From positions 1-64,000 of the forward strand of contig JAFMVD010000025.1 in NCBI GenBank assembly GCA_025499625.1: 64,000 bases of DNA. The letters run 5' to 3'. The DNA is from Carboxylicivirga fragile (lineage in GTDB: Bacteria; Bacteroidota; Bacteroidia; Bacteroidales; Marinilabiliaceae). This document shows positions 1 through 64,000 of this stretch, piece by piece; position 1 is the stretch's first letter, and each line of letters opens with the position of its first letter. The position numbers were made by a program, and so were the translations under genes. Under the pieces are notes generated by a model. The model searched no databases. It was not told where the DNA came from and saw only the letters and a program-made list of their open reading frames with translations.

Positions 1-54
1 CTAAATCCCCTGAAGGGGACTTAAGCCTCCACTTTAGGGGAGGTTTGGAGGGGT
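1..54. repeat. GC-rich intergenic repeat with two hairpins, cut by the window edge
   Basis: Two short G/C hairpins stand out from AT-rich surroundings: TCCCC(6-10)/GGGGA(15-19) with loop TGAA, and CCTCC(26-30)/GGAGG(39-43). The right half (CTTTAGGGGAGG) resembles an imperfect inverted copy of the left. From memory, this C4/G4 pattern recurs between genes in many Bacteroidota genomes; that is not tested here. The element probably continues to the left of base 1. Confidence 0.5.
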
Positions 55-197
55 AAAACGAAAGTAAAATAACAAACTGTAAGTTTGCTTGTTCATAAAA
101 ATACTTTTTGGACACCCTTTTTGTTTTTTGTACCATATATTCCATGATAAATAATTCTAAGAAAAAACTTTAAAAAATCTTCATTTCATTATCAAAA

Positions 198-228
198 TTG
201 GCAATAGAGTTGAATTTTATTAGTTTTG
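198..228 (+). promoter_or_regulatory. Candidate Bacteroidota promoter for the KAS III-like gene
   Basis: TTG at 198-200, a 20-nt spacer, then TAGTTTTG at 221-228, a full match to the TAnnTTTG -7 box. Transcription would start near 235 and leave a leader of about 80 nt before the ATG at 315. Apart from this box and the edge repeat, I see nothing in 55-314. Confidence 0.4.
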
Positions 229-314
229 GACTCCTTCTATGATTGTTGGTTATAGTTTGACCAGACTAATACCTAAAATTGAAACGGGATTTAAAATATC
301 TATAAAAATAGAGT

Positions 315-1388
315 ATGAGCGCCATATACAGTATTATAACGGGATCAGGGAAATATATTCCAAAAAAAGTTGTTAGAAATGAGGATTTTCATTCCAATGT
401 TTTTTATGAAAACAATGGTGAAAAAGTAAAGAAAGATAATCGGATAATAACTGATAAGTTTGAGGAGATAACCACTATAGCAGAGCGACGTCATGTGACT
501 GAAGATCTTTTAACATCTGACATTGCTTTTTTTGCTGCCGAAGAGGCAATAAAGGCAGCTGGTATTAATAAAGAAGAGTTAGATTACATTATAGTCGCGC
601 ATAATTTTGGGGATGTTAATCATGGTAGTAGCCGTGTTGATATTTTACCTAGTTTAGCGGCAAGAGTAAAACATAAGCTCAAAATTGAAAATCCATTTGC
701 TGTTGCATATGATTTACCTTTTGGTTGTCCAGGTTGGGTTCAGGCAGTTATTCAGGCTGACTATTATATTAAATCTGGTGATGCAAAAAAGATTTTGGTA
801 ATTGGTGCCGATGTGTTATCACGCATTTCTGATCCACATGATCGTGATAGTATGATATATGCCGATGGAGCCGGAGCTGTTATTATGGAAGCTAAAGAAA
901 GTGAGACGCCTATTGGCGTCCTCGGCCATGTTTCAAGATCCGACACTTTAATTCATTCACAGATGTTGTACATGGGAAAATCGTACAATCAAGAAAATAA
1001 GGATGACCTTTATCTTAAAATGAATGGTCGCAAGTTATACCAGTATGCACTTGAGAATGTTCCTGCAGCTATTAAACTTTGTCTCGATAAAAAAGGAGTC
1101 GATATAAAAGACATCAAAAAGGTTCTTATTCATCAAGCCAATGGTAAAATGGATGATGCCATATTAAAACGTCTATATGCCTTATACAATATTGATGAGG
1201 CGCCAGAAGGAGTTATGCCAATGAGCATCTCTTGGTTGGGCAATTCGTCGGTAGCCACGGTACCTACCTTACTCGATTTAATACTAAAGGGTGAAATGGA
1301 TGGACATGCTATAAATAATGGGGATACTATTGTGTTAACATCTGTGGGTGCCGGAATGAATATCAATGCGGTTATTTATAAGGCATAA
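315..1388 (+). CDS. 3-oxoacyl-ACP synthase III (FabH/KAS III-like)
   Basis: A thiolase-fold condensing enzyme of the KAS III family, which joins an acyl-CoA to malonyl-ACP or carries out related C-C bond formation in the cytoplasm. The catalytic triad is visible: Cys138 in FGCPGW, His273 in LIHQANGK and Asn310 in WLGNSS. The glycine-rich C-terminus (VGAGMN) is typical. At 357 residues it is slightly longer than classical FabH (about 320) because of an insertion near residues 30-55. It stands alone, with a promoter-like element upstream and a terminator at 1439. No other fatty-acid genes adjoin it, so it may be an accessory FabH with its own substrate rather than the housekeeping enzyme. Confidence 0.88.
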   Translation: MSAIYSIITGSGKYIPKKVVRNEDFHSNVFYENNGEKVKKDNRIITDKFEEITTIAERRHVTEDLLTSDIAFFAAEEAIKAAGINKEELDYIIVAHNFGDVNHGSSRVDILPSLAARVKHKLKIENPFAVAYDLPFGCPGWVQAVIQADYYIKSGDAKKILVIGADVLSRISDPHDRDSMIYADGAGAVIMEAKESETPIGVLGHVSRSDTLIHSQMLYMGKSYNQENKDDLYLKMNGRKLYQYALENVPAAIKLCLDKKGVDIKDIKKVLIHQANGKMDDAILKRLYALYNIDEAPEGVMPMSISWLGNSSVATVPTLLDLILKGEMDGHAINNGDTIVLTSVGAGMNINAVIYKA

Positions 1389-1438
1389 GAACAACTATAG
1401 GAAAATATAACTACTAAGGAGGGCTTCCTTAAAATATA

Positions 1439-1478
1439 AAGCAGTTACATCGTTTTCGAAGTAACTGCTTTTTTATTT
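1439..1478. terminator. Intrinsic terminator between convergent genes
   Basis: A 10-bp stem AAGCAGTTAC (1439-1448) / GTAACTGCTT (1461-1470) continues inward after one A-A mismatch through TCG/CGA. It is followed by a T-rich tail on the plus strand. The A-rich left flank gives a weaker T-run on the minus strand, so it may serve both the KAS III-like gene and the lipoprotein ending at 1499. Confidence 0.8.
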
Positions 1479-1498
1479 CATACACAATTTGCGACACC

Positions 1499-2074
1499 TT
1501 ATTGTTGTAAGATTAACTCCTTTACTCCCAACAAAGCCTTTCCGCCAATGCTATCAACAACAGCAGGAGTTAGATAAATGGCATCTACATTATTTAGGTT
1601 CAAACCTTTACCTTTTGAGTATTCAGGAGTCCAGTCAGGACGTGTAAAATTAGAAAAACTTAATTGCTGTGTTACGTAGGTATCCGAAGCCGGAACCACG
1701 TACTGATAATGAGCATATGATTTATCGCCTTCGCCTCCAAAATCGGATTGCGACAACTTAATGACTAATGCTGTATCACATTTATAAGTGAGGGAAAGCC
1801 CCTTATGCTCGCTTAAATCATGACCCAAGTCACAGACAAGTTCGATAAAAACAATCTCATCCGCTTCTTTTTGTTTTAGATAGAACTCCACCTCATAAGC
1901 GCTGTCTTTAATCGTAATGGTATTTGGTAAATAATAAGAACCCAAGTTATCGGTAACAGGCTTCCAACCTTTGGCCGAGTATAAGAGGTTGGATTCTTCA
2001 GAATTATTGGACTTTTTAGTGCTACAAGCGGCAAAAAAAATAATAATTAGTGTACTTAAATAAACATGTTTCAT
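1499..2074 (-). CDS. Lipoprotein with a jelly-roll (CBM11/CIA30-like) domain
   Basis: I do not recognise a named family. The start is placed at the ATG at 2074 rather than 2110, because it gives a proper lipoprotein signal peptide (MKHVYLSTLI, lipobox FFAAC), for 191 residues. The mature part is beta-rich. Its end pattern (QQLSF, NNVDAIYLTP, GVKELILQ) resembles the last strands of galactose-binding jelly rolls such as CBM11/CIA30. It is divergent from the SprA-type lipoprotein at 2242, with 167 bp between the starts. That gene ends in a similar strand pattern (RIYL, LVDFKLQ), so the two may share a fold and be co-regulated. The jelly-roll call is inference from strand pattern. Confidence 0.6.
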   Translation of the reverse strand: MKHVYLSTLIIIFFAACSTKKSNNSEESNLLYSAKGWKPVTDNLGSYYLPNTITIKDSAYEVEFYLKQKEADEIVFIELVCDLGHDLSEHKGLSLTYKCDTALVIKLSQSDFGGEGDKSYAHYQYVVPASDTYVTQQLSFSNFTRPDWTPEYSKGKGLNLNNVDAIYLTPAVVDSIGGKALLGVKELILQQ

Positions 2075-2182
2075 CTCTACATTATAGTTTAAGGTATATA
2101 AATTGGCCATAAAACTACTTCTTTACTTTGGAATTTGAGTCACAATTAACAAGTCCTATGGGCAGCAACCAACGATATTTAT

Positions 2183-2190
2183 TAAATTTG
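2183..2190 (+). promoter_or_regulatory. Candidate -7 box for the SprA-type lipoprotein
   Basis: TAAATTTG matches TAnnTTTG, 52 nt before the ATG at 2242. No clear TTG lies at the expected -33 position, so the assignment rests on the -7 box alone. Confidence 0.3.
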
Positions 2191-2241
2191 AAGAATAAAT
2201 TTTATAAAACCACAGCAAAGTCCTAGTCAAAAGCCTTACAA

Positions 2242-3573
2242 ATGACCCAACTAACATCTACCCTATTCACCTTCATTATTGCCTTATGCCTCTGTTCTTG
2301 TCAGTCTGACAATACTGAACCTATAGAGCCGGAAGATTTATCTTACCAATTAGCTAATCCGACAATCTGGTCGTTGGCCAGTACACCAGATCGTTTCACT
2401 GAGTCCACTTTAGTAAATGATCTTGGTTATGCATACAATCGTGCTAAACTTGCTTGGTATGTCATTAATCCGGAAGTGTTCTATCGAAATACTACCTTAA
2501 TGCCAGATCATATTAAAAACGATGAAGACCAAAGAAATCATAGTTTGGTTCGAGAGATTTTTAAGCAAGAAATCTATCCTGACAGACAAGCAGCATATGG
2601 GAAAGCCGAAGCTATTAACAGTTTAAATCTAGCTTACTATCCAGTAGAAAGAGGCCCTTATAATTACGATACGGACAATATAAATACTGATGGTAGTCTT
2701 AAAAACCCGCAATTGCGATGGGCTGGCATGATGACATCGATCGAAATAAAGGAAACGCAAGATACCATTGCCTTTTGGTTGATGGATCCATTTACCAGCA
2801 ATGAGTCAGGATATACGGGCAAGTTATACCTCAACTTCGGCACAATCTCCGAAGATGTATTGTCTGATGGTTACAATAGTTGCGAACAAGGATTAATGCT
2901 TAATGATGAAATACTAGAAACTGCATGGGGACTTATTCCATCGAATGCTAGCTACCCTAATCATTTTGACTCTGATAAAGATATCCAACTGCAACAAGAT
3001 ATTGGCTTAGACGGTTTTCGAAGTGACACCCTCCGAAAGGTTAATAGTGAAGCTACTTACTTCAGCGATTTTTTAAGTGTGCTTAAAACCAAACTCTCTG
3101 AACCGGCCTATGATAAAATAAGTAAAGATCCTTCGTCGGATGATTTTCACTTTTATCGAGGCTTGGATTACGATCAAATGCAACGGTCAATTCTTGATCG
3201 TTATAAATACTTTAACAACCCTGAACGGAACTCACTTGATATAAAGTTTTCTCACGAATCTTATTCTGTAGCAGCTACAACCAAACCAGACTATGAAGAT
3301 ATCGACCTTGATAATGCGATAAACACAACTTCAGACTATAAAGAATTTGTTATTAGTATTGATAGAGATAATATGCAACCTGATCAGCAGTACATCGATG
3401 ATATGCGAATATCGTGGTCACCAAATAACATAAAAACCAGATGGTACCATTTTTCAATACCCATCGATAATTTAAACGATGAGCTCGTTGGTACCAATCA
3501 AACTTTACGCATTTATTTGAGTGAATTTAATAAGCCGATAGTACTACGATTAGTCGACTTTAAGCTACAGTAA
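2242..3573 (+). CDS. Stand-alone SprA-type (SprA_N-like) domain lipoprotein
   Basis: 443 residues with a lipoprotein signal (hydrophobic 7-18, LCSC with Cys20). The body carries a run of motifs I recognise from SprA/Sov, the very large (about 2,400-residue) outer-membrane translocon of type IX secretion: RAKLAWYVI, ERGPYNYDTD, RWAGMM, IAFWLMDPF, YLNFGTISEDVLSDG, QQDIGLDG, DPSSDDFHFYRG, ILDRYKYFNNPE. They follow the same order as in SprA. There is no barrel region: the protein ends after a jelly-roll-like module (FSIPI, IYLSEF, LRLVDFKLQ). An intact signal peptide and open frame argue against a decayed fragment. It could be an accessory cap or assembly partner of a T9SS-type barrel; that is inference. 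It converges with the chemoreceptor gene, 4 bp apart. Confidence 0.75.
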   Translation: MTQLTSTLFTFIIALCLCSCQSDNTEPIEPEDLSYQLANPTIWSLASTPDRFTESTLVNDLGYAYNRAKLAWYVINPEVFYRNTTLMPDHIKNDEDQRNHSLVREIFKQEIYPDRQAAYGKAEAINSLNLAYYPVERGPYNYDTDNINTDGSLKNPQLRWAGMMTSIEIKETQDTIAFWLMDPFTSNESGYTGKLYLNFGTISEDVLSDGYNSCEQGLMLNDEILETAWGLIPSNASYPNHFDSDKDIQLQQDIGLDGFRSDTLRKVNSEATYFSDFLSVLKTKLSEPAYDKISKDPSSDDFHFYRGLDYDQMQRSILDRYKYFNNPERNSLDIKFSHESYSVAATTKPDYEDIDLDNAINTTSDYKEFVISIDRDNMQPDQQYIDDMRISWSPNNIKTRWYHFSIPIDNLNDELVGTNQTLRIYLSEFNKPIVLRLVDFKLQ

Positions 3574-3577
3574 CTTT

Positions 3578-5044
3578 CTATTTCTCAATCTTAAAGAATG
3601 ATACAATCTCTTTAAACTGCTGAGCTTGAGAGTTAAGCTCATCCGCACTTGAAGCCATGTCTTCAGCGGTCGAAGCATTTAACTGGGTGGCTCTATTCAG
3701 CTCTATGATGGTTGAGTTGATTTGTTCAGTACTCATGTTTTGTTCCTTACTGGCAATATTAACTTCGTGAATTAGTTCAGCCGTCTTTTCAATATCGGGT
3801 AGGGTTTGCGATACTAATCTAGCAGCTTCTTCAGTTACTTCAACCGATGAACCAGATAACTTAATGATTTCGTCCGCAGCACTGGTACTTAGTTCAGCCA
3901 GATTTTTCACTTCGCTGGCCACAACAGCAAAGCCTCTTCCTTCCTGACCAGCTCGTGCTGCTTCAACTGCAGCATTTAACGCCAGTATATTAGTTTGACT
4001 GGCAATATTATTAATGATGGCAATCTTCTCTGATATACTTTGAATTGAAACCAGGCTTTTATCAGCCGAGCTCCCCACATTAAGCATCGATTTGGCAGCT
4101 GCTTCTGCCTTCTCTTTCGTTTGGCCCGATAAGTGTGTATTTTGCTGGATGGAAGCCAGCATCTCTTCCATAGCTGCTGAAACTTCTTCGATTGAGCTGG
4201 CTTGCTCGGTTGCACTCTGCGCTACAAGGTTCGAGTTTTTACTAATGCGCTGACCGGCATCTGCCAATTGATCGGCACCCGAAATAATTGATTGAATAAT
4301 TTTTCGCATGCTCTCTATCATCCCGTGCAGGCTAGAAGCTATTTCACCAAGCTCATCTTTACTTGTCACCTCAATATTACTTGTTAAATCGCCCTTTGTA
4401 ATGTTCTTACTCGCAACTAAAATACTTGAAAATGACTTATTAATTTTTCGAATAACCATTATACCTACGAATATGGCAATGATGGCAATTAGAATACTAA
4501 ACGCTGATATTTGAAAAATAGAGGATTTAACGTTCTGGTAAACCGGTTTAATACTTGTGGAGACAATAAATAATCCCCGAACATCACTGTTTAAAGCTGC
4601 ATTTTGTTCTTGATTCAGAGCATGGCAAAAAGCACAGTTTTGTTCATCGCTGTAATAAACTGGACGTATTATACGCATCTCTTGCATTTCGTCATCAATC
4701 AACTTTAGTGTACTCAAAGAATCCTTAACAATCGTTTCTTCATACTTTACTTCATCCAAAGTTGAATTATGAGCCTCATTCAATGCGGTCTGAGATACAA
4801 TTCGAAAATCATATGACCCCTCTAAGGTATCGTCGGTTTCATCTTTTGTATCCTCCGACATACTTCCATCGGTATGATATCGCAAAAAATGCATTGTGTA
4901 TAAATCAAGAATAGAATTGCTTTTTTGTTCAAGGTCTTTAAGGCCTTGATCATAGATTCTAAATGATGAAACGATAAGTGCAATTGCTCCACTGGCAAGT
5001 ACAGGAAGGATAACAAGAAGTAATAATTTTCGCTTCAGTGACAT
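3578..5044 (-). CDS. Methyl-accepting chemotaxis protein with a periplasmic c-type haem motif
   Basis: 488 residues: TM1 about 8-28, periplasmic sensor 29-175, TM2 178-198, HAMP 199-252, MCP signalling domain 253-488 with the conserved hairpin tip ([17 protein letters not shown]). The sensor contains CAFCH (Cys137, Cys140, His141), a CxxCH c-haem attachment motif. Haem-c chemoreceptors are known, for example in Geobacter, so redox, oxygen or NO sensing is likely. It lies downstream of, and on the same strand as, a small cytochrome operon, which supports energy or redox taxis. It ends FFKIEK and has no CheR tether peptide. The 203-bp gap upstream holds no perfect TAnnTTTG box. Confidence 0.88.
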
Positions 5045-5247
5045 AGGTTTGGGGTTTATGAACTTACAATTTCAAGTTCTTAAAAAAGTAAATCCTCTGG
5101 TACAATTCTTTTGCCTATCACAATTAGGTACTATTTTAATACTTAATTGCATCATGCGCACGAAACACTATTTAGGGTTTCAATTTGTGCAAATGAGAGA
5201 TTAGCTTAGGGCAATAATACAATTACTACCCTAAACTACTTATGGAA

Positions 5248-5661
5248 CTATTTCTTCAATGAGCGTACATAATTAACCACTGCCCACTTATCTTCTTCAC
5301 TTGGAATCAATTTCATAAAATCTGGTCGATCAGCAATTCCGATGAATGATAGATAATAAATTTCACCATCATTGTATTGATCCATTTCTGCCAGAGTTAA
5401 ATCACCAGGTGATGTTTTTAAGTTCTTTGCCATCACACCGTCGCCTTCACCTTTTTTTCCGTGGCACGCCACACAATGGCGATTAAAATTTCGCAATCCA
5501 ATCATTTTTAATGACTCGTCACCTTTGTGCGGATTTTCCTTGCTCTTAAATTCTGAAGGCACATCTTTTTTAACAAAGTCTTGAGCCTGAATTTGTGTAA
5601 ACGACATTGCAAAAACTGACACAACAGCCATTGCTATAACTACCTTTAAATGCTTATTCAT
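5248..5661 (-). CDS. Secreted monohaem c-type cytochrome
   Basis: 137 residues with a Sec signal peptide ending near IQAQ (residue 26). There is a single class I haem site CVACHG (Cys63, Cys66, His67), followed by GKKGEGDG. A Met in RPDFMKLIP (about residue 117) is a plausible sixth ligand, and the end helix (WAVVNYVRSL) is typical of small cytochromes c. It is probably a soluble periplasmic electron carrier. It is the last gene of a three-gene minus-strand set (haem lipoprotein, DUF5777 protein, this gene), 30 bp after the DUF5777 gene. Confidence 0.88.
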   Translation of the reverse strand: MNKHLKVVIAMAVVSVFAMSFTQIQAQDFVKKDVPSEFKSKENPHKGDESLKMIGLRNFNRHCVACHGKKGEGDGVMAKNLKTSPGDLTLAEMDQYNDGEIYYLSFIGIADRPDFMKLIPSEEDKWAVVNYVRSLKK

Positions 5662-5691
5662 AATGTCTATATTTTAGAGTGTTATAGTTAG

Positions 5692-6573
5692 TTACGAGAA
5701 ATTATACAATCGGGTTATAATAAAGCCAAATCGAAGCTGACCTTTTACCCAATTATTTTGATTATACAAAGCACTGTGTTGAGGAACAAAGCTATCTGAT
5801 GATGTCGCAAATAGTTGAAATACGTGTGCGCTGGTTCTTATTTCCCAACCTATCCCTACATTAGGATAAGGATGATCAATGAACTCATTGTGCTCCGTGA
5901 TGGATTTCGCTTTCAGTGGTAGGTCAAACTGAAATAGCACTGCATACTTATAATTAACAGTTATGCGACCATTTAATCCAACCGAAATTTTATCATGGTC
6001 AATGCCTTCTTCGGTTTTGTTATAATGAGCAAAACTTGTATTGGCCTGAATAGTTGCCCACTCGCCAAATTTTCGACTTATAATTAGCTGTCCAAAGTAT
6101 GACAGACGATCTTCAAACTTATAATTGGTGCCAAAATGTTCCTTCTCACGCCCGTCAATTGCCATATTACCGTATAGTGTAACAGCAACTGGCATAGTGT
6201 TTTTTCTGGTCTGCTCAAACAAGGTATATTTCGCGGAAAAATCATTATACATTCGAATTTTACTTAGGCCGTATCCAAGCTGAAGATTCTTTATGGGCAC
6301 ATAGTTTATACCCATTCGTATAGATGCAAAGGGCGCATATATGCCAAACAGATCTTTGAAACCATTATCCATTGATCCGAACTTGTGTTGAATTACAAAC
6401 TCAAATGTTTTTTTAACAGGAACAAAGGTGGTTTGATTATCGATTAACAATCCACTTAAGAAAGGCTCTCTGACGGGCAAATCTTTTACCTTTTGTTCGA
6501 CGACGGGATCGTCCTGAGCCATAATTCCAAGGCTTAGTAAGGATAAGTAAAGCGTTAAAATCAGATGTTTCAT
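5692..6573 (-). CDS. DUF5777 family outer-membrane beta-barrel protein
   Basis: The start at 6573 (293 residues) gives a signal peptide MKHLILTLYL...GIMAQ and leaves 14 nt after the preceding stop; the longer reading from 6618 would overlap that gene. The pattern FEFVIQHKFGSMDNG, DLFGIYAPFASIRMG, LQLGYGLSK matches the Bacteroidota family DUF5777, predicted outer-membrane barrels. Alternating strands and a terminal aromatic residue (RLYNFS) fit. Relatives are often encoded beside c-type cytochromes, as here, suggesting a role in extracytoplasmic electron transfer. No function is proven. Confidence 0.78.
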   Translation of the reverse strand: MKHLILTLYLSLLSLGIMAQDDPVVEQKVKDLPVREPFLSGLLIDNQTTFVPVKKTFEFVIQHKFGSMDNGFKDLFGIYAPFASIRMGINYVPIKNLQLGYGLSKIRMYNDFSAKYTLFEQTRKNTMPVAVTLYGNMAIDGREKEHFGTNYKFEDRLSYFGQLIISRKFGEWATIQANTSFAHYNKTEEGIDHDKISVGLNGRITVNYKYAVLFQFDLPLKAKSITEHNEFIDHPYPNVGIGWEIRTSAHVFQLFATSSDSFVPQHSALYNQNNWVKGQLRFGFIITRLYNFS

Positions 6574-6587
6574 AGTAACTAGTTTGG

Positions 6588-6971
6588 TTAATTGTCTTTG
6601 GCTCCTTGAGTTATCCAATTCAAAACTAAGGCCGCTTCAATTGGGGCATACTTTTTATATTGATGATCGGAATAACTAGGATTGGGATATAGATAAATCT
6701 TACTATTGGCTGGGTCGTTTTCATCAATTAGATCTGGCACAATTGAATCATAGGCCTTATCGGGGCTCAAATCAACTAAAGAGCTATTTGAATTGTGGCA
6801 TTCTGTGCAGTTGTTTTTGGAAAAGATGGGTAGTATTTCTTCGGAAAAACTTACAGGAATACTTTCGTCGGGTAAATCAATTTCAACAAAATCATATTGA
6901 CAGGAAGTAATACTAGCTACTAAGATAATGAGGAGAAATACTAAAACGGGGTTAATTTTTAGTTTAGTCAT
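6588..6971 (-). CDS. Lipoprotein with a c-type haem site
   Basis: 127 residues from the ATG at 6971; an in-frame TTG three bases upstream is less likely. The lipoprotein signal has Cys24 in ITSCQ. A short domain follows with CTECH (Cys55, Cys58, His59) after FSEEILPIFSKN, the usual opening of the small cytochrome module found in Planctomycetes and Bacteroidota proteins. The end (ALVLNWITQGAKDN) is also typical of that module. It is the first gene of the cytochrome operon and has a well-formed promoter at 7003-7032. It probably anchors an electron-transfer step at the membrane surface. Confidence 0.8.
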   Translation of the reverse strand: MTKLKINPVLVFLLIILVASITSCQYDFVEIDLPDESIPVSFSEEILPIFSKNNCTECHNSNSSLVDLSPDKAYDSIVPDLIDENDPANSKIYLYPNPSYSDHQYKKYAPIEAALVLNWITQGAKDN

Positions 6972-7002
6972 CAATATTTGGGTTTGAGTGTATTGCTATT
7001 AC

Positions 7003-7032
7003 CAAATATAACTTTTTTAATTTAATTATCAA
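7003..7032 (-). promoter_or_regulatory. Promoter of the cytochrome operon
   Basis: On the minus strand: TTG (7032-7030), a 19-nt spacer, then TATATTTG (7010-7003). Both boxes are perfect and the spacing is ideal for the Bacteroidota housekeeping sigma factor. The start would be near 6995, giving a leader of about 24 nt. Confidence 0.6.
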
Positions 7033-7367
7033 GCTTTTAACTTAACAGTTTAAGGGTTTCTAAAATTAAAATCTCTGTTCTCCAATATTGTTTAAATAAA
7101 ACCACAAATTATTATACGGCTGTATTGAAATGAAAAGAGTAACTTCTATGCTTCTAACTATCAATAGCTCACAATGAGATTTTGCTCCTTGTTTTTTATT
7201 CATCAGCAAACACTTTTCTTAAATAAGAATATTGCCTTATAGAAATGGTAATCTGCGCCATATACATAAACTTAAATAGTGTTAGGTGCAGATGGTCTAG
7301 TTTTAAACTTATAAAGTAAGAAAATACTTAATTTAATATTGCTTCGAGTTTTAAAACAAAAATACTG

Positions 7368-7395
7368 TTGTGAAACCAGCTTTTTACTAACTTTA
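7368..7395 (+). promoter_or_regulatory. Candidate promoter of the Cys-motif protein gene
   Basis: TTG (7368-7370), a 17-nt spacer, then TAACTTTA (7388-7395), one base off TAnnTTTG. The predicted start, about 7402, favours the ATG at 7418 and leaves a very short leader. Confidence 0.4.
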
Positions 7396-7417
7396 TGCAT
7401 CATCAAAACAAGTGGCT

Positions 7418-7870
7418 ATGCTGGACAAGAAAAGGTATGCATTACAAGGCTTTTATGAAGGTAAGAATTGTGCCCAATCAGTTATTATGGCTTATGCCAA
7501 CGAATTTGATATGGATACTAAACAGGCTCTTAAATTGGCACAAGGTTTTGGAGGAGGCATAGGTAAGATGCAAAAAACCTGTGGAGCGGCCAGTGGTGCC
7601 TATATGTTGATTGGCATGCGCAACTCGGCACACATAGATAATGAACATATACAGCAAAGTACTACTACCGAAATGATTCAATTATTTAATAAGGAATTTA
7701 TCCGAATTAATGGGTCGGATCAATGCAATAAGCTTTTAAATATTGATTTGAAAACTGAAGAAGGGCAGGCGTCTTTTAAGGCCAAGGATATGAAAAAGGA
7801 GATTTGTTCAAAATGTGTGACTTCGGCCATTGATATCCTTGAAGATTTGTTCCAGACTCATAAAAACTAA
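7418..7870 (+). CDS. C_GCAxxG_C_C family protein (putative redox or metal-binding)
   Basis: 150 residues from the ATG at 7418; a GTG two codons earlier is in frame but less likely. The family-defining cysteines are all visible: NCAQSV, the CGAASGA block (GCAxxG position) after GFGGGIGKM, SDQCNKLL, and the paired ICSKCV near the C-terminus. Members are short cytoplasmic proteins thought to bind metal or take part in redox chemistry; no reaction is established. It lies 91 bp before sbcD on the same strand, possibly in one transcript. Confidence 0.8.
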   Translation: MLDKKRYALQGFYEGKNCAQSVIMAYANEFDMDTKQALKLAQGFGGGIGKMQKTCGAASGAYMLIGMRNSAHIDNEHIQQSTTTEMIQLFNKEFIRINGSDQCNKLLNIDLKTEEGQASFKAKDMKKEICSKCVTSAIDILEDLFQTHKN

Positions 7871-7961
7871 GCCAAAATAATAGCTTAGGTATCAAAATTT
7901 AATGTGTAGACTTCATGAATTATTTCTTTAATGATGTCCAATTATATTAATGCTTTAATGA

Positions 7962-9164
7962 ATGAAAATATTACATACTTCCGATTGGCATTTGGGACAT
8001 CGGCTTCACGAGCAGTCGCAGCATGAAGAGCAAACTCTATTTCTAAGTTGGTTAATTAAGTGTATCAATGAACAAGAAATTGATGTCTTACTAATATCTG
8101 GTGACATATTTGATACCAGTGCTCCCTCATCTCAAAGTTTAACCCTCTACTATAATTTTTTGGTAGATTTAAGAAATTCACATTGTCAGGACGTTATTAT
8201 AACTGGAGGTAATCATGATGCTCCGGGCACTTTAAATGCACCAAAAGATCTGCTAAAAGCATTGGCAATTAATGTGCTTGGCAAAAGTGAGGAAGATATA
8301 AAGGATGAAATAATTAAAATTAACTGTAAGGGTGAAAAATTGATGGTAGCGGCAGTGCCATACCTGCGCGATCAGGACATACGTAAAGCTATTGCAGGCG
8401 AAAGTTTTGATCAGGTTGGTGATAGATATAAAGCGGCCTTAATAAAACATTATAATGATGTGGCGGAATGTTGCCATCGCGAAAAAGAGGATAATGAATT
8501 AGTAATAGCCATGGGGCATTTGTTTGCCATTGGAGGTAGTACTAGTGATAGTGAACAAACTATTTATGTGGGTAACGCTGGTGATATTGGCGCTGATGAT
8601 TTTCATCCTATTTTTGATTACATTGCTCTTGGGCACCTCCATCGAAGCCAGGTAGTTAAGAATCATATAAGATACTCGGGCTCTCCATGTATTTTAAGTT
8701 TTAGCGAGGCCAATCACCAAAAACAGCTCATTTGTATTGATGCTCAGAACGGATCCATTGATTCAATTAGTACAATCGACATCCCTCGCTTTAGGGATAT
8801 CAAACAGCTCACTGGAGATCTCCATCACTGCATTAAGCAATTGAATGCGATTGATAAGGAAAATCACAATTTATTACCTTGGGTAGAAGTCGTTCTTGAC
8901 AATGAAGACAATTCAGGCATTGGATATAGCCAAATTAACGAGGCTGCTGAGCAACTTCGCTTAAAAGTATTGAAAGTCTCATTGAAGAATGATACTAGAC
9001 AAGCCGATCTTTTAAACGAAAGTTTCGATGGCGAGAACATCAAGAACATATCGCCAATGGATGTATTTAAATTGCGATGTGATGAACAGAACTTCGAGAT
9101 AAATGACCATCCTGACATAGAAGACGCCTTTCATGAAGTACTTCAAATAGCAAGAGATAATTAG
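7962..9164 (+). CDS. sbcD: Exonuclease subunit SbcD (Mre11 family)
   Basis: The nuclease half of SbcCD, which opens hairpins and processes blocked DNA ends using two metal ions. The calcineurin-like phosphoesterase motifs are in order: DWHLGH (residues 8-13), SGDIFD, GGNHD, and GHLH near residue 225. The C-terminal part fits the SbcD capping and SbcC-binding domain. Length (400 residues) is normal. It sits 11 bp before sbcC, the usual order, so the two are co-transcribed and probably translationally coupled. Confidence 0.95.
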   Translation: MKILHTSDWHLGHRLHEQSQHEEQTLFLSWLIKCINEQEIDVLLISGDIFDTSAPSSQSLTLYYNFLVDLRNSHCQDVIITGGNHDAPGTLNAPKDLLKALAINVLGKSEEDIKDEIIKINCKGEKLMVAAVPYLRDQDIRKAIAGESFDQVGDRYKAALIKHYNDVAECCHREKEDNELVIAMGHLFAIGGSTSDSEQTIYVGNAGDIGADDFHPIFDYIALGHLHRSQVVKNHIRYSGSPCILSFSEANHQKQLICIDAQNGSIDSISTIDIPRFRDIKQLTGDLHHCIKQLNAIDKENHNLLPWVEVVLDNEDNSGIGYSQINEAAEQLRLKVLKVSLKNDTRQADLLNESFDGENIKNISPMDVFKLRCDEQNFEINDHPDIEDAFHEVLQIARDN

Positions 9165-9175
9165 GAAAGAAAGCA

Positions 9176-12100
9176 ATGCGCATACTTAAAATAGAACTCC
9201 AGAATATAAACTCGCTTAAATGCGAACAGCCAGTTGTTGTTGATTTTGAAAGTAAGGCTTTTCAGGATGTTGGTTTATTTGCGATTACTGGTTCAACGGG
9301 TGCTGGAAAAACCACTTTACTCGATGCCATAACTATTGCCATGTACCATAATGTACCAAGATTTAATAAAAGCAATAGCAAAGGTAGTCTGGAAGATGTG
9401 GTGAGCCACGGTGCTGCCAATGCCATGGCACGAGTTACTTTTCAATCAAATAATCAACGCTTCGAGGCATTTTGGAGTATGCGTCTGAAAACTCAGGCCG
9501 GCAAACAATTAGCCAATCCTCGAGAAGAGGTTCGACTGAAGAACCTTAGCGATGAAACCATTCTTGCCGAAAAGAAGCGTGATGTTCAACAAGGTGTTGA
9601 AGAAATAACTCAGCTCACGTATCAACAGTTTTTGCGTTCAGTAATGTTGGCTCAGGGCGAATTTGCAGCTTTTCTTTCTGCGTCGGCTAAGGATAAAGGC
9701 ACCTTATTAGAACAAATTACCGGGGAAGAAATTTATAAGAAAATTGGAGAGGCTCTTGGACAACGAATTACTGAGGAGAGTAAATTATTATATGATATTA
9801 AGGCCAAAATTAACACAGTTGACCTGCTGAGTGATGAAGAGCGAGAAAGCCTTCTGGATGAACAGAGGCAGCAAGAGTTAAAGCAAAAAGAACTAGGAGA
9901 ACAATTAAAAGAAAATGAGCAAATTCTTCTTTGGTATAAAAAAGCGGATGAATTAAAGCTTTCTAACAATGAACTTATCAATAGAGAAGGACTTCTTAAG
10001 GATAAATTGACAAAATATGAAAGTACTCTAAATAGCTTATCTAATCACAAACTAGCTGAACCCTTTAAAGATCAACTTCTTGCTCTGCAGCACCTCGAAA
10101 AGAGTATTGATGAGCAACAAAAAAGAAGTCTGAAATACAAAGAAATCATCAGAGTTTCACTCGAAGCTCAGGATGATATTGTTTCGAAGGAAAAACTGGC
10201 TCAAAGCAAATTAATGAAGGTTGAAGGTGAACTTGTAAGTTGGCAACCTAAGCTTGACACAGTAAATCAACTTGATACTGGGTTGAAAAGCATAGAATCT
10301 CAAAGTAAAGAGATACTTACTCGGAAAGCTGAAATACTTTCTGCTGTCAAGAAACATGAACAAGCATTAGTTAATACTAAAAGTCAGAAAGAAAAATTGG
10401 TGAACGAAGAGTTGTTAGCCAATACATTTTTAACACAAAATAAGGATGTACCCAATATAGAGTCGGAATTTTCTACCTGGGTAGAGTTATTTACTCAACG
10501 CGAATCAAACAATGATCAAGTAAACACAAGACTTAAGGCAAAAACTAAGTTAGCCGACGAACAACAGGCTTTAAAAAAGAAATCGGATGGCCTGAAACAC
10601 GATCTGGATAAAGAAGCCAATGTTTTGAAGTTACTTCAGGATGAGCTAAGTCAATTAACAAACTTACAAAGCCAAAATAAGTTCGAGGAACTTCTTAACA
10701 AACAAAGAACTCTTAGTGTTGATCGTGAACTTTTATTAAAGCAACATACCATCTCCAATGATTACATTCTACAGGTTCAAAAATCAAACGAACTTGAAAA
10801 GAACGATACAACATATCAAGTGCACATTGACAATTTAAATAAACAGATTGTAGCACTTGAGGCAGACCTTTTAAAAGCTCAAACTGCTTTAACAGATGCC
10901 GAGCAAGTATTGGAACTGCAGCGGGTAATCAAAAGTTTCGATACCGAAAGGCAAAAGTTGAAAGAAGGCGAACCTTGTGCCCTTTGTGGATCTATGGATC
11001 ATCCCTATGTTGAAAAGTACACCCATACTAATGTGCATGATACTCAAAAGAAAGTGGATGAGCGTAAAGCGACTTTCGACTCACTTAGTCTAAAGCATAA
11101 AGAATTACAAGTAAGTATAGCTGAAAAAAAAGCCCTAAAAAAAGCAAACCTCGATCAACTCATTAGCACAAATAAACTGATCAGTCAGCTTCGGTCAGAC
11201 TTTAATAAAGAAGATTCGAAATGGGAAATTGAAAACATTAAAGAAATAATCAATGAAGGTAAGAAACTTAGTGATGAGTTAAAAATATGTTCCAAAAACA
11301 TTGAGGCGGCACAAAAAAATCAAAAAGCCAAAGAGTCAAAAGAGAAAGAGTTTTCAAGTATAACGGTAAGTTATAATGAATTAAAAAATAAGCAAACAGG
11401 CATTGAGACTCAGGAAGCTAATGTGAAAAAACAGTTAATTGAAACTGATAATGATATAGCACAATTAAAAGAGCGAATATCAAAGCTTGAGCAAACACTT
11501 GCAACATCTATAAATCCTTTCGAATTATCAATGCCTCGTATCGTTGATACGCAGGATTTTCTTCAAAACACCAAACTCAAAATTGAGAATTATAGGCAAA
11601 AATTAAAAGCTCAAGAAAACATCAGTAAGTCAATCGCTGAATTACAATTGGAACTCAAACACCTTAAAGAAAGCAGTAAGGATAAAAAAGATGAGTTAGC
11701 AAAGATAGAAATTCAGGTTACCGCTCTTAGCACTGAACAAGAGAAGCTAAAGAAAGAACGGATAGCTCTTTTGCCAATCAATCAAAGCATCGAATCCAAA
11801 CGAAACGAGCTTCATGAAGCAATAAAAACAGCCAATGCTGATCTTAAGCAAATAGTTGATAAGAGAAATGAAGTGCAGCAAACTTTGAAATCAAATGAGA
11901 ACGCCCTAAAACAGCTTGATTCAGATTTTAATGATACTAGCGACAAACTCAAGGAGCTATTGTCAAAGCTTGACATTCAATTGTCGGGTTCTAAGTTTAA
12001 GGATAGAAGTGAATTGGAAGAAGCCATGCTTCGGAATGAAGAGAAAGAGCAGTTTGAACTTATTCAGAAGCAACTTGATAACGAAAGCATTGAGCTTAAA

Positions 12101-12835
12101 ACTTTAAAGCTTAACCTGGAAAAAGGGCATGAACAGTTAAAGCGACAAAAAAACTTTGAACAAAGTAAAGATGAGGCTGAAAAAGACAAAGCAATTTATA
12201 CAGATCATGTTAATACTTTGCTCAAAAGACTTGGGGAAATCACACAAAAATTTGCTAAGAATAACGAAATTCAAGAGCGTAACAAAGGTGTGTTTGATGA
12301 AATTAAACAGCAAGAACATAAGCTGCGAAAGTATACTGACTTAAACAAATTACTTGGAGGTTCAAAACATGCGTTTAATACTTATGTTCAACGCCTTACC
12401 TTAAAAAACCTTATTGCTATTGCCAATCGCCATTTGTATCAATTAAACAAACGTTATTCACTAAGAATGAATGATACTTACAAAAGTGGAGAGGAACTTA
12501 ACTTTATGTTGATTGATCACTACCAAACCAATGTGGCACGTCTTGTTGATACCTCAAGTGGTGGTGAGAAATTTTTAATTAGCTTAGCATTGGCATTGGG
12601 TTTATCGGATTTGGCAAGTAAAAACGTAAGCATCGGCTCTCTATTCATTGATGAGGGTTTTGGCACACTGGATAATAAAACCCTCGAAACAGTTATTGCC
12701 ACCTTATCTACACTTCAATCACAAGGGAAAATGATTGGCGTAATATCACATGTTGAAAACCTAAAAGAACGCATTCCAACTCAAATAAGAGTTCTTAAAA
12801 AACAGAATGGTGTTAGTGAAATAGAAATAGTTTAA
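9176..12835 (+). CDS. sbcC: Exonuclease subunit SbcC (Rad50 family ATPase)
   Basis: 1,219 residues with the full SMC/Rad50 layout. The N-terminal ATPase lobe has Walker A GSTGAGKT (about 38-46). Two very long coiled coils flank a zinc-hook CALC at residues 600-603. The C-terminal lobe carries the signature SSGGEKF (about 1127) and Walker B SLFIDEGFGTLD (about 1155). It works with SbcD to tether and cut DNA ends. The start 11 bp after sbcD fits the shared operon. The next gene (ankyrin lipoprotein) starts 12 bp after the stop and may be carried along on the same transcript. Confidence 0.95.
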   Translation: MRILKIELQNINSLKCEQPVVVDFESKAFQDVGLFAITGSTGAGKTTLLDAITIAMYHNVPRFNKSNSKGSLEDVVSHGAANAMARVTFQSNNQRFEAFWSMRLKTQAGKQLANPREEVRLKNLSDETILAEKKRDVQQGVEEITQLTYQQFLRSVMLAQGEFAAFLSASAKDKGTLLEQITGEEIYKKIGEALGQRITEESKLLYDIKAKINTVDLLSDEERESLLDEQRQQELKQKELGEQLKENEQILLWYKKADELKLSNNELINREGLLKDKLTKYESTLNSLSNHKLAEPFKDQLLALQHLEKSIDEQQKRSLKYKEIIRVSLEAQDDIVSKEKLAQSKLMKVEGELVSWQPKLDTVNQLDTGLKSIESQSKEILTRKAEILSAVKKHEQALVNTKSQKEKLVNEELLANTFLTQNKDVPNIESEFSTWVELFTQRESNNDQVNTRLKAKTKLADEQQALKKKSDGLKHDLDKEANVLKLLQDELSQLTNLQSQNKFEELLNKQRTLSVDRELLLKQHTISNDYILQVQKSNELEKNDTTYQVHIDNLNKQIVALEADLLKAQTALTDAEQVLELQRVIKSFDTERQKLKEGEPCALCGSMDHPYVEKYTHTNVHDTQKKVDERKATFDSLSLKHKELQVSIAEKKALKKANLDQLISTNKLISQLRSDFNKEDSKWEIENIKEIINEGKKLSDELKICSKNIEAAQKNQKAKESKEKEFSSITVSYNELKNKQTGIETQEANVKKQLIETDNDIAQLKERISKLEQTLATSINPFELSMPRIVDTQDFLQNTKLKIENYRQKLKAQENISKSIAELQLELKHLKESSKDKKDELAKIEIQVTALSTEQEKLKKERIALLPINQSIESKRNELHEAIKTANADLKQIVDKRNEVQQTLKSNENALKQLDSDFNDTSDKLKELLSKLDIQLSGSKFKDRSELEEAMLRNEEKEQFELIQKQLDNESIELKTLKLNLEKGHEQLKRQKNFEQSKDEAEKDKAIYTDHVNTLLKRLGEITQKFAKNNEIQERNKGVFDEIKQQEHKLRKYTDLNKLLGGSKHAFNTYVQRLTLKNLIAIANRHLYQLNKRYSLRMNDTYKSGEELNFMLIDHYQTNVARLVDTSSGGEKFLISLALALGLSDLASKNVSIGSLFIDEGFGTLDNKTLETVIATLSTLQSQGKMIGVISHVENLKERIPTQIRVLKKQNGVSEIEIV

Positions 12836-12847
12836 ACGCATTATATT

Positions 12848-13459
12848 ATGACAAAAAAACAAACGAAATTATCTATTGCTCTTATTGGCTTGGTGTTACT
12901 TATGGCATGTAATACGACTAAAAAAGAAAACTCAAACTTAAGTCAAGAATCGGCTAATGCCGTGGTAGAGCAGCCTAAAATAGATACGGCCAAGTATTTT
13001 GAGGAGGCATTAAACGGCAACATAAGCTACGTTGAGGAAGCTATTAATAATGGCGTTGATGTAAATGCAAAAGATGAAAATCAAAGAACTGCATTGATGT
13101 TGGCAGCATTTAATGGACATCAGCACATCGTTAAATATTTGATCGAAAAAGGAGCAGACGTGGATTTAGTTGACTCAACTAAACGTACAGCACTAATGTT
13201 TGCATCTACTGGTCCTTTTAACGCAACCGTTGTTGAATTAATAAATGCCGGTGCCGATGTGAATTTAATTGATGGCCATGAAGAATGGACAGCATTAATG
13301 TTTGCCGCCGGCGAAGGACAACTTGAAGTAGTTAAAACGCTTTTAGCCAATGGTGCTGATAATAGTTTGGTTGATACCGATGGAGAATCAGCATTATACT
13401 TTGCGCAACAAAAAGGACATACTGAGGTTGTAGAGTTTTTAAAGAACTATAAAGAGTAA
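12848..13459 (+). CDS. Ankyrin-repeat lipoprotein
   Basis: 203 residues. A lipoprotein signal (hydrophobic stretch ending LLMACN) is followed by a short linker and four or five ankyrin repeats from about residue 55 to the end. The repeats are marked by DVNAKDENQRTALMLAA, VDLVDSTKRTALMFAS and LEVVKTLLANGAD. Ankyrin repeats bind protein partners; none is indicated here. It follows sbcC by 12 bp, but the exported location makes a role in DNA repair unlikely, so this is probably transcript sharing. A small AAGTG microrepeat (about 13463-13477) lies just after the stop. Confidence 0.85.
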   Translation: MTKKQTKLSIALIGLVLLMACNTTKKENSNLSQESANAVVEQPKIDTAKYFEEALNGNISYVEEAINNGVDVNAKDENQRTALMLAAFNGHQHIVKYLIEKGADVDLVDSTKRTALMFASTGPFNATVVELINAGADVNLIDGHEEWTALMFAAGEGQLEVVKTLLANGADNSLVDTDGESALYFAQQKGHTEVVEFLKNYKE

Positions 13460-13506
13460 GTGAAGTGAAGTGAAGCATTTCTAAAGCTAAGGAGGAACAA
13501 AATACT

Positions 13507-13549
13507 ATAAAAAAAGCAGGCCCGAATCACTTTTGATTCGGGCCTGCTT
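13507..13549 (-). terminator. Strong intrinsic terminator of the TonB-receptor gene
   Basis: A perfect 16-bp stem, AAGCAGGCCCGAATCA (13514-13529) / TGATTCGGGCCTGCTT (13534-13549), with a four-base loop. Read on the minus strand it is followed by a run of seven or more T. It ends the transcript of the gene at 13572 and also insulates the converging ankyrin gene. Confidence 0.88.
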
Positions 13550-13571
13550 ACGTTGTAATCTTGCTAGTTTA

Positions 13572-16022
13572 TTATAGATTCAATTTTAATCCTACCAAAT
13601 ACAAACCATTTGGTTTATCTAAAAAGGCAAATTCAGTTGAATGATCGTTCAACATGTTGCGTGCATTCACAAAAACAGAAAGTGTTTCGCTTACCTTATA
13701 GTTGGCTTTCATATTTAGAATAAATTTCTGACTTATTTCAAAGGTATCATATTGATTTATGAAAGTTTGTTTGCCATAAAAATAGCCATTGGTATAGAAT
13801 TGCCACTTAGCTGTAGGCTTATAGTCCAAGCCAATATTACCCCAGAATGAAGGTGTTGCTTCGTGTGTGAAACCACTTTTAAAATTGGATTGATCAGCCG
13901 TCAGGTTTGAAGTTGCTGAAACCATACTGTAATTAGGTAAGAATGGAATTTTCCCACTTGTAGCATCCGCAATTACTTGTTGCTCAAGTAGTCCACCAGG
14001 AGCGATTACTTCTCCAACCTGAAGAGTGATCTGATCATCACGAGTAACAGGATTGTAATTATCCAAGGTTGTTTTCTGATAAGTAAAATGTCCTTTCGCA
14101 ATTAATTTTTCTGATATAATCCAATCAACATTAATAGAAGCACCCATTTGTGTTGATTCTAAAGCTAAGTTCTCATATTTCAAAAATGATCTTACTTCAC
14201 TATCAACCTTTGGATTGTCTGGTTGTTCCGGATAATAAACACCTGGGTATAATGGATGTTCTTTCATACCAAAAGCACTTTTAACATTAGTACTTTCAGG
14301 CACTAAAGCTGTAAAATTCTTTGATTTTGAATAATATGCCTCAAAATCAATCATTACATTTTTCGCAGGACGCGTTCTGTAACCAAACTCAATTAGGTCA
14401 GAAGTCATAATTTCCATATTCTCATTACCCGTGAAGTGAATAAAATTTGGAGATGGGCGTCCTTCTCTATCCCATATAAAACTAGCACTTGTTTCTAGTA
14501 TAAATGGCGAACGATTAGCTCGTGAATAAACCAAACGTAAATGGTTATTCTCATTCAAGGTATACGCCGACACAAATTGCCATGAAGCTTTCCAGGTATC
14601 AGGTTTTGAATATTGTTCAGCTCTTAGTGCTGCAATCAAACGTAATTTCTCTGTTGCTTTATAATCGAACCTAAGGCTTGATGAAAATACATTGAGCGTA
14701 TTTTTTCCGTTGAAAAAGCCTAGGTTACTATCAGCACTTGGTAGATATTCGGTATCGTCATAAAAAACAGACATGTAACCCACACCAGGTCGTATATTCA
14801 GATTATTAAGCTGCCAGTCGTATTCCAAAGATGAGTTAAACTGCCCCATATCGGTTTTAAATCCTTGATTTCCTTTATTGAAATCTTGCATCCCAAACAA
14901 ATAATTTGCTTTAATAGCAAATCCATACACATCGCCATTAAAGTCCACATAACTAGTCTTTGACTCACGGCCTGAAATTGACGTTGAGTTATCACCTAGT
15001 GTGGAGCTATTCACGTACGAATTTTGATGACCTGCACTTAAATCAAAAACAGCTTTTTCACTGATTTTGTAATTCAACATAGCATTAACACCCGTCTTCT
15101 CTCTTGACAAACCAGGTTCTGCAAATAATTCATTGATATCATCCTTTGGATCCACATATTGATATGTATTACCATATATGTCATTAAACGTTAATTTATT
15201 AAATTCTTCCTTAGTAAAGCTCTCTTTCTCATTAAATACATAGAGTTTATCTGTTGTGCGATCACGACGCTCATAATTGGCAGTCACACCAAAGGCAAAC
15301 TTTTCATTCAATTGCTTGCGTAATCCAAGGTCACCAATAAATGTGCTCATATTTCCACCTTGCGCATTTACCGATAAAAGTGGACTTTCCGAGGTGATTT
15401 GTTTTGTAATAATATTTATGGCACCTGATACAGCATTTGGACCATACAAGGCACTAGAAGGCCCTCTAACAACCTCTATTCTTTCAATATCGCCAAGGCC
15501 AATTGGTAACGATTCCCATAATACACCACCCATGGCATAATTAAATACAGGGCGCCCGTTAATCATTAACAGCGTACTGTTATTCTCTGACTGAAGCATC
15601 ATATTTCCGGGAGGCAAATTGTCCAAACCACGTATGTGTACATCGTAATTACCATTCGTTTTTTCTCTCACAATAACCCCTGGAACCAAGCGCAGTGCTT
15701 CTTCTATACTTGTTGCACCTGAAGCAGAAATTTCCTCTTTACTTAAAACTGTGGTTGACAAGGGAGCCTCAAATAAACTCTCAGCTTTTTTAGAAGCTGA
15801 TGTTACATCTTTATTTAATAATAGATCGTATAATTCTTCCATTGACGAAACGCCAACAACGTCCATAATACTCATCAATTCTTCCAGAGGTAGCGATGAC
15901 ATTTCTTCAGTTGTCATGTTCAAAACCTGCTCGCGTGTGTATTTCTTAGATGTTTCTTGCGCCTGACTAATAGTTGCTATTAGTAATGCAAAAACCAGAA
16001 ATAAAATATGTGATATTTTCAT
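13572..16022 (-). CDS. TonB-dependent outer-membrane receptor
   Basis: 816 residues: signal peptide ending SQAQ (about 22), a short leader segment (EEMSSLPLEELMSIMDVV) and the plug (about 80-195) with DVHIRGLDN and ERIEVVRGPSSALYGPNAVSGAINII. A 22-strand barrel follows, ending in GLKLNL. It imports a scarce ligand using TonB energy. There is no SusD partner and no carboxypeptidase-like N-terminal domain, so it is not a classic SusC. Receptors with this VTSASKK-type leader are often encoded with YfiR-type proteins, as here (the YfiR gene ends 99 bp upstream). The substrate cannot be read from sequence. Confidence 0.9.
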   Translation of the reverse strand: MKISHILFLVFALLIATISQAQETSKKYTREQVLNMTTEEMSSLPLEELMSIMDVVGVSSMEELYDLLLNKDVTSASKKAESLFEAPLSTTVLSKEEISASGATSIEEALRLVPGVIVREKTNGNYDVHIRGLDNLPPGNMMLQSENNSTLLMINGRPVFNYAMGGVLWESLPIGLGDIERIEVVRGPSSALYGPNAVSGAINIITKQITSESPLLSVNAQGGNMSTFIGDLGLRKQLNEKFAFGVTANYERRDRTTDKLYVFNEKESFTKEEFNKLTFNDIYGNTYQYVDPKDDINELFAEPGLSREKTGVNAMLNYKISEKAVFDLSAGHQNSYVNSSTLGDNSTSISGRESKTSYVDFNGDVYGFAIKANYLFGMQDFNKGNQGFKTDMGQFNSSLEYDWQLNNLNIRPGVGYMSVFYDDTEYLPSADSNLGFFNGKNTLNVFSSSLRFDYKATEKLRLIAALRAEQYSKPDTWKASWQFVSAYTLNENNHLRLVYSRANRSPFILETSASFIWDREGRPSPNFIHFTGNENMEIMTSDLIEFGYRTRPAKNVMIDFEAYYSKSKNFTALVPESTNVKSAFGMKEHPLYPGVYYPEQPDNPKVDSEVRSFLKYENLALESTQMGASINVDWIISEKLIAKGHFTYQKTTLDNYNPVTRDDQITLQVGEVIAPGGLLEQQVIADATSGKIPFLPNYSMVSATSNLTADQSNFKSGFTHEATPSFWGNIGLDYKPTAKWQFYTNGYFYGKQTFINQYDTFEISQKFILNMKANYKVSETLSVFVNARNMLNDHSTEFAFLDKPNGLYLVGLKLNL

Positions 16023-16121
16023 TTTAATAATATTTCAATTATTGGAGATAAATCTAACAATACTTAATGCTTCACTTTAGCATTTTTGTGTATTGAAAAT
16101 AATATCTAATTAAGATTATTG

Positions 16122-16637
16122 TTATTTAACTACGGTACCTAATGATAACAACTTACTATTTACTTGTAAGCCTTGATCATTGATGTTAGCTTCACAAATT
16201 TGGTAGCGTAATTTTCCACTTGCAATCATGAAAGAAATACCAGCTCCTTGTTCACAAAGTCCTTCCTTACTACTAATAAGCAAAACAGGAACATTGGCTT
16301 GTTGGCTTTTTAATTGAGACATCAAATTACTTTTTGAGCTACCTAAGAAAACAACATGAGAAGTTTCAATGTCCTTTAAAGCATTGGCTTCCTTGATCAC
16401 CAATGTTTTAGTGCCAACCTTTTTAACCTTAGCCAGGTTTTTTAATTCCTTAGCCATTTCTTTGTCACCTACTACAGTAACAATAAACTCGCTACCACTT
16501 GTAGCTGAAGTTGGCCAATCTACATTTTGAGTAAAATTATAAAGAAAGAGTGCCTTGAATTTAGGCATTTGAGCAGAGGACTTATGAACGGTTCCAAAAA
16601 GAAACAATAGTCCCAATAACAATAATTTTTGATACAT
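16122..16637 (-). CDS. YfiR/DUF4154 family periplasmic protein (copy 1)
   Basis: 171 residues with signal peptide MYQKLLLLGL...SSAQ. It shows the DUF4154/YfiR pattern: FKALFLYNFTQNVDWP near the start, FIVTVVGD, THVVFLG-like VVFLGSSKSN, the switch segment LLISSKEGLCEQGAGISFM, and the ending INDQGLQVNSKLLSLGTVVK. In Pseudomonas, YfiR is a periplasmic repressor of the diguanylate cyclase YfiN; no such cyclase is here. It precedes the TonB receptor on the same strand, a recurring pair. A second YfiR lies at 24373. Confidence 0.85.
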   Translation of the reverse strand: MYQKLLLLGLLFLFGTVHKSSAQMPKFKALFLYNFTQNVDWPTSATSGSEFIVTVVGDKEMAKELKNLAKVKKVGTKTLVIKEANALKDIETSHVVFLGSSKSNLMSQLKSQQANVPVLLISSKEGLCEQGAGISFMIASGKLRYQICEANINDQGLQVNSKLLSLGTVVK

Positions 16638-16705
16638 CAGGTTTGGGTTTTATAAAAATGTTACACGATTTCTACGCCCAAACTATGAAAAAGTTTTATA
16701 ATATG

Positions 16706-17725
16706 TCAATTTATCTTAATATTTTTTGCCACTGTATCAGGAAAAATATCTAACATGCACTTTTTCTTCTCCTTAAGCTTACATATTATATTACCATCTT
16801 TTGTACAGGGGCGGCATGGCAAATCAACTTCCATTACTTTCATTTTATCACCTGAAGGATAACCAAAAGCAGTTGGCCCAATTAAGGCGAATCCAGGTTT
16901 CTGGAATAAATCAGCAGCATGTAAAAAGCCTGTGTCACCACTTATAACAAATGATGCACGCCAAACAGTGTAAAAACTTTCCATTAATGAAGTGTGGCCT
17001 GCCAGATTAATCACTCGGTCAGGAGCAACGGATCGAATTTCTTCACAAAAGTCATCATTTGGCCCGCCAAGGACTACAAATCGCAAATCTTGCCTTAACT
17101 TAATTAGTTCTTGCCAATATTTTACCGGCCATCTTTTTAATTCCCACGCAGCCGATGGAACCAATGCTACCCATGGTTGATCATCTGAAATCTTGGTCAA
17201 AACCAGATTTTCAATTTTTTTCTGAACAGAATCGGGAAACTGCCAGTTGTCAAATGGCGTATTAAACTCTGTTACATTCCACTTAAGCATTGGTTTTCGA
17301 AACGAATCCAGAGCCTTAAATGGCTTTGGCAACAAGTTTATTCCAAACTTAAATAACAAAAGTCGTTTTAAGCGATCCTTATGTCTGGTTATCAATTTAT
17401 TTTTTCGGAATACATTACAAATGCTCAACGGACATAAACATAACTTCAGAATATTGGAACGTATATTACTATGGGCATCGTAAACCAAATCAAATTTTTC
17501 TTGTTTAAGTTTTCCTCCGAGTTTAAATACACCCGAAAATCCTTCCTTACGATCAAATTCCCAGATATGATCAATGCGAGGATCAATTTTGAGTAACGAA
17601 GCCAAGTCGGCACGAACTACCCAATGTAACTCAGCTTCAGGAAATTTATTCTTAATGCCAGTTACAACCGACATACATTGAATAATATCACCAATGGAAC
17701 TTAATCGTATAATAAGAATCTTCAT
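16706..17725 (-). CDS. Glycosyltransferase family 9 (heptosyltransferase-like)
   Basis: 339 residues starting at MKILIIRLSSIGDII, the hallmark N-terminus of GT9 enzymes; the upstream 14 codons are rejected. GT9 enzymes move heptose from ADP-heptose to lipopolysaccharide core at the inner face of the cytoplasmic membrane. The C-terminal domain has LVPSAAWELKRWP, VVLGGPND and the SGDTGFLHAA donor-binding loop. The end is cysteine-rich (CRPCTKDG, CKLKEKKKCM), common in Bacteroidota members. It follows the atpC terminator, with a possible TATTTTTG box at 17748-17741 and a very short leader. The acceptor is unknown. Confidence 0.87.
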   Translation of the reverse strand: MKILIIRLSSIGDIIQCMSVVTGIKNKFPEAELHWVVRADLASLLKIDPRIDHIWEFDRKEGFSGVFKLGGKLKQEKFDLVYDAHSNIRSNILKLCLCPLSICNVFRKNKLITRHKDRLKRLLLFKFGINLLPKPFKALDSFRKPMLKWNVTEFNTPFDNWQFPDSVQKKIENLVLTKISDDQPWVALVPSAAWELKRWPVKYWQELIKLRQDLRFVVLGGPNDDFCEEIRSVAPDRVINLAGHTSLMESFYTVWRASFVISGDTGFLHAADLFQKPGFALIGPTAFGYPSGDKMKVMEVDLPCRPCTKDGNIICKLKEKKKCMLDIFPDTVAKNIKIN

Positions 17726-17750
17726 TTCTGTAAATTTGTTCAAAAATAGA

Positions 17751-17779
17751 AAAATCCCGGCGTACAACCGGGATTTTTT
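17751..17779. terminator. Bidirectional terminator after atpC
   Basis: Stem AAATCCCGG (17752-17760) / CCGGGATTT (17768-17776) with loop CGTACAA. T-runs follow on both strands. On the minus strand it ends the transcript that carries atpD-atpC. Confidence 0.82.
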
Positions 17780-17816
17780 AAATATCTATCAATTCAAATG
17801 AATTTTGTTCGCTAAG

Positions 17817-18062
17817 CTATTCGTGAATTAGTATAACAATTTTATTGCTTTTACATTCAACAACTCCACTTTTACAATCAAAGAAGTTTTCCTGTCCATC
17901 CTTACCAATCACACGAATTTTTCCTTCTGATAACACCGAAATAATTGGAGCATGGTTTTTTAATACCGTGAATTCTCCCTTTTCACCTGGAACAGTTACC
18001 AGACCAACAGGAGCGGTATAGATAATGTCCATTGGCGTTACTATTTCACATTGTAAATCCAT
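17817..18062 (-). CDS. atpC: ATP synthase F1 epsilon subunit, short form
   Basis: 81 residues covering only the N-terminal beta-sandwich of epsilon: LQCEIVTPMDIIY, VPGEKGEFTVLKNHAPI and CKSGVVECKSNKIVIL. The C-terminal helical hairpin that inhibits ATP hydrolysis in E. coli is absent. Short epsilon subunits are usual in Bacteroidota, so this is not a truncation. It lies 5 bp after atpD and ends at a strong terminator. Confidence 0.92.
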   Translation of the reverse strand: MDLQCEIVTPMDIIYTAPVGLVTVPGEKGEFTVLKNHAPIISVLSEGKIRVIGKDGQENFFDCKSGVVECKSNKIVILIHE

Positions 18063-18067
18063 TTGCC

Positions 18068-19600
<1,533 letters not shown>

Positions 19601-19621
19601 TTAATACTTATTATATCTTAC

Positions 19622-20596
19622 CTATCGTGATCTTTCAATTAAATTCATGGCAAATTGGTTCAATTCAGCTTTCATGCTTTCTTTTCCTTTAACCTTATTC
19701 AAAGCAGCAATTGCCTTGTCAAAATACCAAGCCATTTTTTCTTTCGCTAAGTCATCCACTTTTAGCTCATTATAAATATTCCTAAGCGCTTCAACTTTCT
19801 CTTCGCGATTGAAGGTATCCAGACTTATCCAAGTCTGCAAATTTTCTTGCAAAGAACCCGACGCCAATTGTAACGCATTAATAAGTAAAAATGTTTTCTT
19901 GTTGGCAACAATATCTCCACCTATGGCTTTACCGAATGTTTTTTCATCCCCATACACATCTAAAAAGTCATCTTGCAACTGAAAAGCCAATCCTATGTTT
20001 TCACCAAATTCATACAAATTATTAGCACATTCAGGGTCGGCTCCACCGATGATAGCTCCTGTTTTTAAACTGGCAGCTAATAATACAGCCGTTTTTAAAC
20101 GAATCATATTTAAATACTCTTCGACCATTACATCGCTGCGGCTCTCAAACTCCATATCGTATTGCTGTCCTTCGCAAACTTCCATGGCGGTTTTGCTAAA
20201 GAGATCTAATACCTCTTTTAAAACCTTACCATCAACATTAGCTATGTATTGATAGGCTTTTATTAACATGGCATCGCCTGAAAGAATAGCCGTATTCTCA
20301 TCCCATTTTACATGAACTGTTTCGCGATTACGACGAACGTCGGCATTGTCCATTACATCGTCGTGTAATAATGTGAAATTATGGAATACCTCTAATCCCA
20401 AGCCCGCCTCAATAGCTTTATCAACATCATCACTAAATAGGTAGCATGCTGCCAAACACATGGTTGGGCGAATGCGTTTACCTCCAAGCTCCATCACATA
20501 CTCGATTGGCTTGTACAAACCCTCTGGTTTGCTTACAAATTGTTGTGAGTTTATATTTTCTTCAACTTTTTTTTGAAAGTCAGCTATTGTATACAT
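19622..20596 (-). CDS. Polyprenyl (geranylgeranyl/farnesyl) diphosphate synthase
   Basis: 324 residues. A trans-prenyltransferase condensing isopentenyl diphosphate with allylic diphosphates. The first Asp-rich motif is LLHDDVMDNAD (DDxxD without the bacterial FPP-type insertion) and the second is QDDFLDVYGD. GGKRIRP and the Lys/Arg pockets are present. Phe and Thr just before the first motif suggest a short product (C15-C20). GGPP is attractive because phytoene synthase at 43558 needs it, but FPP cannot be excluded. It is 8 bp after the RND gene and 45 bp before atpD. Confidence 0.88.
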   Translation of the reverse strand: MYTIADFQKKVEENINSQQFVSKPEGLYKPIEYVMELGGKRIRPTMCLAACYLFSDDVDKAIEAGLGLEVFHNFTLLHDDVMDNADVRRNRETVHVKWDENTAILSGDAMLIKAYQYIANVDGKVLKEVLDLFSKTAMEVCEGQQYDMEFESRSDVMVEEYLNMIRLKTAVLLAASLKTGAIIGGADPECANNLYEFGENIGLAFQLQDDFLDVYGDEKTFGKAIGGDIVANKKTFLLINALQLASGSLQENLQTWISLDTFNREEKVEALRNIYNELKVDDLAKEKMAWYFDKAIAALNKVKGKESMKAELNQFAMNLIERSR

Positions 20597-20604
20597 TTTA
20601 TCAA

Positions 20605-23007
20605 TTATTTGGGATCAAGCTCTTTTTTTACTTCTATGGTCAATTCATCCAATTCAATATCTTCATCTTCATTATAAATTTGAAGCAAAGGTTCCTTAAA
20701 TGATTGATTTGTTATTGATTTCTCAAGGGTCAACAATAAAGCCGGAAGCAATATTAAATTTGAAAATAAGGCTATTAATAAGGTAACCGCAACCAATATT
20801 CCAAGTGCTACGGTGCCTCCAAATTGAGAAACACCAAAAATACCAAATCCAAAAAACAAGATGATGGAAGTATAAATCATACTAACTCCCGTTTCTTTTA
20901 GTGCCAGCACCACAGCGGCTCGAATGCTCCAATTGGTTTCGGACAATTCCTGCCGATATTTTGCCAGGTAATGTATTGTATCGTCAACAGAAATTCCAAA
21001 GGCAATACTAAACACGAGGATAGTTGATGGCTTAATAGGAATTCCGAAATAACCCATTAATGCCGCGGTCATGACCAAAGGAAACAGATTAGGAATTAAT
21101 GAAACCAATACCATGCGCTTCGACGAGAACATCCATGCCATAAACGAAGCAATTAATATCACCGCTAAAAGTAAACTGGTAAAAAGGTTACGAATTAAGT
21201 AATCGGTGCCCTTAAAAAAAACGACGCTGGCTCCTGTTAAAGAAGTATTATATCGCTCAGGAGAAAATATTTCATCAATGTGACTTCTTATTTGCTTATC
21301 GAGCTTAACCATTTCTGTGGTTCCAATATCTTTCATTCGGAAGCTAAGCCGAGCTTTTTGCTTTGTTGAATCGACAAAGTTTGTAATCAGTCCATTTTGT
21401 TCCGCATCGCTTTTAGCAACATAGGATAGAATAAAATTACGTTCCTGATTACTTGGAATCTTATAATGTTTTTCCTTCCCATTATAAAAAGCTTGTCGCG
21501 AAAATTTAACCACTTCAACAAGCGATAATGGTTTTGATATCGCATCAAGTTCTTCTAACTCTTCCTGCAACTTATCCATGCGCTTTAAGTTGCTACCTTG
21601 AATGACACCGTTTGGTTTTTTTGTGTCGATCATTACTTCAAGGGGCATAAGGCCATTAAAGTTCTTTTCAAAAAACTTCAAATCCATGTAAAGCGGATCA
21701 TCATGTGGAATATCATCCAACATGTATCCGGTTGTTTTTATTCGTGAAATGCCATAAGCACCAAGTACTAACATTATTGCAAACACCCAATAAATAATGG
21801 TACGGTGATTCAATGATATTTTCACCAAATAATTAACCGCATTTGAAATAACTTGATTATCCAGATGTTTAACATGGCGTTCCTTTGGTCCATCAAGGAA
21901 ACTAAAAATAATTGGGATTAGAAGTATGGATAAGATAAATACAACAATGATGTTTATGGCCGCAATAACCCCAAACTCGACTAATATGGCACTACTTGTA
22001 AAAACGAAGGTTGCAAATCCTGAAGCTGTGGTAAGGTTTGTTAAAAACGTAGCGTTACCAATTTTACGAATTACACGCTGTAGTGCTTTTATTTTGTTTT
22101 GATGCTTGCGATACTCTTGGTGATATTTATTGAGCAGAAAAACCGAGTTTGGAATACCGATCACAATAATGAGTGGCGGAATCATACCAGTGAGTATGGT
22201 AATTTTATAACCGAATAATGCTTGAATACCTAGAGCCCATATTACGGCTATTATTACAACAAGCATTGAAAACATAACCACTTTAAACGAGCGAAAAAAC
22301 AGAAAAATAATAATCGCTGTAATACCTAAAGCAAGGAATATAAACATGTTCAATTCCTTCTTAATCATCTCGGCTGTTACAACACGTATGTATGGTAATC
22401 CTGAATAACGAATTTCACGTTTAACTTCACGCATGTAACTGTCTCCGGCATTCTGGATCTCGGTAATCAAGCCAACTCGCTCTTTACTCAGAAAAATATC
22501 ATCGTCGAGTGTAATGGCTAACAAATATGAATTGGAAGACTTGTTGTATAAGAGCTGCTCATAAAAAGGTAGACTATAAAACACTTCACGAAGCGAATCA
22601 AGCTCTACTTGATATTTCACTTGTTCAGGAAATATTGGTTCAACCTTAAAGTTTTTGGCAATACGATTAGCTTTTAAATTATAGGCTTGTCCAATCGAAA
22701 ACACCGAAGTAACACCTTCTATCTGTTCTAATTCTTTTGAAAAATCCTGCCACTTGTTAAATTCATCTAACTCGAAAAAATCCTCGTTTTGAATCCCCAC
22801 AATCACCAAGTTTCCTTCCTTGCCAAAGGTTTCTATAAATGTTTCGTTTGCCATATAAGTTGAATCATCTTCTGGCAACAAGGGAGCATATTGGTACGAC
22901 ATCTCAATACGGCGAGATTGTATACCCATGAATACGGTAATGAGAAATAACGCTATTAATATGGCAATTCGGTTACGTAATATATATCGTGCTATTCTAA
23001 TCCACAT
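20605..23007 (-). CDS. RND/MMPL-family transporter permease
   Basis: 800 residues with the two-fold layout of the RND superfamily (Patched/MMPL-like): TM1 at 13-30, a large periplasmic loop, a six-helix block about 220-400, a second loop, and another six-helix block about 615-765. The second block shows GISVDDTIHYLAKYRQE, with the Asp pair typical of the proton relay. It ends in a cytoplasmic acidic tail. No membrane-fusion or outer-membrane partner is next to it, as usual for this hydrophobe/lipid-transporter subgroup. The substrate is unknown; the prenyl synthase just downstream hints at isoprenoid-type lipids, which is inference. Confidence 0.85.
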   Translation of the reverse strand: MWIRIARYILRNRIAILIALFLITVFMGIQSRRIEMSYQYAPLLPEDDSTYMANETFIETFGKEGNLVIVGIQNEDFFELDEFNKWQDFSKELEQIEGVTSVFSIGQAYNLKANRIAKNFKVEPIFPEQVKYQVELDSLREVFYSLPFYEQLLYNKSSNSYLLAITLDDDIFLSKERVGLITEIQNAGDSYMREVKREIRYSGLPYIRVVTAEMIKKELNMFIFLALGITAIIIFLFFRSFKVVMFSMLVVIIAVIWALGIQALFGYKITILTGMIPPLIIVIGIPNSVFLLNKYHQEYRKHQNKIKALQRVIRKIGNATFLTNLTTASGFATFVFTSSAILVEFGVIAAINIIVVFILSILLIPIIFSFLDGPKERHVKHLDNQVISNAVNYLVKISLNHRTIIYWVFAIMLVLGAYGISRIKTTGYMLDDIPHDDPLYMDLKFFEKNFNGLMPLEVMIDTKKPNGVIQGSNLKRMDKLQEELEELDAISKPLSLVEVVKFSRQAFYNGKEKHYKIPSNQERNFILSYVAKSDAEQNGLITNFVDSTKQKARLSFRMKDIGTTEMVKLDKQIRSHIDEIFSPERYNTSLTGASVVFFKGTDYLIRNLFTSLLLAVILIASFMAWMFSSKRMVLVSLIPNLFPLVMTAALMGYFGIPIKPSTILVFSIAFGISVDDTIHYLAKYRQELSETNWSIRAAVVLALKETGVSMIYTSIILFFGFGIFGVSQFGGTVALGILVAVTLLIALFSNLILLPALLLTLEKSITNQSFKEPLLQIYNEDEDIELDELTIEVKKELDPK

Positions 23008-23044
23008 CTTCTATAATCTATCTTTCATTCTTAATAAAACCTTA

Positions 23045-23074
23045 CGAAAGTAGCTAAAACTGTTTTTTCAACAA
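23045..23074 (-). promoter_or_regulatory. Candidate promoter of the RND-prenyl synthase-atpDC transcript
   Basis: On the minus strand: TTG (23074-23072), a 19-nt spacer, then TACTTTCG (23052-23045), one base off TAnnTTTG. It lies 38-67 bp before the RND start. Confidence 0.35.
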
Positions 23075-23088
23075 TGTAAATCTAATTA

Positions 23089-24174
23089 TTACTTTGCAGC
23101 GACTACTCCTTCTATCATCAACAAGTCATCTTTGTTTGGTAAGTCTGCTAATAAATATAAATAATTTGTTGCTTTTATTTGTTGCTCAAGCATTAGCTTA
23201 ACATCTTCAAAATTAGAATTCTTACTTAAGTATACCTTTATTACATCAAATGTAGAATCAGCATCATCAGCAAACCCACTACCTGCGATGCAATTTTTAA
23301 TTTCATTTATGCAAGCTTCGGTTTGCTGAATAATATTTCCTTTTTTACCCTTAGAGAGCATGCTTGATGAAATCCCAGATATGAATAAGGTATTCATTTC
23401 GTTGACATACGATAATTGAGACGCGGATACTTCCTCTATATTCGCTGATGAATCTACTTTTTGATTGATGGAGAAAGAATCCTTACTGCCTGCAATAAAC
23501 TGAAGATTAACTCCGTTTAATGCATTTGACATCAGACTTGATGTTGGATAAGCTCCTTTAAATAAGGTAGGATCGAAATACAGTTGCGAAACTTGTTGTA
23601 CCATTTCAGCATAAGTCCAGGTGTGACCTTCGAAATCCTTTTTGACACCTTTATCTTCGAGTAAATAGTTAATATTTATTAAGTGTCCAAAGTGCATTTC
23701 CTCATGATCGAGCAACTGCTCAGTAAAATCAAAGGCCAATTGAATATTACCTAGGGTATCTCTTCCATTAATTGAACTAATTCCTCCTGAAAACAAATAC
23801 TTTTCGCTCTTATCAGATACCAAAGTATAAGGCTTTTTCTGAAAATCCTTATACTCAATCTTGTAATACGCATCATTACAATAGGTAATGATAAGCTTTG
23901 CTTCTTTATCGTTGTCCAATGGTTTTAATGCACTAATGGCATAGCTGGGACAACCCTTCTTACTAATATGAGCCAAAGTGATACCCAGATTCTCGTTCGC
24001 ACTTACTAAATCATCATCAAGTTGAACATCAACAAAAACTTCAAACTTAAGGGCTCTGTCCATATCCAATCCCTTAGAAGTAAAAAAGGCGTTAAAGTTT
24101 TTACTTAATTCTTGGTGCTTACCTATGAGTAATAATTGGGAATCAAATTCGGTTGTATAATATTTTAAATCCAT
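23089..24174 (-). CDS. Protein with a RidA/chorismatase-like C-terminal domain
   Basis: 361 residues from the ATG at 24174; the longer reading from 24237 would run through the promoter. The last third looks like the YjgF/RidA fold: MNTLFISGISS, QQTEACINEIKNCI, FDVIKVYLSKNSNFEDVK, LADLPNKDDLLMIEGVVAA. The middle carries a further region, similar in layout to chorismatase-type enzymes (FkbO/Hyg5/XanB2), which fuse such domains. The N-terminal part is unlike anything I can name. No signal peptide. RidA enzymes deaminate reactive imines; chorismatases hydrolyse chorismate. The specific activity is unresolved. It stands alone, divergent from the YfiR copy 2 gene. Confidence 0.6.
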   Translation of the reverse strand: MDLKYYTTEFDSQLLLIGKHQELSKNFNAFFTSKGLDMDRALKFEVFVDVQLDDDLVSANENLGITLAHISKKGCPSYAISALKPLDNDKEAKLIITYCNDAYYKIEYKDFQKKPYTLVSDKSEKYLFSGGISSINGRDTLGNIQLAFDFTEQLLDHEEMHFGHLININYLLEDKGVKKDFEGHTWTYAEMVQQVSQLYFDPTLFKGAYPTSSLMSNALNGVNLQFIAGSKDSFSINQKVDSSANIEEVSASQLSYVNEMNTLFISGISSSMLSKGKKGNIIQQTEACINEIKNCIAGSGFADDADSTFDVIKVYLSKNSNFEDVKLMLEQQIKATNYLYLLADLPNKDDLLMIEGVVAAK

Positions 24175-24234
24175 CGTAAAATCATCTAATATAAAGGATA
24201 TGCAGTACCTAAATACCACACTTAGTAAATGGCA

Positions 24235-24242
24235 CAAAGTTA
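24235..24242 (-). promoter_or_regulatory. Candidate -7 box of the RidA-like gene
   Basis: TAACTTTG on the minus strand matches TAnnTTTG, about 60 nt before the ATG at 24174. The -33 position has CTG in place of TTG (24263-24261, spacer 18). Confidence 0.4.
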
Positions 24243-24372
24243 CATTAAATGCTATAAATACAGCTTTATATTTTATTTGCGAAAACTAAAAATCATTAAA
24301 AAAGGCAACTAAAGCTATTTAATTGCGTACCACAGCCAAATAAGACGTTGAATTTTGTTAGGAAAGATTATT

Positions 24373-24885
24373 ATGAAAAAGGTTTTACTTTTTTTGGGAG
24401 TTTTATTAATCCCAATGATGGCAACCTCACAAATTGCCAAATTTAAATCGGTGTTCACCTTAAACTTCATTCGCCACATTGGGTGGCCTGAAGAAACTAA
24501 ACAAGGTGATTTTGTGATTGGTGTTGTTAAAAATCGTGAATTAGCCGATTGGATGACTAAATTATCTGCAGGAAAGAAGTTTGGTTTTCAAAATGTGGTT
24601 ATTAAAGAGTTTCGATCACCTGAGGAAGTTGTAGATTGTCAGGTAGTATACGTTTCTTCAAACGTCAACTTCGCAAAGCATGCCGCAACCATTGTAGATA
24701 AAGTTAATGGCAAAAATACTTTAATAATAGGTGAAACAGAAGGTGCTACAAAGAATGGTGCTATGTTTAACTTCGTTGTTAGAGATGAGAAGCTGAAATT
24801 TGAAATTCATAAGGCAAATGCTGCCAAATTTGGATTGCAAATAAGTTCCAAACTGGAAGGAATGGCGGCAGCAATTAATTTGTAA
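24373..24885 (+). CDS. YfiR/DUF4154 family periplasmic protein (copy 2)
   Basis: 170 residues from the ATG at 24373, preceded by an AGGAAAG ribosome-binding site. The signal peptide is MKKVLLFLGV...MATSQ. It shares the DUF4154 frame with the copy at 16122: FKSVFTLNFIRHIGWPEE, FVIGVVKN, CQVVYVSSN, TLIIGETEGATKNGAMFNF, FGLQISSKLEGMAA. It has no cysteines in the switch region. It lies 152 bp upstream of a chemoreceptor on the same strand, where YfiR would normally sit near a cyclase or kinase. A periplasmic partner or ligand-relay role for that receptor is inference. Confidence 0.83.
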   Translation: MKKVLLFLGVLLIPMMATSQIAKFKSVFTLNFIRHIGWPEETKQGDFVIGVVKNRELADWMTKLSAGKKFGFQNVVIKEFRSPEEVVDCQVVYVSSNVNFAKHAATIVDKVNGKNTLIIGETEGATKNGAMFNFVVRDEKLKFEIHKANAAKFGLQISSKLEGMAAAINL

Positions 24886-25037
24886 GTGCAATTGCCAATT
24901 ATAGTTTACATATAAAAACAGGCTAAAACTCGCAAAAAATAGATTCTTTTTAACTGAAAAGAGCTAAATTGTGTTTTAGTTTGATTAGTTTCAGGCTGTA
25001 AAACTAAAGTTGGATTAAAGATTTTAATAGTTAAGCG

Positions 25038-26756
25038 ATGAATAATATTAAATTGAATATTGCACAGAAACTACTTTTAGGTTTTGGTGTCATATTATTG
25101 CTAATCGTAATAAATGGTGTTTGGACATTTTCTACACTAACATCAAGTAAAAATTTGAACACAAAGTTAACGGGCACCTATTCACCGTCGAGTGATAAGA
25201 TGAGTGAGCTTTCAACTTTAGTTGTTAATTCGAAAATGCTCGTTCGTAGTTGGGTGTTTATTGATACGCAGTCAGACACACCAGATAAGTTGAGACTTAA
25301 AGAATTACAAGACAAAGACTATCCGGCAATAAGAGAAGAATTAAGAGCTTTGTTCGAAGGCTGGGAAGAGGAAGATGTTACTGAGGCAGAAGCAGTTTTT
25401 CATTCGATTGACTCTTTGATCGGTATGCAACAATACATAATGAGTAGCTTGAATTCATTTGAAGCCTACGAAGATGTGATGGTGCTATTTGACGTAGAAC
25501 CCCAAGTTCAAGACGGAGGCGAGGTAATTCTTCTTACCGACGAAATCACTCAGAAGTTATCTGACCTGGAAAATAAGTACACAACTGCTAGCGACGAGGC
25601 TTTAGTTAAAACCAATAGTAGCTTTACCATATTACAGTGGGTAATTATTATCATGAGCATTTTTGTATTAGTAGCGGCTCTATTTACAGCATATCTGCTT
25701 TATAATTCTATTGTTAGTCCATTGGTGAAAGGGGTTAACTTTGCGCAGGCCATAGGTGATGGTGATTTAACCGCTACAGTTGATGTCAACCAAAACGATG
25801 AGATCGGCGATTTAGCGAAAGCCTTAATAAACATGGCTGATAAATTGAAGTCAACTGTTTTATCTATAAAAGAAAATGCAGATGACCTTGTTAGTTCAAG
25901 TGGCCAATTAAAAACCAGTTCGATGAACCTTTCAAAAGGTTCTGCTGATCAAGCAGCTTCAGCAGAAGAGGTATCTACTTCTATTGAAGAGATGGTTGCA
26001 AACATTGATCAGAATACGGACAACTCAATTCAAACTGAGAAAATAACGGTAGAAACGGCTAAAGATGTAAGTGTTGCTGACGAATTATCTTCGCAAGCAG
26101 CTAAGGTAATGAAAGATGTATCTGAGAAAATCACAATCATTAGTGACATCGCTTTCCAAACAAACATACTTGCACTTAATGCCGCAGTAGAAGCTGCCAG
26201 AGCAGGTGAGCACGGGCGCGGTTTCTCAGTTGTTGCAGCAGAGGTTCGTAAATTAGCAGAACGAAGTAAATCAGCAGCCGACGAAATTGTATCCTTGGTA
26301 AAGACAGGATTAAAGGTTTCTCAGGAAGCTGGCGAGAAATCAAAGGCACTGGTACCTGACATTGAAAAGACAACTCAGCTAATCAAAGAAATATCAGCGG
26401 CAAGTTTAGAACAGAAGACTGGTGCAGAGCAAATCAATTTGGCTATGCAACAATTAAATATGATTACGCAGGAAAATGCTTCGTCTTCTGATGAATTGAC
26501 GCAAAGCTCTGATTCATTATCAAACTTAGCCGATAACCTTAAAGATGCGGTTAGTTTCTTCAAGATTGGCGACGGTGATGATGTTGAGGTAGCGCCAGCA
26601 AAGAAAACAAAAGTAGAGAAAGTGGATTCAGAGAAAGCTCCTGAAAAGAAGAAGGCTACACCAAAGCCAAGTACTTCAAAAAAGGATGCTAAAAATCCAA
26701 ATCCGTTTTCAAACTTTGATAAAGATTTTGATTTAGATAATTACGAAAAATTCTAA
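25038..26756 (+). CDS. Methyl-accepting chemotaxis protein with four-helix sensor and CheR-type tether tail
   Basis: 572 residues: TM1 10-30, periplasmic four-helix-bundle sensor about 31-195, TM2 about 197-222, HAMP to about 275, signalling domain to about 510 with tip [18 protein letters not shown] Lys/Pro-rich flexible tail of some 60 residues ends in NYEKF, which fits the CheR/CheB-binding pentapeptide (E. coli NWETF; aromatic-x-x-aromatic). It opens the chemosensory operon and is followed by STAS, CheY, Hpt and CheA genes with very short gaps. Upstream there is no perfect -7 box; TTAGTTTG at 24976-24983 is the nearest. Confidence 0.92.
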
Positions 26757-26765
26757 TTCAACCTT

Positions 26766-27077
26766 ATGGATAATCTACCATATTCAGTATCGTATGAAGA
26801 GTTGCCTGAGAAATATATTCTTAATTTCTCGGGGCAGCTTATTATTAATTATATAGAAAACATCACTGAGCAAGTGAAAAAAAGTGTTAGCGCTAACAAG
26901 GATTTAGAGATAAATATCAAAAATCCCGATAGTGTAGATGTCACTTTTATTCAATTACTCTTGGCCATTAAGGCCACTTTTAAAGCTTCAGAAAAAGAAG
27001 TTATTATCAAAACCGAACTTAAAGATGAACTGGTAACACTCATCGCTAATTCCGGTTTTAATTATGTGCTTAATTAA
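26766..27077 (+). CDS. STAS-domain protein
   Basis: 103 residues, about one STAS domain (anti-sigma-factor-antagonist fold). The pattern is KYILNFSGQLIINYIENI, DLEINIKNPDSVDVTFIQLLLAIKATF, EVIIKTELKDELVTLI. At the usual phospho-serine site (DSSG) it has DVTF, with a Thr two residues after the Asp, so phosphorylation is possible but not assured. STAS proteins are switch partners of serine kinases and PP2C/SpoIIE phosphatases. One of the latter closes this operon at 39325, making a partner-switch link plausible. It lies 9 bp after the receptor gene. Confidence 0.78.
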   Translation: MDNLPYSVSYEELPEKYILNFSGQLIINYIENITEQVKKSVSANKDLEINIKNPDSVDVTFIQLLLAIKATFKASEKEVIIKTELKDELVTLIANSGFNYVLN

Positions 27078-27098
27078 TCAAAAATAGAACATTAGATT

Positions 27099-27464
27099 AT
27101 GGCTAAAACAGTTCTTATTGTTGATGATTCGGAAAGTATTCGCGAAGTTGTCAACTTTACTCTAGAAAACGAAGGTTACGATGTATTAGTAGGTGTAGAC
27201 GGTGAGGATGCCTTAAAGTTCCTTGACGGTCGTACAATTGACATTGTAATAACCGACCTTCATATGCCGAATTTGGATGGCTTAGGTTTAATCAGAAAAG
27301 TAAGAGAAATGGAAGCTTACAAACATATTCCTATTCTTTTCTTAACAACCGAATCTCAAGCATCTAAAAAAATGGAAGCTAAACAAGCTGGTGCAACAGG
27401 ATGGATTATTAAACCATTTGTTCCTGCAAAGCTGCTAAGTGCCATCACCCGAGTTTTACGATGA
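27099..27464 (+). CDS. cheY: CheY-type single-domain response regulator
   Basis: 121 residues, receiver domain only. The acidic pocket is Asp9-Asp10, the phospho-acceptor Asp53 (VITDLHMPNLDG), the switch Thr83 (FLTTES) and the conserved Lys105 (IIKPF). It should be phosphorylated by CheA (27852). With no flagellar genes in view, the target is unknown; gliding motors are one option in this phylum. Its stop overlaps the ATG of the next gene (Hpt) in an ATGA junction. Confidence 0.92.
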   Translation: MAKTVLIVDDSESIREVVNFTLENEGYDVLVGVDGEDALKFLDGRTIDIVITDLHMPNLDGLGLIRKVREMEAYKHIPILFLTTESQASKKMEAKQAGATGWIIKPFVPAKLLSAITRVLR

Positions 27465-27859
27465 TTGAAAGGATTAGACATATCTTCATCAATGAAACGT
27501 CGAATGATTTATGCCTCCTGAAAAAAGAGCTTTACCAAACAAATCACTCAGAGCTTCCAAATGATATTGCTGAAAAGGTTTTTAGAACCATGCATACCAT
27601 CAAAGGTTCGAGTCCAATGTTTGGCTTCGACTCGCTTTCAGAAGTATCTCGATCTGTAGAACAAGCTTACCGTAGCTTAGACCATGGAAAGAGTAAAATA
27701 AATGAGATTATTATAAAAAAAACAAAAGATGTTGTTGCACTTATTGAAGAAGTGCTTAATTCTAAAGAGGATCACCTGCCGAATAGTGAAGACGAAAGGC
27801 AAGCTCTAATAGATTTTTTTAACAACATCAACCGTTTAAACGCACAAACCAATGATTGA
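27461..27859 (+). CDS. Stand-alone histidine phosphotransfer (Hpt) protein
   Basis: 132 residues with one Hpt helical bundle. The phospho-acceptor is His45 in FRTMHTIKGSSPMFGF. The same position and near-identical motif occur in the P1 domain of CheA (His45, FRAMHSLKGGGAMFGF), so this looks like a duplicated CheA P1. It overlaps cheY by 4 bp and cheA by 8 bp, showing tight coupling. It could serve as an extra phosphate donor or sink for CheY, or be phosphorylated in trans by the CheA kinase domain. Confidence 0.88.
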   Translation: MIERIRHIFINETSNDLCLLKKELYQTNHSELPNDIAEKVFRTMHTIKGSSPMFGFDSLSEVSRSVEQAYRSLDHGKSKINEIIIKKTKDVVALIEEVLNSKEDHLPNSEDERQALIDFFNNINRLNAQTND

Positions 27860-29897
27860 TAAGTTTAAAGCAAAATTTGTTGAAGAATCGCTCGACAATA
27901 TCAATGATCTGGAAGAAGCCTTATTTCTTCTGGAAAATGACATGAATAATCGTGAGATTATTGAGCGTATCTTTAGGGCAATGCATTCTCTAAAAGGGGG
28001 AGGCGCCATGTTTGGCTTTAATCATTTGAGCGAATTTACACATCATCTTGAGACTGTATTTGATTTAATTCGGAACGATAAATTGGCTGTTGATAATGAT
28101 ATTATTTCATTAACCTTCGAGGCAATCGATCAGATCAAACACCTTTTACAAGTTGGTGATGTTGATGATGCAGATGAAAAAGCACACCAGTTAGCTTTTA
28201 TTCAACGCATCGAAAAAGTCTCGAATACAGGAGGTGTCAATACTGAAGCTCCTAAAACACAATCAGCAGTAGCTGAAAGTAAACCAGCTGAAGAAGATGG
28301 ATCCAAGAGTTTTCTGATTCATATCAAACCTAATGATGATATACTTAAAAATGGAACCAATCCATTTTATTTGCTCGACGATCTTCATGCAATGGGTAGT
28401 GCGCAAGTATTGGCTTTCGCTAAAGAGGTGCCAGGTTTAGATCAATTTCAACCAATAAGTAATTATTGCCAATGGCAAGTAATACTAAATACGTCTGAAA
28501 GTGTTAATGAAATAAAGGATGTATTCATTTTTGTTGAAGACGAATGCGAAATCTCGATTGAACCACTTAATTCTTCAAACATATTAAATAACACAAACCT
28601 AAAGAATTTAGTTGATACTGCTATTAGTGAACAAAAGCTGATCACTAAAGCTCAACTCGATTCTTTGGAAGGAAGTTCATCTGCTGAGGATAATGCACCA
28701 AAAGATCCTCGCAAACGAACACAGTTAAAAGAGCATAAAATTTCATCCATGAGGGTGAGCTCAGTAAAGATTGATGAATTAGTTAATCTTGTAAGTGAGT
28801 TAGTTACTATACAAGCGCAACTAAATCTATATGCTGAAAAAAGTGGTGAGAATGACATTGTTAATCTTGCTGAAAATATACAAAAGCTTACTCGCCAGTT
28901 ACGCGATAATGCATTTGAAATTAGTCTGATTCCTTTACAAAGCGAATTAATGCGTTTTCAACGTTTGGTTCGAGATCTTTCCAAGGAATTAGACAAAGAA
29001 ATCGACTTTGTAATTGAAGGTGGTGATATCGAATTGGATAAAAACATTATCGAACATTTAACCGATCCACTGTTACATATCATTCGTAACTCTGTTGATC
29101 ATGGTATTGAAATGCCTGATGAACGAATTAAGAATGGAAAGTCGCCAAAGGGAACCATTATTTTTAAAGCCTATTATTCGGGTGCCAGCGTTATAGTTAA
29201 AGTAATTGATGACGGTAAAGGCATTGATCCTGATTTCATACGCGAAAAAGCCATTAAAAAAGGTTTGATCGATAACAAAACAGAATTAAGCCGAAAAGAA
29301 GTATTTGACTTGGTTTTCCTTAGTGGGTTTTCAACTAAAGATCAGGTATCCGATGTTTCAGGGCGAGGCGTAGGAATGGATGTTGTTAAGAAGAAAATTG
29401 GTGAAATACGTGGTGAAGTATCACTTGACTCCGAAATGGGTAAAGGTACTACTTTAACACTTGAATTACCGATGACATTATCCATTATTGATGGCTTACT
29501 TGTTAAAGTTGCAAGCAATCAATATGTGATACCTATTGCCAACATTGAAAAAATCCATGCGATTGACGATATCAATTTTGGTAGTACATTTAGTCATGTA
29601 ATTACCATTGACGATAATCAATATCCATATATTGACTTAAGAGAAACTTTTCAAGAAGAGGCTGTCAGTAAAGGAACAGAGCAATTAATCTTAGTTAAGT
29701 TTGAAGATAAAAAAGTGGGCTTGCTTGTCGATCAGGTAATTGGTGAGTATCAAACCGTGGTAAAAGCTTTAGGTCGATTCCTAAAAAAACAAGAGAACAT
29801 TTCGGGAGCATCTATAATGGGTGACGGTACTATTTCAATGGTTATTGACACGAATCGTTTAATTCATAATAATGCAACTAACAAATACAAAAAGTAA
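27852..29897 (+). CDS. cheA: Chemotaxis histidine kinase CheA
   Basis: 681 residues. P1 Hpt domain 1-105 with His45; linker and a P2-like region about 150-260; P3 dimerisation about 290-360 (ISSMRVSSVKIDELVNLVSELV); P4 ATPase about 365-540 with the N-box HIIRNSVDHGIE, G1 DDGKGID and G2 GRGVGMD; P5 CheW-like about 545-675. It receives signals from MCPs through CheW and phosphorylates CheY and CheB. All catalytic motifs are intact. The start overlaps the Hpt gene by 8 bp. Confidence 0.95.
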   Translation: MIDKFKAKFVEESLDNINDLEEALFLLENDMNNREIIERIFRAMHSLKGGGAMFGFNHLSEFTHHLETVFDLIRNDKLAVDNDIISLTFEAIDQIKHLLQVGDVDDADEKAHQLAFIQRIEKVSNTGGVNTEAPKTQSAVAESKPAEEDGSKSFLIHIKPNDDILKNGTNPFYLLDDLHAMGSAQVLAFAKEVPGLDQFQPISNYCQWQVILNTSESVNEIKDVFIFVEDECEISIEPLNSSNILNNTNLKNLVDTAISEQKLITKAQLDSLEGSSSAEDNAPKDPRKRTQLKEHKISSMRVSSVKIDELVNLVSELVTIQAQLNLYAEKSGENDIVNLAENIQKLTRQLRDNAFEISLIPLQSELMRFQRLVRDLSKELDKEIDFVIEGGDIELDKNIIEHLTDPLLHIIRNSVDHGIEMPDERIKNGKSPKGTIIFKAYYSGASVIVKVIDDGKGIDPDFIREKAIKKGLIDNKTELSRKEVFDLVFLSGFSTKDQVSDVSGRGVGMDVVKKKIGEIRGEVSLDSEMGKGTTLTLELPMTLSIIDGLLVKVASNQYVIPIANIEKIHAIDDINFGSTFSHVITIDDNQYPYIDLRETFQEEAVSKGTEQLILVKFEDKKVGLLVDQVIGEYQTVVKALGRFLKKQENISGASIMGDGTISMVIDTNRLIHNNATNKYKK

Positions 29898-29921
29898 TAT
29901 TTGAGTATTAACAACTTAGGG

Positions 29922-30368
29922 ATGAAAGAACAATTTACATCAATCATATCATTCTACATCAACAAAGAAGTGTTTGCCTTCGATACTTTAAAGGTGCGTA
30001 ATATATTGGAGTATGATAATATAACCCATGTGCCTAATACAAAAGATTATCTTTTGGGCGTAATAAATTTACATGGTAATATTATACCAATTGCCGATTT
30101 TCGAGTAATGATGGGCATGGAGAACATTGAAAACACTCAAGACACATCTATAATTGTTGTTTCAAATGATGGTAAAACAGAGTCCTTAATTGGAATTGTT
30201 GTCGACAGTGTTAAAGAGGTTTTTGACACCGAAGACATTAATGTTCAAGATTCAGTATTTCACGGAAATGCCGGATTGATAAGTGCTTTTGAAGGTTCGA
30301 TACATAAAAATGGTGAGTTCATTCACATCATTGATTTAGATGAAACCGTACAGGAAATTGAAAACTAA
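29922..30368 (+). CDS. cheW: Chemotaxis coupling protein CheW (first copy)
   Basis: 148 residues from the ATG at 29922; an in-frame TTG at 29901 would add seven residues but does not fit the family start. The CheW fold is shown by ISFYINKEVFAFDTLKVRNILEY, LLGVINLHGNIIPIADFR, and GIVVDSVKEVFDTEDINV. It couples MCPs to CheA. A second CheW follows 14 bp later. The two are only distantly similar, so they may serve different receptors. Confidence 0.92.
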   Translation: MKEQFTSIISFYINKEVFAFDTLKVRNILEYDNITHVPNTKDYLLGVINLHGNIIPIADFRVMMGMENIENTQDTSIIVVSNDGKTESLIGIVVDSVKEVFDTEDINVQDSVFHGNAGLISAFEGSIHKNGEFIHIIDLDETVQEIEN

Positions 30369-30382
30369 TAAACTCTAATTAA

Positions 30383-30868
30383 ATGAGTCAGCAAATCGAC
30401 GCATATTTAACTTTTACGATAGGAGAAAATACCTTTGGTATTCATGTCGAGAAGGTACTTGAAATAAAGGAGTATCTGGAACCGAAATCAGTTCCAGAAA
30501 GTTTGCCGTATATTAAAGGAGTAATTGATCATCGTGATCAAATAATTCCCGTAATTGATGCAGCTGCTAAATTTAATATGGGAAACATTTCTATCACACC
30601 TCAATCCTGTATTGTTGTAATGGAGGTTAATAAATCTGAAAATGGTGACCCATTTTCTATTGGTGTGTTGGTAGATGCTGTTTCAGATGTATTTGAGTCT
30701 GACCCTGAGAAAGTACGGAAAATTGAGAATGATTTTAAGCCTGGCTACATAAATGCCACGTATAAAATAAATGAGAATTTAGTGATGATTCTTGACACTG
30801 ATAAGGTGTTTAATGAGAAAGATATTATTGCTCTTGATAAAATCATGAGCGATTTCGAGAACGAATAG
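30383..30868 (+). CDS. Chemotaxis coupling protein CheW (second copy)
   Basis: 161 residues, a single CheW domain: YLTFTIGENTFGIHVEKVLEIKEY, PYIKGVIDHRDQIIPVIDAAAKF, and GVLVDAVSDVFE. It also begins with the QIDAYLTF pattern common in CheW. It stands between the first cheW and cheR, and its stop is separated from the cheR start by a single base. It may link a second receptor set, such as the haem receptor at 3578, to the same CheA; that is inference. Confidence 0.9.
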   Translation: MSQQIDAYLTFTIGENTFGIHVEKVLEIKEYLEPKSVPESLPYIKGVIDHRDQIIPVIDAAAKFNMGNISITPQSCIVVMEVNKSENGDPFSIGVLVDAVSDVFESDPEKVRKIENDFKPGYINATYKINENLVMILDTDKVFNEKDIIALDKIMSDFENE

Positions 30869-30869
30869 A

Positions 30870-31739
30870 ATGCTTGAAAATAAAGATTTAAATACGAATA
30901 AAAAGGAACTGGAATGCTTTAAAGCAGAATTGTCAGATGCCGATTTTTTAGCCTTTAGCGAATTCATTTACAGTGAATTTGGCATAAAGATGCCACCAAT
31001 AAAACGCATAATGCTTCAAGGCCGTTTACTTAAACGTATTCGTGAACTTAATATGCTATCGTACAAAGAGTACAAAGAATATTTTTTCAGTCCTGAAGGA
31101 CAGAAAAAAGAGATCTTTAACTTTTTGAATGTGATTACAACTAATAAGACTGATTTTTTTCGTGAGCCAATCCATTTCGATTTTTTAAGAGATCAGATAT
31201 TACCTCAGTATATTAAAAACAATGAGGCTCTTAAAGTTTGGAGTGCTGGCTGCTCAAGTGGAGAAGAACCTTATACTATTTCAATTGTACTAAACGAGTT
31301 CAAGGCTGAAAATCCAACATTCCGATTTTCCATTCTTGGGTCAGATATCTCAAATAGAGTTTTATCTAATGCGGCTAAAGGAGTATATGCTGAAAATAAG
31401 GTAGGTTTAATGCCCATGTCTCTTAAGAAAAAATATTTTCTTAAGAGTAAAGATAGGGCAAATCCATCCGTAAGGGTAAAGCCCGAACTGCAATCGTTTT
31501 TATCACTCAAGTATGTCAACCTTATGGATGGGCAATATGATGTGAACGAAACCTTTGATGTGATCTTTTGTCGTAACGTTTTAATTTATTTTGATCGTGC
31601 TACGCAAGAGAAGGTGATTAGCAAATTATGTAATTATTTAAAACCCGGGGGGTACTTTTTTATTGGACACTCCGAATCATTATCTGGTATGAATGTGCCG
31701 CTTAAGCACATTAAACCAACCATATTTATTAAAGAATAA
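30870..31739 (+). CDS. cheR: Chemoreceptor methyltransferase CheR
   Basis: 289 residues with the two CheR domains: N-terminal helical part (about 20-95, with TTNKTDFFRE) and the SAM-dependent Rossmann part. The SAM site AGCSSGEEPYT is canonical, followed by ILGSDIS, FDVIFCRNVLIYFD and LKPGGYFFIGHSESL. It methylates receptor glutamates for adaptation. This is the complete, canonical one of three CheR-like proteins in the operon. The NYEKF tail on the receptor at 25038 is a possible docking site. Confidence 0.94.
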   Translation: MLENKDLNTNKKELECFKAELSDADFLAFSEFIYSEFGIKMPPIKRIMLQGRLLKRIRELNMLSYKEYKEYFFSPEGQKKEIFNFLNVITTNKTDFFREPIHFDFLRDQILPQYIKNNEALKVWSAGCSSGEEPYTISIVLNEFKAENPTFRFSILGSDISNRVLSNAAKGVYAENKVGLMPMSLKKKYFLKSKDRANPSVRVKPELQSFLSLKYVNLMDGQYDVNETFDVIFCRNVLIYFDRATQEKVISKLCNYLKPGGYFFIGHSESLSGMNVPLKHIKPTIFIKE

Positions 31740-31768
31740 TAACAGTCCGGAAATATAAAATTATAGTT

Positions 31769-32668
31769 ATGAGCGAATTAACGGATAGGCAACTTTTAAA
31801 GGAACTCAGGTTAAGACTTGAAGAGAGAAAAAAGTATGATACTGAAATGAAAGAGCTTTCCAAAGACTTTCAAACAGTAACAAAGAAACTTAAGGAATCA
31901 GAGGCGCTAAAAAGTCACTTTATTTCTAATATTTCTAACGAAATAGTAAACCCTTTTACTTCCATATTGGGATTATCTAAAGCTATTCTTTCAGTCGAAA
32001 AAAACGATTGGAAAAAGGTGGTTTCGATGGTCGCATTAATCCATAGTGAAGCTTTTAACCTTGATTTTCAGCTAAAGAATATTTTTGTTGCAGCAAAAAT
32101 TGAAGCTGGTGAAATAGCGCCAAATATTACAAAGGTTAATATCCGAAGTGTTGCACAATCGGTAATTGATGCATTTAATATCATCTCACGAAAAATGGGA
32201 ATTGATATAGATCTTCAGTTTAATGTTGAATATGGTTTTGGTAAAAACTTTTATTTTAAAACCGATTCAGAAAAAATAAAGCTTGTTTTAAGTAACCTCA
32301 TTAATAATGCCTTAAAATACAGTTATAAAGACAGTAAAGTAACTGTAAAGATATGGGTTGATGATGATATTTTAAATATAGCTGTTCAAGACAGTGGTAC
32401 AGGAATCTCAGAAAAGAATCAGAAAATTATTTTCGAACGATTCAAGCGTCTTGACTCTGGTATTAATTCAATTAACCGTGGACATGGATTAGGATTATCT
32501 ATTACCAAAGCATTACTCGATGTATTAGGCGGTCACATAGATATTGAAAGTAAAAAAGGAGAAGGATCAACCTTTACTGTTAATTTGCCGGAAGCCAAAA
32601 ATATTATTGAAGGTTTCAGTGGTGATGGTAATGATGTGTTCTTTGATGACGATGACGAGATTTTTTAA
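31769..32668 (+). CDS. Histidine-kinase-like protein lacking the phospho-acceptor histidine
   Basis: 299 residues, no membrane segment. A coiled coil (about 8-48) is followed by a HisKA-type dimerisation helix, then a HATPase domain (about 150-285) with N-box LINNALKYSY, G1 QDSGTGIS, and G2 GHGLGLSI. The H-box reads ISNISNEIVNP: Asn57 (codon AAC) replaces the histidine of the usual SHEIRTP. It therefore cannot autophosphorylate in the normal way. It may act as an ATP-dependent scaffold or phosphatase, or phosphorylate a partner in trans. An acidic tail (DDDDEIF) closes it. It sits between cheR and cheD. Confidence 0.85.
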   Translation: MSELTDRQLLKELRLRLEERKKYDTEMKELSKDFQTVTKKLKESEALKSHFISNISNEIVNPFTSILGLSKAILSVEKNDWKKVVSMVALIHSEAFNLDFQLKNIFVAAKIEAGEIAPNITKVNIRSVAQSVIDAFNIISRKMGIDIDLQFNVEYGFGKNFYFKTDSEKIKLVLSNLINNALKYSYKDSKVTVKIWVDDDILNIAVQDSGTGISEKNQKIIFERFKRLDSGINSINRGHGLGLSITKALLDVLGGHIDIESKKGEGSTFTVNLPEAKNIIEGFSGDGNDVFFDDDDEIF

Positions 32669-32676
32669 GGAATAAT

Positions 32677-33153
32677 ATGGAGAAGAATTATTTACAACAT
32701 TTTCTCTACCCCTCTTCCTTACATGTCAATAAAGATCCATACGTCATTAAAACCATATTAGGAAGCTGCGTAGCAGTCTGTATCTGGGATAAGAAGCTAA
32801 AATTTGGTGGTATGAACCATTACATGCTTCCTAACTGGAATGGGAACGACTTGGCTTCCCCAAAGTATGGTAACATTGCAATCGATAAGATTATTGAACG
32901 CATGTTTTATTTAGGCAGTGAGAAAAAGAATTTGGTAGCTAAAATATTCGGCGGTGGCGAATTACTCGAAGCTAGTACAGGCAACTCCATGCTCATTGGA
33001 GAACGTAACATACGTGTTGCGCGCCTTATGCTTGAAGAGCGAGACATTCCCATTGTAGCATCTAGTACGGGAGGAAAAAGAGGCCGAAAAATTTTATTTT
33101 TCAATGATACAGGCGAGGTACGCCATAAGTTTCTAGAAAAAAAAGTATATTAA
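32677..33153 (+). CDS. cheD: Chemoreceptor glutamine deamidase CheD
   Basis: 158 residues. CheD deamidates receptor glutamines and, in some bacteria, assists CheC-type phosphatases. The catalytic site is visible: Cys in ILGSCVAVCIWD, then His in GGMNHYMLPN. KIFGGGELL and ILFFNDTGEV follow as in the family. It is 8 bp after the histidine-less kinase and 130 bp before cheB. No CheC or CheX was seen, so the deamidase role is more likely than CheC regulation. Confidence 0.93.
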   Translation: MEKNYLQHFLYPSSLHVNKDPYVIKTILGSCVAVCIWDKKLKFGGMNHYMLPNWNGNDLASPKYGNIAIDKIIERMFYLGSEKKNLVAKIFGGGELLEASTGNSMLIGERNIRVARLMLEERDIPIVASSTGGKRGRKILFFNDTGEVRHKFLEKKVY

Positions 33154-33210
33154 GGCTTCATAAAATGTAACAAAGTAGTTTCTTTATTGTAGAGAAGAAA
33201 TGAAAGAAAT

Positions 33211-33263
33211 TGCTTAAGTTGGCACTTTAAGCAAAGGACACTCGAAAACGAAATAGTTTTCGA
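33211..33263. other. Two adjacent hairpins in the cheD-cheB gap
   Basis: Inverted repeats TGCTTAA (33211-33217) / TTAAGCA (33227-33233) and TCGAAAAC (33242-33249) / GTTTTCGA (33256-33263), loop GAAATA. Neither has a clear T-run, so they look like RNA-stability or attenuation elements rather than terminators. The gap is the largest within the operon's first half. Confidence 0.45.
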
Positions 33264-33283
33264 TAAATAAAAGGAATTGAGGC

Positions 33284-34363
33284 ATGGAAAAAAAGATTCG
33301 GGTACTTGTTGTTGATGATTCGGCTGTAGTTAGACAAAGCTTATCATCTATTCTTGAATCAGATCCTGATATTGAAGTAATGGGTACTGCTGCAGATCCT
33401 ATCATTGCAGTAAAAAAAATAATGAAAGAAATTCCCGATGTTATTACACTTGACATCGAAATGCCCCGAATGGATGGTTTGACATTTCTACGAAAAATAA
33501 TGTCTCAACATCCCATTCCTGTGGTTGTTATCTCTAGTTTAACAACAGAGGGAACCGAGGTAGCCATGAAAGCACTCGAATATGGCGCAAGTGAAATTAT
33601 TGGTAAACCTGCAATGAATGCCGCTCAATTCATTAATGAATCCAAAATTTTACTTTGCGATGCCGTAAAAGCTGCATCACATGTTAAGCTAAAACGCCGC
33701 AAGATAGCTACTGCTCCTCCAATGCCTGCCGTTAAGCCAAAATATTCTGCGGATGTAATGATCGATAAAGCGCCGTCATTTAAGCGTATTATTGATACTG
33801 AAAAAATAATTGTACTTGGGGCATCAACGGGAGGTACTGAAGCTATTCGACAATTTCTGAAGCGATTACCCGATAAAATGCCTGGTATTGCTATCGTACA
33901 ACATATGCCTGAGGGCTTTACCAAATCTTTTGCCAATAGCCTTAATAATATTTGTGGTCTTGAAGTTAAAGAAGCTGAACACGGTGATAAGTTATATCAA
34001 GGCCGGGTTTTAGTTGCTCCAGGTAATAAGCACATGTTATTAAAACGAGTTGGTAAAGAATATTCGGTAGATGTAAAAGAAGGGCCACTTGTTAACCGAC
34101 ATCGCCCATCGGTGGATGTACTTTTCCGGTCAGCAGCAAGATATGCCGGTAATAATGCAACCGCTATTATACTAACGGGTATGGGTAATGATGGAGCCAA
34201 AGGTTTGCTAGAGTTGAAAGAGTCCGGTGCTCATACTATTGCTCAAGATGAAGCCTCGTCGGTTGTATTCGGAATGCCAAAGGAAGCTATTAAGCTTGAC
34301 GCGGCAAATCAAATATTATCGCTTGAAAAAATAGCACCATACATAATATCCAAATTAGGATAA
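33284..34363 (+). CDS. cheB: Chemotaxis methylesterase/response regulator CheB
   Basis: 359 residues. Receiver domain (1-120) with Asp11-Asp12 and phospho-site Asp57 ([12 protein letters not shown]), then a linker and the methylesterase domain (about 165-355). The catalytic triad is intact: Ser in LGASTGGT, His in QHMPEGF, and Asp in GMGNDGAKG. It removes methyl groups from receptors when phosphorylated by CheA. It closes the canonical half of the operon; the next gene begins 44 bp later. Confidence 0.95.
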
Positions 34364-34407
34364 TAATTCATGTATTTTTAATTGATTGAACTTAACACTA
34401 TTTTCTA

Positions 34408-36285
34408 ATGGGAAAAGGAAATATAAAAAATATAAGAAGTAAATTTACCTTAAGAGGGTTCTTACTTGGTCTGACTATCTATTTAGTTGCGTTGTTTTTA
34501 GGCGTTCAAATTATAGGTGATACATACAAGCTAAATAGTATATTTGATCTATATCCAATTCTTCCGGCCTTGTGGATATTTACCATATTCCCATTTGTGA
34601 CAGCCTATATTGGTTACTATATATCAGGTAATTTTAATAATGTCATCAAAAAGCAGCGCAAACACCTGAAACATGAAGCCCATAGAAGTAACTTAGTTTT
34701 AGACTTTGTTGATAACCTTCGTCAGGATAATTTTGAAGCAGCTTTGCAGCTAAATGAAGAAAAGGATACACTTGCCAAATCCTTATTACGTTTACGCGAT
34801 TATCTTATCAAAAGTAAAAAAGATGAAGAGCAACGTAGGGTTGAAGAAGAACAACGTAATTGGGTAACCCAGGGTCTTGCACAATTTGGGGAGATCTTGC
34901 GAAAAGAAAGTGATAACCTTGAAGATTTAAGTTACAACATTATCAATTACCTGGTTGATTATATGAAAATTAATCAAGCAGGTTTTTATCTCTTAAATAA
35001 CTTAAGCAAAACCGAGAAATTTTTTGAGCTTACGGCTTGTGTTGCGTTTGACCGCAAGAAGTTTACCGATAAGCGAATTGATTGGGAAGAGGGCTTAATT
35101 GGTAGATGTGCACTTGAAATGGAAACCATCTATATGACGGATGTTCCTAACGATTACTTAAATATTACATCGGGTTTAGGTGAAGCTAACCCTCGATCAA
35201 TTCTAATTGTACCATTAAAAACGAACGATGAAATATATGGCGTACTTGAAATGGCCAGCTTCAAAGAGTTTGACGATTATGAGATTGAATTCGTTGAAAA
35301 AACGGCTGAAAGTATTGCCTTAACCATTTCATCTGTACAAAATACCATACGCACTACAAAACTTCTTAAAGAGACGCAGAATCAAGCTGAGCGAATGTCG
35401 CAACAGGAAGAAGAGCTTCGTCAGAACCTGGAAGAAATGCAGGCTACTCAAGAAGAAAGTGACCGCCGCGAAGTAGAGATGAAAGGTATTTTAGAGGCCA
35501 TTGATCATGCTGCCATTAGCTCCGAATTTGAAGTGGATGGTACGCTTATTAATGTCAATCAAAACTTCTTAAGAACATATAGGTACAATCCTGAAGAAAT
35601 TGATGGACAGAATATAAAAATATTCTTCTTTAAAGATGATGTTACTGAACTTGATCAGATATTAACTGATCTGCGAAATGGACATAATTTTAAAGGTAGA
35701 GTTAAGCGCAGGACTAAAATGGGAGATGAAATTTTCCTATTAAGTACCTACACTCCGGTAATTGATCATGAAGGTGAGATTATTAAGATTCTAAGCCTTG
35801 AGAATGACATTACGGAACAAGTTAAAATGGAAGAAGAGCTTAAGCACAGTAAAGATGAACTGGGCGTAATGCTTGATGAAGCCAAGAAAGAAGTAACAGA
35901 ACAATTTAAGGAAATTGAAGCGGTTAAAATCAGGAATGAGAAAACACTTGAAGGTGCCTTGGATGCCATTATTACTACTAATAAAGATGGTATACTCGAA
36001 TTCTTTAACGTTGCTGCTGAAAAACTTTGGGGCTATGATAGATCGGAAGTACTAGGCCAACATGCCTCAATGTTATTCTCCGATGAAACCCAAAAGAACG
36101 ATGAATTCATATCTGCTTTCATATCTAGTGATAAAGATAAAATTATAGGTGAGCGCCGCGAAGCACCAATAAAAAATAAAGTTGGTACTGAAGAAGCTGT
36201 ACTTTTCTTATTGTCAGAAGCAAAAGTTGGAGAGGATCATTCTGTAACAGCCTTCATTCAGAACGTTGAGGTAGAGTTATTTTAA
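34408..36285 (+). CDS. Membrane sensor with GAF and two PAS domains, no output domain
   Basis: 625 residues: two membrane helices (about 16-36 and 50-72), a coiled coil, a GAF domain (about 155-310), another coil, PAS 1 (about 355-480, with ENDITEQ end) and PAS 2 (about 505-620). It stops after the second PAS, with no kinase, cyclase or methyl-accepting domain. The GAF part is close to that of the protein at 39325 (shared ITSGL, SLIIVPL-type stretches), so the two probably arose from one ancestor. It heads the non-canonical half of the operon and probably acts by protein contact. Confidence 0.82.
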   Translation: MGKGNIKNIRSKFTLRGFLLGLTIYLVALFLGVQIIGDTYKLNSIFDLYPILPALWIFTIFPFVTAYIGYYISGNFNNVIKKQRKHLKHEAHRSNLVLDFVDNLRQDNFEAALQLNEEKDTLAKSLLRLRDYLIKSKKDEEQRRVEEEQRNWVTQGLAQFGEILRKESDNLEDLSYNIINYLVDYMKINQAGFYLLNNLSKTEKFFELTACVAFDRKKFTDKRIDWEEGLIGRCALEMETIYMTDVPNDYLNITSGLGEANPRSILIVPLKTNDEIYGVLEMASFKEFDDYEIEFVEKTAESIALTISSVQNTIRTTKLLKETQNQAERMSQQEEELRQNLEEMQATQEESDRREVEMKGILEAIDHAAISSEFEVDGTLINVNQNFLRTYRYNPEEIDGQNIKIFFFKDDVTELDQILTDLRNGHNFKGRVKRRTKMGDEIFLLSTYTPVIDHEGEIIKILSLENDITEQVKMEEELKHSKDELGVMLDEAKKEVTEQFKEIEAVKIRNEKTLEGALDAIITTNKDGILEFFNVAAEKLWGYDRSEVLGQHASMLFSDETQKNDEFISAFISSDKDKIIGERREAPIKNKVGTEEAVLFLLSEAKVGEDHSVTAFIQNVEVELF

Positions 36286-36294
36286 AGTTGTGAT

Positions 36295-37146
36295 ATGATA
36301 GAGGGGATTGAACTAAAGCAATATTTGCATGAGCTAAAGAAGCATACGGCTTATGATTTTAGCGATTATTCCGATAATTCTATTCATCGTAGAATTTTAA
36401 AGATTCTAAAAGACTACGATATTTCAATGGAGCAACTAATAGAACGAACAAAATCGGATAGTGCCTTTGTCGAAAAAGTTGTTGAAGAGATTACGGTAAA
36501 CACAACCGAATTATTTCGAGATACACATATATGGAGTGCTTTTTATGAAAAAATATACCCTTCAATAAAGAGCAAAAAATTCATTAATATTTGGCATGCT
36601 GGTTGCAGCTCTGGAATGGAAGTCTATTCAAACCTAATATTATTAAATGAGTTAGGCCTATTAGATAAAGCGAGAGTTTACGCTACAGATATTAACACAC
36701 GTATGGTGACCATGTCCAAAAATGGTCAATACAATTATCGCTTCAACTATAGGTACCTCGATGATTTCAATTCAACGCTTGCTAAAAAACCGATTAATGG
36801 TATTTCTAAAATCGATTTTAGCAAATATTTTGATATTGATGAGGACAAGGATACAATGACTGTAAAAGCTTTTCTTCGTAAAGTTCCTCAGTTTATCAAG
36901 CACGATTTAGTACAGGAAGAAGTGCCCTTTTTCAATAAATTCGATATTGTTTTCTGTCGAAATGTATTGATCTACTTTAATAGCAAACTTCAATCCAAGA
37001 TATTTAAATTGTTTTATGAGCAAATGTATCCAGGTAGCTTCCTTCTTTTAGGTAATCATGAAGTTTTATCTGGTTTTTATAAAACCAAGTTTATAAAAAA
37101 CGGGCCAGTATTTGTAAAAAATACTGCCTTTCATTTCAAATATTAG
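36295..37146 (+). CDS. CheR-like methyltransferase (second copy)
   Basis: 283 residues with both CheR domains. The N-terminal domain has the TVNTTELFRD block. The SAM site is AGCSSGMEVYS, differing from the usual GEEPYS at two positions. YATDIN, DIVFCRNVLIYF and the closing FLLLGNHEVLSG are kept, so it may still methylate. It differs enough from the CheR at 30870 to suggest another substrate, possibly the adjacent GAF/PAS sensor. It lies 9 bp after that sensor and 4 bp before the next CheR-like gene. Confidence 0.85.
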   Translation: MIEGIELKQYLHELKKHTAYDFSDYSDNSIHRRILKILKDYDISMEQLIERTKSDSAFVEKVVEEITVNTTELFRDTHIWSAFYEKIYPSIKSKKFINIWHAGCSSGMEVYSNLILLNELGLLDKARVYATDINTRMVTMSKNGQYNYRFNYRYLDDFNSTLAKKPINGISKIDFSKYFDIDEDKDTMTVKAFLRKVPQFIKHDLVQEEVPFFNKFDIVFCRNVLIYFNSKLQSKIFKLFYEQMYPGSFLLLGNHEVLSGFYKTKFIKNGPVFVKNTAFHFKY

Positions 37147-37150
37147 TCAA

Positions 37151-37975
37151 ATGGCGGTAAACTATAGCATACGAGAGCTTAGAGGTGCAGCTGAAGAGTT
37201 GACTAATAAAATGGGCATTCCATTTAATGAATGGAGTCAATCGTTTTTAAAACGTCGATTGTTATACGCAACCGAAAAGCTTGGTATTAGGAAACATGAA
37301 CAATTGCTCGAGGCAATTAACAACGACGAGCAAAAAGAAGAATTTTCTCGCCATATGACTGTGCCGGTAAGTGAGATGTTTAGGGATGCTAGACTATGGC
37401 GTACTTTGCGACAACACTTTAATGAAACATCATATAACGACACTATTAATGTTTGGATACCGGATGTGTCGACTGGAGAAGAATTATATACGCTTTTAAT
37501 TTTAGCGAAAGAAAATGGCTTATCCGATAAGATGAACGTTTGGATAAACCATAACTCAAAATCGATTCTTAAAGATATTGAAAATGGGATTGTTGGCACC
37601 CGAAAATTAGACACCAACTCTTTTAATTACAAGCGTTTTGAGGGCACAGCATCATTTGACAATTACATTTCAGAAATTGAAGGCGGGTTTCAATTAAGTA
37701 ATGATCTGCTGAAGAACGTAAACTTCGTACATGGCTATTTTCTGAATACTGCACCTCAGGAAAGGATGGATTTAATCCTATTTAGAAATGTAATGTTGTA
37801 TTACAAAAAAGACTTTCATAACACACTTAAAGATTACGTTGATCAAAAGCTCAAGCCGGGTGGATTATTATGTGTAGGTGTTAAAGAAGTACTTCCATCT
37901 CCATTTTCATCTCGCTTCGAATGTATTGATGTGAAAGAAAAAATTTATCAAAAATTTAAAGTATTAACAGACTAA
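37151..37975 (+). CDS. Degenerate CheR-like protein, probably without methyltransferase activity
   Basis: 274 residues aligned end to end with CheR. The N-terminal block is kept (VPVSEMFRD). The SAM-binding loop has become WIPDVSTGEEL: the Gly-Cys of AGCSTGEE is lost. The acidic ATD(I/N) that holds the SAM ribose is now INHNS. The RNV motif persists as LFRNVMLYY. Loss at two cofactor contacts predicts a pseudo-enzyme that binds partners rather than methylates. The frame is intact and gene spacing normal, so it is selected, not decayed. Confidence 0.75.
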   Translation: MAVNYSIRELRGAAEELTNKMGIPFNEWSQSFLKRRLLYATEKLGIRKHEQLLEAINNDEQKEEFSRHMTVPVSEMFRDARLWRTLRQHFNETSYNDTINVWIPDVSTGEELYTLLILAKENGLSDKMNVWINHNSKSILKDIENGIVGTRKLDTNSFNYKRFEGTASFDNYISEIEGGFQLSNDLLKNVNFVHGYFLNTAPQERMDLILFRNVMLYYKKDFHNTLKDYVDQKLKPGGLLCVGVKEVLPSPFSSRFECIDVKEKIYQKFKVLTD

Positions 37976-37984
37976 ATATATCAC

Positions 37985-38551
37985 ATGAAGGGGCAATATA
38001 AGGCAGTAGTAATTGGTGGTTCAGCAGGGAGTTTTTCTGTTGTTAGTCGCTTATTATCTAAACTGGACAGTAATTTTCCTCTTCCTATCATTCTTAGCCT
38101 GCACCGTTTAAAACACGTTAGATCAGGACTGGTTGAAGGCATTAGTTTAAAATCAAACTTAAAAGTGATAGAGCCAAATGACAAGGAAAAAATTGTGGCT
38201 GGTAATGTATACCTGGCACCTTCTAACTATCATATGTTTATCGAACATGATGGCACTTTTTCACTGTCTACCGAAGAACCTTTAAACCATAGTCGCCCGT
38301 CAATTGACCATACCTTGTCTTCGGCAGCTTTCTTTTTTAGGGCGAAACTAGTCGGTATATTGCTAACTGGTGCTAATAAAGATGGCGCAAAGGGCATGAA
38401 AGACATTGCAGACAAAAAAGGTTATACAATAGTCCAAGATCCTTCCACATGCGATATTGATACTATGCCCAAGAATGCGCTGAGAATAATGAAACCTAAC
38501 AAAGTTTCTTCTCCAGATGAGATACTTAGTTTTTTAAATAACCTAGCCTAA
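37985..38551 (+). CDS. Free-standing CheB-type methylesterase domain
   Basis: 188 residues, methylesterase domain only, without a receiver. The triad appears intact: Ser in IGGSAGS, His in SLHRLKHVRSG (QHMPEGF position) and Asp in GANKDGAKGM. LAPSNYHM and HSRPSIDHTLSSAA match the family core. Without a receiver it is not regulated by phosphorylation in the usual way. It may oppose the CheR-like protein at 36295 in a separate methylation cycle. It starts 9 bp after the degenerate CheR-like gene. Confidence 0.85.
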   Translation: MKGQYKAVVIGGSAGSFSVVSRLLSKLDSNFPLPIILSLHRLKHVRSGLVEGISLKSNLKVIEPNDKEKIVAGNVYLAPSNYHMFIEHDGTFSLSTEEPLNHSRPSIDHTLSSAAFFFRAKLVGILLTGANKDGAKGMKDIADKKGYTIVQDPSTCDIDTMPKNALRIMKPNKVSSPDEILSFLNNLA

Positions 38552-38557
38552 ATACGG

Positions 38558-39304
38558 ATGAAAAAATATAGCTATATCTATTTATTGGGAAGCCTTATTC
38601 TTGTAACGGCATTGGCGAAGTACATTTTTGTTCCAACGGTATTTCCACCGTTTTACTATACCTTCGAAATTGTATCCTTACTTTTAGTATTAGGCTTAAC
38701 TTATTTTGCCGTTAAAAATTTCGATACACGAACAGGTGATACGGAATGCGAAAAACAATGCGCTCAACGAGATAAATTATTAGGTGAGAACAAAGAACTA
38801 AAAAGAAAAATTGAGGCTTTAGAGTTAGAGAAAACAAATACTCAAAATTATCAATCAAAGGAAGAACAGTTTTTATCAGCTCTGAATCAACTAAGTATTT
38901 CTGAAACAGAAAATGTAGGTAATGCTATATTAAAACTCATTGGCGATCAATTTGAATTAATTGCCGGCATTGTTTATGAAAAAAATGATGACAGCACTTC
39001 ATTTCAAGCTAATTCAACTTTTGGAGTTGATGACGATTGGAAGGTTGAGCCGATTAAACAAGGAGAAGGTTTGCATGGTCAATCAATTGCAGAGAATATA
39101 GCTACTGAAATAAGTGAGATTCCCGAAGAATATTTTGAAGCAAACTCAGGCACAGGTAAGGCAAAGCCAGCTTATATTTATATATTACCGTACCAAATGG
39201 AAAATGGTAAAGCTTGGTTGATAGAAATAGCTTCATTCAAAAAAATAGGTATTCACGATATGTGGAATAAATACCTTGAATCGGCTGAAAACAAGAACAA
39301 ATAA
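38558..39304 (+). CDS. Membrane protein with coiled coil and GAF-like domain
   Basis: 248 residues: two membrane helices (about 5-25 and 33-52), a basic/acidic coiled coil (about 70-105), and a GAF-like domain (about 110-240) with GEGLHGQSIAENIATEISEIPEEYF and IYILPYQMENGKAW. These stretches parallel the GAF domains of the two larger sensors beside it. There is no output domain. It is probably a small subunit of a membrane signalling complex with the proteins at 34408 and 39325. Confidence 0.75.
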   Translation: MKKYSYIYLLGSLILVTALAKYIFVPTVFPPFYYTFEIVSLLLVLGLTYFAVKNFDTRTGDTECEKQCAQRDKLLGENKELKRKIEALELEKTNTQNYQSKEEQFLSALNQLSISETENVGNAILKLIGDQFELIAGIVYEKNDDSTSFQANSTFGVDDDWKVEPIKQGEGLHGQSIAENIATEISEIPEEYFEANSGTGKAKPAYIYILPYQMENGKAWLIEIASFKKIGIHDMWNKYLESAENKNK

Positions 39305-39324
39305 TCTGTTGAATTATTATATAT

Positions 39325-41928
39325 ATGGCAAGATTATCGAAAAAACTTAAACGACTATTAACTGTAACGGCTATTAAAGAACGCGATTGGTATGTTCTTT
39401 CAATAGGTCTGTTGATGTTGCTATTTCTTATTTGGTCTGGTTTTTTATCCTTAACAAATTCGTATTTTTCTTTTGAGAATATAATACGTATTCACCGTTC
39501 TATTTTAGTATGGTTTATTGATTTACTTGTATTCTTGGTACCTCTTATTGTTTTATTCATAATTAACTACAATAAAACGAATAGCCTCAAACTAAAAGAG
39601 GAGATTCGACAATTACAAAGTAAAATAAACCTGAGTATTGACCTTGCCGAGAAAATAGGACAAGGGGATTTAGATAATGTAAATCATACGGAAGGAAAAC
39701 TATCTGAAACATTAGTTAATCTGGGCGAAAATCTAAAGCAAACAAAAGAAAAAGAAGAAATATATAACTGGATTGCAAGGGGTAAAGAAACTATTTCAGA
39801 TATTCTAAGGTCGCACAATAGAGTTGATGATTTAGCCGACGAAGTATTAAGAGGAATTATTAACTATTCGGGAGGAATACAGGGTAGTTTATTTTTACTT
39901 GAAGGTAAGGAATTGGTTAATATATCAACATATGCCTACAATCGTAAACGCTTTGAGAAGCAGAGAATACCGATAGGTAAAGGACTAATTGGAGAAGTTG
40001 CATATGAAAAAGCGATGATCTACCGAACCGAATTACCTGATGATTATTTCAACATTACATCAGGACTTCTAGGAGATAGAAAACCGAAAAGTTTAATTAT
40101 TGTACCTCTACTGCAAGAGAAAGAATTGCAAGGTATATTTGAAATAGCATTTTTAAAAGATGCATTGCCGGCTCATATACTTGAGTTTGCAGAAGAACTT
40201 AGTAGTATTGTTGGGCGTACTATCTATAATTTAAAGATTAATCAAAAAACAGAAACACTTCTTAAGGAATCGCAGGAGATGACGGTTACACTAAAGAAGA
40301 ATGAAAAGCAACTTCAGCAAAGTGCTGCTGAAATGTTAGAGGCTCAAGACGACTTAGAAAAATCCAACAAACTATTAGAAAGTCAAATTCAAGAGGTTGA
40401 ACATGCGCAACAAAGGCTTGAGGCGCTATTAACCAATGCTTCAGAGTTTATCTCAATTTATAATGAAAATCAACAATTAGTATTTGAAAGTCCATCCGTT
40501 AAACAAATTCTTGGCTATAGTCCCGAAGATAAGATATCTGGTATGGATCCTGATTTATTGACACCACGTGGCTATAAAACCATTAATAATTTATTTAAGT
40601 ATTTGCTTGAAACACCGGGTGGAGAACAATCAGCACAATATACCTACCTAAAGAAAAGTGGGCAGAAACTTTTCCTTGAAACAAAGGGTAAAAACTTGTT
40701 ACATGATCCTGCCATAAAGGGAATTATTTTCAACACACAGGATATTACCGAACGTAAACGTGCTGAAAAGGAAGAACGTATGAAGAGTCGAATGCAATCA
40801 TTATCTGAGAATTCGCCGGATATGATTATTCGAATTAATACAGGTGGTAAATTAGTATACGTCAATCCACAAGTTACTTCATTTATTAAGCAAGCCGGCT
40901 CAGAACTAGTCAAAAAACGTGTTAATGAATTAGACATTGACGAGAACTTTAAGGAATACATGATGAGTTCCCTAAAGGAAATTCGTAAGGGTTTAGAACA
41001 GCTTATTTCTGAGGTAGAGATTGAAACCGAAGATGGTATCAGAATTATGGAAATCAAAGCCATCCCAGAATTCAATGAAGATAAGGATCTGGAATCAATT
41101 CTTTTTGTGGCTCACGACATGACCGAATTCAAAAAGATTGAACAAGAAATAAAGGAGAAGAACAAAAAGATATCAGATAGTATTAATTACGCTCAACGAA
41201 TTCAAACAGCCATATTGCCTGATACTAATTTATTGCAGCAATATTATCCGCGTTCATTCATCTTTTACCGACCAAAAGATGTGGTTAGTGGTGATTTCCC
41301 TTGGATGTTCAAAAAGGACAATTACTTCTACATAGCGGCCGTCGATTGTACGGGGCATGGGGTTCCGGGAGCATTGCTTTCATTCATTGGTTATTTCTTA
41401 ATGAATAACATTGTAAGTTCATCCAATAAAATGACAGCTGCTGAACTACTTGATAGCTTGCATCTCGAAGTTCGACGAACTTTAAGACAAGATCAGGAAG
41501 GAGCTAATGGCCGCGATGGAATGGATCTGGCTTTGGCTAAAATTGATCTTGACTCAGATGAGTTACAGTTTGCCGGTGCTCATAATCCAATGTATTACCT
41601 ATCCGAAGGAGAGCTTCAGATATATAAAGGATCGCGAAAAGGTATAGGTGGCAAACCGCTTCTTAAGAAAGTTGAGAAAGACTTTGAGAATAACGTTATT
41701 AGATATAAAAAAGGAGACCAGTTCTTTATTTTCTCAGATGGTTTACCCGATCAATCAGGCGGGCCGAAAGGACGTAAATACCAATCGAAAAGAATTAGAG
41801 AAGGTTTAACTGAGGCGCCAAATCAAACGATGGCTCATTTTGAGCGCCATTTTACCACTGATTTCTATGATTGGATGGGAGATTACAAGCAAGTTGATGA
41901 TGTGCTATTAATAGGCTTAGAATTATAA
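39325..41928 (+). CDS. Membrane GAF-PAS-PAS sensor with SpoIIE/PP2C-type serine phosphatase
   Basis: 867 residues: two membrane helices (about 23-45, 58-82), a coiled coil, GAF (about 155-310), coil, PAS 1 (about 370-480, ITERKRAEKE end), PAS 2 (about 490-610), a short signalling helix, then a SpoIIE phosphatase (about 630-865). The phosphatase metal Asp residues lie in SGDFPW, DCTGHGVPGA, RDGMDLALAK and FSDGLPDQSGG. Such enzymes dephosphorylate STAS or SiaC-type partners. A STAS gene opens this operon and SiaC is at 50621. It is the last gene before the operon's terminator. Confidence 0.9.
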   Translation: MARLSKKLKRLLTVTAIKERDWYVLSIGLLMLLFLIWSGFLSLTNSYFSFENIIRIHRSILVWFIDLLVFLVPLIVLFIINYNKTNSLKLKEEIRQLQSKINLSIDLAEKIGQGDLDNVNHTEGKLSETLVNLGENLKQTKEKEEIYNWIARGKETISDILRSHNRVDDLADEVLRGIINYSGGIQGSLFLLEGKELVNISTYAYNRKRFEKQRIPIGKGLIGEVAYEKAMIYRTELPDDYFNITSGLLGDRKPKSLIIVPLLQEKELQGIFEIAFLKDALPAHILEFAEELSSIVGRTIYNLKINQKTETLLKESQEMTVTLKKNEKQLQQSAAEMLEAQDDLEKSNKLLESQIQEVEHAQQRLEALLTNASEFISIYNENQQLVFESPSVKQILGYSPEDKISGMDPDLLTPRGYKTINNLFKYLLETPGGEQSAQYTYLKKSGQKLFLETKGKNLLHDPAIKGIIFNTQDITERKRAEKEERMKSRMQSLSENSPDMIIRINTGGKLVYVNPQVTSFIKQAGSELVKKRVNELDIDENFKEYMMSSLKEIRKGLEQLISEVEIETEDGIRIMEIKAIPEFNEDKDLESILFVAHDMTEFKKIEQEIKEKNKKISDSINYAQRIQTAILPDTNLLQQYYPRSFIFYRPKDVVSGDFPWMFKKDNYFYIAAVDCTGHGVPGALLSFIGYFLMNNIVSSSNKMTAAELLDSLHLEVRRTLRQDQEGANGRDGMDLALAKIDLDSDELQFAGAHNPMYYLSEGELQIYKGSRKGIGGKPLLKKVEKDFENNVIRYKKGDQFFIFSDGLPDQSGGPKGRKYQSKRIREGLTEAPNQTMAHFERHFTTDFYDWMGDYKQVDDVLLIGLEL

Positions 41929-41950
41929 CTATTATCAAATAATAATACTA

Positions 41951-41983
41951 CGGCTAGACTAATTTGTCTGGCCGTTTTTGTTT
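41951..41983 (+). terminator. Terminator of the chemosensory operon
   Basis: Stem CGGCTAGAC (41951-41959) / GTCTGGCCG (41966-41974), one G-U pair, loop TAATTT, followed by TTTTTGTTTCTTT. It sits 23 bp after the SpoIIE-phosphatase stop and separates it from the carotenoid operon. Confidence 0.85.
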
Positions 41984-42076
41984 CTTTCAATTCATTATAA
42001 AATATTTCTACCACAAACCTGTGAACCTTTTCCATCAATCAATGTTCATCTTTTATACTAATCTCTTAGTCAAAAG

Positions 42077-43555
42077 ATGTCGCAAACAAATAGTTTATCT
42101 AAAAAGGTTGTTATTATTGGTGCAGGTTTTTCATCACTTTCGGCCGCATGTTACCTTGCAAATGCTGGTTTTGATGTTACCGTGGTTGAAAAAAATGAAT
42201 ACTCAGGAGGAAGAGCTCGACAACTGAAGAAAGACGGATTTACGTTTGATATGGGGCCTACCTTTTATTGGATGCCGGATGTTTTTGAAAAATTCTTTAG
42301 TGATTTTAAGCGATCGGTTAGCGATTTTTATCAACTAGAAAAGCTTAATCCAGCCTATACTGTTTATTTCGAAGATGATTCACAGATAAGTATTGCTGAT
42401 AACATTAATGACATCTTCAAAACCTTTGAGAGTAATGAGAAAGGAAGTTCAAAGCAATTAGCCAAGTTTTTAAAAGTAGCAGAAGATAATTATAACATCG
42501 CGGTAAAAGACTTGGTTTATAAACCTGGCGAAAGTTTATCTGAAATTATAACACCAACCACAATAACCAAACTTTCAGCTTTTGTTGATACTATAAAAAA
42601 GCAGGTTGGACGACAGTTTAAAAACAATAAACTTAAAAAAATTCTTGAATTTCCAGTTTTATTTCTTGGAGCCAAACCGTCAACAACACCGTCGTTTTAC
42701 AATTTTATGAATCATGCCGATTTCAACTTAGGTACCTGGCACCCAAAGGGTGGTATGTTTGAAGTTGCTCAGGCAATTCATTCATTGGCCATTGATTTGG
42801 GTGTGAAGTTTAAATACAATAGTCCCGTACAAAGTATTAATATTCATGATAAACAAGTCAAATCGGTTACAAGCAAACATGAAAATATTGAGTGCGATAT
42901 TTTATTAAGCGGGGCAGACTATCACCATACCGAGAAATTATTACCTAATGAACTGAGACAATATTCTGAGGCATATTGGGGTAAAAAAACCTTTGCTCCT
43001 TCTTCACTACTATTCTATGTTGGTTTTGACAAAAAAATTGACAATGTTGATCATCACACTTTGTTTTTTGATGTTGACTTTGAAGCACATGCTGAAAGTA
43101 TTTACGATACCAAGGAGTGGCCTTCGGAACCCTTGTTTTATGCAAGCTTCCCAAGTAAAACAGATGATACGTGCGCACCCTTAGAAAAGGAAGCAGGTAT
43201 CTTTCTTATTCCATTAGCACCAGGAATAGAAGATACGCAAGTTATACGTGACCAGTACTTCGAAATAATTTTATCTCGACTGGAAAAAAGGACTAAACAA
43301 AACATACGATCTCATGTTCTATTTAAAGAATCGTATTGTATAAATGATTTTGTTTCAGACTATAACTCTTATAAAGGCAATGCTTATGGTTTAGCAAACA
43401 CATTAACCCAGACACATGTGTTAAGACCTAAGTTAAAGAGTAAAAAAGTAAAGAACCTCTATTTCACGGGGCAATTAACAGTACCTGGTCCAGGCGTACC
43501 ACCATCTTTAATTTCGGGCAAGGTAGTAAGTACATTAATTAATAAATACCATTAA
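42077..43555 (+). CDS. crtI: Phytoene desaturase
   Basis: 492 residues, FAD-dependent CrtI family. The dinucleotide-binding start is VVIIGAGFSSLSAA, followed by EKNEYSGGRA and FDMGPTFYWMP. The C-terminal FAD motif is LYFTGQLTVPGPGVPPSLISG. It converts phytoene to lycopene through stepwise dehydrogenation at the membrane. It leads a five-gene carotenoid operon with gaps or overlaps of no more than a few bases. I see no clean TAnnTTTG box in the 100 bp upstream, so the promoter may use another sigma factor or a regulator. Confidence 0.93.
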   Translation: MSQTNSLSKKVVIIGAGFSSLSAACYLANAGFDVTVVEKNEYSGGRARQLKKDGFTFDMGPTFYWMPDVFEKFFSDFKRSVSDFYQLEKLNPAYTVYFEDDSQISIADNINDIFKTFESNEKGSSKQLAKFLKVAEDNYNIAVKDLVYKPGESLSEIITPTTITKLSAFVDTIKKQVGRQFKNNKLKKILEFPVLFLGAKPSTTPSFYNFMNHADFNLGTWHPKGGMFEVAQAIHSLAIDLGVKFKYNSPVQSINIHDKQVKSVTSKHENIECDILLSGADYHHTEKLLPNELRQYSEAYWGKKTFAPSSLLFYVGFDKKIDNVDHHTLFFDVDFEAHAESIYDTKEWPSEPLFYASFPSKTDDTCAPLEKEAGIFLIPLAPGIEDTQVIRDQYFEIILSRLEKRTKQNIRSHVLFKESYCINDFVSDYNSYKGNAYGLANTLTQTHVLRPKLKSKKVKNLYFTGQLTVPGPGVPPSLISGKVVSTLINKYH

Positions 43556-43557
43556 TT

Positions 43558-44394
43558 ATGAAACAGTTATTTGACACATCTAGTTACAGTTGCAGTCGGT
43601 TAGTAACAAAAACTTACAGCACATCTTTTTCAAAGGCAATAACACTTCTAGCACCTTCAGTAAGGCCAGCTATTTATGCCATATATGGTTTTGTGCGTTG
43701 TGCAGATGAAATAGTTGATTCTTTTCAATCCTATAACCAAGAAGAATTACTAGATGAATTTGAACGAAACTATGAAAAAGCCTTAGAGCGCCGGATCAGT
43801 ATGAATCCTATACTAAATTCGTTTCAAGAAGTAGTACATAAATACAAATTATACGAGCTCGTAAAATCGTTCATGAATAGCATGCGAATGGACTTGTATA
43901 AAGCCGAATATACTACAGCCAAGGAATACGCACAATATATTTATGGCTCCGCAGATGTAGTTGGTCTAATGTGCCTAAAAGTATTTGTAAATGGAGATGA
44001 TGCCAAATACGACAAGTTGGAACCTTTTGCCATGCGCTTGGGCTCTGCTTTTCAAAAGGTTAATTTTCTTCGCGATCTTAAAGATGATACACAAGAACTA
44101 GGTCGTTCATATTTCCCGAATTTGAAAAGTACTCATTTAGATAATAGAACAAAGCAAGAGATTATTAAGGATATTGAAGCTGATTTTGCCGAAGCCTATA
44201 AGGGAATAATACGCTTACCTTTAGAAGGAAGATTAGGTGTCTATCTGGCTTATCGCTACTATATGCGATTGTTACGTGAGCTTAAACAAGCAGATAGTAA
44301 AAAAATACTCAGTCAACGCATTCGCATTAATAATTTCCTTAAAATGGAAATATTATTAAAATCTTACCTTCGTTATAAGTTTAATATCCTGTAA
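43558..44394 (+). CDS. crtB: Phytoene synthase
   Basis: 278 residues, all-alpha squalene/phytoene synthase family. The first Asp-rich motif is RCADEIVDSF and the second FLRDLKDDTQELGRSYFP. YSTSFSKAI near the start is characteristic. It joins two GGPP to give phytoene, the first committed step. GGPP could come from the synthase at 19622. It starts 2 bp after crtI and ends 2 bp before the next gene. Confidence 0.94.
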   Translation: MKQLFDTSSYSCSRLVTKTYSTSFSKAITLLAPSVRPAIYAIYGFVRCADEIVDSFQSYNQEELLDEFERNYEKALERRISMNPILNSFQEVVHKYKLYELVKSFMNSMRMDLYKAEYTTAKEYAQYIYGSADVVGLMCLKVFVNGDDAKYDKLEPFAMRLGSAFQKVNFLRDLKDDTQELGRSYFPNLKSTHLDNRTKQEIIKDIEADFAEAYKGIIRLPLEGRLGVYLAYRYYMRLLRELKQADSKKILSQRIRINNFLKMEILLKSYLRYKFNIL

Positions 44395-44396
44395 TT

Positions 44397-44855
44397 ATGA
44401 AGGTTATATTACTGACTCTACTGTTGTTATCATCGTATGATAATCCTCTTGATAGTATTCGCATGGCTTATCATCAGCTTAAATCAGAAGAAGCTCTGGA
44501 GCAGTTTTTAGAGAGCATTGATTACATAGATAACACACAATTAGTGCCATATAAAGCATCCGCAATTATGCAGAAAGCGGAGTATGTAAGTTCGCCTTTT
44601 TCAAAACTTAAATTCTTTAATCAAGGTAAGCACATCCTTGAAGAGTATATAAAGAAAAATCCCAATAACATAGAAGCTCGCTACGTACGAATAATGGTGC
44701 AGAGCCAACTTCCTGGTTTTCTAGGTTATAAAAATAATATGGAATCTGATGCTGCTTTTATTCATACGAATATTCAATCCACCAACATTCCTATTGATTA
44801 TTCTCAATTGATTCTAATAAACATAGATAAGTATACCAAAAAAGTTGAACCATGA
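44397..44855 (+). CDS. Uncharacterised TPR-like protein of the carotenoid operon
   Basis: 152 residues; family not named to my knowledge. It starts with a hydrophobic segment (MKVILLTLLLLSSYD), possibly a signal peptide or anchor. The body is helical, resembling one or two tetratricopeptide repeats: AYHQLKSEEALEQFLESI, ASAIMQKAEYV, and LEEYIKKNPNNIEARYVRIMV. A gene of this kind between crtB and crtZ looks familiar from other Bacteroidota carotenoid clusters, from memory. It overlaps crtZ in an ATGA junction, so a structural or assembly role in pigment synthesis is possible. Confidence 0.6.
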   Translation: MKVILLTLLLLSSYDNPLDSIRMAYHQLKSEEALEQFLESIDYIDNTQLVPYKASAIMQKAEYVSSPFSKLKFFNQGKHILEEYIKKNPNNIEARYVRIMVQSQLPGFLGYKNNMESDAAFIHTNIQSTNIPIDYSQLILINIDKYTKKVEP

Positions 44856-45319
44856 TACTATTTTACATTGTCGTAACAGTTTTAACATTTTTGGCCATGG
44901 AGGCTGTTACGTGGTTTACGCATAAATATGTAATGCATGGCTTTTTATGGGTTTTACATGCCGACCATCATGACTTAAGTAAGGTAACAACCTTTGAGAA
45001 GAATGATGCGTTTTTTATAATATTTGCCATACCAAGTATTCTTTTGTTTTACTTTGGCGTAAATCCCACTATTAATTTCAAGTTCTTCATTGGCTTAGGC
45101 ATTTTCTTTTATGGGATGGCGTATTTCTTAGTGCATGATGTGTTTATTCATCATCGCTTTCCATGGTTAAAAAAAGCGCAGCACCGCTATTTAATCGGTT
45201 TACATCTGGCTCATAAAAGTCATCATAAAGGAGGAAAGTGTTTTGGTATGTTGTACGTACCAAAGCGATTTATGGACGAAGCAAAAAACATGACAGATAC
45301 TTTTTCAAATGCCCTTTAA
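44852..45319 (+). CDS. crtZ: Beta-carotene hydroxylase
   Basis: 155 residues with four membrane helices and the di-iron histidine clusters of CrtZ/fatty-acid hydroxylases: HKYVMH, HADHH, VFIHHRF and HLAHKSHH. It adds 3-hydroxyls to the beta-ionone rings, giving zeaxanthin. It overlaps the preceding gene by 4 bp and the cyclase gene by 11 bp, so all are translated as one unit. Confidence 0.92.
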   Translation: MILFYIVVTVLTFLAMEAVTWFTHKYVMHGFLWVLHADHHDLSKVTTFEKNDAFFIIFAIPSILLFYFGVNPTINFKFFIGLGIFFYGMAYFLVHDVFIHHRFPWLKKAQHRYLIGLHLAHKSHHKGGKCFGMLYVPKRFMDEAKNMTDTFSNAL

Positions 45320-46022
45320 TCAGCATTACACCTATTTAATAATAGATTTGGCCTGTATAAGTGTGCCATTAATTGCAAGCTTTTATCGCCCAAGACCATT
45401 TTTCAAGGAGTGGCGTTATTACTTTCCTGCAAATCTCATCGTTTCTCTTCTATTTATTATCTGGGATATCATCTTTACCGACGCTGGTATTTGGGGATTT
45501 AATCCGGATTATTTAACTGGTATTTATATTTTTAACTTACCTCTTGAAGAAGTGCTGTTCTTTATCTCTATACCTTATGCCTGTGTTTTCACATGGTTTG
45601 CAATATCATACCTTATCAAGCGCAATCCAATCACCGTGTTTCAAAAATACTTGAGTCTATTTTTTATCGTTTTACTACTTACATTCGGCATAGTGCATAT
45701 CAATAAGTGGTACACTTCAATAACTTTCTTAATAACAGCTGTTATCCTCTTATTCTTCTTGTGGAAAGGAGCAGATCTTTCTTACGTATATCTGTCATAT
45801 ATATTCGTCCTTCCTTTCTTTTTTATGAGTAATGGTATTTTAACCGGATCAATTATTGAATCGCCAATCGTTTGGTATAACCACCAAGAAAACATGAATT
45901 TGAGGATAGGAACAATACCTGCAGAGGATAGCATTTATGGTTTCTTGTTGGTTCTTCTAAATATAGAATTGTATCAGTTTTTTAAACTTAAATGGACAAA
46001 CAAAAAAAAGGCTACTGAATAA
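45309..46022 (+). CDS. crtYcd: Lycopene cyclase, fused CrtYc-CrtYd type
   Basis: 237 residues with six or seven membrane helices and two similar halves. Each half carries the cyclase-domain signature: the first has WGFNPDYLTGIYIFNLPLEEVLFF; the second keeps a shorter PAEDSIYGF. This is the heterodimer-type cyclase joined in one chain, common in Bacteroidota, unlike the FAD-type CrtY. It closes lycopene ends to beta-carotene. Its start lies inside crtZ and its stop lies in the terminator hairpin. Confidence 0.88.
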   Translation: MPFNQHYTYLIIDLACISVPLIASFYRPRPFFKEWRYYFPANLIVSLLFIIWDIIFTDAGIWGFNPDYLTGIYIFNLPLEEVLFFISIPYACVFTWFAISYLIKRNPITVFQKYLSLFFIVLLLTFGIVHINKWYTSITFLITAVILLFFLWKGADLSYVYLSYIFVLPFFFMSNGILTGSIIESPIVWYNHQENMNLRIGTIPAEDSIYGFLLVLLNIELYQFFKLKWTNKKKATE

Positions 46023-46040
46023 TCAGTAGCCTTATATATT
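46008..46040. terminator. Terminator of the carotenoid operon
   Basis: An 11-bp stem AAGGCTACTGA (46008-46018) / TCAGTAGCCTT (46023-46033) with loop ATAA. It contains the crtYcd stop codon and is followed by ATATATTTTT. The eight A bases on its left give a T-run on the minus strand too, so it can end the gene at 46059. Confidence 0.82.
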
Positions 46041-46058
46041 TTTAAGTTTCATTTGAAA

Positions 46059-46499
46059 CTATAACTGCTTCTCTAAAGATAAAACTGCTTTTGCACAGCC
46101 TTCACCACCACCTTTAAATGAAAAAACTAAGTTGTAAACTCCAGCTTTTCGACAAACATAACTAAACTCGTCGTACGTTTTTCCATTGTATAAATTACTT
46201 GCTAAAACACGCGTATTATCTTTATCCTTTAGCTGTAAAATAATCTTATCGGCATTGGATGCTCCATTGACGACGTTAAATTTATACTGACTATTACTTT
46301 GCATAACAAATGAGAATTTGATATACCCGGTTTTTCCGTCTTTACTCTCTTTTACTAATTCTGCAGTAAAATCTTTAATATACTGGCTGCTGCCCATTTC
46401 TTTTATTGCAGCTTTTAATAAGTCATCCCCACACTGAGCATAACTCGAAACTGAAAACATAGTTAAAAGAAATAATAAACTATATAGTGACTTCTTCAT
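46059..46499 (-). CDS. Small secreted protein of unknown function
   Basis: 146 residues with signal peptide MKKSLYSLLF...SSYAQ. The mature part begins with CGDDLLKAA and contains two further cysteines (SYVCRKAG, GEGCAKAV) late in the chain, which suggests disulfide bonding. The core is beta-rich (GYIKFSFVMQSNSQYKFNVV, KIILQLKDKDNTRVLASNLY). I do not recognise a named family, though similar proteins occur in other Bacteroidota. It has its own strong promoter (46532-46560) and is not part of the upstream Sia operon. Confidence 0.65.
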   Translation of the reverse strand: MKKSLYSLLFLLTMFSVSSYAQCGDDLLKAAIKEMGSSQYIKDFTAELVKESKDGKTGYIKFSFVMQSNSQYKFNVVNGASNADKIILQLKDKDNTRVLASNLYNGKTYDEFSYVCRKAGVYNLVFSFKGGGEGCAKAVLSLEKQL

Positions 46500-46531
46500 T
46501 GGTTTTATTTTTAAGTGTTTGGATTATGAGG

Positions 46532-46560
46532 CAAAAATAAGATTTTTATAATATACTCAA
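46532..46560 (-). promoter_or_regulatory. Promoter of the small secreted protein gene
   Basis: On the minus strand: TTG (46560-46558), an 18-nt spacer, then TATTTTTG (46539-46532), a perfect TAnnTTTG. The start would be near 46524, with a leader of about 25 nt. Confidence 0.6.
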
Positions 46561-46562
46561 AC

Positions 46563-47477
46563 CTAAGACACAATGTAATCGCGTAAAGAATAAATTTCAG
46601 CAATAATACCAGCCAATTGTTCTGGAGTAATTTCAATGTGACTTACCTCATCCTGTACAATGATTAATTTACCATCTTTTTCAATTGTTTTCGGCTCAGT
46701 AAATTCGGTGGTGATCTTAATATCTTTATATGCCTCTTTTAATTTTCCAATACGACCAGCCAATTCAGCAAAATCAGGATCAGCATCGTAATTATTCAGA
46801 ATAATCTCTAAAATATTAATAATATCCTTTTGCTCAGCAATTCTATTGATCAAATCTTCATCATTGGTCTGCTCAATTACTTTACTCGAAATGTATAATC
46901 CTTCGACCCAAGCACCAGTTACAATTAAAGATGATACATTACTACGCTTTTGATTACGTAAGTATGAATCCATTTTATTGAAACTGGAAATCGAAATCTG
47001 CATTAATGAATCCAAATTATTACTATTAGTAGCCAAACGTTTCAACGAATTAAAATCGAAGAATTGTCCAACTTTAATACCTTCGGCTAAGGACTTAATT
47101 GCAACTAAGTAAGATACAACAATTGTATTTTTGTCGTAAATATTAATGTAACCTAGGTCAGCACTATAAACACCTAAGTTCAATGCACGTTTATAACTTG
47201 TATTATAAGCATCAATTTGCTCCGAACTATTCAAAATCTTTTGTGAGAAATCAACTCCTGTTGACTTAATTAATGAAGCCATTTCAACAGGCGACGAAAT
47301 ATTCTGAATAACATCACTCATTACTTCTTCAGAAAGCTCTAAAGGAGCGTTGTTTGCCAATGAATCATTAAATGTTAATTCATCAGATGAAGATCCTTTT
47401 TTAGCAGATCCTGTACATGCAGATAATAAATAAAGACTCGCAAGTATTAGGGTTAAGTAATTGATTTTCTTAAACAT
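46563..47477 (-). CDS. Lipoprotein of unknown function, last gene of the Sia/ABC operon
   Basis: 304 residues from the ATG at 47477, which yields the lipoprotein signal MFKKINYLTL with Cys near residue 21 (LLSAC). The mature part is almost all helical, with ELSEEVMSDVIQNISSPVEMASLIKSTGV and AYNTSYKRALNLGVYSADLGYINIY as distinctive stretches. I cannot name the family. It follows the ABC transporter gene by 55 bp without its own promoter, so it may be an envelope partner of that transporter. Confidence 0.65.
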   Translation of the reverse strand: MFKKINYLTLILASLYLLSACTGSAKKGSSSDELTFNDSLANNAPLELSEEVMSDVIQNISSPVEMASLIKSTGVDFSQKILNSSEQIDAYNTSYKRALNLGVYSADLGYINIYDKNTIVVSYLVAIKSLAEGIKVGQFFDFNSLKRLATNSNNLDSLMQISISSFNKMDSYLRNQKRSNVSSLIVTGAWVEGLYISSKVIEQTNDEDLINRIAEQKDIINILEIILNNYDADPDFAELAGRIGKLKEAYKDIKITTEFTEPKTIEKDGKLIIVQDEVSHIEITPEQLAGIIAEIYSLRDYIVS

Positions 47478-47532
47478 ATTTGTAATTTTTGATTCCAATT
47501 AAACAGATTATACTATTGAATACTATAAAAGG

Positions 47533-50500
47533 TTACTTTTTAAACAGTTTTAATTCACCTAAGAAGTCTAGTGATTTCTTCAGCAAATCGAAATATAGCA
47601 CCAGATACATAAGTAGTGTCAACAACCAAACAACAGAAATATTGAACCACAAAGTGTCGAAATAACGACCAGCAAAATGTTTCTGAGGCGCCAAAAAGTG
47701 CGCTCGGTAATCCAAATAATGACTTGGCTCTGGAATTTGATATATTGGATCTACTACCTGTACCAGTTTATCGCCATCGCGTAAAATCTTGTTCTTATCA
47801 AATGTTTTACGAACAACATCTTCGATGCTTTCATTATGGTACTCATCTTTAATTCGATTAAATTTTTCTCTATTTCCCTTTAAATTGGACGAAATAAAAC
47901 GATCAATTTTTGAATTTGCTTCCGTAAATATCTTTCCATAATGATCAAGAAGCGTTTCAAGATAGGCTTCAAGGTTGGAAGCAATCTCGGGTGTAAAATC
48001 TTTCGGATTTAACTGATCAAGATTATCAAAACCAATTACCGGTACTCGTTTGAGTTCTTTAGAAACTTCGTTATGTAATAATGCCAAATCATTTTCAAAA
48101 GCTTCGGCATTGTCCTCATTTACATTAAGGAAATGGCTACGGCACTTGTTAAGAATCTCCTGTAATTCAGGAATGTAATAAACTTGCTTAAAGTCAGAGC
48201 CACTCTGCTGTAACTCAACTTCAAAAATATTTTTCTTGTAATTATTGTGTTTATACTGATGCACCATCAAACCTTCATAAATATAACGAGATGGCATCGC
48301 CTCAGCAACAAATGGCACTTTATCAATACTGGTAAAATCTTTATTAAGCTTATCAAATGTAAACATGGCTCCACCCAATACCATCTGAGGTATCATTACT
48401 AAAGGAATTAGAATGTAGATGGTTACAATGGAGTTAAATGAGGCCGACAAGATTAAACCTAATATATTAGCAAAAGCTGATACTGAGAACAATGCTAGCC
48501 AGAACTCAAAGGTCATACCTTTAATACCCAATATATAATTGGCCACTGCAACAAATAGTAACATTTGTATGGCCGATAAGGTAAACAATAACAATACCTT
48601 TGACGCTAAATAACTCGAGCGACTAAGGTTTAAAAATGACTCTCTTTTTAATATTTTCGCATCCTTAAATATTTCTTCGGCACTAACAATTAAGCCAAAA
48701 AATAAGGAAACAATAATCCCCATAAAGAAGTATGGCGGAATGTTATCATTTTCCCTAAAAATATAGGTGTTGGACTCAGGGTCTACAATGTAGTGAATTA
48801 GGTAAGCTAGTATAAATCCTAATAAAGGTGCTTCAAGCAAGTTTAGTAGGATGTATTGTTTATTACTGATTTTTGCAAAGAAATCGCGCGTGGTGTAAAT
48901 CTTGAATTGGTTAAACCACGAAGGGATACTCAATGATTTTGGAGGCGCTGAATCAACCCGTTCAATCTTCGGTAATTCAATATTCTCCTTGTAATGCTCA
49001 TGCCATTCTTCGGGTTTAGTCTTCCGTTGATTGGTGTAATTTCCATATTCATCGATCACATTTGCATCGATAATATTAAAAATTAACTCTGGATTAAGGT
49101 TACCACATGTTCCACATTCTCCTTGATCACTATTGATTTGAGCATCTAAGCGCTTAAAATAAATAAGTGACTCACTTGGGTTACCATAGAATACTGGATA
49201 GCCACCAGTATCAAGGATAAACATTTTATCAAACATCTTATAGATGTCTGATGATGGTTGGTGAATTACAACATAGATTAACTTGCCCTTTAAAGCTAAT
49301 TCACGAAGTAAATTCATTACGTTTTCCGAATCGCGAGATGATAAGCCTGATGTTGGTTCATCGACAAATAGCACACCTGGTTCACGAATTAACTCGAGTG
49401 CGATATTCAAACGCTTTCGTTGTCCTCCACTAATCATTTTATTTAATGGAGATCCAACCGTTAAATTACGGCGCTCATACAAGCCAAGGCTGGTTAATGT
49501 AGTATTAACCATTTCCGTAATTTCTTCCTTATTTTTATCCTTAAAGCAAAGTTTGGCGTTATAATACAGGTTATCAAAAACCGAAAGCTCTTCGATTAAA
49601 AGATCATCCTGAGGAATGTAACCGATAACACCTTCCACTTTATCATGATCCTTATGAAGATTGTAGCCGTTTATTAAAACTTCGCCCTCAGTTGGTGATT
49701 CATTACCGCACAATACATTAAGCAATGTGGTTTTACCAGCACCGCTGGCACCCATTATTCCAATCAACTTACCTTGGTCTTCGGATATATTTACATCACG
49801 CAAACCTATTCCGCCAGATTTAAATTGGAATTTTACATTTTTAACTTCGTAGGAAATGCGGGAAACGGACGAGTCAGACATAAAGTGCCCAACCACATCG
49901 GTGTAATAAACTGGTTGCCCCTTAGGTAATTTGATAAAACTTCCTTTAGGGAATAGGTATATTCGGCGATTGTTGATAAGCAGTCCATTCAAAAATAGAT
50001 CCTGAGTACCAGTATAACGCACAAAATACAAGCCAGCGCTTTTTACTCTTAGAACAATAACATCTCCATCTAAAGCCCCTGTCTTAATATGGAGAGCCTT
50101 GTCTAAATTAGAATCCTTATCATTTACAATTAATACATCAGGAACATCTAACTTGTCCAACTCATTATTAACAGTATAGGATTCTATTGCGTCTATTTCT
50201 TCCTTTGGTAATTTAAACACATCGGCAACTGTATTAATAATTGCCATTCGCTGTTCGGTAAACTTTCGATCAGCATTTACCAATTCATATAAACGCAGAA
50301 GAACAACTACTTTTTGTTCTTTATTTAGCTTCTTATTTATCTTCTTACAAATTCCTAAAATCTTCACAGAATCCTTCATGGAGGTAAGTTTTACCTTACC
50401 TTCAGGCTCTTCTTTACCAAGCTTCGAATCTTTAGAGAATTTAAGAAAGAGGGAATAATATTCTTCAACAGCTTCGGCACTCAACTGCTGCTTCAAAAAC

Positions 50501-50598
50501 GTTTTTACATATTCTGTTTCATTAGCTTCTACTCCACCATCCTGTTTGGCGATTAGGCCAAACAGTTGCATCAGCGCTTTCAGAATTTCTTCACTCAT
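47533..50598 (-). CDS. ABCG-type ABC transporter with TerB-like and FHA-like N-terminal domains
   Basis: 1,021 residues. A TerB-like helical domain (1-140: LFGLIAKQDGGVEANETEYV) is followed by a beta-sandwich resembling FHA (about 155-240: FLNGLLINNRRIYLFPKGSFI), without the classical Arg/Ser phospho-binding residues I looked for. The ABC ATPase (about 250-480) has Walker A GASGAGKT (283-290), signature ISGGQRKR and Walker B FVDEPTSGLSS. Then come CGTC (about 494), a six-helix ABC-2 domain (about 585-780), a helical insert and a last membrane helix near 990. It follows siaB-siaC, which suggests phospho-switch control. Confidence 0.85.
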   Translation of the reverse strand: MSEEILKALMQLFGLIAKQDGGVEANETEYVKTFLKQQLSAEAVEEYYSLFLKFSKDSKLGKEEPEGKVKLTSMKDSVKILGICKKINKKLNKEQKVVVLLRLYELVNADRKFTEQRMAIINTVADVFKLPKEEIDAIESYTVNNELDKLDVPDVLIVNDKDSNLDKALHIKTGALDGDVIVLRVKSAGLYFVRYTGTQDLFLNGLLINNRRIYLFPKGSFIKLPKGQPVYYTDVVGHFMSDSSVSRISYEVKNVKFQFKSGGIGLRDVNISEDQGKLIGIMGASGAGKTTLLNVLCGNESPTEGEVLINGYNLHKDHDKVEGVIGYIPQDDLLIEELSVFDNLYYNAKLCFKDKNKEEITEMVNTTLTSLGLYERRNLTVGSPLNKMISGGQRKRLNIALELIREPGVLFVDEPTSGLSSRDSENVMNLLRELALKGKLIYVVIHQPSSDIYKMFDKMFILDTGGYPVFYGNPSESLIYFKRLDAQINSDQGECGTCGNLNPELIFNIIDANVIDEYGNYTNQRKTKPEEWHEHYKENIELPKIERVDSAPPKSLSIPSWFNQFKIYTTRDFFAKISNKQYILLNLLEAPLLGFILAYLIHYIVDPESNTYIFRENDNIPPYFFMGIIVSLFFGLIVSAEEIFKDAKILKRESFLNLSRSSYLASKVLLLFTLSAIQMLLFVAVANYILGIKGMTFEFWLALFSVSAFANILGLILSASFNSIVTIYILIPLVMIPQMVLGGAMFTFDKLNKDFTSIDKVPFVAEAMPSRYIYEGLMVHQYKHNNYKKNIFEVELQQSGSDFKQVYYIPELQEILNKCRSHFLNVNEDNAEAFENDLALLHNEVSKELKRVPVIGFDNLDQLNPKDFTPEIASNLEAYLETLLDHYGKIFTEANSKIDRFISSNLKGNREKFNRIKDEYHNESIEDVVRKTFDKNKILRDGDKLVQVVDPIYQIPEPSHYLDYRAHFLAPQKHFAGRYFDTLWFNISVVWLLTLLMYLVLYFDLLKKSLDFLGELKLFKK

Positions 50599-50620
50599 AT
50601 TTTAAGAATAGGGGGTGTTG

Positions 50621-51001
50621 TTAGTCGGTATATGCGATGTATTCAAATTGGATTTCAACGATGTCAGCATACTCTTCACCAGCTTCTAACATGTCTTCTT
50701 CCTCCTCGTGATAATGCCAGTTAATAAGTACATCGTTTCCATTCTCTACTATTTCTTCAAATTTTAGAAGAATATCAAGAATAATTTTTGATGAAGCCGT
50801 ATTGAAATATTCCAGCTTAAAGTTAAAAACTGTTTTATCATTTGGTGACTCTGAATACCCATCAATCCATTCAAGAATTGGTTCGTAAAACATATTGACA
50901 TCTTCTGGTAATGAACGTCCAGAGATTTCAAATTGACCATTGTCTTTATCCAGAATTACATTGGGGGTGTCGTCAGTTCCCTTAATGTTAATAAGTTCCA
51001 T
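50621..51001 (-). CDS. siaC: SiaC family regulatory phosphoprotein (DUF1987)
   Basis: 126 residues of the DUF1987/SiaC family. The pattern TPNVILDKDNGQFEISGRSLPEDV, FYEPILEWI and LEYFNTASSKIIL is diagnostic. Thr68, in FNTASSK, sits at the number and context of the phospho-threonine of Pseudomonas SiaC (from memory). SiaC is phosphorylated by SiaB and dephosphorylated by SiaA (a PP2C/SpoIIE enzyme); unphosphorylated SiaC activates the cyclase SiaD. No SiaD is here. It lies 11 bp after siaB and 22 bp before the ABC gene. Confidence 0.88.
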   Translation of the reverse strand: MELINIKGTDDTPNVILDKDNGQFEISGRSLPEDVNMFYEPILEWIDGYSESPNDKTVFNFKLEYFNTASSKIILDILLKFEEIVENGNDVLINWHYHEEEEDMLEAGEEYADIVEIQFEYIAYTD

Positions 51002-51012
51002 ATAGTGTAGAT

Positions 51013-51585
51013 TTAAGATCGTTTAATAGTTGATGTTAAAATAAAAAAGCTCACCTCATCATTTAGCTCCTTAAACTGGAAATTTAGACGGCTACCTGAT
51101 TTTTTAGCAATGTCAATAAAACCAAGACCAGCTCCTCCTTTTTCAGAGATTTTGCCTTCGCGCATTTGTTGTTTATACAAATCAGAAAGACCTTTCTTGT
51201 CAAGACTATTAACATGTTCCAAACTCTTTTTTAAATCCGGAACTTTTTCATTTTTAATCACATTACCTGTTATGATATTGTAACTTTCTTCTCCGTGACT
51301 AACCATCACAATGCCTCTGCGTTCATTTTCTTCTTCTTCAGTTAACGAATCAGCATGTTTACTAATGTTCTGGAGACACTCCACCATTACATTAAACACT
51401 TTTCGTTGAACAGAATTTGACTCTGACGTTTTGGCAAGACTTTTTTCAGTTAACGAGGTGAAAGTCTTAGTGATTTCCTGAGTCACTTCTCCTTCGTAAA
51501 CTAAATTGATTTCATTGGTTTTCATGCTTTTGTACATCTGGTACGCAAAATCCAGAAAACCTTGATTTTCGTTAATTTTAGTCAT
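51013..51585 (-). CDS. siaB: SiaB family protein kinase
   Basis: 190 residues. An atypical GHKL-fold kinase that phosphorylates SiaC on threonine. The N-box is VECLQNISKHAD and the glycine-rich G2 region is EKGGAGLGFIDIAKKSG. KVFNVMVECL and FKELNDEVSFFIL fit the family (formerly DUF6272). It opens a four-gene minus-strand operon from the promoter at 51651-51680. The antagonist SiaA-type phosphatase is not next to it; the nearest candidate is the SpoIIE protein at 39325. Confidence 0.86.
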   Translation of the reverse strand: MTKINENQGFLDFAYQMYKSMKTNEINLVYEGEVTQEITKTFTSLTEKSLAKTSESNSVQRKVFNVMVECLQNISKHADSLTEEEENERRGIVMVSHGEESYNIITGNVIKNEKVPDLKKSLEHVNSLDKKGLSDLYKQQMREGKISEKGGAGLGFIDIAKKSGSRLNFQFKELNDEVSFFILTSTIKRS

Positions 51586-51650
51586 TGTTTATAAGTGTGT
51601 TAAACTTTTAATACAGTTAATCCACATACTTTTTGTTCCACTTATGGACA

Positions 51651-51680
51651 CAAAAATAAAAAGAAGCATTTGAACCCCAA
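51651..51680 (-). promoter_or_regulatory. Promoter of the siaB-siaC-ABC operon
   Basis: On the minus strand: TTG (51680-51678), a 19-nt spacer, then TATTTTTG (51658-51651), a perfect match to the Bacteroidota consensus. It has the same -7 box as the promoter at 46532. The leader would be about 58 nt. Confidence 0.6.
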
Positions 51681-51850
51681 TAAAATATGGAGAATATTAC
51701 TTCAATCATTATGTTTTAGTCTCATTTAAGTTCATAATCAGCAATAAAAGCAAGACGATGAATTAAATTACAAGATAGAAATTTAATTTATAACATCTAC
51801 CTAGAAATGCTCTTACGGGAAAAAAAATGAATAGTTTGAAAAAAAGCACG

Positions 51851-51880
51851 AAAACTCCTTATTTGGCGGAGGAAAGGAGA
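51851..51880 (-). terminator. Weak candidate terminator of the oxidoreductase gene
   Basis: On the minus strand, CTCCTT/AAGGAG (a 6-bp stem, 51879-51874 with 51860-51855) is followed by TTTTCGTGCTTTTTT. The stem is short and the loop long, so the call is tentative. Confidence 0.35.
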
Positions 51881-51909
51881 TTTTTTCATAGATGAACTAT
51901 TTATAGTTC

Positions 51910-52905
51910 TTAGTTATCATCGATATTTTGCCAAAGACCACTCTTAGTCGAACTTATAGCTGCATCTAATACTTTTTGATTTAGTACCGCATCTTTACTC
52001 GAAAATGCTAATTCCGCATTTCTCAGAATAGCCCTTGCAAAATCTTTTACCATTAATCCATATTGATCCACAATATCAAACTTAATTTCGCGCTTTCCAA
52101 TAGCTGTATTTACAGTTACAACAGCTGGCACATCGGCAAATGCATTAAATGGTAAATTCACTGTAATACTACCTGCAGTACCAACAATATCAACTTTCTG
52201 AAAGGCATCTGAGTTTGTGCTTATCTGAAACGTTGCCTTTGCGCTATCAAAATCCAAAATAGCGGTACTCATAACATCTGTTTTGAATTTTGGGTGATAA
52301 CTCATTTGACAACTAATTTTTAAAGGCTCGCGCTGTAATATGAAACGCGGAACTGAAATGGCATAACAACCAATATCACGCATTCCACCACCCCCATATT
52401 CTACTATGTTTCGAATATTGGTTTCTGATTGATTATTGTACGAAAAAGAAGTGTGGATATAATTGATTTTACCAATATTATTTGTTCGTATATGATCATA
52501 AACAAATTGCCATTGAGGATGGTATTTATACATGAAGGCTTCCATTAAATATTTACCCTTATCGTCTGCTAACTGAACCAAACGTCTGGCTTCCTCGGTA
52601 TTCATACAGAGCGGTTTTTCACACAAAACGTGCTTCCCTGCGTTTAGTGATTTCTCAATCCATTCCGCATGAAGGTGATTAGGTAGTGGTATATACACGG
52701 CATCCACATTGGGATCTTTTAGCAAGGCTTCGTAAGAGCCATAGCTGCGACGGATACCAAACTCTTTGGCAGCAGATTCGGACTTATTTATATCACGAGA
52801 AGCAATGGCAACCATATCAACCTCTGATAACTGACCAATCGGCAAAACCATTCGTTTAATAAAATGATTTGACACCCCTAATATCCCCAAACGTAACTTC
52901 TCCAT
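51910..52905 (-). CDS. Gfo/Idh/MocA family oxidoreductase
   Basis: 331 residues. A Rossmann start LRLGILGVSNHFIKR is followed by the family core DAVYIPLPNHLHAEWIEKSLNAGKHVLCEKPLCMN. In the second domain, MEAFMYKYHPQW and GGGGMRDIGCYAI match the sugar-dehydrogenase branch. These enzymes oxidise or reduce sugars or inositols with NAD(P). The substrate cannot be read here. It starts 1 bp after the propeller-protein gene, so the two share a transcript, although no functional link is obvious. Confidence 0.9.
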   Translation of the reverse strand: MEKLRLGILGVSNHFIKRMVLPIGQLSEVDMVAIASRDINKSESAAKEFGIRRSYGSYEALLKDPNVDAVYIPLPNHLHAEWIEKSLNAGKHVLCEKPLCMNTEEARRLVQLADDKGKYLMEAFMYKYHPQWQFVYDHIRTNNIGKINYIHTSFSYNNQSETNIRNIVEYGGGGMRDIGCYAISVPRFILQREPLKISCQMSYHPKFKTDVMSTAILDFDSAKATFQISTNSDAFQKVDIVGTAGSITVNLPFNAFADVPAVVTVNTAIGKREIKFDIVDQYGLMVKDFARAILRNAELAFSSKDAVLNQKVLDAAISSTKSGLWQNIDDN

Positions 52906-52906
52906 T

Positions 52907-55654
52907 TTACTCCACTCTATAGTTGTACAAGTAATTATTACTTCCCGCCACTATTAAATTAAACTTGCTGGAAGATGATTTTAAAAAGCCTATGCTGAAC
53001 CTGGACTTTCCTCGTAATGGGAAACCTACATAGGATTTACCATCGTAATTTAATAAATGAATTTGCTCATGTTCTGGTTGAGAAATTCCAAATTTGATAT
53101 TATTCGCAGAAAAGTGATAAACATCTACATTTAAATCAATATTATTTTCAAATTCTTTCTTAAAGATTGGCTTTAGTTGATTGTTATATAATCTCAATTC
53201 TTTTTCTTGCGATAAAAGGTAATTAATTTTACCATTCTTCACGAAACAGTTCAAGCGATGATTACTGTCAATTTCTCCAATTGAATTAATATCGACATCG
53301 CCCGAAGCCAATTGTATTTTAACGATTTCGCCTTTGCTACTTGATGTAACTAAAGCATCCTTGCTGGTATTCTTACCTTCCAAAAAGAAAACACTATTCT
53401 TATTTCGCGAAAATGCTGTTTTTACGGGAACACGAATATTTCCTCTTCTATCAAGAATATAATTGTTGACATGGTCAGAAAAAGCAATATAGTCTTTATT
53501 GTTGCTTCTAAAGTGCTGAATACGCTGATTGACGACTCCTTCACTACCCTTAAACTTCCAACCAGGAACAATATTGCCTTTTTCATTATAGAGATAGACC
53601 TTTTTATTTTCGCAGCTAATAAAGAAACGATAATCCTTATTTTTGTCGTAGTCGACTACTGCCACTGGGTTGGTTGCGGGTGACGGCAAATTGACAGGAA
53701 AATTAGCCACATGGTTTCCATTCCGATCCAAAAGGAAAAGCTTATTCCTGGTATTAAATAAATATTGCAACTTATTGTTCTTGTAAAAATCAACTTGTTC
53801 GATTGCACCAAGAATAGGTTCATTTAATGGCTTCTTCCATAGTACTCGTCCGCTATTACTTAATAAATACAAGTTATTAGAAGCATCTTGTACGATAACT
53901 TCTCGCTCTTTGCTGTAATGATTTTTCACCAAAGCCGGCTTTAGTATAGCTGTGGAGTCTAATAAACTTTGCCATATGGTGCGAGGTTCAGAAGCTCTGG
54001 TTGGCAGATGTTGCAAATATAGCGTAGAATACATCATTGATCCAGTTCCACTTAACTGACATCCAATTGCATAAAAATTATTCAGGGCTTCCTTTTGCTC
54101 CGTTTTTAGCTGAGCAAATAATGGCGACATAGAATTCTCAAAAAACGTGGTCAGATGACCTGTTTCGCAATATAAAAACACATTGTCGCGCATGGAAAAA
54201 TTCTCAAGATAATCCTGATGAACATTACTATTGCCCAATGTTTCTTTGAGCATGTTAGTATAAACAAACTGTTCTAATGTTTTTGTGGCATCGGCAAACA
54301 CAATGTAATCCTTATAAAAAGTATAATATTTTTGAGGAACTTTAGGAAGGAAGGAATCAAATTGAGTTTTTAAAATATCATTAGGAAAACCTTTATAAAT
54401 ATCAAACGTTAGCTCACCATCCGGTCGATATGTTCGATATACCTTTTGACCGTTTGCAGTAATCTTTTCTAAAATCTGATTAATTGCTGCTTTTGTTCGT
54501 GATTGGCTATTAATCTCAAAAATCAAGCAACCATTATTTGCAATAGTTTGATGATCGTAATCAGAATACGCTAAGGCAAATTTACCGGTTAACTGACTAA
54601 AGTATTCCTTTTTAAAATCAATTTCATTCTGTTTAAAAAAAGATTGTAATTGTGTATAATTAGCATTCGTCTCCGATGAATTTTTGTAATAAGTACCTAT
54701 TCGATCATAAACTTGTTCGCCATCTTTAAAGCTATACGATAAATAGGCTCTTGTTTTGGAAGGTAATACTTCGATTAAATTTGACTTTATTGGTTCAGCA
54801 TTATTAAGCATTTGACTGTAAACACCATCTTCGCCTCCCGATAAAAAACCATTAAGCAATATTCCATCCGAACTGATATCTACATCTAATTCACCCCACT
54901 TAGATTGCTTTTCAAGTTTAGCTAATCTTTTATGCTCCGTTTTTAAAAAAGTAGGTTTCAATACATCTGAAATCCTTTGAAAGTTGACATAAACATTAAT
55001 TGAAGCACTTTTTCCAGCCGTTTTCTTTATCTGTTGGAAATCTGATACAGCTGACCAATCCTCCTTACTTTTTAATTGTCTTAAACTCGATTCAACCAAT
55101 AACTCAGATTGACTCAACAAGGCAAACCCACTATAAATTGACAAGAAAATACCATTTCCACTCACAGAATTATTTAATTCGTAGATTTTACTTCCGTTGT
55201 ATTGGCGAGACGAAACGGAATAGTATTCAGGATTTAAATTATTTAAGAGTTCTTCGAGCTTAATGACTTCCTTTTTATTGCTAAATTGCACTATATAAAA
55301 AGCCTTTACATCCTCCTTCCCAACGGTATGAAGCGATGCACACATTGGTAATTTAGTAAAATCTTTTATCGAGCTTTCGCCGATGATATTAAGAGAATCA
55401 ATATCTTTTAGAGGTTGAAGTGCCGCAGAAATTATGGTTGATTGAAATATATCTTCTTTAAAATCTGCTTTTTCAATTAATCGACTTTTCAGATAGTTAA
55501 TATTCCTTGTTTTTATTATTATTCCTGCATTACTAGGAACAGCCCTTAAACAATCCTGCTGTTTATAACTTTTGTGTTGACTTAATTGATATAGTATACT
55601 AGCAAGTACTGCAACTGTAAGTAGGATAATTACAAAAGTCCAACTCCTTTTCAT
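52907..55654 (-). CDS. Membrane-anchored protein with DUF3352-like region and C-terminal beta-propeller
   Basis: 915 residues. One N-terminal membrane helix (about 5-23) anchors a large extracytoplasmic part. Residues 35-540 resemble DUF3352-type proteins (LRAVPSNAGIIIKTRNINYL, INVYVNFQRIS, KTRAYLSYSF). From about 575 there are repeated short blade-like units with NLYLLSNSGRVLWKKPL, KLFLLDRNGNHVANFP and KVYLYNEKGNIVPGWKF, a PQQ/WD-type propeller of six or seven blades. The propeller may bind protein or polysaccharide. No catalytic motif was seen. It is co-transcribed with the oxidoreductase downstream. Confidence 0.65.
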   Translation of the reverse strand: MKRSWTFVIILLTVAVLASILYQLSQHKSYKQQDCLRAVPSNAGIIIKTRNINYLKSRLIEKADFKEDIFQSTIISAALQPLKDIDSLNIIGESSIKDFTKLPMCASLHTVGKEDVKAFYIVQFSNKKEVIKLEELLNNLNPEYYSVSSRQYNGSKIYELNNSVSGNGIFLSIYSGFALLSQSELLVESSLRQLKSKEDWSAVSDFQQIKKTAGKSASINVYVNFQRISDVLKPTFLKTEHKRLAKLEKQSKWGELDVDISSDGILLNGFLSGGEDGVYSQMLNNAEPIKSNLIEVLPSKTRAYLSYSFKDGEQVYDRIGTYYKNSSETNANYTQLQSFFKQNEIDFKKEYFSQLTGKFALAYSDYDHQTIANNGCLIFEINSQSRTKAAINQILEKITANGQKVYRTYRPDGELTFDIYKGFPNDILKTQFDSFLPKVPQKYYTFYKDYIVFADATKTLEQFVYTNMLKETLGNSNVHQDYLENFSMRDNVFLYCETGHLTTFFENSMSPLFAQLKTEQKEALNNFYAIGCQLSGTGSMMYSTLYLQHLPTRASEPRTIWQSLLDSTAILKPALVKNHYSKEREVIVQDASNNLYLLSNSGRVLWKKPLNEPILGAIEQVDFYKNNKLQYLFNTRNKLFLLDRNGNHVANFPVNLPSPATNPVAVVDYDKNKDYRFFISCENKKVYLYNEKGNIVPGWKFKGSEGVVNQRIQHFRSNNKDYIAFSDHVNNYILDRRGNIRVPVKTAFSRNKNSVFFLEGKNTSKDALVTSSSKGEIVKIQLASGDVDINSIGEIDSNHRLNCFVKNGKINYLLSQEKELRLYNNQLKPIFKKEFENNIDLNVDVYHFSANNIKFGISQPEHEQIHLLNYDGKSYVGFPLRGKSRFSIGFLKSSSSKFNLIVAGSNNYLYNYRVE

Positions 55655-55732
55655 GCGCTTAATTAAATGTAAATAATTATTAGAGCCCTGTTTCTAATCT
55701 ATGGTAAAATTATAAGTGATAAGTTAGTTGAC

Positions 55733-55762
55733 CAAATTTCAGGGAATTTAGTTAGCGAACAA
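55733..55762 (-). promoter_or_regulatory. Candidate promoter of the propeller-oxidoreductase pair
   Basis: On the minus strand: TTG (55762-55760, inside the 3' end of porZ), a 19-nt spacer, then GAAATTTG (55740-55733), one base off TAnnTTTG. Confidence 0.35.
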
Positions 55763-58136
55763 TTAAAACTTTTGTAGTCTCAACTTGCGAACCATCTTCA
55801 GAGGATACATAAATTACGTATACTCCTGACTTGACTTTCTTTCCGCTAAAATTTGTTCCGTTCCAATAAGCTTTACCTCCCAAAGAAATAGTTTCATAAA
55901 CCAACTTGCCGCTTACTGTTGTGATTTTAACATTACTATTTCGAACCAAACCAGTAATGGTTATATCTCCATGAAAATCTTCCCTGACAGGATTTGGATA
56001 GGCATAAATTTTATTAAAACTTGTCGCACCCTCACTAGCCTTTCCTTTAAAGGATACCAACCCTTTATCTGTTCCTATAAAAACATCTCCCGAAGATGGG
56101 TCAATCGCAATACTAAATATTCTGTTTGAAGGTAATGGGCTATTATCTACATTAAATGAATGAAATGTTTTCAGTCCATCACTTGAAATATGATATACAC
56201 CGTTATTTTCGGTACCGAACCATTTTCGATCTGCTCCATCTACAGCCATGCATGTGATAATCTCTTTTTCCAGTAGGTAATCAGCCTCGTTACTTCCATC
56301 GTTACGAGGCACCTTAATTCGGCTTGCTACTGGATAATCTTCTTGAAAAATAGCCCATGGTCGATAATAAACCAATACTCCTTTATCAGTACCAATCCAA
56401 ACGTATCCACTCTTATCTTCAGCGAGGCAATAAATTTTTCTTGTAATCTCTTGGGCAGATTCATTCCATAACCTTAACTGTCCTACATTTCTTTTGTCTG
56501 TTTCAGTGCTTGGGTGCTTAGGTCCTTTATAGATGTCATCCGTGTCATCGATTAAAGTACCATTTGGATTTATTACTAACAAGCCTTGACGATCTCGAAA
56601 CGGGGTAGGAAATATTACAAATACATAATCATCCTTTGTAATTAATATTTGATTAGTACTATGATGCCCGCTCATTGTTTCATAAGTAAAGCTCTTCCAA
56701 TTCTTAGAATCACCACTTTCTTTAACTTTAATGCCAGATGAAACCGAACTGTTTGACATCCAGATATTTCCATCACTATCTGAATCAAGCCCTCCCACTC
56801 TTGTATAGTTTGGTGCATACCCTGAAATATTTTCCAAAGCACTGTTATGTTCGTTATAATTCTCAAGTATTGAACTTCCTTCAATTTCGAATAAACCACT
56901 ACCCCAACTTGACATATAAATCTGCTGATCGTTAATAGAGCTACTACAAAAGTTAAATGTATCCCACCAATACTGTTCCGTGTCTTGTTTGTCACTCCAG
57001 AAATGTATCCATCTATTATTATTTAAATAAGAGTATTCCACATTTCTTCTTAAATTATCAAAATCATTTGTCACACCTCCAGCAGATACATAAACCCCAT
57101 CACTGGTACCTAAAATTCTAAACGCATTATTTGAATACGTACCATTGGGAACAAAAGAATAATCAGTGTTCCCTGATTTTACAACTAAACCATGCTGCTT
57201 ATCACCAATGTAATACTTCTGATTTTTTTGAGAATATAAGCCATCGTTTACATTTATGCTCTCCACAACCTCTTCTTCAAATAGGTAATCTTCAATTTTC
57301 TCGATTTCTTCTAATTGTGTATTATATCGACTAATGGCTCTTAGCTCATTAATTACCAATTCAGAATTGTTTGAGTATATACTTCTATAGTTTGATTTTG
57401 AAGAAAAGAGCTGCCAACTATTTTCAGCACCTATAAATATTTCGTAGGGCTTATTTGATGTTTTTCTAACAGCCGCCATGCGATCTGCAAATCCAATTAC
57501 AGAAACATATTCGTCGGAAACCCCAGTAACTTCTTGCCATGATTCAAAGTAAGCTATTTGTGGATCGTCTATGTCGGCTAAAAGTACCCCCCTTTCTGTG
57601 GCGGCATAAATATCATCTCCACTTATAGCTATTTGGTTAATTCGAAGGTTGGTAGAATTAATACCTAAATAATAGGTGTCTGCTATTTCTAATTTGTCAA
57701 GATCAATAAGCAGAATTCCAAACTCAACGCTACAATAAACTTGTCCATTATTAAAATAGAAATCGTTTATTTGTTTCGAACCCTGCATCTGTTTCTGTTT
57801 CAGTTCGGGGATATTAATAACTTGCTCTAGTGTAACTATATCAATATTACCATTAGTATAACCAACTATAACTTGATTATTGGGCAATGCACAAAGTGCA
57901 GATATATCAATATCGCTTAAACCGGAAACCTTACTTTTTGTAGAAAATACCTCTGATGTCTTATCATATATTAATAATCCTACCTCTGCCGAACAAAAAA
58001 TATAATCTTCCGTTTCAACAATTCGAGTACAATTACGATAGGAAAAATGATCGGCCCAGTCACTATTGCTTTGAGCAAAGAGTGAAGATGCTAAAAATAA
58101 GATTCCTGCAATACATATTTGAAGCTTAAACGCCAT
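55752..58136 (-). CDS. porZ: Type IX secretion attachment-complex protein PorZ
   Basis: 794 residues: signal peptide to about 22 (SSLFAQ), then a beginning typical of PorZ ([52 protein letters not shown]). Two beta-propellers follow, with [14 protein letters not shown] and [12 protein letters not shown] blades. The chain ends in a type A T9SS sorting domain ([36 protein letters not shown]). PorZ sits on the cell surface and helps hand A-LPS to T9SS cargo. It overlaps rdgB by 11 bp. No other T9SS core gene is in this window. Confidence 0.85.
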
Positions 58137-58710
58137 AATTCTGCTTTAAAAACTTTATCAATTTTGCCACCGCTCTTGCTCTATGGCTAATTTTATTTTT
58201 TTCACTCAAAGGCATCTGTGCAAAAGAAACATCATACCCTTCTGGCTGAAAAATAGGATCGTATCCAAAACCTTCTTCTCCATTTTTATCCTTTAAAATC
58301 ACACCCTTCACCTTGCCCTCAAACAACCACTCCTCTCCATCAATAATAAGTGCAACTACCGTTCTGAAACAAGCACTACGGTTATTAATATCTCGCAACT
58401 TATCAAGTACCTTTCCCATATTAGCTTCAGCATCTCTCTCTGGCCCTGCATAACGAGCGGAATACACACCAGGCACACCACTTAAGGCTTCTATTTCTAG
58501 CCCAGTGTCATCGGCAAAACAATTCTTCCCATACTTATCGTATATATATCGAGCTTTTTGAAGCGCATTTGCTTCTAGCGTACTTCCCGTTTCAGGTATA
58601 TCGTCATTACAATTTATATCTGATAAGCTTTTTAATGCGAATAAATCTCCAACTCCTAGTTGAATTTCTTCTAGTTTATGTTGATTATTAGTAGCAAATA
58701 TTAAATCCAT
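58126..58710 (-). CDS. rdgB: XTP/dITP diphosphatase (RdgB/HAM1)
   Basis: 194 residues from the ATG at 58710, which starts [16 protein letters not shown]; the longer reading from 58779 would cover the promoter. It cleaves non-canonical purine triphosphates to keep them out of DNA. Family motifs: [30 protein letters not shown], and [10 protein letters not shown] at the end. It shares 11 bp with the start of porZ, so the two are translationally coupled although functionally unrelated. Confidence 0.93.
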
Positions 58711-58744
58711 TAAGATTGTTTTTTTACTTAAACGAATGAAACAG

Positions 58745-58752
58745 CAAAAGTA
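58745..58752 (-). promoter_or_regulatory. Candidate -7 box of the rdgB-porZ transcript
   Basis: TACTTTTG on the minus strand matches TAnnTTTG, about 35 nt before the ATG at 58710. The nearest TTG upstream gives a 24-nt spacer, longer than usual. Confidence 0.4.
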
Positions 58753-58780
58753 TTTTAAACGATACGAAAATATAAACAAA

Positions 58781-58803
58781 CAGGCGACTTAAGAAGTCGC
58801 CTG
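58781..58803 (-). terminator. Terminator of the universal stress protein gene
   Basis: A perfect 10-bp stem CAGGCGACTT (58781-58790) / AAGTCGCCTG (58794-58803) with loop AAG. Read on the minus strand it is followed by TTTGTTTATATTTT. It lies 34 bp after the UspA-family stop. Confidence 0.8.
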
Positions 58804-58837
58804 TAAAAAATATTATTTAGATTTCTGAAATAAATCT

Positions 58838-59671
58838 TTATCCGAAACTGCCATAACCATACCTCATTAAATCAGTACGTGGATTAATAACCAAAACAGG
58901 TATTTGGGCTGAATTAGCAATTATATACTGCTCATAAGCACCAAGTACATAGTCGTGGAACGATATATCCCTTGTAGTCATTACAAGTACCATATCCGCT
59001 TTGATTTCTTCCGAATATTGAACCGTTTCTTGTGAGAAAGAGGCATCACCACTTGATAATGCTAACTCATAGTCAATTCCTTTTTCCTCCAAAAACCGCT
59101 TGGAAAATACCACATTAGCTTTCGTTCTGCTGTCAATAATTCCTTCCTTAGTAGCAGAAGCATAAATAAATACCTTTGAATTGAAGAATTTATTTAAGAA
59201 ATCGATCCACTTAAGCTTTTCCTTGTTTTCAGCCTTATAATCAACGGGAAATACAATTTTTAAATATTCATCACCAGCAGGTGGCTCCTGAACAACTAAA
59301 TACGGTACTTGCGAGCCCACAATAACCTTGAGCGCCCAACTTCCGGTAAGCTTTTGCAAACCTTTCATACCATGTGTACCCATTATTACAAGCATGCAAT
59401 TAAGCTCTTCAACAACCTGATTGATTGTCTTGAAGATAGTGCCTTCTTGCACTCTAAAACTAGGTTTTATCCCATGTTTCTGATTAACCTTCTCAGAATG
59501 CTCCAAAAGTTGCTTCTCTAATTCTGCAATTTGAGCTTCCTTTTTGGCAATGTGTAATAAATAAATATCAGCTCCAAGCTTCTTACTCATAACAATAGCA
59601 TGCTCTACAGCATTATCGGCTATCGGAGTAAAGTCATAAGGAACTAAAATTTTGTTTTTTGATGTCTCCAT
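58838..59671 (-). CDS. Universal stress protein with two UspA domains
   Basis: 277 residues made of two UspA-type domains. The first (1-145) opens KILVPYDFTPIADNAVEHA and ends with the ATP-binding GTHGMKGLQKLTGSWALKVI motif. The second (about 150-277) keeps the fold (LKIVFPVDYKAENKEKL, ADMVLVMTTRD) but lacks a clear GxxG-nucleotide loop, so only the first domain is likely to bind ATP. Tandem UspA proteins of this size are common in Bacteroidota and respond to stress or energy state. It is a single-gene unit ended by the hairpin at 58781. Confidence 0.92.
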   Translation of the reverse strand: METSKNKILVPYDFTPIADNAVEHAIVMSKKLGADIYLLHIAKKEAQIAELEKQLLEHSEKVNQKHGIKPSFRVQEGTIFKTINQVVEELNCMLVIMGTHGMKGLQKLTGSWALKVIVGSQVPYLVVQEPPAGDEYLKIVFPVDYKAENKEKLKWIDFLNKFFNSKVFIYASATKEGIIDSRTKANVVFSKRFLEEKGIDYELALSSGDASFSQETVQYSEEIKADMVLVMTTRDISFHDYVLGAYEQYIIANSAQIPVLVINPRTDLMRYGYGSFG

Positions 59672-59714
59672 AAAAACGTTTGCTGAATGTTCTGCAATAA
59701 AGGAATAAATATAG

Positions 59715-59722
59715 TACTTTTG
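59715..59722 (+). promoter_or_regulatory. Candidate -7 box of the cyclase-HD gene
   Basis: TACTTTTG matches TAnnTTTG, about 39 nt before the ATG at 59761. CTG at 59692-59694 lies 20 nt upstream in the -33 position. Confidence 0.4.
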
Positions 59723-59760
59723 AAATGATTTACAAGCAACGCTAGAATTGAAAGTGATTT

Positions 59761-61587
59761 ATGTTGATGTTAACCAATAATATAGTAGCAATAAAACGTT
59801 GTTTTTTTTTTCAAATCATTCCTGTACTGATACTATTTCTGGTTTCAGCTTCAAATTTCCCACTATTAGGTAATGATCAATATCCACAAATAAGAGTTGA
59901 CATTCAAGAGAATAAAAAACAACAAACACTTTGTAATTCTAAAGATTCCACTTGCTACATCACAAACTCAACATTCTCATTACATTGGGATTACTCAGAT
60001 CAAAACTGGGCATTAACGCGTTTTCGCTTACTGCCAAACTATAACGAGTGGAGTAAATGGACCAAACGGCATTCACACACATTTTTTGATTTAAAGGATG
60101 GTAAGTACATTCTTGAGATACAAACCTCAAATGGTATTGAGTATGAAAAGACTCTTTTGATAAATGTACCCATATGGAAAAAGGCTTCATTCTATATATG
60201 GCTTGTTCTTACCATTGCTTTCTTTACCATATTATTTCTGGTCATCTATTTTTCAAAACGTATTAAAGTGGCTGAGCGAAGGGTAGAATTGCGGCTAAAG
60301 AAAGATTTCAGACTCAAATTAAAAGCTGGTCCGGAAAAAAGCGGTGTTTTGGCAAATGCTGTGAAAGAACAAGCCCGCATTCGATCACGTAAGTACCAAA
60401 GAGTAACGGTACTATTTGCCGACATTCAGGGTTTTACTCGAATTGTAGAGCATATTAACCCTGAATTATTAATTGATGAGTTGGATCGCTTCTTTTTTTA
60501 CTTTGATGAAGTTGTTGAAAAATACAACATCGAAAAAATAAAAACCATTGGTGATGCCTATATGTGTGCAGGTGGTTTACCAAACAAGAATCGAACTAAC
60601 CCCATTGAGGTTGTGTTGGCAGGCCTCGATATGCAACGATTCATGGAAATGAGTAAACTTAAGCATAAAGGTGATTATGGCTTTTGGGAGTTACGAATAG
60701 GTATTCATACTGGTCCGGTTATTTCGGGAGAATTGGGACGAAAAAATGTATCATTTGATATTTGGGGAGACACGGTAAACATAGCATCTCGTATGGAGAG
60801 CTCGGGAACTGCTGGTATGATTAATATTACAGGCGTTACGTATCAACTAATCAAAGAGTTTTTCGAATGTGAGTACCGCGGGAAAATGCCAATTAAGTAC
60901 AAAGGTGAAACAGACATGTACTACGTAAAGAGAATCAAGCCAAACTTATCTGCCGATGAAAAAGGCATTACACCGAATCGTCAATTTTACACCAAACTAC
61001 AACACATTCGCTTTGGCGATCTGGAGGAATACATTCTATCGAAACTTGATAATGAGTTGATGGAAGGATTATCTTACCATAATAAAGCCCATACAGTTGA
61101 TGTACTAACTCAAATTGAAGTATTGGCTCGTGCCGAGAAGGTGGGCGATGAAGATTTATTACTGCTTAAAACAGCAGCTTTATTGCACGACATTGGTTTC
61201 ATACTAGAATATGAAAATCATGAAGACAACAGCATTAAGTTCGCCAAAGAAATTCTACCAAAATACAACTATGTTGATTATCAAATCAAGCAAGTTGTTG
61301 AATTGATTGATATTACTCGTGTTGGGCAACAACCTCGTAATTTCCTTGAGAAGATACTAAAGGATGCGGACTTAGATTATTTAGGACGTGCTGATTTTAT
61401 TCCGGTATCGGAGAGTCTCTTCAAAGAATTGAACATGCACAGTCGACCAATTGAAATGGAAGAGTGGAATAAAATGCAGTTTCAGTTCATTTCGGATCAT
61501 ACCTACTATACAAGTTCAGCACGGAAATTAAGGCAAGTTAACAAAGAACGTCAATTACAAAAACTCAAAGAACTGATCAGCTTGTGA
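59761..61587 (+). CDS. Membrane adenylate cyclase fused to an HD domain
   Basis: 608 residues: signal/anchor helix (about 14-34), an extracytoplasmic beta domain like a Y_Y_Y module (about 40-140), a membrane helix (about 145-168), a class III cyclase domain (about 205-395) and an HD domain (about 430-570). The cyclase metal residues are Asp221 (FADIQGF) and Asp265 (IGDAYM). Lys261 and Asp333 (FDIWGD) are the pair that specifies ATP, and the NIASRM Asn/Arg are present, so it should make cAMP. The HD ligands His444, His476-Asp477 (LLHDIGF) are intact. The HD part could hydrolyse a nucleotide or regulate the cyclase. Monocistronic. Confidence 0.85.
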   Translation: MLMLTNNIVAIKRCFFFQIIPVLILFLVSASNFPLLGNDQYPQIRVDIQENKKQQTLCNSKDSTCYITNSTFSLHWDYSDQNWALTRFRLLPNYNEWSKWTKRHSHTFFDLKDGKYILEIQTSNGIEYEKTLLINVPIWKKASFYIWLVLTIAFFTILFLVIYFSKRIKVAERRVELRLKKDFRLKLKAGPEKSGVLANAVKEQARIRSRKYQRVTVLFADIQGFTRIVEHINPELLIDELDRFFFYFDEVVEKYNIEKIKTIGDAYMCAGGLPNKNRTNPIEVVLAGLDMQRFMEMSKLKHKGDYGFWELRIGIHTGPVISGELGRKNVSFDIWGDTVNIASRMESSGTAGMINITGVTYQLIKEFFECEYRGKMPIKYKGETDMYYVKRIKPNLSADEKGITPNRQFYTKLQHIRFGDLEEYILSKLDNELMEGLSYHNKAHTVDVLTQIEVLARAEKVGDEDLLLLKTAALLHDIGFILEYENHEDNSIKFAKEILPKYNYVDYQIKQVVELIDITRVGQQPRNFLEKILKDADLDYLGRADFIPVSESLFKELNMHSRPIEMEEWNKMQFQFISDHTYYTSSARKLRQVNKERQLQKLKELISL

Positions 61588-61615
61588 TAATTCAGTATTT
61601 TAAGTAAGAATTATC

Positions 61616-61623
61616 TATATTTG
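61616..61623 (+). promoter_or_regulatory. Candidate -7 box of the bactofilin-atp operon
   Basis: TATATTTG, a perfect TAnnTTTG, 31 nt before the bactofilin ATG at 61654. No TTG lies at the usual distance upstream. Confidence 0.4.
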
Positions 61624-61653
61624 CTTTACGTTAAATTTTTAGAAGAAAGAAAA

Positions 61654-62037
61654 ATGGCTAAAAACTTCGAACCCGAGAATAAGCTACCAAACATGATTGG
61701 TCCTGGAACAAAGATAAAAGGTGATGTTGAAACAAACGGAGATATCAAAATTGATGGTTCTGTAGATGGCAACATTGTATCAAAGGGACGCGTACTAATT
61801 GGTCAGAATGGCGTAGTGAAAGGCGATGTAAAATGTGCTAATTGTGACATCTACGGTAACTTTGATGGAAAAATTCAGGTTAACGAATTACTTTCTCTTA
61901 AAGCAACCAGCAAATTAAGTGGTGATATCAAAACAGGTAAATTATCAATTGAGCCTGGAGCTAAATTTACTGGCACGTGCAATATGGATGGCCAAACAGC
62001 TCAGAATACGGCAGCCACACCAAATGCAAAAAAGTAG
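61654..62037 (+). CDS. Bactofilin (polymer-forming cytoskeletal protein)
   Basis: 127 residues from the ATG at 61654, which has a purine-rich ribosome site (AGAAGAAAG) 5 nt ahead; the longer reading from 61621 is rejected. The central beta-helix (about 18-105) has the repeated turns GDIKIDGSVDGNIVSKGRVLIG, VVKGDVKCANCDIYG and KLSGDIKTGKLSIEPGA, and unstructured ends. Bactofilins form nucleotide-free filaments that organise cell shape or surface structures. It shares 14 bp with atpI, so it is the first gene of the Fo operon, an order seen in other Bacteroidota. Confidence 0.9.
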   Translation: MAKNFEPENKLPNMIGPGTKIKGDVETNGDIKIDGSVDGNIVSKGRVLIGQNGVVKGDVKCANCDIYGNFDGKIQVNELLSLKATSKLSGDIKTGKLSIEPGAKFTGTCNMDGQTAQNTAATPNAKK

Positions 62038-62413
62038 CGCTTATTTAAGATATTTAAAGTATCCTTCAAGCTACATTATTGTGGCTGGTTTGTTGTTAGT
62101 ATTGGAATTATTTTATAACAACACCTGGATACACAGTGAACAAAAGAAGATAGTTCTGATTAATCTTTTTATATCAGGACTCTATCTTCTTTTCTATTTT
62201 GTATTTCTTTTTCTTCAAAAAAAATACCACGATCAATCTGCTTTTATCTTTTTGATTTTAATGCTATTAAAATTTATATTTACAATTGCATTTCTCTTTC
62301 TTTTTCTAAATCCAACCGTTGAAGAAAACAAAAGAGATGTACTATTGTTCTTAATGAACTATTTTGCTTTACTAATAACTGATATCGTCATTAAAGTACG
62401 ATTGATGAAGTAA
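62024..62413 (+). CDS. AtpI-like small membrane protein of the ATP synthase operon
   Basis: 129 residues starting MQKSSAYLRYLKYPSS at 62024, inside the end of the bactofilin gene; the reading from 61919 is the same frame without support. Four hydrophobic helices: IIVAGLLLVLELFY, IVLINLFISGLYLLFYFVFLFL, FIFLILMLLKFIFTIAFLFLFL and FLMNYFALLITDIVIK. A gene of this size and topology before atpB is usually AtpI or its Bacteroidota equivalent (DUF6168-like), which helps assemble the c-ring. Position and topology support the call; sequence identity to AtpI is weak. Confidence 0.7.
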   Translation: MQKSSAYLRYLKYPSSYIIVAGLLLVLELFYNNTWIHSEQKKIVLINLFISGLYLLFYFVFLFLQKKYHDQSAFIFLILMLLKFIFTIAFLFLFLNPTVEENKRDVLLFLMNYFALLITDIVIKVRLMK

Positions 62414-62437
62414 TAATTTTAAATTGCTTGCCGTTTC

Positions 62438-63517
62438 ATGCGACACTTTAAACACGTTTTAGTTCTAATCGCGATACTATTTAGTACGCAAATCATATGC
62501 GCAGCTGATTCGCATGGCGAAGAGGCCACTGAGGAATTTGATCCTATGGAGATGATTATGCATCACATAGCTGATTCGCATGAGTGGCATATCATTTCAT
62601 ATACAAATGGTGATGGTGAAAAAGTACACATCACAATGCCCCTTCCGGTGATTTTATTTCACGATGGTCAGTTAAACGTTTTCATGTCATCGGCTTTCGA
62701 TCATGGGCATAAGGTTGTTAATAAAGGCGATTTAAATTATTTCATGTACCATGGTAAGATTTATCTTACGGATGCTAAGGGCACAATTCACTACAACGAT
62801 GAACACGAGGTGACTAATGCGAAGCCCCTCAATTTTTCGATAACTCGTAACGTTAGCTCAATGCTCTTGAGTGTGTTGGTATTACTTTGGTTATTCATTG
62901 CAATGGCACGCAAGTATGGCGATAAACCATCTACACCTAAAGGAATTCAATCTGTACTTGAACCGTTAATACTCTTTGTAAGAGACGACATCGCTTATGC
63001 TCAAATAGAAAAAGATAAGGCAGATAAATTCCTGCCATTTTTATTAACCCTTTTCTTCTTCATCTGGATTAATAACTTATTAGGACTGGTGCCGATTTTT
63101 CCAGGGGGAAGTAATTTAACGGGTAATATCTCTTTTACATTTGTCCTTGCGATCATTACTTTCTTAGTTACCAACTTTTATGGCACTAAAAGTTACTGGG
63201 GACATATTTTCTGGATGCCGGGAGTGCCGGTACCAATTCGATTGCTTTTATCAGTTATTGAGTTTATTGGTTTGTTTACAAAACCATTTGCCCTCATGAT
63301 TCGTTTAATGGCTAACATTACAGCGGGTCACATTATCATTTTGAGCTTATTCTCACTCATTTTTGTGATGAAATCGTTGGCCATTGCGCCTGTTTCGATA
63401 CTAATGGCTTTGATGATGTTTATGTTAGAATTATTAGTTGCAGTATTGCAAGCTTATATATTTACCTTATTATCAGCCTTATTTATTGGTATGGCTGTAC
63501 ATAGTGAAGAACATTAA
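62438..63517 (+). CDS. atpB: ATP synthase Fo subunit a
   Basis: 359 residues. An N-terminal signal-like segment and a His/Asp-rich extracytoplasmic extension (about 20-135) precede the usual membrane core, which is typical of Bacteroidota AtpB. The functional arginine is in ALMIRLMANITAGH, facing the c-ring carboxylate. ILFHDGQLNVFMS and LLGLVPIFPGGSNLTGN are family features. It follows atpI by 24 bp and precedes atpE by 26 bp. Confidence 0.95.
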   Translation: MRHFKHVLVLIAILFSTQIICAADSHGEEATEEFDPMEMIMHHIADSHEWHIISYTNGDGEKVHITMPLPVILFHDGQLNVFMSSAFDHGHKVVNKGDLNYFMYHGKIYLTDAKGTIHYNDEHEVTNAKPLNFSITRNVSSMLLSVLVLLWLFIAMARKYGDKPSTPKGIQSVLEPLILFVRDDIAYAQIEKDKADKFLPFLLTLFFFIWINNLLGLVPIFPGGSNLTGNISFTFVLAIITFLVTNFYGTKSYWGHIFWMPGVPVPIRLLLSVIEFIGLFTKPFALMIRLMANITAGHIIILSLFSLIFVMKSLAIAPVSILMALMMFMLELLVAVLQAYIFTLLSALFIGMAVHSEEH

Positions 63518-63543
63518 TAGTTAATTATTTTAAAAGTAATAAA

Positions 63544-63753
63544 ATGGAAGGTTTGTCATTAACCACAATTGGATTAGGCTTAATTATCATTGGAGCCGCT
63601 TATGGTATTGGTCGTATCGCATCAAGTGCAATGGAAGCAATGGGACGTCAACCAGAGATTAGTTCTAAAATTCAAACTGCTATGATTATTGCTGCAGCTC
63701 TTATTGAAGGTGCCGCATTATTTGCTATCGTAGTTGCCCTTATGAAAGGATAA
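63544..63753 (+). CDS. atpE: ATP synthase Fo subunit c
   Basis: 69 residues, one helical hairpin: helix 1 with the glycine-rich AAYGIGRIASSAMEAMG, the polar loop GRQPE, and helix 2 with the ion-binding Glu in AAALIEGAALFAIVVAL. The Glu is followed by Gly, and there is no helix-1 Gln or Ser/Thr pattern of Na+-binding rings, so H+ is the likely coupling ion. Confidence 0.95.
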   Translation: MEGLSLTTIGLGLIIIGAAYGIGRIASSAMEAMGRQPEISSKIQTAMIIAAALIEGAALFAIVVALMKG

Positions 63754-63765
63754 AAACACAAGAAT

Positions 63766-64000
63766 ATGGGATTATTATCAGTTGATCCCGGGTTAGTCTT
63801 TTGGTCGACATTAGCTTTTACACTTGTATTTGTTCTTTTAAGGATTTATGCTTGGAAACCTATTTTGCATGCGCTTAAGGTTCGCGAAGAAACCATCGAG
63901 TTTTCGTTGGCCGCAGCCGAAAAAGCAAAAGCAGAGGTGGAAGATTTGAATCAGACGAAGACGCAGATTATGAACGAAGCTAAGGCTGATCGTGATGACA
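63766..64000 (+). CDS. atpF: ATP synthase Fo subunit b, cut by the window end
   Basis: The first 78 residues of AtpF: MGLLSVDPGLVFWSTLAFTLVFVLL, one membrane helix, then the charged helical stalk (RIYAWKPILHALKVREETIEF, AAAEKAKAEVEDLNQTKTQ). This is the standard start of subunit b. It begins 12 bp after atpE and runs off the right edge in frame without a stop. The rest of the operon (probably atpH, atpA, atpG) should follow. Confidence 0.93.
   Translation, partial: MGLLSVDPGLVFWSTLAFTLVFVLLRIYAWKPILHALKVREETIEFSLAAAEKAKAEVEDLNQTKTQIMNEAKADRDD

Follow-up and report, generated by a model that had tools for sequence, protein, structure and literature searches.

In CheB-CheR-PAS hybrid sensors, CheB, CheR, a coiled coil and PAS domains come together in one protein family. 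Functional FHA domains bind phosphothreonine through an Arg and a Ser-x-x-His motif, and the gene order MCP-STAS-CheY-CheA is known from che clusters that bear CheS. Part of PMC12654446 describes rhizobial CheS as a single STAS domain that is encoded within a che cluster and binds CheA, and the Fig. 1 legend of PMC9239204 has S and K genes among the abbreviations in its drawings of chemosensory classes. Rv1747-type FHA-ABC transporters have a cytosolic FHA domain, and part of PMC5549992 describes a protein partner that binds an FHA domain. DUF1987 (SiaC) proteins were suggested, in part of PMC8457831, to modulate adjacent proteins.

The locus compared here with these systems comes from a Carboxylicivirga-like bacterium (Marinilabiliaceae) and lies in a 64-kb window (the whole stretch of DNA that was analysed). 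All 17 ORFs named in an earlier note on this DNA were found on the + strand within 25038-41928, and the gene set, order and coordinates given there are borne out; Pfam backs most assignments, with weaker support for STAS and a 248-aa GAF protein. The division into a canonical and a non-canonical half also held. On balance, the explanation that we favour as a whole is that the locus unites two modules, called A (25038-34363) and B (34408-41928 plus a displaced block at 51585-46059). Module A, with the gene 5' of it, comprises:

24355..24885, + strand, YfiR/HmsC-like protein (DUF4154; Pfam PF13689, 108.9 bits)
25038..26756, + strand, MCP with HAMP (PF00015, PF00672)
26766..27077, + strand, STAS protein in CheS-like position between MCP and CheY (STAS match below cut-off)
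27099..27464, + strand, CheY (PF00072)
27461..27859, + strand, free Hpt protein, His45 (PF01627)
27852..29897, + strand, CheA (PF01627, PF02895, PF02518, PF01584)
29901..30368, + strand, first CheW (PF01584)
30383..30868, + strand, second CheW (PF01584)
30870..31739, + strand, CheR1, canonical (PF01739, PF03705)
31769..32668, + strand, kinase with intact ATP-site boxes, Asn57 replacing the phospho-His (HATPase Pfam match)
32677..33153, + strand, CheD (PF03975)
33284..34363, + strand, CheB1, REC-methylesterase (PF00072, PF01339)

From the MCP to CheB1, module A is a complete chemosensory operon, in which a CheS-like STAS protein, Hpt, two CheW, a His-less kinase and CheD accompany MCP, CheY, CheA, CheR1 and CheB1. 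The components of a CheA chemosensory system (MCP, CheW, CheA, CheY, CheR and CheB) are all present with their key residues, and the Hpt residue H45 is kept in 26/26 rows. No FliM was found in the window's own genome. In the family, the DUF4154 gene is often directly 5' of the MCP, which it adjoins in 27 of 40 loci with a median gap of 30 bp. The STAS protein scores slightly under the Pfam cut-offs (22.4 bits against 29.2; 21.5 against 22.6), and its D58 and Thr60 (T60) are invariant (32/32). By position it is, like CheS, a small single-STAS protein in a che cluster; since its sole match among solved structures was a designed TIM barrel, its kinship with CheS rests on position and domain type rather than on direct sequence comparison. 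The kinase named in the earlier note does contain a HATPase domain with intact ATP-site boxes, but it lacks the phospho-acceptor His: Asn57 is found in 32/32 and aligns to the H of the 4u7n H box, and Asn also occupies this site in loci L171, L172, L175 and L180.

The remaining genes of the 17-gene run, and a site following them, are:

34408..36285, + strand, membrane GAF-PAS-PAS sensor at the seam between the modules (Pfam GAF and 2 PAS)
36295..37146, + strand, CheR2, SAM motif kept (PF01739, 134 bits)
37151..37975, + strand, CheR3, degenerate SAM motif (PF01739 only, 70.7 bits)
37985..38551, + strand, CheB2, free methylesterase domain, Ser13/His40/Asp133 (PF01339, 156.8 bits)
38558..39304, + strand, small membrane GAF-like protein, 248 aa (GAF match to the SpoIIE protein)
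39325..41928, + strand, membrane GAF-PAS-SpoIIE (PP2C) phosphatase, SiaA-like (PF07228)
41950..41975, + strand, terminator-like stem-loop of 10 pairs with T run, 3' of the SpoIIE gene

The GAF-PAS-PAS sensor has hydrophobic segments at its N-terminus and is paralogous to the SpoIIE protein along about 500 aa (E 7e-34). The 248-aa protein has two hydrophobic segments and no Pfam match; its relation to GAF comes from a single comparison, a 61-residue match to the GAF domain of the SpoIIE protein (E 4e-6). In CheR2, the CheR_N part is slightly under the Pfam cut-off, and G103 and G107 are kept in 41/41. The SAM-motif residues confirm the earlier observation that a degenerate CheR adjoins an intact one. 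In the CheR tree, where the row L122 labelled 'single' is the upstream copy, the degenerate copies form one clade (100/99), and CheR3, its SAM site lost, is perhaps a scaffold or regulator. The CheB2 residues S13, H40 and D133 are kept in 40/40 and 79/79 rows of two overlapping sets.

Within the run, intergenic gaps measure -8 to 44 bp, with the exception of CheD-CheB1 (130 bp). Apart from the site 3' of the SpoIIE gene, terminator-like sites across the region are at chance level (10 found, 9.3 expected), and the two halves form a single collinear run with no convincing terminator between them, in agreement with the earlier note. The Bacteroidota-type promoter pattern has two matches in 24200-42200, both intragenic (MCP and GAF-PAS), and none in the CheD-CheB1 gap; sigma-70-type sites are at chance across the region (62 against 66.3 expected). 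As these patterns are only intragenic or at chance, nothing in the sequence points positively to a promoter inside the run. Modules A and B may be co-transcribed.

The named genes of the second half are all present, but this half does not end at SpoIIE as had been described. Its continuation, which was missed because it is encoded here on the opposite strand, starts 4.1 kb beyond the SpoIIE terminator (46059-51585):

51651..51680, - strand, possible Bacteroidota-type promoter upstream of siaB (match to TTG..TAnnTTTG, which we take to be the consensus; pattern match alone, without chance control)
51013..51585, - strand, SiaB-like kinase, DUF6272 (PF19788; best solved relative 6kko_A, E 7e-16)
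50621..51001, - strand, SiaC phosphoprotein, Thr68 (PF09345; best solved relative SiaC, E 5e-14)
47533..50598, - strand, ABC exporter with TerB (8-138), FHA-like region (about 150-240), ABC and ABC2 membrane domains (Pfam)
46563..47498, - strand, probable lipoprotein, conserved (C28 invariant in 40 rows)
46059..46499, - strand, small, probably secreted protein (weak NPCBM likeness, E 0.0016, below cut-off)

Together with the phosphatase, this block holds the parts of a Sia switch. The best solved relative of the SpoIIE domain is 6k4e, the SiaA PP2C domain (E 1e-35), and its metal-binding acids D657, D674, D805, D858 and D859 are kept in 37/37 of set 1 and in 73-74/75 of the set from the best 80 of 480 relatives, the remainder being gaps or a fragment. 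SiaC T68 is kept in 64/64 and, when aligned with the T68 peptide from P. aeruginosa, falls opposite its Thr. Thus a SiaA-type PP2C with its metal acids, a SiaB kinase and a SiaC with Thr68 are all found, and the SiaD diguanylate cyclase output of SiaABCD is not: GGDEF (PF00990) has no matches in the window's own genome or in any of 25 module-carrier genomes, while 8 of 14 control genomes matched. A diguanylate cyclase, the output known for SiaC, is therefore unavailable in these carriers. SiaD had been considered as the third conserved gene after SpoIIE and was rejected, that gene encoding the TerB-ABC protein. The best candidate for the SiaC output is the ABC exporter encoded next to SiaC. 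In an AlphaFold2 model with its fold matches, the N-terminus of this exporter takes the form of TerB and an FHA-like fold; in the FHA-like region S187 is kept in 36/39 and N204 in 39/39, with no clear Arg/His. The lipoprotein gave a model of pLDDT 84 with no Foldseek match at E 0.001.

The earlier note had likened the second half to a CheB-CheR-PAS hybrid taken apart. The domain content is indeed alike, but such a hybrid is one polypeptide with a kinase output, whereas the parts here are separate ORFs and Pfam detects neither a kinase domain nor a receiver in the module B proteins. It is quite unlikely that module B is a split hybrid sensor of transcriptional or second-messenger output, with an ABC gene that is merely co-regulated. 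Its domain set equals that of the fusions, and relatives have CheR matches in open frames of about 870-1370 aa; against this stand the missing kinase and receiver, the absence of GGDEF from 25/25 carriers, and the ABC gene 3' of SiaC in 55 of 56 SiaC-bearing loci (among 65; best 80 of 480 relatives).

Gene association was compared in 32 family loci. A strong CheR3 match is present in 34 family genomes, of which G025 and G026 were omitted (short contigs); G024 has a weak CheR3 match only. All 17 genes are collinear in 25 of these 32 Marinilabiliaceae loci. By BLAST labelling, six lack one or two genes: Hpt is missing from each of them, together with CheY in L060 and with CheB2 in L049. In L067 the first half is absent from its contig stretch. 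CheB1 is directly followed by the GAF-PAS gene in 31/31. The association of the halves is thus conserved within the family, as the earlier note would have it, but it does not extend to most loci outside: the halves are joined in 27 of the 80 loci from the best 80 of 480 relatives, a set that partly overlaps the genomes of the 40-locus set. Since the halves are mostly unjoined outside Marinilabiliaceae, two modules seem to have been brought together in a lineage-specific way, and module B occurs without module A in many Bacteroidota.

Could CheR2 and CheB2 instead be auxiliary adaptation enzymes for MCP arrays, with the Sia block a functionally unlinked neighbour? The window's own genome has 18 MCP-domain matches, the genes share an operon-like run with CheA, and part of PMC9239204 includes an auxiliary CheB without REC in the F3 class. 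Nevertheless, this explanation is unlikely in view of the linkage to the Sia genes. For this comparison, L109 and L121 (no CheB2 ORF after the overlap filter) and 13 loci with less than 9 kb downstream were removed from the best 80 of 480 relatives, leaving 65, and in 65/65 a SpoIIE protein of at least 600 aa lies 3' of CheB2; SiaB and SiaC follow in 56, ABC and lipoprotein are present in 55 and the secreted protein in 51, and in 55 no other labelled gene interrupts SpoIIE-SiaB-SiaC-ABC-lipoprotein. Eight of the nine loci without SiaB in this selection from the best 80 of 480 come from the same genus as the window. In this genus the block is relocated: SiaB is found in 14/14 genomes, and its distance to CheR3 is about 13 kb in the window and about 32-113 kb in eight others that have both genes on one contig; in five, SiaB and CheR3 lie on different contigs. 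Furthermore, G049 and G053 contain the run CheR2-CheR3-CheB2-GAF-SpoIIE-SiaB-SiaC-ABC-lipoprotein-secreted protein, with the large GAF-PAS gene within it in G049 only, and domain searches of both genomes gave no CheW and no MCP match. L164 retains both module parts side by side despite their divergent orientation.

The claim that STAS and SpoIIE make up one serine-phosphorylation branch is not supported: STAS tracks the CheA half and SpoIIE tracks SiaB/SiaC. Where the second half is missing, STAS adjoins CheY-CheA (L171, L172 and L173; also L178, which is cut by a contig end), and no STAS-labelled gene lies inside the 53 loci without the first half among the best 80 of 480 relatives (loci, not whole genomes); of these 53, 51 have a SpoIIE protein of at least 600 aa and 48 have SiaC. 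STAS goes with the CheA half, in a CheS-like position. In sequence, the solved proteins nearest to SpoIIE, SiaB and SiaC are SiaA, SiaB and SiaC of P. aeruginosa, so the partner of SpoIIE in the Ser/Thr branch is most likely SiaB/SiaC rather than STAS. STAS as a SpoIIE substrate is disfavoured by gene association. We therefore regard as very unlikely a single partner switch acting on CheA, in which SpoIIE dephosphorylates STAS and the His-less kinase is the STAS kinase. STAS Thr60 is invariant in 32/32, as are the ATP-site boxes and Asn57 of the kinase, and STAS, kinase and SpoIIE share an operon-like run, as such a switch would have it, but STAS and the His-less kinase accompany CheA without SpoIIE in L171 and L172, as does the kinase, though with no STAS-labelled gene, in L175. 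The 53 loci above and the likeness of the SpoIIE domain to SiaA also argue against it.

The favoured two-module explanation, again probable on balance, has module B act as a methylation-tuned SiaC switch that gates the exporter. The three related membrane GAF proteins would form a sensor; CheR2 would add, and CheB2 remove, methyl groups on these proteins or a partner, the presumed methylation substrates, thereby setting SpoIIE phosphatase activity. SpoIIE would remove the phosphate from SiaC Thr68 and SiaB would add it. SiaC, in one of these two states (we infer only that one of them acts), would bind the ABC protein at its cytosolic TerB/FHA-like part, and this state-dependent binding, together with the lipoprotein, may gate export of a putative substance. 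In Marinilabiliaceae, module A is joined in front, so the chemoreceptor and export genes are probably co-expressed. More tentatively, CheR and CheB may here work outside chemotaxis, tuning a membrane GAF sensor with its own phosphatase that leads to a SiaB/SiaC Thr switch directly gating an ABC exporter, with no chemoreceptor, CheA or CheY; the Marinilabiliaceae would later have connected this system to a chemosensory array. If this is true, adaptation-type protein methylation extends beyond chemoreceptors, an exporter is a second type of output for the SiaABC switch in bacteria that lack GGDEF proteins, there is a lead on the role of chemosensory arrays in Bacteroidota without FliM, and a widely conserved unnamed gene set becomes directly testable.

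The literature searched, with all bioRxiv preprints and the bulk of subscription papers outside its scope, contained no description of this combination, consistent with the earlier claim of novelty. The locus shares three proteins with SiaABC(D) of Pseudomonas aeruginosa, where each has its nearest solved relative: the PP2C phosphatase, the SiaB kinase and the Thr68-bearing SiaC. It differs in the absence of GGDEF/SiaD from the genome, in the GAF and PAS domains of the phosphatase, in the ABC exporter gene that comes after SiaC, and in the CheR/CheB genes alongside. CheA operons with STAS (CheS) and histidine-kinase genes have the same MCP-STAS-CheY-CheA order, to which this locus, in a genome without FliM, adds a free Hpt, the His-less kinase and module B. 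As in CheB-CheR-PAS hybrids, CheB, CheR, coiled coil and PAS domains occur together, but in separate proteins, with no kinase and with a PP2C/Sia output. Finally, the exporter resembles Rv1747-type FHA-ABC transporters in its putative cytosolic FHA-like region, whereas here the phospho-Thr pocket is not evident, TerB is added, and SiaC is the presumed partner.

All 17 genes listed in the earlier note, from the MCP gene to the SpoIIE phosphatase gene, were found on one strand at 25038-41928, with Pfam in agreement with their labels; the STAS protein matched Pfam STAS slightly under the cut-off and the small GAF-like protein had no Pfam match. The intergenic gaps ranged from -8 to 44 bp, with the exception of 130 bp between CheD and CheB1. 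A CheB search of the whole 5.6 Mb assembly gave two matches, both in the window. The observation of one long gene run stood, its interpretation held only in part, and the second half, correct in the genes listed, proved incomplete: SiaB, SiaC, an ABC protein, a lipoprotein and a secreted protein had been left out.

25038-34363, strand of the run: first half, che operon from MCP to CheB1
34408-41928, strand of the run: second half, GAF-PAS to SpoIIE
41950-41975: terminator-like stem-loop with a T run, directly 3' of the SpoIIE gene
42077-46022: probable carotenoid genes (amine-oxidase-type enzyme, squalene/phytoene synthase, lycopene cyclase, two ORFs without Pfam match), separating SpoIIE from the Sia block
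51585-46059, strand opposite to the run: displaced Sia block

Outside the genus of the window, SpoIIE is followed by three more conserved genes, DUF6272 (SiaB), SiaC and the ABC protein, and then by the lipoprotein and small secreted protein genes. The displaced block in the window is one piece with the same five genes in the same order. In other members of the genus the distance between SiaB and CheR3 is about 32-113 kb where one contig holds both (8 genomes), and in 5 genomes the two are on different contigs; in a neighbouring genus (G022) SiaB is about 4 kb from CheR3, within the run. In 65 named loci (from the best 80 of 480 relatives) the sequence continues for 9 kb or more past CheB2: all 65 encode a SpoIIE protein there (600 aa or longer), 56 SiaB and SiaC, 55 the ABC protein and lipoprotein, and 51 the secreted protein. 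One locus (L103) lacks the Sia block, L107 lacks the ABC protein and L121 has no labelled SiaC or ABC protein; in L164 the SpoIIE-SiaB-SiaC-ABC part is divergent from the CheR-CheR-CheB2 part yet adjoins it. A second SiaB-SiaC pair in the same genome (contig C71, L077 4360-9013) accompanies a divergent ABC paralogue and a small secreted protein, and a similar set occurs in G104 (L203).

The gene combination is the union of two modules. Within the family the association of the halves is conserved, the GAF-PAS gene directly following CheB1 in 31/31 loci; the complete collinear 17-gene set is present in 25 of 32 fetched family loci, and in one family member (G031; L067, L180) the halves are split over different contigs. 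Close relatives with names belong to Carboxylicivirga or elsewhere in the Marinilabiliaceae. The halves are joined in 27 of 80 named loci (the best 80 of 480 relatives), several of the other 53 ending early at contig ends. Three genomes (G059, G041, G052; L171, L172, L175) carry a che operon without SpoIIE, CheY-CheA-CheW-CheR1-kinase-CheD-CheB1-GAF-PAS, and in G059 and G041 a CheR-CheB2-GAF-SpoIIE-SiaB-SiaC-ABC set lies at a separate site. The genes of the second half from CheR2 to the secreted protein form a run in G049 (90% complete) and G053 (99%), where genome searches found no CheW or MCP signalling domain; the large GAF-PAS gene is inside the run in G049 and absent from it in G053. These domains were likewise not found in genome searches of G039 and G055, whose fetched stretches hold CheR/CheB parts only. 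As the earlier note had held, no described system with this combination was found in the literature searched.

Its joining of STAS and SpoIIE into one serine-phosphorylation branch was not borne out, as STAS accompanies the CheA half, not SpoIIE, across loci. The STAS gene lies between MCP and CheY, the position of rhizobial CheS, and it precedes CheY in the che operons of G059 and G041. PMC12654446 describes CheS as consisting of one STAS domain; it binds CheA and influences phosphoryl transfer involving CheY. From its company and position, we read the STAS protein as CheS-like. Upstream of STAS-CheY-CheA, che operons from beyond the family encode a long, probably helical protein (L171 5405-7135, L172 11932-13773, L175 12131-13873); its motif LQY[QH]DII[RK]QK is reminiscent of CheZ. 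FliM was found in 0/7 carriers tested and GldL in 7/7, suggesting that CheY probably acts on something other than a flagellum; its target may be a gliding or type IX motor. The operon kinase (31769-32668) is very well conserved with intact ATP-site boxes, and has Asn57 at the phospho-His position of solved kinases (32/32). Upstream of MCP lies a YfiR/HmsC-like protein (24355-24885). Such proteins usually have a c-di-GMP partner, which is absent here as the genome has no GGDEF match. Elsewhere, 59761-61587 encodes a 608-aa protein with a class III cyclase domain fused to an HD domain.

In CheB2, CheR2 and SpoIIE, residues whose function is known from their families are kept. CheB2 Ser13, His40 and Asp133 are conserved in 79/79 named rows, CheR2 G103 and G107 in 41/41, SiaC Thr68 in 64/64 and the SpoIIE metal acids in 37/37 (73-74/75 in the named set, the remainder gaps or a fragment). 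Cytophagales sets (Chryseolinea, L127; Ohtaekwangia, L137; Fulvivirga, L147 and L166; Microscilla, L161) have a single CheR with an intact SAM motif; Bacteroidales sets have two, intact CheR2 upstream and degenerate CheR3. The 16 degenerate copies in the tree form one clade (support 100/99). CheR3 was matched at E 0.001 in 50/60 relatives, the weak matches including ordinary CheR.

We propose that the membrane GAF proteins assemble into one sensor complex, which would be tuned by CheR2/CheB2 and would set SpoIIE activity, and thereby SiaC phosphorylation and ABC export. Over about 500 residues the GAF-PAS protein is a paralogue of the SpoIIE protein. Methylation of the GAF proteins is the weakest step: the strict MCP methylation pattern is present in the MCP and was not found in them. 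The GAF-PAS coiled coil carries an EE-rich motif in 30/34 and 39/55 rows of two overlapping sets.

The best matches among solved chains were P. aeruginosa SiaC (E 5e-14), SiaB (E 7e-16) and the SiaA PP2C domain (E 1e-35). In P. aeruginosa, SiaC T68 phosphorylation is balanced by SiaB and SiaA (PMC7647112). SiaC promotes the diguanylate cyclase SiaD and phosphorylation precludes this interaction, according to PMC8457831, whose authors suggest a modulatory role for DUF1987 proteins towards adjacent ones. SiaC occurs in 13/198 genomes of a draw from the phylum, several with other neighbours, and the second half is thus one of several settings of SiaB-SiaC. In the ABC protein, the first 267 residues were modelled as a TerB and FHA-like fold (mean pLDDT 85); a phospho-Thr pocket was not evident in the FHA-like region. 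Whereas the output of SiaABCD is SiaD, GGDEF domains were found in 0/25 carrier genomes (8/14 controls in the same search), and here the gene adjoining SiaC encodes an ABC exporter.
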